28,078 bases of DNA from NCBI GenBank assembly GCA_001515955.1, contig LOES01000188.1, forward strand, positions 1 to 28,078, written 5' to 3'. Positions 1-28,078 of this stretch are shown in pieces. The notes under the pieces are model-generated. The model made no database searches. It was not told the origin of the DNA and saw nothing but the letters and a program-made list of their open reading frames with translations. Within the stretch, counting starts at the first letter, position 1. The number at the start of each line of letters is the position of its first letter. This DNA is from Clostridia bacterium BRH_c25 (GTDB lineage Bacteria > Bacillota_A > Clostridia > Lutisporales > Lutisporaceae). The position numbers and the translations under genes are program-made.

Positions 1-645
1 CCACGGGAAGCTATTATCTGGGGTAAAAATAATTTAAAACCTTATTGTCCACCTGGAAAAAAGACAAAATATACAGATACTAATTATCATCTTTTAGGAT
101 TAATCATTGAAAATATTACAGGTAAGCCATTCCATGAAGTATTGAAGGATTATATTTTTGTTCCTCTTGGAATGGAGAACTCATCTATGCTTCACTATTC
201 TGATCCCATAAAAGAATATTCATATCCAATTGCACATTTTAGTATTGATGGGACAATAGGGAATGATTTAAAAAACTATGCTGGACTTGACTATGCTGGT
301 GGTGGAGTTGTAGCTACTAATGAGGATTTACTTAAATTTATGAAGGCTTTAGTGGCAGGTCAAATAGTCTCAAAAGATACTTTAGAAAAAATGAAGAATG
401 ATTCAAATAAATTATATTTTGGAATAGATTATGGTTATGGTATTTGGCAGTTTAGAACTATTCCAGTTTTGATGCCCCAAAAATATAATTGCTGGGGATG
501 TGTTGGGGCAACAGGGGCATTTATGTTTTACCATCCAGGATTGGATGCTTATTTGATTGGAAATTTTAATGATGTTTCTTATAAAAGTAAAGGTCTTAGG
601 TTTATGTTAGAAGTAATTAAAAAATTATTAAAAGTAGCAAATTAA
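1..645 (+). CDS. Serine beta-lactamase-like hydrolase, C-terminal part
   Basis: The open frame enters from the left edge and ends at TAA 643-645, giving about 214 visible residues. It resembles the C-terminal two thirds of class C beta-lactamase / D-Ala-D-Ala carboxypeptidase-like serine hydrolases (Pfam Beta-lactamase). The visible motif YTDTNYHLLG corresponds to the Y-x-N box. GGGVVATNEDLLKF and the late GATGAFMFYHPG segment correspond to the conserved glycine-rich region and the KTG/HTG-like box. The SxxK nucleophile motif must lie left of base 1 and is not seen, so catalytic competence cannot be judged. The gene is followed after 26 bases by an attC-like site, so it is the first cassette gene in the window. 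Substrate is unknown; many family members are esterases or peptidases, not antibiotic hydrolases. Confidence 0.85.
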   Translation, partial: PREAIIWGKNNLKPYCPPGKKTKYTDTNYHLLGLIIENITGKPFHEVLKDYIFVPLGMENSSMLHYSDPIKEYSYPIAHFSIDGTIGNDLKNYAGLDYAGGGVVATNEDLLKFMKALVAGQIVSKDTLEKMKNDSNKLYFGIDYGYGIWQFRTIPVLMPQKYNCWGCVGATGAFMFYHPGLDAYLIGNFNDVSYKSKGLRFMLEVIKKLLKVAN

Positions 646-671
646 TGAAAATAGTTGGGGTTGTATACTTC

Positions 672-783
672 ACATAACAAAAAGTTTACGGTTCCGCTCC
701 TGCCGTCGCTGCACCCAAATTCATGAATCTAAGATAAGAGCTATCTAAGATTCATGAACTTCGTAAACTCAAATACGTTAGAT
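672..783 (+). repeat. attC-like site 1 (short, 112 bp)
   Basis: The left R''-like box ACATAAC is at 672-678 and the right R' box GTTAGAT at 777-783; the latter matches GTTRRRY exactly. Inside, AGTTTACG (683-690) and CGTAAACT (762-769) are perfectly complementary and act as L''/L'. A near-perfect 17-bp inverted repeat (720-736 with 742-758, loop 737-741) forms the apical hairpin. Sequence is unrelated to the long GC-rich sites further along, but the architecture and length are those of a classical integron attC. Confidence 0.7.
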
Positions 784-851
784 GACACGTAATGCAGATT
801 GATTTATGTAAGAAGTACTATTCTTATATTGGGTGTTGGTAGAATATTGTG
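781..851 (+). repeat. Cassette 5' leader, copy 1 (shared with 10947-11017)
   Basis: About 59 of 71 bases match the stretch 10947-11017, which lies in the same place, directly after an R' box and before a cassette gene. It contains an AT-rich stretch that could hold a promoter, but no well-spaced -35/-10 pair convinces me. Confidence 0.6.
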
Positions 852-896
852 AAGTATACATAAGTTTAAATAATGTATAGAAAATGGAGAGTTGTA

Positions 897-1388
897 ATGG
901 GTAAGGATATTATATTTAAAATAGATGAATATGTTTTTAGTTATAGAGTTGCAGGATTATTAGTGCATAATGGGAGGGTTTTGTTGCAAAGACCAAAAGA
1001 TGATACAGCCTACGCAATTCCAGGTGGTCATGTTGCCCTCGGTGAGACAAATGAAGAAACTTTAGTACGTGAATTTAAAGAAGAAATCAATGCAAACATA
1101 AAAGTGGATAATTTGAAATGGGTAGGAGAAATATTCTTTCCATGGGGAGATAAACCTTGCCATCAAATATGCCTATTTTATAATGTGTTATTAACCGAGG
1201 ACAGTAATATACCACTTTCTGGAACATTTTGGGGAAATGAACAGTTAGAAGACAAATCGTTCAAATTAGAATTTTCCTGGATTGATGTTAAGAATATAGA
1301 AACTATAGAGTTATACCCTGTAGAAGCAAAGAAATATCTTGCAGAAGGATTAAATCAAGTAGAGCATTTTGTTTATAAAGAATATTGA
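897..1388 (+). CDS. Nudix hydrolase
   Basis: Nudix pyrophosphohydrolases cleave nucleoside diphosphates linked to another moiety. The Nudix box is clear at about residues 44-66: GGHVALGETNEETLV followed by REFKEEINA fits Gx5Ex7REUxEExGU, except that the final glycine is asparagine. An aromatic-rich segment follows (EIFFPWGDKPCHQICLFYNV). I chose ATG 897 because GGAGAG lies 8 bases upstream; an in-frame ATG at 873 would add eight residues but has no ribosome binding site. The protein is 163 residues, usual for a stand-alone Nudix domain. It is the sole gene of its cassette, between attC-like sites 1 and 2. The substrate cannot be predicted. Confidence 0.9.
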   Translation: MGKDIIFKIDEYVFSYRVAGLLVHNGRVLLQRPKDDTAYAIPGGHVALGETNEETLVREFKEEINANIKVDNLKWVGEIFFPWGDKPCHQICLFYNVLLTEDSNIPLSGTFWGNEQLEDKSFKLEFSWIDVKNIETIELYPVEAKKYLAEGLNQVEHFVYKEY

Positions 1389-1428
1389 AATGTATTGTAA
1401 AGCTACCATTAGTAATTAATTTGCATTC

Positions 1429-1579
1429 TTTATATAAGGTGCAAACTCCTATGCGGAGTTTGTTAGATATTAAAACCCAAGGGAGACAATATTCACAATA
1501 ATCGACGCATTTCAGGTCCCGGGTACCGGAAACGGTATAAAAAGGTTATTGGGCAAGGCGTTGAGGGGCATTACCCATC
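1429..1579 (+). repeat. Conserved pre-attC block, copy A
   Basis: This segment between the Nudix stop codon and attC-like site 2 recurs, diverged, at 6612-6748 and 11560-11690 and in shortened form at 9481-9546. It carries two hairpins: CAAACTCC (1442-1449) with GGAGTTTG (1455-1462), and TACCG (1524-1528) with CGGTA (1533-1537) around a GAAA loop. It also has the common phrase AGGTCCCGGGTACCGG and ends in GGGGCATTA shortly before the R'' box. Confidence 0.75.
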
Positions 1580-1768
1580 GTCTAACAATGCCCTCACGCT
1601 TCGGCACGGAGGGCAGGAGCAAGTAGCTTGCGTGCCTCGGGTTGCCGGATGCATTTGCTTAGGAGCGGGAGCAGGGCAACCACACCCCTTCACCGGGAGC
1701 TAAGCTCCGCCAAGTGGAAGGGCTCTGAGGTCCGGTTCAGTGGTGCCGTGAGTGCAGAGACGATATAT
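1580..1768 (+). repeat. attC-like site 2 (long type, degenerate R')
   Basis: R'' GTCTAAC is at 1580-1586, L'' GCCCTCAC at 1590-1597 and L' GTGAGTGC at 1748-1755. The R' position (1762-1768) reads GATATAT, not GTTRRRY, so this site may no longer recombine. Internal stems are GGCACG with CGTGCC, GGTTGCC with GGCAACC, and GGAGC-TAA-GCTCC. After it comes a perfect hairpin CCGGCGC (1785-1791), loop GTCCT, GCGCCGG (1797-1803). Bases 1804-1911 hold nothing else I recognise apart from the next gene's ribosome binding site. Confidence 0.8.
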
Positions 1769-1911
1769 GATATTCCCTGCTAAGCCGGCGCGTCCTGCGC
1801 CGGGTGGCGGGAAGGGCGTTGGAGTAAAGCAATTACGCAAATTAATAATAGGGAATTAAGAGAAAGCAATATATAGAAGTTAAGCAACATTCTGAAAAGG
1901 GGGATATAGAA

Positions 1912-3098
1912 ATGTCTCGTGCGGTTACTGCAGATCATGTAATGTTTAATGAATGTATTCCAGTTTTTCGATCAGAAAAAATGGAGGTTAAAACTGAATC
2001 AAATGATAGATATGGTTATTTGTTATTGGATTTTTCTCTAGAGCAATCAATTGATTTTTCTCATTTCAGCATTAAACCTACTATTGAAGTAACTTTACCA
2101 GGAGCATATTCAGCATTTATAGCTCAAGTAGTTTTACCTAATTGGTTCGAAGAGTTTGACAGTAATACACACTTATTTACAATAGCTCTTAGTGCAATTA
2201 TTTCATTTGTATCTGGAAGACCAATAAAAGCACCTCGAGACGGTTATATGAGGTGGAGACAGCTAGATAATTGTGCTTTAAATACTTTAGCAATACAGCA
2301 TCCTGTTCTAACAGCAGGTCCTGGGCTCATGACTCACGTCTGTCCCAAGAAACTTTTGAAAAGATAAAATCTCAATTACAAGAAACAATACAACTTCTTT
2401 TTGATCTTCCATATAATCTTTATGTTGAATTAATGCAGTCAATTCGCATGATTCATTTAGCTCATTTGAACAAAAGAGGAGATTTTGCTTTGGGTTATTA
2501 TTTGTTGATTTCTGCAATTGAGCCTGTTGCAACATCTGCTATTAAAAGAAAAGCTGTTGCACCAAAACATGAATTGCTAGACCAGTGGAAAGAGTTTGCA
2601 AAAACAAATACTGATTTAAAGGACTTGTTTGATGCATACCAACAAGCAGAAAGCAACAACAAATATATAGGAAAACGTTTTGTTGAGTTTGTGATGAAAT
2701 ACTGTCCTCCAAATAATTGGTATGAATTAGAGCATCCTGAAGAGAATTCTATATCATATACATCAGAAATTTCAGGTGATTTGCATGATTGGAGTTGGGT
2801 TACTAAAAAACAATGGTATGAAATTTATCCTTAAGATCTTACGGAAGAAGAAATAAGGGAGTTACTTACTGATTGCTATAATCATAGGTCTAGATTTACT
2901 CATGAAGGTAAAAATCCTCCACATAAAACACCTGACAGTCACAATAGATTTTTCGATAAAGAAACAATAGTGGATTATGATGAAAAAACTGAAGAATTTA
3001 AAGGAATATATGAAATAGTATTGCCTAATTATCAGCTGATTTCCTTTATTGCTAAGAACTCAATTGTAAATTACTTCAAAGAGAAATTAGGAAGATAA
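1912..3098 (+). pseudogene. HEPN-type (Apea-like) protein, broken by frameshift and nonsense codon
   Basis: Three collinear pieces make one protein of about 395 residues. The first frame (start ATG 1912, preceded by AAAGGGGG) reads to about 2322. A one-base loss near 2321-2325 then shifts reading to the frame with AHDSRLSQETFEKIK. That frame meets TAA at 2832-2834 after KKQWYEIYP and continues in frame as DLTEEEIRELLTDCYNHRSR to TAA 3096-3098. The final piece contains RSRFTH, an Rx4H motif typical of HEPN domains (RNase or nucleotidyl-binding folds of toxin and defence systems). The whole resembles Apea-like HEPN proteins, recognised from memory only. It is the only gene of its cassette. Both lesions leave good homology-like continuity, so decay is recent, or the lesions are sequencing errors. 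Confidence 0.6.
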
Positions 3099-3209
3099 GA
3101 GGAAACAAACGGATTATAATAATTACAGATACAGATTTCGATTATAAGCAAGCATTTATGGCTCGGACGTCCTGTCCTCGTCTGGCTTCGCGGGGCAGGG
3201 AACATCACA

Positions 3210-3341
3210 TATCAACGTATCTGAGTAAAGAGCGTGATTACGGGTCATCCTGCTCATATCGATTTATCGGGTACAAGTGCCGCCAAAGGAGAAAGGCTTC
3301 GAGGGTCCGATTCATCGACATCTCAGATACAAACGTTAGCT
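3210..3341 (+). repeat. attC-like site 3 (divergent sequence)
   Basis: R''-like TATCAAC is at 3210-3216. GTATCTGAG (3217-3225) pairs perfectly with CTCAGATAC (3322-3330). R' GTTAGCT at 3335-3341 matches GTTRRRY. The length is 132 bp. Only the phrase GGGTCCGATTCA near the right end recalls the long sites. Just before it, 3165-3177 forms a small GGAC-GTCCT-GTCC hairpin and the phrase GGCTTCGCGGGGC, also seen before site 10. After it, CGCGCCA (3360-3366), loop TCCG, TGGCGCG (3371-3377) is a perfect hairpin. Confidence 0.7.
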
Positions 3342-3466
3342 GAAATAAAACGGAAGGGACGCGCCATCCGTGGCGCGGAATATATGGGATATGCTTTGAA
3401 GCGATTTCACACTTGGACGAAAAGGCGAAGCTGTTTATAAAGTGAAATAAATTTGAAAATTACCAA

Positions 3467-3496
3467 TTGATTTATCCGCAATATTAAGTATATTAT
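3467..3496 (+). promoter_or_regulatory. Possible promoter of the sugar-isomerase cassette
   Basis: TTGATT at 3467-3472 and TATTAT at 3491-3496 are separated by 18 bases, about 75 bases before the gene start. This is a plausible sigma-A promoter inside the cassette leader, but AT-rich sequence gives such matches by chance. Confidence 0.35.
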
Positions 3497-3572
3497 TTAT
3501 AGAATTTTGTTGGGGTAAAGTTTATGAATTATATAAAAGCTATGACGGAAAAAGCAAGAAAGGAAGCAGCTT

Positions 3573-4343
3573 ATGATTACCATTTATGATTGGTTTGGCT
3601 ATGAATTGCCGGTAAAGGAACGTTATCAGTTAATAAAAGAAGCCGGATTTGATGGCGTTTTATTATGGTGGAGTGAATATTTGGATCGTAATGATTACCG
3701 CAACGGACCACAAATTGTGCGAGAAGCGGGGCTTTTTATAGAAAATATCCACACGCCATTCCAAGTTCAAAACAACCTCTGGCTTGACAATTTGGACGGT
3801 GAAGCCTCAACCGATTGCTATTTGCAATGTGTTGCGGATTGCGCCGAATTTGAGATTCCGACAATGGTGGTACACCTGCCCGATGAAGACAATCCATATA
3901 ACGCATTGGGACTGGATAGAATCAAGAGAATCGCTGAAAAAGCTGAACAGCTTGGCGTTAATGTTGCGTTGGAGAATTTATGGAACCTTGCCAATTTATC
4001 GTATGTACTGGAACAAGTAGATTCCCTGCGTATCGGATTCTGTTATGACTGCGCACATCACAACCGCTACTATCCGGGCAATGATTTATTATCCATGTAC
4101 GGTTCCCGGTTGATGGCACTACATCTACATGATAATTACGGAAATGCCACACACCGGTTACCTTTTGACGGCACGATAGATTGGTCTACAACCATGAAAA
4201 AAATTGCGGAAACGGATTATTCAGGCGCGACTGCAATAGAGGTCATGAATTGGGGTTATAAGGATTTATCGGCAGAGGAATTTTTACAAGAATCGTTTGA
4301 GCGAGCAAAAAGGCTGGAAGCATTAAAACTCTATAATCCATGA
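3573..4343 (+). CDS. Sugar phosphate isomerase/epimerase-like TIM barrel (AP endonuclease 2 family)
   Basis: The 256-residue protein has the pattern of Pfam AP_endonuc_2 (xylose-isomerase-like TIM barrel). Candidate metal ligands occur in the expected order: His in MVVHLP, Glu in NVALENLWN, Asp and His in FCYDCAHH, His in ALHLHDN, and Glu in ATAIEVMNW near the C-terminus. Such proteins isomerise or epimerise sugars or inositol derivatives using divalent metal, or act on abasic DNA; the substrate here is unknown. ATG 3573 follows AGGAAG at normal spacing. A 21-codon open frame (3524-3589) overlaps the start and may be a leader or chance. No attC follows directly; an IS91-like remnant lies downstream, so this unit and the lipoprotein now share one cassette interval. 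Confidence 0.8.
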   Translation: MITIYDWFGYELPVKERYQLIKEAGFDGVLLWWSEYLDRNDYRNGPQIVREAGLFIENIHTPFQVQNNLWLDNLDGEASTDCYLQCVADCAEFEIPTMVVHLPDEDNPYNALGLDRIKRIAEKAEQLGVNVALENLWNLANLSYVLEQVDSLRIGFCYDCAHHNRYYPGNDLLSMYGSRLMALHLHDNYGNATHRLPFDGTIDWSTTMKKIAETDYSGATAIEVMNWGYKDLSAEEFLQESFERAKRLEALKLYNP

Positions 4344-4687
4344 AAACAGAAATAATCCGCAACAAACTTTGATATATGCAGGATACCGTAATTAGCAGCA
4401 TCTTCGCCTTATGAATAGAAAATTATCCGAGCACGGGCACACAAAAACGGACGAGAACACGAAAGTTCATCGCCTGTGGTAGGATAATTTCATAGTACGA
4501 AACTGCGGATGGTTTTCGCTGCGCTATGGGGAAAGCAAGTTATCTTATCCTTTTTGAAAATCAGAAAATACATGATTAGCGCTGAAAAAAACAAGACTTA
4601 TCTGTTCAAAAAGCCATTCATACGGTAAAATAGGTACAGCAAACAAAGCTTCCCCGTGAGCGAGCTTTTAAAAAGGTTGTTTGTTTT
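4344..4687. other. Gene-free flank of the IS91-like remnant
   Basis: No coding frame is convincing here. A perfect inverted repeat AAATTATCC (4420-4428) with GGATAATTT (4482-4490) encloses a 53-base loop and may belong to an IS terminus or to a lost cassette 3' end. No R'' or R' box pair was found, so the attC expected after the sugar-isomerase gene is missing. The outer end of the IS cannot be fixed by eye. Confidence 0.4.
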
Positions 4688-5494
4688 TTAAGCGGCAGGA
4701 GGCGAAAGTCCGGTTCGTAGCAGACCGGTATATCCGCAAGACTGGCAGGTTTGAGGATTTCTGCCGAGGATTTTGAAAAGCAGTTTTTCTGTGGTCAGCT
4801 TCTCTTTTGGAAGAAGAGAAGTGCCCGTAAGCTTTTTGCAAAGAGGGAGTTTTGCTTGCTTACCACGACTTGACAAAAACCCATAATGCCGAATTTTCAT
4901 AAAACCATGGGGCAACACGTGCATCAAAAACCGACGGATAAATTCTTCAGCCGAAATGCTCATCTCTTTCCAGCGGTTAGAATCCTTGTAGTCCCGCCAT
5001 TTAAATGTTACCTGTCCATTTTCAAAATTCAGTAACCGGTTGTTGGAAATAGCTACGCGATGGGTGTAACGTCCCAGGTATTCCACTACGCAGGCAGCGG
5101 TTTTAAAAGGCGGCTTGCAGTAGACAACCCATTCCTTGTTGTAGCAGTCGTTCAAAAGAGAATGGTCAATATCTGGCTTTTGCAATTTAAGCAAGGCTAA
5201 AAACTTACCTCTGAATTTACGGGACAGAGCTTTTACCGGCAGGAAGAACTTCTTTTTGGAATCTACCCATTTACCGAGCGTGTTCAAGCCACCAGCAGGA
5301 ACAATGCAGTGGATATGAGGATGGAAGGAAAGATTTTGCCCCCATGTATGCAGTACGGCAGTCAAGCCAATTGTTGCGCCGAGATATTTATGGTCGGAGG
5401 CAAGCTCGCGGATGGTTTCGGCAACACAGCGAAACATGAGATTGTACATGTCTTTCTGGTTGCTGTAAATGACGGCATTCAGTTCCCCGATCAC
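4688..5494 (-). pseudogene. IS91-family HUH transposase, N-terminally truncated
   Basis: IS91-type transposases nick single-stranded DNA with HUH and tyrosine motifs and move by rolling-circle-like transfer. The 268-residue remnant keeps the HUH motif HPHIH at residues 58-62 (preceded by LHTWGQNLSF) and the tyrosine motif YLGRYTHR with Tyr139 and Tyr143. A CQSCG motif remains near the C-terminus. Family members carry a cysteine-rich zinc-binding N-terminal domain and a VFTLP segment before ELN; both are absent, and the frame begins right at the deletion junction with IGELNAVIY. No ribosome binding site precedes the residual ATG. Likely inactive, although the catalytic core remains. Confidence 0.85.
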
Positions 5495-5855
5495 GTAAGT
5501 TGTCGATCACAGAGAAGAACATAACGATTTCGGCTTTGGACATGATGACAGGCAATTCCCTGTGAATACGCCGGCACGGAATCATTTGATAGTTTAAATT
5601 TTTCTCCAGTACAGCTCCAAATACGAATCGGAAAGCACTATTGTAGATGTTGACGGTACCGGAGCTTCTACCGATTTCCAAAAGGTGAAGTAGAAATTCC
5701 CGAATTTCCGGCTCCGCCATTTCGCACAAGAGGCGATTGTCATAGTAGTCCAACAGTACACGGATGCTTTTGAGATATTCTGCTTCCGTATCGGCGGATA
5801 GTCCTCGCAGTCGAACCTCTTCTTTGACTTTTTGGATGACTTCGTCGTTGGTCAT
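5494..5855 (-). pseudogene. Tyrosine recombinase, N-terminal SAM-like domain only
   Basis: The first 120 or so residues match the core-binding (SAM-like) N-terminal domain of phage-integrase-type recombinases: LSADTEAEYLKSIRVLLDYY, then FRFVFGAVLEKNLNYQMIP and VMFFSVIDNLRD. The catalytic domain with R...HxxR...Y is absent, because the frame jumps into transposase DNA around 5494-5505. The out-of-frame tail continues to 5388 without meaning. The start ATG (complement of 5853-5855) has a good AAAGGAG. This belongs to the IS91-like element; it is not an integron integrase, since the diagnostic parts are missing and the context is the IS. Confidence 0.8.
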
Positions 5856-6021
5856 GGTGATTCTCCTTTAAAATGTGATTTGCCTTATGGCATAACTCAA
5901 TTTTAAAGGATTTCAAAAAGAAAAACTGCCCTGTTTGAGCAGTTTAAATAAAGCACTTAGGCTGCCGAATAGGGCCACTGCGTAGCAGTTTAGTGCTATT
6001 TATATTTTGTGGGGTTAAATT

Positions 6022-6609
6022 ATGAAAAGAGTGCTACTAATAATTATTGCTGTTGCTATCCTCTGTGTAGGATGTGGTAAAAAGGAAAGCCAATCAAATA
6101 TAGAGAATGTAATACAAGATACAACCCCTAAAAACGAAACTAAAACTTCTCTTTCTCCCACTGGTAAATATCTTGCTGAAGCATACGGCACAATTACTAC
6201 TATTACAGCAGGGGGACTTTATCCCTATGAGGGTATTCGTGTGTTGGACGCAGATAATGATGAAGTTCTTTGGAAAATGGAACCTGGATATTATACCGTA
6301 GATTTTACGTGGTCGCCTGATGGTCGCTATGTAGGAATTTACTATGAAGTACGAGTTTATGGAGAAAGCATTGTTTTTGATACAAAGGATAAAAAATTAA
6401 TATCATTGCCCAAACTAGTTGATATTGCTCCTCACTACAGCGAAAGTGTGAAGCCGCAAGAAAATCGACCTGACCCATATTTCAGTATAGCTGGATGGAA
6501 GAATGTAGAAACGGTAATTGTAGATTTTCGTTGGAGTAAGGAAGATGGCGAATATTTCAATGGTCAATATACTTTTAATATGAAAACACATACTGTGTCT
6601 TATAAATAG
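6022..6609 (+). CDS. Lipoprotein with beta-propeller-like repeat segment
   Basis: A type II signal peptide is clear: MKRVLLIIIAVAILCVGC, with Cys18 as the lipidation site and KKES following. The protein should be anchored on the outer face of the membrane. The mature part (177 residues) includes SPTGKYLAEAYG and FTWSPDGRYVGIYYE, the WSPDG-type phrase of TolB/WD40-like propeller blades, but only two blades fit, so a full propeller is unlikely. GGGG lies before ATG 6022. Function is unknown. It is the last gene of the interval between attC-like sites 3 and 4, directly after the IS91-like remnant. Confidence 0.8.
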   Translation: MKRVLLIIIAVAILCVGCGKKESQSNIENVIQDTTPKNETKTSLSPTGKYLAEAYGTITTITAGGLYPYEGIRVLDADNDEVLWKMEPGYYTVDFTWSPDGRYVGIYYEVRVYGESIVFDTKDKKLISLPKLVDIAPHYSESVKPQENRPDPYFSIAGWKNVETVIVDFRWSKEDGEYFNGQYTFNMKTHTVSYK

Positions 6610-6611
6610 TA

Positions 6612-6748
6612 GTGCAAATTCCTACGCGGAGTTTATGAGATATTTAAACTCGAGAGAGACAATATTTACATAATCGACACATGACAGGTCCCGGCTACCG
6701 GAAGCGATATAAAGATTATTGAGTAAAGCGTTGCGGGGCATTATCCAT
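6612..6748 (+). repeat. Conserved pre-attC block, copy B
   Basis: Diverged copy of the block at 1429-1579, with the same order of phrases: GCAAATTCC..GGAGTTT, GAGAGACAATATT, AGGTCCCGG, TACCGG and GGGGCATTA. The TACCG hairpin is weaker here (GAAG loop). Confidence 0.75.
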
Positions 6749-6749
6749 C

Positions 6750-6934
6750 AGCTAACAAAGCGCTCACACTGCGGCACGGCGGGCAGATGCAAGGAGCATG
6801 CGTGCCTTGGGTTGCAGAAGCCATTGCTCTGGAGAAGGAGCAGCAACCACACCCCTTCACCGGGTGCGAGCACCATTAGGGAGTAGTGCTCTTGGGTCCG
6901 GTTCAGGGACGTCGTGAGTGCGGAGACGTTAGCT
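6750..6934 (+). repeat. attC-like site 4 (long type, intact)
   Basis: R'' AGCTAAC (6750-6756) is fully complementary to R' GTTAGCT (6928-6934); with one flanking base each side the match is 8 bp. L'' GCGCTCAC (6760-6767) pairs with L' GTGAGTGC (6914-6921) with one G-T pair. Internal stems: GGCACG/CGTGCC, GGTTGC/GCAACC and GGTG-CGAG-CACC. Right after it, CGCGACA (6953-6959), TCG, TGTCGCG (6963-6969) is a perfect hairpin. The R'' also matches the R' of site 3, the start of its own cassette interval. Confidence 0.85.
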
Positions 6935-7052
6935 GACAGACCGAGCAATTGGCGCGACATCGTGTCGCGTATTTTGGGGAAAGGCTTTATAAGTATATTG
7001 TTGTGAATGGTTAGGCGTCAAAATAAACAATTAGGAACTATGGGGGATTCAA

Positions 7053-7571
7053 ATGAGTGCGTTCGTAACAGTTATACCGATAATTTTTATAAGATATGCT
7101 TTATTAAACATACTCAACAAAGAAGCTCTCACACGTGCAGCATTCTTTGCGCCGTTAGTAGGGAGGGAAAGAATAGCATATTGGTTATATCAAGTCACAA
7201 CACTGTTCATTTTGGTGGATTTGATATTACTAAAAATCAGAATTGATTCAGATTGGTTTTACATAGGTGTAGTAATATACGGTTTTGGGCTTGTTTTATA
7301 TGCTATATCGATGGCAGATTACGCGAGACCTAAAACAAATGGAATAAATGTAAATGGCTTATATCGAATATCCCGTAATCCTATGTACATTGCATATTTC
7401 ATTTGTTTGTTTGGATGTGTACTTATATCAAACTCATGGACGTTATTTACATTACTGATAATTTTTCAAATATCTTCTCATTGGATTATCCTATCGGAAG
7501 AGAGATGGTGTATCAAAAAATTTGGAGAAGAATATATGAGATATATGAATAAGGTTAGACGTTATATTTAA
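7053..7571 (+). CDS. Isoprenylcysteine carboxyl methyltransferase-like membrane protein
   Basis: The 172-residue protein is hydrophobic with about four to five membrane segments. It ends with the ICMT/PEMT-type signature: GLYRISRNPMYIAYF at about residues 112-126, then SHWIILSEERWCIKKFGEEY and YMNKVRRYI. In this superfamily the region binds S-adenosylmethionine and methylates small lipids, isoprenoid thiols or phospholipids at the membrane. The bacterial role is mostly undefined, so the substrate is unknown. ATG 7053 follows a strong GGGGGA. Sole gene of its cassette between sites 4 and 5. Confidence 0.85.
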   Translation: MSAFVTVIPIIFIRYALLNILNKEALTRAAFFAPLVGRERIAYWLYQVTTLFILVDLILLKIRIDSDWFYIGVVIYGFGLVLYAISMADYARPKTNGINVNGLYRISRNPMYIAYFICLFGCVLISNSWTLFTLLIIFQISSHWIILSEERWCIKKFGEEYMRYMNKVRRYI

Positions 7572-7575
7572 GGCC

Positions 7576-7591
7576 GCGGCATCCTTGCCGC
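7576..7591 (+). other. TCCT-loop hairpin after the membrane methyltransferase gene
   Basis: GCGGCA (7576-7581), loop TCCT, TGCCGC (7586-7591): a perfect 6-bp stem five bases past the stop. It is not followed by a T run, so it is not a typical terminator. Its loop resembles those of hairpins elsewhere in the array. Confidence 0.55.
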
Positions 7592-7611
7592 TCTTGGCTT
7601 CGAAGGCCATC

Positions 7612-7778
7612 CGATAACACAGCACTCACGTGGGTATAGCCTATAGAGTGCGATAAGTGAAACAAAAGGCTTTCTTATAAATCTTCAATTTACATCCCTT
7701 CACCGGGAGCTGAGCTCCGCCAGGGGGAAGGGCTCAGGAGTTCGGTTCAGTGGTGTCGTGAGTGCGAAACCGTTAGGC
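7612..7778 (+). repeat. attC-like site 5
   Basis: R'' CGATAAC (7612-7618), L'' GCACTCAC (7622-7629) fully complementary to L' GTGAGTGC (7758-7765), R' GTTAGGC (7772-7778). The left apical part differs from the other long sites (no GGCACG stem), while the right part keeps GGAGC-TGA-GCTCC and CGGTTCAGTGG. The length is 167 bp. Confidence 0.8.
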
Positions 7779-7850
7779 GCAATTTAGCCAGATATTCTGG
7801 ATGTCCTTGTCTGGTTTGACAAGATATATAAGTAATGAGGGGGAATACAT

Positions 7851-8420
7851 ATGAAGGTAGTGGGGTTAAGCTTTAGCTCCCGAATAAATGGTAATTGTTA
7901 TAATTGTGTTGATTATTGCCTTAAAAGAATTAAAAGCAGGGGATATGATGTTGAAGTTATTAACTTTTTTGATTATGAAGTTAATCCGTGTGGATTGTGT
8001 GATTATCAATGCTTTCATACAGAGAAGTGTATAAAAACTGATGATGCAAAAGAATTGTTTGAGAAATTAACAAATGCTGATATCATAATATATGCTATTC
8101 CAACATTTGGAGGCCATTTAGCATCATCATTCTTTATTTTATCAGAGAGAGAAAATGGTATCTTTAGAAGCAGACTAGATTATTATGTAGATTATCTAAG
8201 GAAGATTAATTTGATTGTGATAGGTAATCTATCATCCGGTGCAGATATGGCACTTCATGAAGCGTTTTATGGTTTTACTAATAAAGATTTTTATCCGGAA
8301 AGTATACTGTTATCAGCAAAAGAATATGGAAGACGATCTATTAATGGTGATTTGATTGAAGATGAATTGGTCAGAAATAAGCTAGAAAAGTATGCTGACA
8401 AGATTATTGATAAATATTAG
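7851..8420 (+). CDS. Flavodoxin-like NAD(P)H-dependent FMN reductase
   Basis: The 189-residue protein starts with the flavodoxin-fold strand and phosphate loop MKVVGLSFSSRINGNC. It has the cysteine motif PCGLCDYQCFHTEKC at about residues 46-60, typical of FMN reductase / multimeric flavodoxin (iron-sulfur flavoprotein-like) families, then ADIIIYAIPTFGG, the second FMN-contacting loop. It likely binds FMN and reduces quinones, flavins or metals. ATG 7851 follows GAGGGGG. The cassette is a textbook unit: it begins with GTTAGGCGCA (R' of site 5) and its own site begins with the exact complement TGCGCCTAAC. Confidence 0.85.
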   Translation: MKVVGLSFSSRINGNCYNCVDYCLKRIKSRGYDVEVINFFDYEVNPCGLCDYQCFHTEKCIKTDDAKELFEKLTNADIIIYAIPTFGGHLASSFFILSERENGIFRSRLDYYVDYLRKINLIVIGNLSSGADMALHEAFYGFTNKDFYPESILLSAKEYGRRSINGDLIEDELVRNKLEKYADKIIDKY

Positions 8421-8466
8421 TTGTTAACATCTATGTTAACTGCTGAAGATAGGGCTGCCAAACTGC

Positions 8467-8655
8467 GCCTAACAAAGCCCTCACGCTGTGGCACGGCGGG
8501 AAAGGGTAGAAAGCGTGCGTGCCTTGGGTTGCCGGCTGCATTTTCTTCGGAGCTAGGTCAGGGCAACCACACCCCTTCACCGGGAGTGAAGCTCCACCAG
8601 GAGGAAGGTTTTTGGGGTCTGGTTCAGTGACGTCGCAAGTGCGCGACCGTTACAC
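8467..8655 (+). repeat. attC-like site 6
   Basis: R'' GCCTAAC (8467-8473), L'' GCCCTCAC (8477-8484), L' GCAAGTGC (8635-8642), R' GTTACAC (8649-8655; one departure from GTTRRRY). Internal stems GGCACG/CGTGCC, GGTTGCC/GGCAACC and GGAGT-GAA-GCTCC are present. R'' does not match this R' but matches the R' at the start of its own cassette over ten bases, as expected when R' belongs to the next cassette. Confidence 0.85.
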
Positions 8656-8739
8656 GACAGACCGAGCGATTGGCGCGCCGTCCTGGCGCGATTTATGAAT
8701 GGGTTAGGTTTTGCAGAATATTGATTCACATTAGTAGAA
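8649..8739 (+). repeat. Cassette 5' leader, second type, copy 1 (shared with 11822-11912)
   Basis: About 83 of 91 bases are identical to 11822-11912. It contains the hairpin CGCGCC (8674-8679), GTCCT, GGCGCG (8685-8690) and then a 9-codon frame MNGLGFAEY ended by TGA, present in both copies. The first 40 bases are also shared with the leader after site 4 (from 6936). Confidence 0.75.
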
Positions 8740-8793
8740 AAAGGTGAAGTAAATTGAGATAAGAATTGTATCATAACTTTTTTCAAGAAGTAC

Positions 8794-8822
8794 TTGATAT
8801 TTCCACCTTTATGTTATATATT
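8794..8822 (+). promoter_or_regulatory. Promoter of the DUF3796-like/HTH pair
   Basis: TTGATA (8794-8799), a 17-base spacer and TATATT (8817-8822) form a good sigma-A promoter. The -10 lies inside the long inverted repeat described next, which would let a bound repressor block transcription. Confidence 0.55.
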
Positions 8823-8860
8823 TATAACATAATATTATAAATATATAACATAAAGGTGGA
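8802..8860 (+). promoter_or_regulatory. Perfect 26-bp inverted repeat, probable operator and RBS-sequestering hairpin
   Basis: Bases 8802-8827 and 8835-8860 are perfect reverse complements with a 7-base loop. Inside the left arm and loop, ATGTTATA (8811-8818) and TATAACAT (8823-8830) form a separate dyad. The right arm contains the ribosome binding site AAAGGTGG of the next gene, so a transcript starting upstream of the repeat would mask it, while one starting within it might not. The HTH gene downstream is the obvious candidate to bind here. Confidence 0.7.
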
Positions 8861-8867
8861 TTGTGAA

Positions 8868-9209
8868 ATGAAAAATAAATTGGGCTACTTTGGTTTTATG
8901 GGGCTTATAGGATTGTTAGGCTTAATAACAGATAATCCAGGATTTTATGGGTTTTTCGGTTTTTTTGCCTATTTCGGATTTTTCAATGTAATACCTGATG
9001 AACTATTTAAGTTAAATGTTCAAAAGGCTGCAACTCCTGCTTTTTTTGTTGGAACTGCTGTCACAGCATTAACACTTGTTTGCACAGCTTTTATTAAAGA
9101 GATCTCAATATTTGTTATAGGACTTGCTATTAATTTTGCTGCTTCTATTATCGTATTTACCATTATTTTAATTTACCGAAGTTTTAATGAAAGCAAGGGA
9201 TGCAAATAA
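8868..9209 (+). CDS. Small membrane protein, DUF3796-like
   Basis: The 113-residue protein has three to four hydrophobic segments rich in Gly and Phe ([29 protein letters not shown], then [15 protein letters not shown] and two C-terminal helices). The YFGFxG...PDELF pattern resembles DUF3796 proteins as I remember them. I start at ATG 8868, eight bases after AAAGGTGG; the upstream GTG 8856 lies within that ribosome binding site. The stop overlaps the next ATG (TAATG at 9207-9211), so the two genes are translationally coupled. In such pairs the HTH partner usually controls the membrane protein. Exact function is unknown. Confidence 0.7.
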
Positions 9210-9412
9210 TGGCTATTATTACGAGAATTAAAGAATATAGAGCGAAATATAATATGAAGCAGGAAGAGCTAGCTGCTTTAGTAGGCGTTCGTCGAGAAAC
9301 AATAGGACATTTAGAAAACGGCAAATACAATCCATCTTTGAAGTTAGCTTTTGATATTGCAAGGGTATTCAAAGTGACCGTTGATGAATTGTTTGAAATA
9401 ACAAATGATTAA
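9209..9412 (+). CDS. XRE-family HTH transcriptional regulator (small)
   Basis: The 67-residue protein is essentially one Cro/C1-type [42 protein letters not shown], then [23 protein letters not shown] 9209 is preferred over 9200, because AAGGGA at 9195-9200 gives normal spacing to 9209 and the stop/start overlap implies coupling. Probable partner of the membrane protein before it and likely to bind the dyad at 8802-8860. It is followed by a shortened pre-attC block. Confidence 0.85.
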
Positions 9413-9480
9413 TAAATTTAGTTTTTATCTGCATTAATGTGCATCATTACACTGAATCTCTTAATTTCTTTAAGAACGAT

Positions 9481-9546
9481 GTTGCACATTCTTTATATGC
9501 GGTTTATAAAGTTAATTGAGCAAGGCGTTGAGGGGCATTATCCATC
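9481..9546 (+). repeat. Conserved pre-attC block, shortened copy D
   Basis: Keeps the outer phrases of the block (TTGCACATTCTTTATATGCGG and GCAAGGCGTTGAGGGGCATTA) but lacks the central part with the GAAA-loop hairpin. Confidence 0.6.
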
Positions 9547-9626
9547 AGCTAACACACAGCAGTATTTCCGCAGTCCGTGGAAAAGCACCAAAATGACTGT
9601 AACCATTCTGGTGCTTAAATGTAAGC
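9547..9626 (+). repeat. Half attC-like site 7
   Basis: R'' AGCTAAC (9547-9553) follows the usual GGGGCATTATCCATC lead-in, but the expected L'' and GC-rich interior are absent. A hairpin TTTCCGC-AGTCC-GTGGAAA (about 9565-9583) and a second, AGCACCA...TGGTGCT (about 9594-9617), follow. GTAAGCT near 9620-9626 is one base off a matching R'. Either this is an unusual short site or only the left edge survives, joined to the intron remnant. Confidence 0.5.
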
Positions 9627-9631
9627 TAAAC

Positions 9632-10075
9632 TATTGTCGAACCTGCACCAGGTGTTGACGGCATTGATGTAAAGACTGCAGAGAAAGAGTTCAGTACATG
9701 GGCTTATAAAATGATAACTTCTTGAGCCCAATAAGACGAGATTAGTGGAGTTCGGAAGGTTTTCATCAAAAACATACGAAAGAAAGAGGCAAGAAAATGG
9801 AGACAATCTATTTTCTTGGATTCGTTCACTTTTGTACACGAAATCGAAAAGGCAATTAAAAGTTTTGGTGGAGAATGTTATGTAGCCGAAGCTGGAAAGG
9901 GTATATTAACTGGGATAAATTCAAAGAAATCAAAAAGGATTTTCCGATATTGCGACCAAAGATTCGTATTTCTTTTGGGAAGATGAGATCATACGCGATG
10001 CTGTAAATCAATCTCTGAAGAGCTAAGTGCGGGAAATCCGCACTCCGGGTAACCGGCGTGTCTACCGTGACGGCG
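9632..10075 (+). mobile_element. Degenerate group II intron remnant with broken reverse transcriptase
   Basis: Fragments of a group II intron-encoded protein lie in order but in shifting frames. APGVDGIDVK is the N-terminal GxPGxDG-type motif. EPNKTRLVEFGRF is followed, in another frame, by TIYFLGFVHFCTRNRKGN, the conserved KTRL.EFGRF...FLGFTH stretch. Then comes WDKFKEIKKDF with RPKIRISFGK. The catalytic YADD region is deleted. Downstream, GTGCGGGAAATCCGCAC at about 10027-10043 followed by GGGTAACCGGCGTGTCTACC resembles intron domain V/VI. Group IIC introns are known to insert at attC sites, and this remnant sits just right of the half attC-like site 7. Confidence 0.7.
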
Positions 10076-10145
10076 AAAGACTATACTTAACATTAGTAGT
10101 AGATATTTATGAAGAGTTAGATTGAAGAACGTGAGGAATAATCAA

Positions 10146-10715
10146 ATGAGTAACTTAGAAATGATACAGGCAATTGCTGATTTAGTCGAAGACGCATGTA
10201 AAAGTGATTCTAATACATTTGGGTATGGAATATGGTCACATCATATTGTTTATGTAGTGAAATATGCAAAGCTGTTAGCAGAAAAGTTAAGTGCTGATAT
10301 GGAAGTAGTAGAAATTGCTGCACTACTGCATGATTACGCTGGCATAAAAGATAGTTCAATGGCAGAAGAGCATCATATTCATGGAGCAATTGAGGCGGAA
10401 CGAATTCTTTTACAATTTGGGTATTCCGAAGAAAAGATTGAAAAAGTGAAGGAGTGTATTCTATCTCATAGAGGCAGCGTTTCATCAGAAAGGATAACTC
10501 CAGAAGCTGAATGTATAGCAAGTGCTGATGCAATATCGCATGTATTCCAAGTTCCTTCGTTACTGCATCTAGCATATGTTAGGCAGGGCATGAGCATTGA
10601 TGAAGGAAAACAATAGGTGCTTAATAAGTTAGAGAGAAGCATGAAAAAACTATGTCCCGAGGCAAGGGAAATAGTAAATGAGTATTATTCAAATGTTAAA
10701 GCGGTACTATTGTAA
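10146..10715 (+). pseudogene. HD-domain phosphohydrolase, interrupted by an amber codon
   Basis: The frame shows an HD-superfamily metal phosphohydrolase: His in WSHHIVYVVKYAKLL, the HD doublet in ALLHDYAGIKD, HHIHGAIEAERIL, CILSHRGS and SADAISH. Such proteins hydrolyse phosphate esters, often nucleotides. Reading stops at TAG (10614-10616) after DEGKQ, but the same frame continues VLNKLERSMKKLCPEAREIV to TAA 10713-10715, as homologues would; TAG probably replaces TGG or CAG. All metal ligands lie before the stop, so the shortened protein might still work. ATG 10146 follows GAGGAA. It sits between the intron remnant and site 8. Confidence 0.75.
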
Positions 10716-10764
10716 GATATTGCCTTGGTTATGATGGGTATACGTCGGAGGGCAGACTACTCCA

Positions 10765-10949
10765 CCTAAACAAAGCCCTCATATGGCACGGGGCGAGTAG
10801 ACCCAAGGCATATGCGTGCCTAGGGTTGCAGGAGCCATTACTCTGGAGCAGGGGCAACAACCACATCCCTTCACCGGGAGCGAAGCTCCGCCAGGGGGTA
10901 GAGCGCTGAGGTCCGACTTAGTGGTGTCGTGAGCGCGGAGACGTTAGCT
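10765..10949 (+). repeat. attC-like site 8
   Basis: R'' reads CCTAAAC (10765-10771, one extra A), L'' GCCCTCAT (10775-10782), L' GTGAGCGC (10929-10936), R' GTTAGCT (10943-10949). Internal GGCACG/CGTGCC, GGTTG/CAACC and GGAGC-GAA-GCTCC stems are present. Confidence 0.8.
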
Positions 10950-11017
10950 GACAGATAATGCAGGTTGATTTGTGAAAGAAGTACTATTCTAATATTACGT
11001 ATTGGTAGTATATTATG
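10947..11017 (+). repeat. Cassette 5' leader, copy 2 (shared with 781-851)
   Basis: Overlaps the end of R' of site 8 and runs towards the GNAT gene. It matches 781-851 at about 59 of 71 positions, although the genes that follow (Nudix, GNAT) are unrelated. Confidence 0.6.
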
Positions 11018-11044
11018 CAACAGTTGATTAATAGGGGGATTTAA

Positions 11045-11539
11045 ATGTTTTTTCAATCAAATGGTTTATATGTAGATTTAGTTGAGGATAGAGATTTATA
11101 CGAAGTTGTTGAAGTTTATAATTCTAATAAACATTTTTTAGTAAGTCATATGGATAAGGATAAAGTAACAAATGAATGGATACTTCAAGAACTTGAAACA
11201 ATGAGAGAAGTTGGATTCTATTCATGTAAAATAGTCGAAATAAGTTCTGAGAAGATAATCGGAGTAATGGACTTTAAGGTAGGCGAAGAAACCTATTTAT
11301 CACTATTGATGATACATAATGATTTTAAAAGTAAAGGCTTTGGGAAACTAATTTTTCAGGATTTTGAGGGATATGTCAGATCAATAAATAGCAAATGTAT
11401 TAGAATAGATGTAGTCACTAATTATAACAATTCTGTACTTGATTTTTGGATTAAAAACGGGTTCATTAAATCTAAACACATGGAGTTAAATTGGACGGGG
11501 AAGATTTTACCTGCCGTTACCATGAAGAAGAGCCTGTAA
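11045..11539 (+). CDS. GNAT family N-acetyltransferase
   Basis: The 164-residue protein has GNAT motif A with the acetyl-CoA pyrophosphate loop KSKGFGKLIF (about residues 97-106, Q/RxxGxG/A type). This is preceded by the beta-4 strand EETYLSLLMIHNDF and followed by CIRIDVVTNYNNSVLDFWIKNGF, the usual C-terminal N...A..F/Y..GF segment. It transfers an acetyl group to an unidentified amine. ATG 11045 follows AGGGGG. It is the sole gene of a cassette that starts with R' of site 8. Confidence 0.88.
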   Translation: MFFQSNGLYVDLVEDRDLYEVVEVYNSNKHFLVSHMDKDKVTNEWILQELETMREVGFYSCKIVEISSEKIIGVMDFKVGEETYLSLLMIHNDFKSKGFGKLIFQDFEGYVRSINSKCIRIDVVTNYNNSVLDFWIKNGFIKSKHMELNWTGKILPAVTMKKSL

Positions 11540-11559
11540 TTATATAAGACACAACATTT

Positions 11560-11690
11560 ATATAAGGTGCAAACTCCTATACAGAGCTTGTGAGATATTT
11601 AAATCCGAGAGAGACAATATTTACATAATCGAAACATGTCAGGTCCCGGGTACCGGAAACGGTATATAAAGGTTATTAAGCAAGGCGTGG
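11560..11690 (+). repeat. Conserved pre-attC block, copy C
   Basis: Same phrases as 1429-1579. It includes a perfect TACCG (11651-11655), GAAA, CGGTA (11660-11664) hairpin. It ends in AGCAAGGCGT, fused directly to the interior of site 9. Confidence 0.75.
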
Positions 11691-11828
11691 GCGTGCCTTG
11701 AGTTGCCAGATGCATTTGCTCTGGAGTGCGAGCAGCAACCACACCCCTTCACTGGGAGCGGAGCTCCACCAGGGGAGAAAGGCTTAACGGTCCGATTCAG
11801 TGGTGTTGTGAGTGCGCGACCGTTACAC
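11691..11828 (+). repeat. attC-like site 9, left arm deleted
   Basis: The interior begins at GCGTGCCTTGAGTTGCC; R'', L'' and the GGCACG half-stem are missing. The right part is intact: GGAGC-GGA-GCTCC, CGATTCAGTGG, L' GTGAGTGC (11808-11815) and R' GTTACAC (11822-11828). Without R''/L'' the site should not fold as an attC. Confidence 0.75.
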
Positions 11829-11912
11829 CATAGATCGAGCAAATGGCGCACCGCCCTGGCGCGATTTATGAATGGGTTAGGTTTTGCAGAATATTGATCC
11901 ACATTAGTAGAA
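11822..11912 (+). repeat. Cassette 5' leader, second type, copy 2
   Basis: Near-identical to 8649-8739, including the short MNGLGFAEY frame and a weaker CGC..GCCCT..GCG hairpin. Confidence 0.75.
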
Positions 11913-11959
11913 TGATGCAACACAAAAATTATTTGTATTTGACGAAGGAGACGAAACTG

Positions 11960-12802
11960 ATGAATAACACGAATATCGTTAAGCCTATTCAACGCTCTAA
12001 TCTCCGATTGGCATTAGGGAAAACATACTATTCACTATTGCGTTTTGTACAATGGAAAAAGCATAGGCCCTTTGCTAAATCATTTAATGATAAAAAAATG
12101 CCCGAAGTCCAATTTAAGCATAAAACCATACTGTTGCGGAAGCTCAAAGAGGTTGATATGCAGTATCAATATAGGAAAATCATAAACTTAAAGATTGCCG
12201 TATCTAAAATTAATGGTATTGTAATTCACCATGGAGAGACATTTAGCTATTGGAAAGCAATAGGCAAACCCACTTATAATAATGGCTATGTTGATGGAAT
12301 GGTCATTGTCGGAGGTGCCGTAACTTACGGTGTTGGCGGTGGATTGTGTCAGCTTTCAAATCTAATATACTGGATGACACTTCATACTCCTCTTCATGTG
12401 ATCGAGCGTCATCGGCATGGATATGATGTCTTTCCGGATTCGAACCGTACTCAGCCTTTCGGCAGTGGGGCAACCTGTTTTTATCCATATGGAGACTTAA
12501 TGATCTATAACGGGACTAAAGCTGATTATCAGCTATGCGTGGAGGTCGGCGATGAATATTTAGAAGGGGAGTGGCGTTCTGACGCACCTCCGGAATATAA
12601 ATATGAAATAGTTGAAAAGAACCATATAATGAAAGGCGAATACTGGGGTGGATTTAGCCGCCATAATGAATTATACCGTCGAACATATGACTTGGATGAC
12701 AGTTTTCTTTTCGAAGAATTAGTTGTAGAAAACCACGCATTAATGATGTATTCACCATTTATTTCGGAACCGGCCAACTACAGTGACAACTATGCAAAAT
12801 GA
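11960..12802 (+). CDS. vanW: VanW family protein
   Basis: The 280-residue protein has the VanW core: NGIVIHHGETFSYWKAIGKP, then GGAVTYGVGGGLCQLSNLIY with the GGGxCQxSN motif, then HVIERHRHGYDVFP and SGATCFYPYGDL. vanW occurs as an accessory gene in some vancomycin-resistance clusters, but its biochemical role is not established and many Firmicutes have unlinked homologues; there is no vanHAX here. I start at ATG 11960, eight bases after GAAGGAG; longer in-frame starts overlap the leader repeat. No signal peptide is seen. Sole gene of the cassette between sites 9 and 10. Confidence 0.88.
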   Translation: MNNTNIVKPIQRSNLRLALGKTYYSLLRFVQWKKHRPFAKSFNDKKMPEVQFKHKTILLRKLKEVDMQYQYRKIINLKIAVSKINGIVIHHGETFSYWKAIGKPTYNNGYVDGMVIVGGAVTYGVGGGLCQLSNLIYWMTLHTPLHVIERHRHGYDVFPDSNRTQPFGSGATCFYPYGDLMIYNGTKADYQLCVEVGDEYLEGEWRSDAPPEYKYEIVEKNHIMKGEYWGGFSRHNELYRRTYDLDDSFLFEELVVENHALMMYSPFISEPANYSDNYAK

Positions 12803-12909
12803 GCATAATCTTTACTTAAAGTTATATCGAAATGTTCTGATAATGCGAATAAGAGGAAATTTAGGTCGCAGCATCCGTGCTTCTCCTGCTTCGCGGGGCT
12901 CAGTCCATC

Positions 12910-13096
12910 TTGTAACAATGCCCTAACGCGGTGGCATGTTTGGCAGGATCAAGAAGCGTGCATGCCTTGGGTTGCAGGAGCCATTGTTTTGGAGCTAGGT
13001 CAATAACCATACCCCTTCGCCTGGAGCAAAGCTCCGCAAGGGAAAATGGCTCTGTGAGTCCGATTCAGTGGTGTCATGAGTGCGAGGTCGTAATAT
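12910..13096 (+). repeat. attC-like site 10
   Basis: R'' TTGTAAC (12910-12916) is complementary at six of seven bases to GTTACAC, the R' that starts its own cassette (11822). L'' GCCCTAAC (12920-12927), L' ATGAGTGC (13076-13083). R' (13090-13096) is GTAATAT, one base off GTTRRRY. The internal stem is GGCATG/CATGCC here instead of GGCACG/CGTGCC, a compensated change. GGAGC-AAA-GCTCC is present. Confidence 0.8.
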
Positions 13097-13157
13097 GACA
13101 GCTCATGCAAGATAAGCCGTAAATAGTGAGATTAAAAAAACAAGGGGAGGAGTATAG

Positions 13158-13847
13158 ATGGATAGTAGAAGGTCTTTATGGAATGCACAGCAGACTCACT
13201 TAAGAGAGATATTGTTAAAGCCTGATGAGTTTGATGAAGCTATGAAGATATGCTTAGAACAGCATTCCATGGTGCATTCATCAGAAATGAGCGGAACAAA
13301 TGCCGAGACATTTGAAGATGAATTATGGAAAGGCTTAGATAATACAACATTTAGAACAGCAGTAGGGGTAAAGGGGCGTACTGTTGCATATGGGATATGG
13401 CATTCAACTCGAATAGAGGATATTACAATGAATATATTAGTTGCTGGTAGTAATCAGGTTATTGATTCAGATAATTGGATTAGTGGAATAAATTCAAGTA
13501 TCTATGATACCGGAAATGCTATGAATGCTGGTGAGATAATGGAGTTTAGTAAAAATATCAATATGAAAGAATTACGTAATTACAGAATTGCTGTAGGTAG
13601 AAGAACCAGAGAGATTATTCGAGGATTTAAGCCAACTGATTTAAAGAGAAAGTTTGATGATATAACACTTAAGAAGATTTTTGATATCGGTGCTGTTTCG
13701 AAAGATGAAGCAGCCAGTTGGCTTGTAGATTTTTGGGGCAGGAAGAATGTTGCCGGAATCTTGTTAATGCCAGTTACACGTCATCATACCGTACACATAA
13801 ATGAATCTTTAAATGCTAAGAGCAAAGCTAATCGAAAACATAAGTAG
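13158..13847 (+). CDS. DinB-like putative metal-dependent protein
   Basis: The 229-residue protein has the layout of DinB/YfiT-like four-helix proteins: EQHSMVHSSEMSG (His near the first helix), GIWHSTRIEDITMN (His in the second), and VTRHHTVHINES near the C-terminus. Three spaced histidines could bind a divalent metal. Phrases such as DTGNAMNAGEIMEFS and YRIAVGRRTREII suggest a specific conserved subfamily, but I cannot name it. Family members include thiol-dependent transferases; the substrate is unknown. A strong AAGGGGAGGAG precedes ATG 13158. Sole gene of its cassette. Confidence 0.7.
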   Translation: MDSRRSLWNAQQTHLREILLKPDEFDEAMKICLEQHSMVHSSEMSGTNAETFEDELWKGLDNTTFRTAVGVKGRTVAYGIWHSTRIEDITMNILVAGSNQVIDSDNWISGINSSIYDTGNAMNAGEIMEFSKNINMKELRNYRIAVGRRTREIIRGFKPTDLKRKFDDITLKKIFDIGAVSKDEAASWLVDFWGRKNVAGILLMPVTRHHTVHINESLNAKSKANRKHK

Positions 13848-13900
13848 ATAAGGAATTTTCCAGGGTTAATAAGGCGAGTCTCTGTGGGGCATGAGCTATA

Positions 13901-14087
13901 AACTAACAATACCCTCACGCTGCGGCACGGTGGGATGAAGCAAGGAGTATGCGTACCTTGGGTTGCCGAAGTATTTGCTCTGGAGAGAGGCAGTACACCA
14001 CTCACCTTTGCCGGGTGCGAAGCTCCGCCAAGGGGACAGACTCTGAAGGTCCGGTTCAGTGGCGTCGTGGGTGCGGAACAGTTAAGT
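13901..14087 (+). repeat. attC-like site 11
   Basis: R'' AACTAAC (13901-13907), L'' ACCCTCAC (13911-13918), L' GTGGGTGC (14067-14074), R' GTTAAGT (14081-14087, matches GTTRRRY). It keeps GGTCCGGTTCAGTGG. It is followed by the perfect hairpin CCACAC (14106-14111), GTCCT, GTGTGG (14117-14122). Confidence 0.8.
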
Positions 14088-14186
14088 GAAATCGGATGGG
14101 GGAAGCCACACGTCCTGTGTGGACTTGCTATTGGTATTCTTTGGAGATTTTAATATTGGAAAGCTTGTTGCATAAGGAGTTAAATA

Positions 14187-15020
14187 ATGATTAATTGGTA
14201 TTGGATTTATAGAGATTTTGTAAATGCATATGATAGCTGTCCTAAAGAAGATAAATGGCTTAAACACTATGAAGAGTTTTATTTAAAGCCCAACAATATT
14301 CTTTTACAAAACATACATTTTAAACCTAGAGGATTTGATTCATTGAAGGATGTATTATCACGAATAAATGAGCAAGGCTTTGCATGTTTTGAGGGCGTAA
14401 GAAATAGCATTGGGGATATAAAAGATTTTGAATGTATGATACAAAATACCGCAAATGACATATTAAAACGATTTGGAAATAATTTGATTGATACGGATGT
14501 ATATGTTATCGTCGGTTTAGATTGCACAAACATATATTCAATAATGTATAACGGCAAAAACGTTACAGTTATTTGTTTAGAGTCCGTAAAAAATGATGTA
14601 AAAGTTTTAAATCTTCTGTTATCCCATGAAATTCATCATTGGGTTAGAGAAAGAAATACAGGAGCTGTCCTATTTGGAAACTGCGTAGGTGAACGGGCTG
14701 TAACAGAAGGGCTTGCTATAAACTGCTCAGAGTTTTTATTCCCTGGTTATGAAATTAGTGATTATTGCTATGTTCCGGAAAGTAGTGTAAATTGGGTAAA
14801 AGAACATTGGAAAGAGGTAGACCAAATATTTTTAAATAGAGCCAATGATAGCGATATTTCGTCGGGCTTTTTCACACGGAATAAAACAACAAACTTGATA
14901 AAAGGTATGCCGTCGCGAATAGGATATGTATATGGAAGTTTAAAGGTTTCCGATTACATAGAAAGAAGAGGAAGAAATCCCATAGAGCTAGTAGGGATAT
15001 CATGGAGTGAATTTTTTTAG
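14187..15020 (+). CDS. Putative zinc metallopeptidase (HExxH protein)
   Basis: The 277-residue protein has LLLSHEIHHWVRERN at about residues 148-162, an HExxH zinc-protease motif. GERAVTEGLAINCSEF follows about 20 residues later, where the Glu of VTEG could be the third ligand in a gluzincin arrangement. The layout recalls DUF2268-type predicted Zn-dependent proteases, from memory. No signal peptide or membrane segment, so probably cytoplasmic. TAAGGAG precedes ATG 14187. Sole gene of its cassette. The substrate is unknown. Confidence 0.7.
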   Translation: MINWYWIYRDFVNAYDSCPKEDKWLKHYEEFYLKPNNILLQNIHFKPRGFDSLKDVLSRINEQGFACFEGVRNSIGDIKDFECMIQNTANDILKRFGNNLIDTDVYVIVGLDCTNIYSIMYNGKNVTVICLESVKNDVKVLNLLLSHEIHHWVRERNTGAVLFGNCVGERAVTEGLAINCSEFLFPGYEISDYCYVPESSVNWVKEHWKEVDQIFLNRANDSDISSGFFTRNKTTNLIKGMPSRIGYVYGSLKVSDYIERRGRNPIELVGISWSEFF

Positions 15021-15068
15021 AAATAGCAAAGCTAAGTCTACGGTCTGAGATCAGGGCCGTACAACATC

Positions 15069-15228
15069 AGCTAACAACGGCATTCACACTGACGGGAATA
15101 GCTGTCATTAGAAGGCTGACGCTGTTTCCTTGTGTCAGTTCCACACCACTTCACCGAGTGACAAGCACCGCCGGGGGATATTCCTTAAAGGTCCGGTTCA
15201 GTGGCGTTGTGAGTGCGGACCGTGACAG
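15069..15228 (+). repeat. attC-like site 12 (different apical part)
   Basis: R'' AGCTAAC (15069-15075), L'' GCATTCAC (15080-15087), L' GTGAGTGC (15209-15216). R' (15222-15228) reads GTGACAG and is degenerate. The left interior is unrelated to other sites but forms its own hairpin from ACTGAC to GTCAGT (about 15088-15139). The right part keeps GGTCCGGTTCAGTGG. A hairpin CCGTGCA-TCCA-TGCGCGG follows at 15245-15262. Confidence 0.75.
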
Positions 15229-15287
15229 TGAAATTGGTCGCAGGCCGTGCATCCATGCGCGGTTATGAAAAGAAGAGGTGAATATAC

Positions 15288-16046
15288 GTGAAAGTAGCGG
15301 ATTTTTCAAAAATTGCAAACAAGTATGATGGAAACAAGTATAGACAAAAAGTTGAGCAGGACACTTTTTTAAAAACATATATCGAACAGAATAAACAATC
15401 AGAATATAATATTCTGGATTTAGCTTGTGGAACTGGAATTTATATTTGTAAACAGATGGAGTATTTCAGAAGTGAAGGTATTAAATGGTATGGACTAGAT
15501 GCATCATTGGACATGCTTGAAAAGGCAAAAGAGAAAATAATAGGTGTGTCTTTTGTCAATGGTATTGCTGAGAGTATGCCATATGAATCGAACAAGTTTG
15601 ATTTTATTGTAAACAACTATGCATTTCAACATTTCACTGGAAAAGCAGAGGCTTTAGATGAGGTTACTCGTGTACTAAAAACAAACGGTATTTTCGAAAT
15701 GCACAATATTGCAATTCATCAGATGAAAAGTTGGTGGGTATATAAATACTTTCCATCAGCTTATTTTGAAGATTTAAAAAGGTTTTGGGATAAAGACTTG
15801 ATTTTCCATGAGCTTTCCTATAGAGGATTTGATGTCGAGTTAAATATCAAGTATCAGATGCAGCAAATGAAAGCGGTTGATTTATTAGAATATGCGAAAA
15901 ACAGAGATATTTCTGTTCTTACATTAATAGATGAAGATGAATACTTAAGAGGTTTGGAGATATTAACTTCTGATGTATATAATAACCCGGAGGAACGAAT
16001 AGTTTGTGATTTTGCTGAGTTATATTGTATAGCAAAGAAGCTTTAA
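15288..16046 (+). CDS. Class I SAM-dependent methyltransferase
   Basis: The 252-residue protein has motif I ILDLACGTGIYICKQ (about residues 42-56), motif II acidic residue in WYGLDASLDMLEKA, and the post-I segment FDFIVNNYAFQHFTGKAEAL with RVLKTNGIFEMHN. This is the UbiE/Methyltransf_11 layout; the methyl acceptor is unknown. The start is GTG 15288, preceded by AGAGGTG. It is the last cassette gene. No attC follows, and its last 27 bases overlap the end of the convergent glycoside hydrolase gene, marking the array edge. Confidence 0.88.
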   Translation: MKVADFSKIANKYDGNKYRQKVEQDTFLKTYIEQNKQSEYNILDLACGTGIYICKQMEYFRSEGIKWYGLDASLDMLEKAKEKIIGVSFVNGIAESMPYESNKFDFIVNNYAFQHFTGKAEALDEVTRVLKTNGIFEMHNIAIHQMKSWWVYKYFPSAYFEDLKRFWDKDLIFHELSYRGFDVELNIKYQMQQMKAVDLLEYAKNRDISVLTLIDEDEYLRGLEILTSDVYNNPEERIVCDFAELYCIAKKL

Positions 16047-17396
16047 AGTCCATAGACAGAAGGAATCCCCCAACATTCTATCGTCCATATGCAATTTGTT
16101 GTTATCCACTGCAGCATTAAGTTCCTTTGTTGCCTGCAATGAACGTGAATCAGGATCTGTCAGGCAATTGTTCCTATGGCTGCTTACCATGTATTGATTA
16201 ATCTCATACCTTCCATTTTCCAAGTTATTCAATACTATTTCCACATCGGTTTCCATTTGTCCCGGATTTGAAACTAAAACACAGATCCTTTCATCATCTA
16301 TTGTCGCAACGGCCCTATTCTCCAAATATTCTTCAATCATAAGCTCATGACTGCCCAGCATTTTAAACATGGTCATTGTATGCCCACTTGGTGTAGGAAT
16401 ATATTCATTCTCCTCATTAAGTATGAACATTGTTCTGCCTATTTGTTGATTTGGGTTATGGAAAGTACACCATGGGAACATTTTTAGGTTAGGGTAGTGG
16501 GAGCCTAATATCATTCCGGCAATTTCACCAGCTGCGTTTTGAATATTTGTTGGACGCCCTGCATCGCCAATTCCGACCCTCAATCCATATTCCGTCATAA
16601 GTAAAGGAAGATCAGGGAGATTAAGCTCATTTATCATCTCCTGATGACGCATGCAAAATTCCATGATACGCTGAGGATTTGTATGATACTCATGCATAGA
16701 ATAGAAATCAATGACTTTTTGATCATCCTTGCTTAAAAGCTCTAAAAACTCTTGCCAGAAGTGCCAATGGGTAATTCCATGGGATAATCCAAAACCGCCG
16801 ATCTTTAGGGGAATATCGTAATGATGCTTTTGATTTAATCTTTGGATTCCACGATAGGCACACTGATATAGACTATAATACTCTCTTATGTTTAATTTCC
16901 CGAATTGAACAAGTTCAACCTCATTGCAGCACTCGATATAAGTTATGTTTGGACATAGATTCTTATAAAACTCTACAACCTTTTCGAAAACCTCCTCATA
17001 TTGTTGGTATGTGATAATACCATCTATAGTTTCCCGTTCATATCTCCGCAAATTCAACAAAACCTTATCGGCACATTCTGCATGTGAAGTTAAATATTCT
17101 TGAATATGAGCATTAACTGGTGATGGAACGGTTAATGGCCAGTCATAGTCATAATGATTTTTATCCCCCTGATATCTGTTAACTCCGATAGGGTAATCCC
17201 AATAATATGTATTGCTCCGATAATCCCAGACTTCGTCCAAGGTGATAAATAACCTGATGATGGAAGGACGTCCAATAACTTTTTCCATTACCTTAGGAAA
17301 TGAAGGGGATGGAGTGTAACGTAATGTTGTATTTTGAAATTTTTCAACATGGGGCCATTCTCTATAGGCATTTTTCGTATCCACAGTTATTCTCAT
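16020..17396 (-). CDS. Clan GH-A glycoside hydrolase (GH39-like)
   Basis: The 458-residue protein has a TIM-barrel glycosidase pattern. NITYIECCNEVEL (about residue 160) carries the Asn-Glu acid/base motif of clan GH-A and PLLMTEYGLRV (about residue 278) the nucleophile Glu. FYSMHEYHTN and MFPWCTFHN lie at other active-site strands. A C-terminal beta domain follows (VATIDDERICVLVSNPG). It resembles GH39-type beta-xylosidase/iduronidase relatives, but the family assignment is by eye. There is no signal peptide, so it should act on imported, perhaps phosphorylated, glycosides. AAGGAGG lies before the ATG. It is divergent from the PTS operon, which suggests shared control. The C-terminal residues LCYTI overlap the methyltransferase gene and may have been altered at the array junction. 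Confidence 0.75.
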   Translation of the reverse strand: MRITVDTKNAYREWPHVEKFQNTTLRYTPSPSFPKVMEKVIGRPSIIRLFITLDEVWDYRSNTYYWDYPIGVNRYQGDKNHYDYDWPLTVPSPVNAHIQEYLTSHAECADKVLLNLRRYERETIDGIITYQQYEEVFEKVVEFYKNLCPNITYIECCNEVELVQFGKLNIREYYSLYQCAYRGIQRLNQKHHYDIPLKIGGFGLSHGITHWHFWQEFLELLSKDDQKVIDFYSMHEYHTNPQRIMEFCMRHQEMINELNLPDLPLLMTEYGLRVGIGDAGRPTNIQNAAGEIAGMILGSHYPNLKMFPWCTFHNPNQQIGRTMFILNEENEYIPTPSGHTMTMFKMLGSHELMIEEYLENRAVATIDDERICVLVSNPGQMETDVEIVLNNLENGRYEINQYMVSSHRNNCLTDPDSRSLQATKELNAAVDNNKLHMDDRMLGDSFCLWTLKLLCYTI

Positions 17397-17512
17397 GTTC
17401 TACCTCCTTAGGCATGTATATTTATAATAGAATATCAACATTAAATTAATTGTATCATATTGTAATAAAAAATGAAATAAAATAACATAAAAATAAAAAA
17501 ATAAAATAGTTA

Positions 17513-17529
17513 TTGAAATTGAATTTCAA
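17513..17529. promoter_or_regulatory. Perfect 17-bp dyad, candidate RpiR operator
   Basis: TTGAAATT-G-AATTTCAA sits in the 191-base divergent region between the glycosidase and PTS genes. TGAAAT...ATTTCA dyads are common operators of RpiR-type regulators, and an rpiR-like gene lies in the operon. A second dyad GAGGAT-TTA-ATCCTC is at 17549-17563. Confidence 0.55.
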
Positions 17530-17587
17530 ATAGTTTATATTTAGCTTAGAGGATTTAATCCTCAATAATTTGTAAGGAGAGGGGAAA

Positions 17588-18979
17588 ATGAGTGAAAAAA
17601 AATCAATCGCTTTAGGTATTCTGGAAGCTTTAGGTGGAGTTGACAACATAACTGAGTTTGAAAACTGCATGACCCGCTTACGGGTAAGTGTCAAGGATCC
17701 GTCAAAGGTTGATAAGAATGCACTTTCAAAAGTCGATGGCGTCCTTAGAGTTGTGGGAAACGATTCGGAACTGCAAATCGTTTTGGGACCAGGCGTCGCT
17801 GATAATGTTGGTGATGAGCTCAAACATGTCAAAGGACTGAATTATTCGGAACTTGACCATGAAAATCCCGTAATGAAAAAGAAGAGTGCAGGTAGCTTCT
17901 TTGAATTCCTTGGAAAAGTTTTTGCACCGCTTATTCCTGTATTTGCTGGATCTGGCTTGCTTTTTGGACTAATGAAGATTTTTACACTAATTTATAATTT
18001 GAACGGTGCACAAATGTTTAATCCAGCCGCTGTTGCAGATGGTGGATCGGTATTTATGGCAGTTCTAAATGTACTGGCAGGAACATTCTTTACATATTTG
18101 AACATTGCCGTTGCCGTACAGGCTGCAAAGGTTATGGGCGGAAATCCTTATCTTGGCTTGATTGCTGGTGGTATAATCAGTAATGTAGGCGTGTTAAATG
18201 GTCAGCTAATGGGAATCGGAGCATTAAAATTCGCAAACGGCCGTGGAGGAGTTTTATCCGCACTTTGTGCAGGTGTATTAATTGCAGTTGTTGAGAAGTG
18301 GGTTAAGAAGCGTGTTCCTAATTCACTGCGGGTTCATACCCCTTCATTAGTTGCAATAACAGCAGTTGGATTGGTTACCCTTTATATTTTGCAGCCTGTT
18401 GGTGGATTTATCACAGAATGGATTGCAGCTATTCTGTTGTGGGTATTTGATAATTTAGGACCTGTAGGTGGAGCAATTATCTCTGCAACATTCCTTCCAC
18501 TGGTTATGACTGGTTTGCATCACGGTTTGGTTCCGGTGCACGCTACATTGATTCAACAGTTCGGATACACTACATTGTATGGATATCAGTCATTTGCGGG
18601 TGCCGGACAAGTTGGTGCTGCATTGGCTCTTTATTTCAAGTACAGACAATACAAGAAATTACAAGATGCCATTTCAGGTGGACTTCCTCCAGGAATTTTA
18701 GGTATAGGTGAACCGCTTATCTTCGGTGTTACACTGCCTTTGGGCAGAGCTTTTGTTACAGCTTGCCTTGGAGCTTCAGTTGGCGGTTTCATCGCAGGTT
18801 TCTTCCCAGGATTTGGTTCAGAGACTGTAAGTGTGTCAGGCATTCTTGGTACACTGGTAAATACACAGCCATTGGTATATCTGCTGGGTTATATTGGTGC
18901 AGTAGCCGGTGGTTTCGTGCTCACATGGTTTATTGGAGTAAAGAAGGGAAATCTTGAATCATTTGGTTTGGAACAATAA
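17588..18979 (+). CDS. PTS transporter EIIBC component, glucose/sucrose family
   Basis: The 463-residue membrane permease takes up a sugar and phosphorylates it. The EIIB domain spans about residues 1-85, with the phosphocysteine Cys27 in FENCMTRLRVSV. The EIIC domain spans about 105-455 with many membrane helices and GIGEPLIFG, the GITEP-type sugar-binding motif. There is no EIIA domain; a separate EIIA gene ends the operon. A strong AAGGAGAGGGG precedes ATG 17588. First gene of the operon. The exact sugar is unknown; the isomerases behind it point to a hexose or glycoside giving mannose-6-P or glucose-6-P. Confidence 0.9.
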   Translation: MSEKKSIALGILEALGGVDNITEFENCMTRLRVSVKDPSKVDKNALSKVDGVLRVVGNDSELQIVLGPGVADNVGDELKHVKGLNYSELDHENPVMKKKSAGSFFEFLGKVFAPLIPVFAGSGLLFGLMKIFTLIYNLNGAQMFNPAAVADGGSVFMAVLNVLAGTFFTYLNIAVAVQAAKVMGGNPYLGLIAGGIISNVGVLNGQLMGIGALKFANGRGGVLSALCAGVLIAVVEKWVKKRVPNSLRVHTPSLVAITAVGLVTLYILQPVGGFITEWIAAILLWVFDNLGPVGGAIISATFLPLVMTGLHHGLVPVHATLIQQFGYTTLYGYQSFAGAGQVGAALALYFKYRQYKKLQDAISGGLPPGILGIGEPLIFGVTLPLGRAFVTACLGASVGGFIAGFFPGFGSETVSVSGILGTLVNTQPLVYLLGYIGAVAGGFVLTWFIGVKKGNLESFGLEQ

Positions 18980-19043
18980 ATTGATATAGAAATTGGGGTA
19001 TGGGAGTCAACACCCATACCCAACTTACAAAGGGGAGTATTTT

Positions 19044-20876
19044 ATGAGCTTTATGTTTAAACCTTTAGCATATGATGATGTCACTGCAATCAACAGGCCT
19101 GTATTATCGTCTTTTATTACAGAGGCAATTGCAGTAGGTAATGAAAATGCAGCAGCCACAATCATAAAGAGTGTGGATCGGTCCCAAAAGCCTGTTATCC
19201 TCGTAGATGGATATGTAGGAAGTGATTTTGCAAACTTTGTAAATGAACTGCAAAAGCAAATAGCCGGTAAAAGCAGTAAATCCTTTGACATGAAGGAGGT
19301 ATACCTAAGTGAAGAGGAAATTAATGAACTGACAAGGTCAAATTTGCCACTGAATTATGATGATGATCCGGTACTATTATTCGGAAGCATATTTGAGGGA
19401 AGGATTGAGGATTTCATAGATAGTGAAAAACTTAAAAATAGAATTGATGAAATCCTGGATTTCGATGGAGTAAGCATCGTCTATGGACATGGATGTACTG
19501 TGAAACCATTATTGGAACTTGCTGCAAAGGTGGTATATATTGATATTTCCCCCAAGAGTACTGCTGTTCGCGCGCGCGAAGGCAAATTCATGAATATAGG
19601 CGATAATGAGATAAGGCCATTCAATGCTCTCATGCGACGCAATTATTTCGTCGATTTTGAAATCGTTATCCATCAAAGAAATAAGCTTGTAAATGAAAAT
19701 TTAGTCGACTTTTATATTGACGGAAATAATGATGATAAATATAAGCTGCTGCCGTTTGAAGCATTCAAGGAACTACTCGGCACATTGGTAAAATATCCAT
19801 TCAGATGCAAACCAGTCTATCTGGAAGGCATTTGGGGTGGTGAATATATTAGAAAAATCAGAAACATTCCTATGGACATTTCAAAAAATATAGCTTGGAT
19901 TTTCGAGTTCATTCCTATGGAAGTAAGTATTGTTGTTGATGTGAATGCCTTTAATTTTGAATTACCCTTTGCAACATTCATGAGCCTTCAGGGAGAATTC
20001 ATAATAGGCAAAAAAGCATATGAGTGGTTTGACGGGTATTTCCCTGTTCGCTTCAATTATGATGATACTTACCACAGTGATGGAAATATGTCGGTACAGG
20101 TGCACCCAGAGGGTGATTTTACACGGAAGCACTATAACGAAAAAGGCTCTCAGGATGAAGCCTACTATGTTATTGCTACAGGACATAATGCCAAGACATA
20201 CGTGGGATTCAAGAATGATGCGGATGTCGGTGAATTCCTTGATTTAGCGGAAAAATCCCAGCGTTATGGAACTGACGTTGATTATAAAAAATATATAAAT
20301 GCGGAGGATTCTATCCCAGGCAAACAGTTCATGTTGCCTGCAGGTACCATTCATGCTTCGGGACAAAACCAACTGATTCTGGAATTGGGAAGCTTAACCA
20401 TAGGCTCCTATACCTACAAGATTTATGATTATAACCGTAAGGATAAGGATGGAAAAACCCGTCCGATCCACCTGAAAAATGCAAGGAAAGTACTAAAGCA
20501 TAATAGAAATGCTGATTGGGTAAGAAAAAATATTGCGATAGAACCTATTCAGATAAAAGAGAGTGGGGACTTTAAAGAATTTATCGTAGGTGATACGGAT
20601 CTAATGTATTATCAAACCAGCAGGGTAGAGCTTAAAACAAATGGAAGCTACAAATCAAAGAATAATGATCAATTTACGGTAATAACACTTGTTGACGGTG
20701 AAGAAATAGAAGTGTACTCAGAATCCAATCCGAATTTTAAGTTTACTCAAAAATACTTGGAAATTGTAGTTATTCCATCGGCTATAACTGATTATGTAAT
20801 CATTAACAAAGGTTATCAGCCTGCAGTTGTTCATAAAACATATTTAAAACCGGACTTTGAGAAATATATTTTGTAA
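19044..20876 (+). CDS. Long ManA-like protein: N-terminal nucleoside-kinase-like region plus class I phosphomannose isomerase domain
   Basis: Of 610 residues, the C-terminal half is a class I mannose-6-phosphate isomerase: MSVQVHPEGDF (metal-binding Gln and His near residue 351), DEAYYVIATG, MLPAGTIHASG (His near 436) and YTYKIYDYNR. This interconverts mannose-6-P and fructose-6-P using zinc. The N-terminal 300 or so residues (PVILVDGYVGSDFANFVNEL, then VSIVYGHGCTVKPLLELAAK and VVYIDIS) look like an alpha/beta fold related to uridine-kinase-like proteins, but a proper P-loop GxxxxGKS is absent. ATG 19044 follows GGGGAG; the gap to the PTS gene is 64 bases. The role of the extra region is unknown. 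Confidence 0.8.
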   Translation: MSFMFKPLAYDDVTAINRPVLSSFITEAIAVGNENAAATIIKSVDRSQKPVILVDGYVGSDFANFVNELQKQIAGKSSKSFDMKEVYLSEEEINELTRSNLPLNYDDDPVLLFGSIFEGRIEDFIDSEKLKNRIDEILDFDGVSIVYGHGCTVKPLLELAAKVVYIDISPKSTAVRAREGKFMNIGDNEIRPFNALMRRNYFVDFEIVIHQRNKLVNENLVDFYIDGNNDDKYKLLPFEAFKELLGTLVKYPFRCKPVYLEGIWGGEYIRKIRNIPMDISKNIAWIFEFIPMEVSIVVDVNAFNFELPFATFMSLQGEFIIGKKAYEWFDGYFPVRFNYDDTYHSDGNMSVQVHPEGDFTRKHYNEKGSQDEAYYVIATGHNAKTYVGFKNDADVGEFLDLAEKSQRYGTDVDYKKYINAEDSIPGKQFMLPAGTIHASGQNQLILELGSLTIGSYTYKIYDYNRKDKDGKTRPIHLKNARKVLKHNRNADWVRKNIAIEPIQIKESGDFKEFIVGDTDLMYYQTSRVELKTNGSYKSKNNDQFTVITLVDGEEIEVYSESNPNFKFTQKYLEIVVIPSAITDYVIINKGYQPAVVHKTYLKPDFEKYIL

Positions 20877-20891
20877 TTTGGAGGTAGAATC

Positions 20892-21464
20892 ATGAATTTT
20901 ATCAGAGATCCAAAGGCTATTCAGAAATTCTGGGATGATTTCGAGTTAAGCGGACAGAAAGTACAGTGGCGTCAAAAGACTATCAGGGAATGTACTAACG
21001 TTTACAAGAACAACGATGCAATTAATGATTTTGGTGACCAGGTTGCCTATAGGGTGGCCAATCAGAACTTTAACCGTGAAAGCTTTGTGAAGGGCAATTT
21101 GCAGTGGGGTATTACCTATATAAACCCTTTTACAGTAGATGGAGAATGTGCCATGACTTCAGGGCACTATCATGATGACTATGATTGTGATGAGTATTAT
21201 TATGGGTTAGGTGGAACAGGTTTTTTGCTATTCTGGGATGGCAAAGAAGATTTTTATGCAGAAAAAATATTTAAGGGCTCACTTCACTACATCAATGGAC
21301 ATTATTCCCATAGAATAATAAACAGCGGTGACGCATTGTTGGCTGTTGCAGCTTGCAGCCTTCCATCCAGTAAGCAAAATCACAAAAGGATTGAAGAAAA
21401 GGGATTTCCATATCGCTGTTATAAGGAAAACGGCGAAATTGTCTGGAAAAGACAGAACCTATGA
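20892..21464 (+). CDS. Cupin-type glucose-6-phosphate isomerase
   Basis: The 190-residue protein fits the cupin phosphoglucose isomerase family (Pfam GPI), which converts glucose-6-P to fructose-6-P with a bound metal. The metal motif is TSGHYHDDYDCDEYYYGLGG (GHYH at residues 91-94, then Glu about 8 residues on), with the last His in YINGHYSHRIINSG. It begins 15 bases after the previous stop with TTGGAGG, and its TGA overlaps the next ATG by four bases, so the three isomerase genes are tightly coupled. Confidence 0.85.
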   Translation: MNFIRDPKAIQKFWDDFELSGQKVQWRQKTIRECTNVYKNNDAINDFGDQVAYRVANQNFNRESFVKGNLQWGITYINPFTVDGECAMTSGHYHDDYDCDEYYYGLGGTGFLLFWDGKEDFYAEKIFKGSLHYINGHYSHRIINSGDALLAVAACSLPSSKQNHKRIEEKGFPYRCYKENGEIVWKRQNL

Positions 21465-22378
21465 AGCCGATACGAATGCAGCCTATTAATGTAAAAGCAT
21501 TATGGGCAGGAGACCGTTTATCCAAATTGAGAAACCTGGAGGAGGGCATAGGCATTGTCCGTGAGGTATGCGCATATAAGAACGGCGAAAATTCCATACT
21601 GAATAATGAGTATAAAGGTATGAATTTGCGTGATTTGATCAGCCGCCATTACAAAGACCTGATGGGAAATGATACAAGCGACCAGATGATTAGAGCTGCA
21701 TATATTGACGCCAAAGAGGATTTGTCCATACAGGTTCATCCTGACGAAGAATATGCCCGAAAAAATGAGAAGGACTTTGGAAAATCAGAGTCGTGGTACG
21801 TGCTGCAATGTGATGAAAATGCCTACCTGACCGCAGGCTGTAATACAGATGACCGTGAATTGCTGCATAAGTCTGCAATTAATGGAAACATAGAGGAGTA
21901 CCTCATCCGCATTCCTGTCAAACAAGGTGATTTTGTATATATTCCTGCAGGACTGATACACTCTTGTGGGAAGGGAACCCTTGTAATGGAAATTGGAAGC
22001 TTCGGAAATACTACATACCGCATGTATGACTACAATAGAGGGCGGGAATTGCACCTGAACAAGGGTTTCGAGGTGATAGACACTTCACTTAGGGCATCTA
22101 AAAAGGAGTTTCCACTGGATTCAAGAAGCATGAACAGGATAGAGACAGGCGTTGAATCAAAAGAGTTTAAAGTGGATGTTATTGATACGATCGGATCACA
22201 GATGGTTTCTAAAGAGAATAAATATCATATACTTACTTGTGTATTCAATGAATGTAATATTATAATAGATGCAGAAGAGTATAGTCTGCATTACACTGAA
22301 ACCTTAGTGATACCGGCATCCGTTAATAATTATGAAATACAAGGAGACTGTAGAGTTTTATGTAGTTACAGACCATAA
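21461..22378 (+). CDS. manA: Mannose-6-phosphate isomerase, class I
   Basis: The 305-residue protein has the usual short bacterial ManA length. Metal-binding motifs are LSIQVHPDEEYARKNE (near residue 91), GKSESWYVL (Glu), and YIPAGLIHSCGKGTLVMEIG (His near 168), followed by TTYRMYDYNRGRELHL. It interconverts mannose-6-P and fructose-6-P. It starts within the stop of the GPI gene (ATGA). This is the second ManA-type domain of the operon; the longer one lies two genes upstream and differs in size. Confidence 0.9.
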   Translation: MKPIRMQPINVKALWAGDRLSKLRNLEEGIGIVREVCAYKNGENSILNNEYKGMNLRDLISRHYKDLMGNDTSDQMIRAAYIDAKEDLSIQVHPDEEYARKNEKDFGKSESWYVLQCDENAYLTAGCNTDDRELLHKSAINGNIEEYLIRIPVKQGDFVYIPAGLIHSCGKGTLVMEIGSFGNTTYRMYDYNRGRELHLNKGFEVIDTSLRASKKEFPLDSRSMNRIETGVESKEFKVDVIDTIGSQMVSKENKYHILTCVFNECNIIIDAEEYSLHYTETLVIPASVNNYEIQGDCRVLCSYRP

Positions 22379-22393
22379 CAAGGAGATTTTCTT

Positions 22394-23245
22394 ATGGATA
22401 TGATTTATATAATAAGAAGCATTTATAATACATTGCCACCATCAGAAAAAAGAGTTGCTGATTTTATAATGAAAAATCCAAAACGGGTTTTAACTCTCAG
22501 TGTCTTTGATTTAGCTGAATTATGCAGTGTATCTGCACCCTCCGTTTCTCGATTTGTTAAAAGGGCATTTGATTTGACATTTCAAGAAACCAAGGTGGAA
22601 TTAGCCAAGAGTCTGTCTAAAATAGAGAAAAGCAACATAACTGAGCTTTTAAGCTGGGCAGATGACCTAAGTGATATGCCCTCAAAGATAATTAATGAGA
22701 TTTCACTGACATGTAATGATGTTATAAAAGCCAATACGGTTGACACATTTAAGGAGGTTATCAATTTAGTTAAAAATGCTGAAGCAGTTTACTTTTTTGC
22801 AGTAGGTGCATCAGCAATGGTGGCTATGGACTTTCAGAACAAGCTATTGAAGATTGGGATTAAATCTGTATTTATAAATGATGGCAATTTAAACATTATG
22901 AATTCCAATGTTTGTACTTCTAAGGATGTGATCATAGCTATCAGCTTTAGCGGACGTTCAAAGGAAGTTAATATCGCTGTAGAAAATGCTAAAAAAGGCA
23001 ATACCCCAATTGTGGCTATCACTCAAAAAATGGAAAGCAGGTTAGGCCAGCTGGCTGATTATGTACTTTTAACTCCAAGCTATGAAATAAACGAAAACCG
23101 CATGGGGGCAATTTTCTCAAGGTATGGACAATTATTTATAGTTGACTATTTATATATGGGACTTACTAAACAGGTAATTAAGAACACCGAACAATTCTCC
23201 GACAACTATCACAAATTCTTTGAAATGCTAAAGGAGGATAAATGA
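22394..23245 (+). CDS. RpiR-family transcriptional regulator (HTH plus SIS)
   Basis: The 283-residue protein has the N-terminal HTH_6 domain: LPPSEKRVADFIMKNPKRVL, then SVFDLAELCSVSAPSVSRFVKR (about residues 15-60). A SIS sugar-phosphate-binding domain covers about 105-240 (AVYFFAVGASAMVAMDFQ, VIIAISFSGRSKEVN). SIS ligands are sugar phosphates, so it probably senses the imported phosphorylated sugar and controls this operon through the dyad at 17513-17529. AAGGAG precedes ATG 22394. Its stop overlaps the next start (ATGA). Confidence 0.9.
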   Translation: MDMIYIIRSIYNTLPPSEKRVADFIMKNPKRVLTLSVFDLAELCSVSAPSVSRFVKRAFDLTFQETKVELAKSLSKIEKSNITELLSWADDLSDMPSKIINEISLTCNDVIKANTVDTFKEVINLVKNAEAVYFFAVGASAMVAMDFQNKLLKIGIKSVFINDGNLNIMNSNVCTSKDVIIAISFSGRSKEVNIAVENAKKGNTPIVAITQKMESRLGQLADYVLLTPSYEINENRMGAIFSRYGQLFIVDYLYMGLTKQVIKNTEQFSDNYHKFFEMLKEDK

Positions 23246-23712
23246 TAAAAAAGGTTAATATTGACTTCATTTCGCCTATGGCAGGAAATATTGTGCCTAT
23301 TGAATCAGTGGAGGATGAAATATTCAGTGATAAAGTTATGGGAGACGGGTTTGCAATCATCCCAACCGATGGCAGAGTAGTCGCACCATTTGATTCTGAA
23401 ATAAAGGTTCTTTACCCTGGCGGTCACGCAATTGTATTAGCCCATGAAAGTGGGGTAGCTGTTATGATCCACATTGGCTTGGAGTTATACAAGCTGGGTC
23501 CGGAGCTATTTGAAATTTATGTTGAACAGGAGCAAAAGGTGAAAAAAGGAGATATATTGGTTAAGGTAAATTTGAAGAAAGCAATGGAATCAGGAGTATC
23601 ATTGATTTCACCTATAGTTTTTATAAATAATGAACAAATAAAAGTTTTGAAGAACAACCAAAATATCGCCCTTAAGGAAAGAGACATCATAGAAATTTAT
23701 AGAGATGAATGA
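23242..23712 (+). CDS. PTS EIIA component, glucose type
   Basis: The 156-residue protein is a free EIIA of the Glc family. ISPMAGNIVPIESVEDEIFS and FAIIPTDGRVVAPFDSEI lead to the active His77 in VAVMIHIGLELYKL, which accepts phosphate from HPr and passes it to Cys27 of the EIIB domain encoded at 17588. AAGGAGG precedes ATG 23242, and the four-base overlap with the RpiR gene implies coupled translation. It completes the transporter. Confidence 0.9.
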   Translation: MIKKVNIDFISPMAGNIVPIESVEDEIFSDKVMGDGFAIIPTDGRVVAPFDSEIKVLYPGGHAIVLAHESGVAVMIHIGLELYKLGPELFEIYVEQEQKVKKGDILVKVNLKKAMESGVSLISPIVFINNEQIKVLKNNQNIALKERDIIEIYRDE

Positions 23713-23764
23713 TGAAAAGGGCAGCATACAAGTTTATGGCTTGTTTAGGGATACAAATAAAGCA

Positions 23765-23820
23765 GGGGAAGGTTTCATTCATATTCAGCACTTAAATGCT
23801 ATATGAATGAGACCTTCCCC
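23765..23820 (+). terminator. Long hairpin terminator after the PTS operon
   Basis: Bases 23765-23784 and 23801-23820 pair over 20 positions with one G-T pair. The loop carries a small AGCA/TGCT stem. The stem begins GGGGAAGG and ends CCTTCCCC, followed by TTCTTCT. The T tract is short, but position and stem strength fit a terminator. Confidence 0.65.
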
Positions 23821-23951
23821 TTCTTCTGCAAGTGAGAGACAAAAGCATTCTACCAGCATTCTGCCGTTCTGCCAGAATATGGTTGAACTACGAACATACG
23901 TTTGATATAATATTCATATACCAATGGCATGGATAACAAAGGGGTGACTTT

Positions 23952-24833
23952 ATGAAAATGCCCGATAAAATCGAAAACAGCATGCTGGCTCCTTGCGGCA
24001 TTAACTGCAAAACTTGCTATAAGCACTGTTATTCAAAAAAGCCTTGTAGCGGTTGTTTAGTCAATGATATCGGAAAGCCTGAACATTGCCGGAAGTGTAA
24101 AAGAAAAGAATGCGCTGAAGCAAATGGCTACACATATTGCTATGAGTGTGAAAAGTTTCCCTGTAAGCTGATTAAAAGTTTAGAGAAAAGCTATAATGAT
24201 CGATATGGAATAAGCATTGTGGCAAACAGCATTAAAGTTAAAGAGCAAGGCTTGGATGCCTTTATGGAAAAAGAAAGGATAAAGTGGACTTGTCCATTAT
24301 GTGGAGGTATTATATCACAACATGATATGGAGTGCAGTGAATGTAAAGAGAAAATAACTGTTGCAAAATTAGGGAACTCCCATCCGTTATATCAAGCACA
24401 AAAATTATTTCAAGAAAACAATGTTCCATTTGAACTTATATACCATGACAATCCTATCCGTACGGCACAGGAAGGTTCAAGATATTTTGGAATTGCCATC
24501 GGCCAGACTGCGCCGACACTAATAATCAAAACTGACAAAGGCTTCTTTGCATTAATAGTATCCGGTGACCGGGGTCATGTTGATTTTGATGAAGTCGCAA
24601 GTGCTCTAGGCTGCAGCAAGGTAAAGTTAGCCGGGGCAAGAGAAGTAGAAAAAGCAACTGGTTATTCAATAGGAAGTATCCCTATGGTTGGACATAATTT
24701 ACCTTGTGTCATTGACAGGCGACTATTTCAATACCCTAATATTTACGGAGGTTCAGGAACGGCAACATGTACCTTGAAGATTAACCCAAGTGCACTGGAG
24801 AAACTAAATAAAATTGTTGCAACTCTGGAGTAA
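23952..24833 (+). CDS. DUF3795 zinc-ribbon domain fused to YbaK/EbsC-type aminoacyl-tRNA deacylase domain
   Basis: Residues 1-85 or so carry dense cysteines (APCGINCKTCYKHC, CSGCLV, HCRKCKRKEC, CYECEKFPC), the DUF3795 pattern. A zinc ribbon CPLCGG...CSECKEK follows at about 115-135. Residues about 145-293 form a YbaK domain: NVPFELIYHDNPIRTAQEGS, LIIKTDKGFFALIVSGDRG, GYSIGSIPMVGHNLPCVID, and YGGSGTATCTLKINPSAL. YbaK-type domains hydrolyse misacylated tRNA. The start is ATG 23952 after AAGGGGTG, or the in-frame ATG two codons on. What the N-terminal module adds is unknown; no adjacent partner is obvious. Confidence 0.85.
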   Translation: MKMPDKIENSMLAPCGINCKTCYKHCYSKKPCSGCLVNDIGKPEHCRKCKRKECAEANGYTYCYECEKFPCKLIKSLEKSYNDRYGISIVANSIKVKEQGLDAFMEKERIKWTCPLCGGIISQHDMECSECKEKITVAKLGNSHPLYQAQKLFQENNVPFELIYHDNPIRTAQEGSRYFGIAIGQTAPTLIIKTDKGFFALIVSGDRGHVDFDEVASALGCSKVKLAGAREVEKATGYSIGSIPMVGHNLPCVIDRRLFQYPNIYGGSGTATCTLKINPSALEKLNKIVATLE

Positions 24834-24878
24834 AATGAACTCTAAACTTTAAATTATATGGATGAAGATTAAAAAAAT

Positions 24879-24904
24879 TAATATGACATACTGTTGTCAT
24901 ATTA
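24879..24904. promoter_or_regulatory. Operator-like dyad with overlapping promoter
   Basis: TAATATGACA (24879-24888) and TGTCATATTA (24895-24904) are perfect 10-bp arms around a 6-base centre. TTGTCA (24894-24899) and TAGATA (24917-24922), 17 bases apart, make a plausible promoter overlapping it, just before the gene at 24947. No regulator gene is adjacent. Confidence 0.5.
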
Positions 24905-24946
24905 TATATGCCATGATAGATAGAGAAGAAAGAAGAGGTGATATTA

Positions 24947-25492
24947 ATGGCGATTTTTAAGTTCTATCAAATTTACCGGAGTATGAAAGAAGAACTGGGC
25001 GAGGATATGGCAACGAAATTATTCCCTGAATATTCTACTCTTCCGGATAAAATGCCTGCACAGGACCAGGCGCAATTGGGAAAAGCAATTATGGATAGAA
25101 TGGATGAGTTACTAGATAAAGACACTATTATTAGAGTAAGACAAAAATACTCTTGTAATTTAACAAAATTACAAATTAATGAAATTAATGAGCTGAAAGA
25201 AAAAAGTCGAAGCCTTGATGAATTTTGTGTGGAGTATTCAAAGCTGCTTTCACCAGGCTATGTTAAGAAAGATGAGAATTTTCTCACTGTCTCTTTTGGT
25301 TGGGGCAAATGCGTATGTGGAATGTTTCGAAAATTAGATAAGTATGAGCCTGTGTCAAAAACATGGTGTGAATGCTGCAATGGTCATGTTATCAAAGCAT
25401 TCAGCTTGATTTGCGGTAAAACTGTTGAATCAGAGATTCAAGAAGCCGTGGCTTGCGGCGGAAAAGATTGCATTTTTGAAGTCAAGGTTTAG
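24947..25492 (+). CDS. Cysteine-containing protein of unknown function
   Basis: I do not recognise the family with confidence. The 181-residue protein has an acidic helical N-terminal half (FYQIYRSMKEELGEDMATKL) and a C-terminal half with a run of cysteines: GWGKCVCGMF, KTWCECCNGHV, LICGKTV and VACGGKDCIFEVKV. The last part, with a beta strand after the final Cys, recalls small-molecule or iron-sulfur binding domains, but this is a guess. No signal peptide. ATG 24947 follows AGAGGTG; an upstream GTG overlaps that site. A likely single-gene operon under the dyad before it. Confidence 0.65.
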   Translation: MAIFKFYQIYRSMKEELGEDMATKLFPEYSTLPDKMPAQDQAQLGKAIMDRMDELLDKDTIIRVRQKYSCNLTKLQINEINELKEKSRSLDEFCVEYSKLLSPGYVKKDENFLTVSFGWGKCVCGMFRKLDKYEPVSKTWCECCNGHVIKAFSLICGKTVESEIQEAVACGGKDCIFEVKV

Positions 25493-25699
25493 TTTTATTT
25501 AATAGGGGGTAATTAACAGCTGCTTATAATACTCCAGGGTATGAAGATAATGGGGAGCGATTAACTAATTTGAAGAATTGGGCAAAGGGGAAAGAAGGAT
25601 ATTTGAAATTAAGCACATTGAAGTCAATCTAAATATAAAAGAGAAGGAACTTATCTTAATTGCATGTCACAGGACTTTTTAGAGTAGATAGGAGGAGCT

Positions 25700-26227
25700 A
25701 TGAAATCTGTAAATGAACAATCTGATTATATAGTAATAAGAAATACCGAGGAGAGCGATTTGGATTTTGTAATCAATGCTGAGCAAGAGCCTAGCAATGC
25801 TCAATACGTGGGGCAGTGGACAAAAGAGCAACACAGGGAATCATTATCTCAAGAGGACATTTTACATTTATTGGTTGAAGGAAAGCCTACAAAAAAACCC
25901 ATTGGATATATAATTATGTCAGGTCTTACAAATTTTAATCGAAATATTGAATTTAGAAGAATCGTAATAGCTAACAAAGGCAAAGGTTTCGGAAGAGAAG
26001 CGCTAAAGCTGGTTAAGAGAATTTCTTTTGAACAGCTAAATGCACATAGGCTATGGCTTGACGTCAGATATAAAAATAGTAAAGCACAGAAGCTATATAA
26101 ATCTGAAGGATTTGTTGAAGAAGGCATTTTAAGAGAATGTATTTTCTATAATGGGAACTATGAGTCGTTGATTGTAATGTCAATTTTGGAAGATGAGTAT
26201 ATTACGGATCTTGAAGAGAATCAGTAA
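25700..26227 (+). CDS. GNAT family N-acetyltransferase (RimJ/RimL type)
   Basis: The 175-residue protein has FRRIVIANKGKGFGREALKL, the beta-4 strand and acetyl-CoA loop (NKGKGFGRE fits R/QxxGxG), and HRLWLDVRYKNSKAQKLYKS with EGFVEEG, the typical C-terminal half of RimJ/RimL-like acetyltransferases. The N-terminal RNTEESDLDFVINAEQEPSN fits as well. The acceptor is unknown. AGGAGGAGCT directly precedes ATG 25700. The 207 bases before it hold no clear gene. Confidence 0.88.
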   Translation: MKSVNEQSDYIVIRNTEESDLDFVINAEQEPSNAQYVGQWTKEQHRESLSQEDILHLLVEGKPTKKPIGYIIMSGLTNFNRNIEFRRIVIANKGKGFGREALKLVKRISFEQLNAHRLWLDVRYKNSKAQKLYKSEGFVEEGILRECIFYNGNYESLIVMSILEDEYITDLEENQ

Positions 26228-26460
26228 AGGAATTATTCAAAACTCATCAGACATTGAAGATGAAATTATTGACTGGTGGTACCAAGCATATATATTTGCA
26301 CAAAGAGACTGAAAAGGATTGACAGTGTTGCTCCGGCCTTGACAAGGAATAGACTCTTGCCAACAAAAATATAATGTAAAAAACTAAATAATTCTTCAGA
26401 CTCTGCATTAATATAAGCGTATTTATATATAAAATGGAAAAAGGAGGTCTGAAAATCATT

Positions 26461-26862
26461 ATGAAAAGAACAATAGTTTTTGTTGCTTCTGCTGTATTAT
26501 TAATTACATTAGGTGTGTACTCTTTTTTCATAGCACCAAGCAATGATGAGTTGGAAGCTGTTAGAAATATGACGATAGAAAATATTAACATGGAAGAAAT
26601 AAATGACGGGGTGTACAGGGGCAGTTTCGCTTATGGTTCATACACTTATGAGGTAGAGGTAAATATAAAGGATCATAGGATTGGGAAAATTGATGTGATA
26701 AGTAATAGAGACACAGAACATGCAAAAAAGGCAGAAAGTGTCATTAGCAGAATTTTAGAGAAACAATCGCTGGATGTTGATGTGGTATCAGGAGCAACCA
26801 CTACAAGTAAGGCCTTACTTAAAGCAATAGAGAATGCATTGAATACCAGTCCGGTAGAATAG
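26461..26862 (+). CDS. Membrane-anchored FMN-binding domain protein
   Basis: The 133-residue protein has an N-terminal membrane anchor or signal segment (MKRTIVFVASAVLLITLGVY) and an FMN_bind domain. The domain runs from DGVYRGSFAYGSYTYEVEVN through KIDVISNRDTEHAK to DVVSGATTTSKALLKAIENA. SGATTTSKA is the Ser-Gly-Ala-Thr motif whose Thr takes covalent FMN from ApbE-type transferase in related proteins (NqrC/RnfG, urocanate reductase). It probably faces outside. AAGGAGG ends 13 bases before ATG 26461, a long spacing; an ATG at 26434 lies upstream of that box and is less likely. No electron-transfer partner is visible. Confidence 0.85.
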   Translation: MKRTIVFVASAVLLITLGVYSFFIAPSNDELEAVRNMTIENINMEEINDGVYRGSFAYGSYTYEVEVNIKDHRIGKIDVISNRDTEHAKKAESVISRILEKQSLDVDVVSGATTTSKALLKAIENALNTSPVE

Positions 26863-26920
26863 TTGCAGCGGATTAGACCTCCCATTCACAAGGTATCTTC
26901 ATAGAAATAAATTTATGTAA

Positions 26921-27106
26921 AAATCAGTACATTTGGAAGTTATTATCAATTCATATTTTGTTTCAACTGTAGGCGGTGCGCCATTAAGTGTGATTAAGCA
27001 ATATATTGAAAATCAAAAGACATCGGAGAGGAGGTGCGTTCGTGAGCCGATATTGCGTGACTTTCCCGCTGAAGACAGAAAAATATCAGGAAGATATATT
27101 GAGTAA
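26921..27106 (+). pseudogene. IS200/IS605 TnpA transposase, C-terminal remnant
   Basis: The frame has no start and reads NSYFVSTVGGAPLSVIKQYI then ENQK, the C-terminal signature of Y1 HUH transposases, with the catalytic Tyr at codon 27002-27004. The N-terminal HUH half is absent; a stop lies just before 26921. Its end overlaps the tnpB start in another frame, as in intact IS605-type elements. Confidence 0.75.
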
Positions 27107-28078
27107 GCGGTTCGAGATCGGAAGAAAGATATATAATGCAGTCCTTTCCATGGTATATAAGCGTTATCATTGCCTTATTGAAACAAAAGCCTACAGGCAG
27201 TTAAGACAACAAATCAAAGATACGGATGAAAAGCTGAGGAAACCTTTGTACAAGGAATTGAACGAAATGTATAAACGGTCAAGGCTGAATGAATATTCCC
27301 TGCATGAAGACGTGAAGAAAATGCAACATCATTTCAGAGAAAACATAGATTCATTCACCGCCCAGAAGATAGCAACAAGAGTATGGGCAGCTATGGAGGA
27401 TTTGTTGTTTGGCAGTGGTGACAAGGTTCATTTTAAGCGATACGAAGAACTGGATTCACTTGAAGGTAAGAGTAATAAGACCGGAATCCGTTTCAAGGAT
27501 AATCAACTGATCTGGAATGGGTTAGCCCTTGGAGTAAAAATAGACTATGATAACCCCTATGAAAACCGAGCAATGCAAGATGAAATCTGCTATTGCAGGA
27601 TAAAGAGAAAGTTCATAAAAAGCAAATTTAAGTATTATCTGCAGATAGAGTTCAAGGGGTTTCCACCCATGAAAGTGAATAAAGCCGGTGAACCCCGAAG
27701 AGATATTGGTTCAGGAACCGTTGGATTGGATATTGGAACTCAATCAATTGCCATATCAGCATCCGAGGAAGTAAAACTCTTGGAATTGGCTGATAGGGTA
27801 CAGAACATAGAAAACCAGAAGCGCAGATTGCTAAGATACATGGACAGGAGCAAACGAGCGAACAATCCGGATAATTTCAAACCTGATGGAACAAACAAGA
27901 AGGGCAAATTGACCTGGAAGAAATCGAACCGGTATAAAAAAGCACAGACAGAGCTAAAAGAAACATACCGGAAACAGGCAGACATTAGAGAATATCAGCA
28001 TCAGCAAATGAGTAACTATATCCTTTCACTTGGAGCTGCAATCTATGTTGAGGAAATGAGTTTTAAAGGACTTCAACG
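27042..28078 (+). CDS. tnpB: TnpB-like RNA-guided nuclease homologue (IS200/IS605 OrfB), 3' part outside window
   Basis: GTG 27042 follows GGAGAGGAGG and the frame stays open to the right edge, giving 345 visible residues. TnpB proteins are RuvC-type nucleases guided by an RNA from the element's right end. The first RuvC Asp is in GSGTVGLDIGTQSIAIS (about residue 229) and the Glu in AAIYVEEMSFKGLQ (about 336). The zinc finger and last RuvC Asp would lie beyond the window. TnpA is reduced to its C-terminus, so mobility would need help from elsewhere. Alternative naming: transposase OrfB family. Confidence 0.8.
   Translation, partial: MSRYCVTFPLKTEKYQEDILSKRFEIGRKIYNAVLSMVYKRYHCLIETKAYRQLRQQIKDTDEKLRKPLYKELNEMYKRSRLNEYSLHEDVKKMQHHFRENIDSFTAQKIATRVWAAMEDLLFGSGDKVHFKRYEELDSLEGKSNKTGIRFKDNQLIWNGLALGVKIDYDNPYENRAMQDEICYCRIKRKFIKSKFKYYLQIEFKGFPPMKVNKAGEPRRDIGSGTVGLDIGTQSIAISASEEVKLLELADRVQNIENQKRRLLRYMDRSKRANNPDNFKPDGTNKKGKLTWKKSNRYKKAQTELKETYRKQADIREYQHQQMSNYILSLGAAIYVEEMSFKGLQ

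Follow-up and report, generated by a model that had tools for sequence, protein, structure and literature searches.

An integron-like gene cassette array in a Clostridia chromosome, probably served by an integrase that lacks the IntI patch

Which kind of element is formed by the attC-like repeats that separate short genes in a Clostridia-like chromosome, and by which recombinase would it be served? This question is raised by the first 16 kb of the window, by which we mean the whole stretch of 28,078 nucleotides that was analysed. Our preferred answer, to which we assign a probability of about 0.8, is that the window holds a distal stretch, already decayed in part, of an integron-like array on the chromosome of a member of the Clostridia, and that a recombinase resembling XerA and IntI, but without the IntI patch, is to be expected to the left of base 1. 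In sum, we read it as a novel variant of the integron cassette array, probably served by the patch-less integrase.

Organization of the array

Twelve attC-like sites, nine near-complete and three remnants, were recovered independently at the places where the original prediction had put them, and all are located on the + strand. They are separated by about 15 mutually unrelated + strand ORFs, as judged from an ORF scan of the window. The sites carry complementary R''-L'' and L'-R' arms and lie between single genes of the same strand, which is the arrangement that identifies an integron at the level of the array. Before position 16,020, the only - strand ORFs scanned belong to a broken IS91-like element inside the array (4688-5855; a tyrosine recombinase SAM-like fragment and a Y2_Tnp transposase fragment), the remaining - strand ORFs being of 121 aa or less.

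Apart from the IS91-like remnant, all features described next are on the + strand, and the positions after the semicolon are the AAC of R'' and the G of R'. A gene for a serine hydrolase with beta-lactamase fold (PF00144; 1-645), cut by the window start, is followed by site 1 (671-783; 676, 777), which is of a divergent type with the L stem GTTTACG/CGTAAAC and which a reverse-strand scan matched at 678 with a span of 101. Next come a NUDIX hydrolase gene (873-1388) and site 2 (1577-1769; 1584, 1762), a member of the class of about 180 nt. The cassette region 1912-2834 contains two overlapping ORFs (1912-2367 and 2271-2834), neither with a Pfam match. It precedes site 3 (about 3202-3343), a remnant or divergent site with the L stem GTATCTGAG/CTCAGATAC and the R' box GTTAGCTGA at 3335. 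Beyond this site, genes for a xylose-isomerase-like TIM barrel protein (3573-4343) and a lipoprotein-like protein (6022-6609) flank the IS91-like remnant, and site 4 follows (6747-6936; 6754, 6928). A PEMT methyltransferase gene (7053-7571) with site 5 at its 3' side (7609-7780; 7616, 7772) is followed by an FMN reductase gene (7851-8420) with site 6 (8464-8657; 8471, 8649) and by genes for a DUF3796 protein and an HTH regulator (8856-9412), behind which only a 5' arm and upstream leader remain (about 9500-9600; repeat family D7). An HD domain gene (10122-10616) and site 7 (10762-10951; 10769, 10943) precede a GNAT acetyltransferase gene (11045-11539) with a remnant without R'' and L'' (11681-11830). 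The array continues with a VanW-like gene (11843-12802) and site 8 (12907-13098; 12914, 13090), a gene whose product is unknown (13158-13847) and site 9 (13898-14089; 13905, 14081), and a gene for a DUF2268 predicted Zn protease (14187-15020) and site 10, the last one (15066-15234; 15073, about 15222). It ends with a methyltransferase gene 3' of this last site (15288-16046), for which no attC of its own was seen.

The PEMT gene is shared with the arrays of genomes G007 (90% aa identity), G001 (81%) and G005 (truncated by the contig end), the attC following it in the window being unlike that of the PEMT cassette in G007. One other window protein gave only distant matches (26-32% identity) in G001-G007, so that nothing points to the window's species being among these genomes.

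Properties of the attC-like sites

The core pattern of the sites was matched exactly six times in the window and never in 100 shuffles. When eight of the window copies were used to build a model, nine window copies gave E-values from 1.5e-57 to 4.6e-35, it being noted that eight of these nine are training rows, and the remnant was matched at 3254 with an E-value of 0.0013. A search of Rfam gave nothing at gathering scores. The long spans that had been claimed (160-190 bp) are a genuine property of this site class, which measures 150-200 nt. The claim of shared box motifs holds for most sites; the R' box conforms fully to GTTRRRY in three of them (777, 7772 and 14081) and is one base off in three, but in sites 2, 8 and 10 it is degenerate and devoid of GTT (GATATAT, GTAATAT and GTGACAG, respectively).

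Complementarity of cassette ends and folding of the sites

In the window and its relatives taken together, cassettes begin with a sequence that in part complements the end of the same cassette, and not the end of the neighbouring one. Over 53 pairs the own-cassette complementarity amounted to 665, compared to 456.3 ± 10.7 for permuted pairs with a maximum of 498 in 2000 permutations, a few misplaced R' positions (e.g. 623 in L004) having been kept in this test. The complementarity within the same site was approximately random; one of the 44 values in this set comes from a row left empty by a contig end and was scored 0, and if it is omitted the means become 3.74 and 5.47. The window by itself shows a weak signal (49 versus 42 over 5 pairs). 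In the cassette that starts at 7772 and ends at 8471 in site 6, 6 of 6 R-box positions and 7 of 14 outer positions match. For thirteen pairs in arrays that had not contributed to the model, the value was 137, versus 116.8 ± 5.6 (maximum 135) upon permutation. On a plasmid of Rufibacter tibetensis (Bacteroidota), where six short attC-like sites come after a related recombinase, own-cassette values of 5, 6, 6, 6 and 6 out of 8 were found, versus same-site values of 3, 1, 3, 3 and 2. To judge from the sequences, this complementarity would be left by cassettes which form circles and then reinsert at G|TT. A cassette unit would then consist of one + strand gene, or a pair, with its 3' attC, and the recombinase would excise such units as circles before reinserting them.

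The L stems covary: for 20 distinct arms a value of 7.1 was obtained versus 5.91 ± 0.21, with 0 of 2000 permutations reaching the observed value. A set of 32 arms, which includes arms picked by a pairing scan, was excluded as evidence. Covariation was uninformative when the conserved 180-nt class was taken by itself, changes on both sides being seen in 4 of 37 pairs. Among 84 grouped sites, 60 have both ends; 58 entered a first consensus fold, which mixed the site classes and was uninformative, and 24, 18 and 6 sites entered folds by class. For the 24 long sites the bottom strand folds better than the top strand (-38.2 versus -23.3 kcal/mol). The same applies to the 6 sites of G007, whereas the bottom fold is the worse one for the 18 sites of G003. 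G-T cells outnumber A-C cells by 37 to 13 in a structure that was itself derived from the bottom strand. The substrate of the recombinase would be attC folded as a single strand, probably the bottom strand. An uninterrupted L stem of at least 8 pairs is present in 21 of the 60 sites, the stems of the others being shorter or mismatched. We did not retain the notion, for which proof was insufficient, that these attC are devoid of extrahelical bases as a counterpart of the absent patch.

The recombinase at the array start

As stated in the original prediction, the window ORFs scanned include no integrase gene. The window begins inside the array and, as far as its own sequence extends, would fit the description of a CALIN, an attC cluster with no integrase nearby. 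In relatives whose contigs extend to the array start, the gene of a tyrosine recombinase is oriented toward the array and followed by an attI-like site; such a gene and an attI would be expected in the same order to the left of base 1. An attI-like site lies 3' of the recombinase stop in 24 of 29 loci, compared to a mean of 2.1 and a maximum of 7 for shuffled sequences. Around the recombinase in 27 loci, attC-like palindromes were detected 39 times per 188.5 kb downstream and 4 times per 196.7 kb upstream, with 15 per 411 kb of shuffles as a control, while the same scan of 19 canonical IntI loci gave 22 per 206 kb upstream and 5 per 132 kb downstream. At three XerC/D loci, 1 palindrome was found downstream and 0 upstream. 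Housekeeping XerC/D were rejected as array recombinases: their genes in G001, G004 and G007 are located elsewhere, and they branch apart in the tree.

The insert of about 42 residues that is specific to IntI is absent from the proteins of 25 of 25 new loci, from 82 of 82 homologues and from 4 of 4 plasmid proteins. It is present in all 33 canonical IntI rows, which have 42-56 extra residues around patch III, versus at most 4 extra residues at query positions 250-280 in 25 of 25 new loci. L104 has 28 extra residues, but these are located at query positions 65 and 118. R216, K241, H306, R309, H332 and Y341, which we take to be the catalytic residues of a tyrosine recombinase, are invariant across 82 sequences. 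The integron reading of the original prediction is partly supported: there is an integron-type cassette array in Clostridia, but the recombinase at the array start in relatives is not a canonical IntI. For this reason, the proposed search to the left of base 1 for an intI that bears the patch would probably be fruitless.

Alternatively, the window could be a CALIN that was assembled by a canonical integron at another locus, in which case the patch-less recombinase found beside related arrays would be a bystander. The lack of an integrase in the window is consistent with this view, as are the CALIN and the one complete integron, that of Limnochorda pilosa, reported for Firmicutes in the available part of PMC9024848, where the general rarity of integrons in this phylum agrees with the original prediction. 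Moreover, 2 of 398 genomes of the phylum encode a canonical IntI above the TIGR02249 cut-off of 265 bits. However, this cut-off was exceeded in 0 of 7 genomes that carry these sites, several of which are incomplete MAGs. The patch-less recombinase and an attI-like junction precede the sites in L041, L042 and L045, and the recombinase recurs with downstream sites in further genomes and on the Bacteroidota plasmid. We therefore regard a bystander role as unlikely.

Still less probable is a known, canonical integron whose IntI has merely diverged. The array plan is identical, intI is likewise co-directional with the cassettes in Treponema according to the accessible text of PMC3607928, and five of the recombinases are related to IntI, with TIGR02249 scores of 174.7-225.4 bits. 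Yet these scores are under the cut-off, as are those of the four plasmid proteins (193.5-206.7 bits), and the additional domain that serves to identify IntI, as described in the portions available of PMC2426708 and PMC9668308, is missing in every copy compared. Canonical IntI rows moreover form a clade of their own (SH-aLRT 99) in a tree that contains no Treponema or XerA rows, was made by a quick method with a midpoint root, and carries a long-branch warning; NEW_L097, NEW_L102, XER_L135, INTI_L167 and INTI_L168 were named for dropping before it was built.

The N-terminal domain

The recombinases of the relatives have an additional N-terminal domain with a weak resemblance to HARP, a structure-specific DNA-binding domain. 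Matches extending into this domain were found in 18 of 398 genomes of the phylum, compared to 2 of 398 for canonical IntI. The HARP profile (PF07443; cut-off 25 bits) scored 24.4 bits with the whole protein and 26.6 bits with the N-terminal piece, and among the 82 homologues it matched 33 at E≤0.01, but 0 of 4 Bacteroidota proteins. The predicted model of the domain has five strands and two main helices, and five strands and two helices are also given for the HARP fold in the part of PMC4666394 available to us. The top Foldseek row was 4o66 (E-value 0.047). Since the model of the full recombinase has a pTM of 0.49, its domain arrangement was not used. We propose that this domain may recognise the folded hairpin in place of the additional domain of IntI.

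Comparison with known systems

The one-gene cassettes on one strand, the R''/L''/L'/R' sites and the G|TT junction are as in canonical integrons, and so are the tyrosine recombinase and attI-like site of the relatives. Unlike in canonical integrons, the integrase of the relatives lacks the insert, has the extra N-terminal domain and is oriented toward the array, and the own-cassette complementarity extends past the R box. The sites measure up to about 200 nt, versus 57-142 nt for canonical attC in the section of PMC2727003 at hand. Transcription of the integrase toward attI, in the cassette direction, is shared with the chromosomal integrons of Treponema, which the same partial source (PMC3607928) reports with intI; these were set beside the new recombinases by their published description. 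Recombinases paired with IS91-type Y2 transposases (L169-L173) are closely related in the catalytic part and branch among the new proteins, but all five are without the N-terminal domain. Four of them read directly into the Y2 transposase gene, the fifth being masked there, and no attI-like site was seen. XerA recombinases have a housekeeping function in chromosome dimer resolution and are not known to be associated with cassette arrays. The matched XerA chains (PDB 4a8e and 5hxy) lack the HARP-like domain.

Tentatively, and at slightly less than even odds, there may be two classes of integrons. The second one, older or parallel, would be common in Clostridia and also present on Bacteroidota plasmids, and its integrase would never have had, or would have lost, the IntI patch and recognise folded single-stranded attC through the HARP-like domain. 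Messier and Roy reportedly found in 2001 that the additional domain of IntI is necessary for activity. A cassette system working without it would imply that a different kind of protein can also bring about the recombination of folded-DNA cassettes. If true, gene-cassette exchange would be more widespread than is known at present, the origin of IntI could be studied with an outgroup, and part of the seeming scarcity of integrons in Firmicutes would be accounted for. Finders that require the patch would label such arrays CALIN or overlook them.

Distribution of the sites

Closely similar sites are present in arrays of Clostridia MAGs. A family of dispersed repeats or MITEs mobilised by a transposase such as that of the IS91-like element can practically be dismissed, despite the length and similarity of the repeats and the IS91-like remnant in the array, because the matches in two relatives searched whole are clustered on single strands (25 in three clusters in G007, of 4.7 Mb, and 18 on four contigs in G001), and a MITE would not predict own-cassette complementarity. 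Placement by 16S was uninformative, with a match in 3 of 12 genomes. A transfer across phyla, as suggested by the name 'Calditrichales bacterium MX18-03', was rejected, since the GTDB class draw of this genome includes G001 and G003 and its NCBI label therefore looks wrong.

Architecture of the array and its relatives

The original prediction of an integron-like cassette array was followed up in the window and in related genomes. We estimate at roughly 80% the probability that the array is an integron cassette array of a partly decayed kind, served in relatives by a patch-less tyrosine recombinase. Long related elements on the + strand separate unrelated + strand genes over the first 16 kb; nine of these attC-like elements are near-complete and three are remnants. 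The near-complete sites run from an R''-like end (..AAC) through a short spacer, the L'' arm, a long structured middle, the L' arm and a second spacer to R', in which GTT is present in six of the nine. The pattern of the 3' arm gave 6 exact matches in the window and 0 in 100 shuffles. Beyond position 16,020 the DNA is that of a normal chromosome, and its genes, as named by reading, are those of a PTS transporter, isomerase-like proteins and regulators. Fragments of a tyrosine recombinase (SAM-like) and of a Y2_Tnp transposase make up a broken IS91-like element inside the array (4688-5855, - strand). Elements related to it elsewhere comprise a short recombinase and Y2 transposase pair and branch among the array recombinases.

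The window site pattern was found at 20 loci in a single scan of genome contigs. Six Clostridia/Bacillota MAGs account for 15 of them and 'Calditrichales bacterium MX18-03' for three; Paracoccus and Geminicoccaceae contribute one locus apiece. The last two showed no match to the site model and look like chance matches. This model, built from eight window copies, detects sites in the remaining loci (best E 6.1e-55). MX18-03 (JAJGRE01; loci L012, L017, L019 and L045) is Calditrichota by its NCBI label, but the genomes G001 and G003 fall in its GTDB class; going by that class it is apparently a Clostridia genome, and the NCBI label looks wrong. Searching its 4.7 Mb with one site gave 25 matches, distributed 13, 7 and 5 over three contigs and forming one single-strand cluster on each, and the 18 matches in G001, spread over four contigs, are likewise on a single strand within each contig. 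These distributions speak against a dispersed repeat.

Complementarity of cassette ends

The sequence following G|TT of R' was scored against the terminal stretch of its own cassette, ahead of the following AAC, and against the R'' of the same site, over 6 R-box and 14 outer positions (20 per pair), using 86 model hits in 17 loci. The own-cassette score summed to 665 over 53 cassettes (mean 12.5 of 20), whereas permuted partners reached 456.3 ± 10.7 (at most 498 in 2000 permutations). Mean complementarity in the R box and outer positions was 4.83 and 7.72 within cassettes and 3.46 and 5.03 for random pairs; same-site means were 3.66 and 5.34 (44 values, one from an empty row), or 3.74 and 5.47 without that row. 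The start and the end of a cassette therefore once lay side by side, as they do when a circle is joined at G|TT, and the own-cassette complementarity extends past the 7-bp R box. Thirteen cassettes from arrays outside the model scored 137 versus 116.8 ± 5.6 (largest 135 of 2000), several single pairs being equally high with the same site.

Taken by itself, the window gives a weak signal (own 49, same-site 42, five pairs), which fits decay of the array, as seen in the three remnants, the three R' boxes without GTT, the insertion element and the attC of the methyltransferase (PEMT) cassette (gene at 7053-7571, +), which is unlike the attC of its relative. The PEMT protein shares 90% identity with an array protein of MX18-03 and 81% with one of G001, and 22 matching residues lie at a contig end of the genome G005. 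Window and MX18-03 agree closely in DNA sequence between the R' box (about 6928) and about 7604, immediately 5' of R''; farther on, their attC sites diverge. With G001, the match spans the gene without the leader. Leaders of about 140 nt before three window attC sites (1429-1572, 6602-6744 and 11557-11699) are 63-87% alike despite different genes, a hint of exchange at points other than G|TT.

The recombinase of related arrays

TIGR02249 had no match over its cut-off in the seven genomes searched. Five of the seven encode a tyrosine recombinase of 350-388 aa that matches the model piecewise, model positions of about 180-235 being absent. At L041, L042 and L045 its gene precedes the sites and is transcribed toward them; L042 has a single site, with two insertion-sequence-type ORFs (by eye) in between. 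At L043 and L044 the contig stops 109 and 630 bp past the stop codon. In the alignment with V. cholerae IntI4 (PDB 2a3v), the stretch between the two matched segments measures 16 residues on the query side against 58 on that of IntI. Each of the 33 canonical IntI rows has 42-56 extra residues, essentially at query positions 250-280, where the 25 new loci have at most 4; L104 does have 28 extra residues, but at positions 65 and 118. All 82 aligned homologues keep the query's length of 27 residues at 258-284, the residues taken as catalytic are invariant among them, and the insert is absent there in four plasmid proteins. This additional domain is described as the feature by which IntI is recognised (PMC2426708, PMC9668308).

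Canonical IntI formed one clade (SH-aLRT 99) in a midpoint-rooted, quick-method tree of 72 rows, with the new proteins, including five IS91-type partners, as a grade beside it and six XerC/D-like rows outside; since the program warns of long branches, the branching order is a lead only.

Linkage of recombinase and sites

We consider it improbable that the window array is a CALIN made by a canonical integron elsewhere, with the patch-less recombinase near related arrays a bystander. Around 27 recombinase loci, the AAC-L''...L'-GTT palindromes picked up by a generic scan numbered 39 on the downstream side (188.5 kb) and 4 on the upstream side (196.7 kb); block shuffles totalling 411 kb yielded 15. 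Any downstream palindrome at all was present at 15 of the 27 loci; 5 of the 39 belong to arrays already known, and at least 11, including all four of L096, are not attC-looking. When eight loci were read with the threshold relaxed a little, L090, L094, L097, L100 and L105 proved to contain attC-like sites 65-200 nt long. The 85-nt array of L105, on a 6.5 Mb contig of G342, lies behind a recombinase gene with stop codons and may be frozen.

The same scan of 19 canonical IntI loci gave 22 palindromes upstream (206 kb) and 5 downstream (132 kb), so canonical arrays tend to sit on the opposite side of the gene. Two of those five come from L174 (genome G317), the sole Firmicutes IntI included, whose two 83-nt palindromes are downstream, not upstream, of the gene. 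Co-direction of intI with the cassettes is described for Treponema (PMC3607928). Of the palindromes at eight control loci (five IS91-type partners and three XerD-like), 6 lay downstream (57.7 kb) and 1 upstream (44.3 kb). Four of these six are in the genome G131, where the three strong ones read as attC-like sites of 62-65 nt in the vicinity of an IS91-type recombinase/transposase pair (L169, C1:660000-679900); no match with the N-terminal domain was listed for G131 in the phylum recombinase search.

An attI-like pattern ending in G|TTA..., composed after inspection of the loci and in L105 matching beside an apparent site, followed the recombinase stop codon in 24 of 29 loci; 500 shuffles averaged 2.1 such loci and never exceeded 7. 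The first-cassette start at this place matched its own end at 18/20 positions in L041 and 15/20 in L042. In L045 the place adjoining the gene reached 10/20 and a later start 14/20, the low value being attributable to a first attC missed by the model.

Fold of the sites

The L arms show covariation, with 7.1 of 9 positions paired in a set of 20 distinct arms taken from sites that the model found, versus 5.91 ± 0.21 when permuted (0/2000 as high). At least 8 uninterrupted L-stem pairs occur in 21 of 60 sites, and many others have one mismatch. The consensus fold favoured the bottom strand in the 180-nt class (24 sites; -38.2 versus -23.3 kcal/mol) and in MX18-03 (6 sites; -33.9 versus -30.5 kcal/mol), whereas this preference was reversed in G003 (18 sites; bottom -8.4, top -12.1 kcal/mol). 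The 24-site bottom fold has 37 G-T versus 13 A-C cells, the structure being derived from that same strand, and the class is too uniform for much covariation (4 of 37 pairs). Known integrons use the bottom strand of attC (PMC2727003); such use is only suggested for the present sites by their predicted folds.

Distribution and relation to known integrons

At E <= 1e-60 the recombinase matched in 30 of 398 phylum genomes, the query's own included. Eighteen of these matches begin at query position <=17, within the N-terminal domain, and 4 of the 18 are interrupted by a stop. Canonical IntI over the cut-off occurred in 2 of the 398, compared with 49 of 249 Pseudomonadota. One complete integron (Limnochorda pilosa) and a few CALIN are on record for Firmicutes according to PMC9024848, and a review lists integrons in this phylum (PMC8618304). 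Titles and abstract openings of the open-licence literature, preprints aside, yielded no integron integrase lacking the additional domain or carrying a HARP-like one. We class the system as a variant form of integron, because it is integron-like at the level of the array, yet the recombinase found with its relatives lacks the domain by which IntI is defined. That it represents a second integron class, whose integrase lacks the IntI patch and would recognise folded attC through a HARP-like N-terminal domain, is a tentative proposal with chances just short of even. The reversed fold preference in G003, a whole-protein HARP score under the cut-off and the plasmid scan counts weaken parts of our reading, slightly lowering our confidence and raising that in the CALIN explanation.

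Among matching plasmids, Bacteroidota supply the top rows that extend into the N-terminal domain (best 15 of 374). The palindrome scan of four plasmids gave 2 downstream, none convincing, and 6 upstream, and it missed attC-like sites on the Rufibacter tibetensis plasmid NZ_CP012644. There, the recombinase (L196:9497-10951; TIGR02249 199 bits), which lacks the insert, is followed 3' by small same-strand genes and, among them, six attC-like sites (by eye) whose AAC-to-GTT length is 41-58 nt. Own-cassette scores were 5, 6, 6, 6 and 6 of 8, versus 3, 1, 3, 3 and 2 for the same site, and a candidate first-cassette start at 11,083 matched its own end at 7/8.

Additional observations

The Rufibacter recombinase and that of Pontibacter (L194:9641-11095) are 484 aa long and, by eye, seem to have the N-terminal domain in two tandem copies, which recalls the two HARP domains of SMARCAL1. 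The open-ended ORF at window position 27006-28076 had no Pfam match; it resembles a TnpB-like transposase. A near-perfect 29-bp inverted repeat with a 1-nt loop (8802-8860), possibly an operator, directly precedes a DUF3796/HTH gene pair in the window. Some intergenic stretches of Chryseobacterium appear attC-like by eye.
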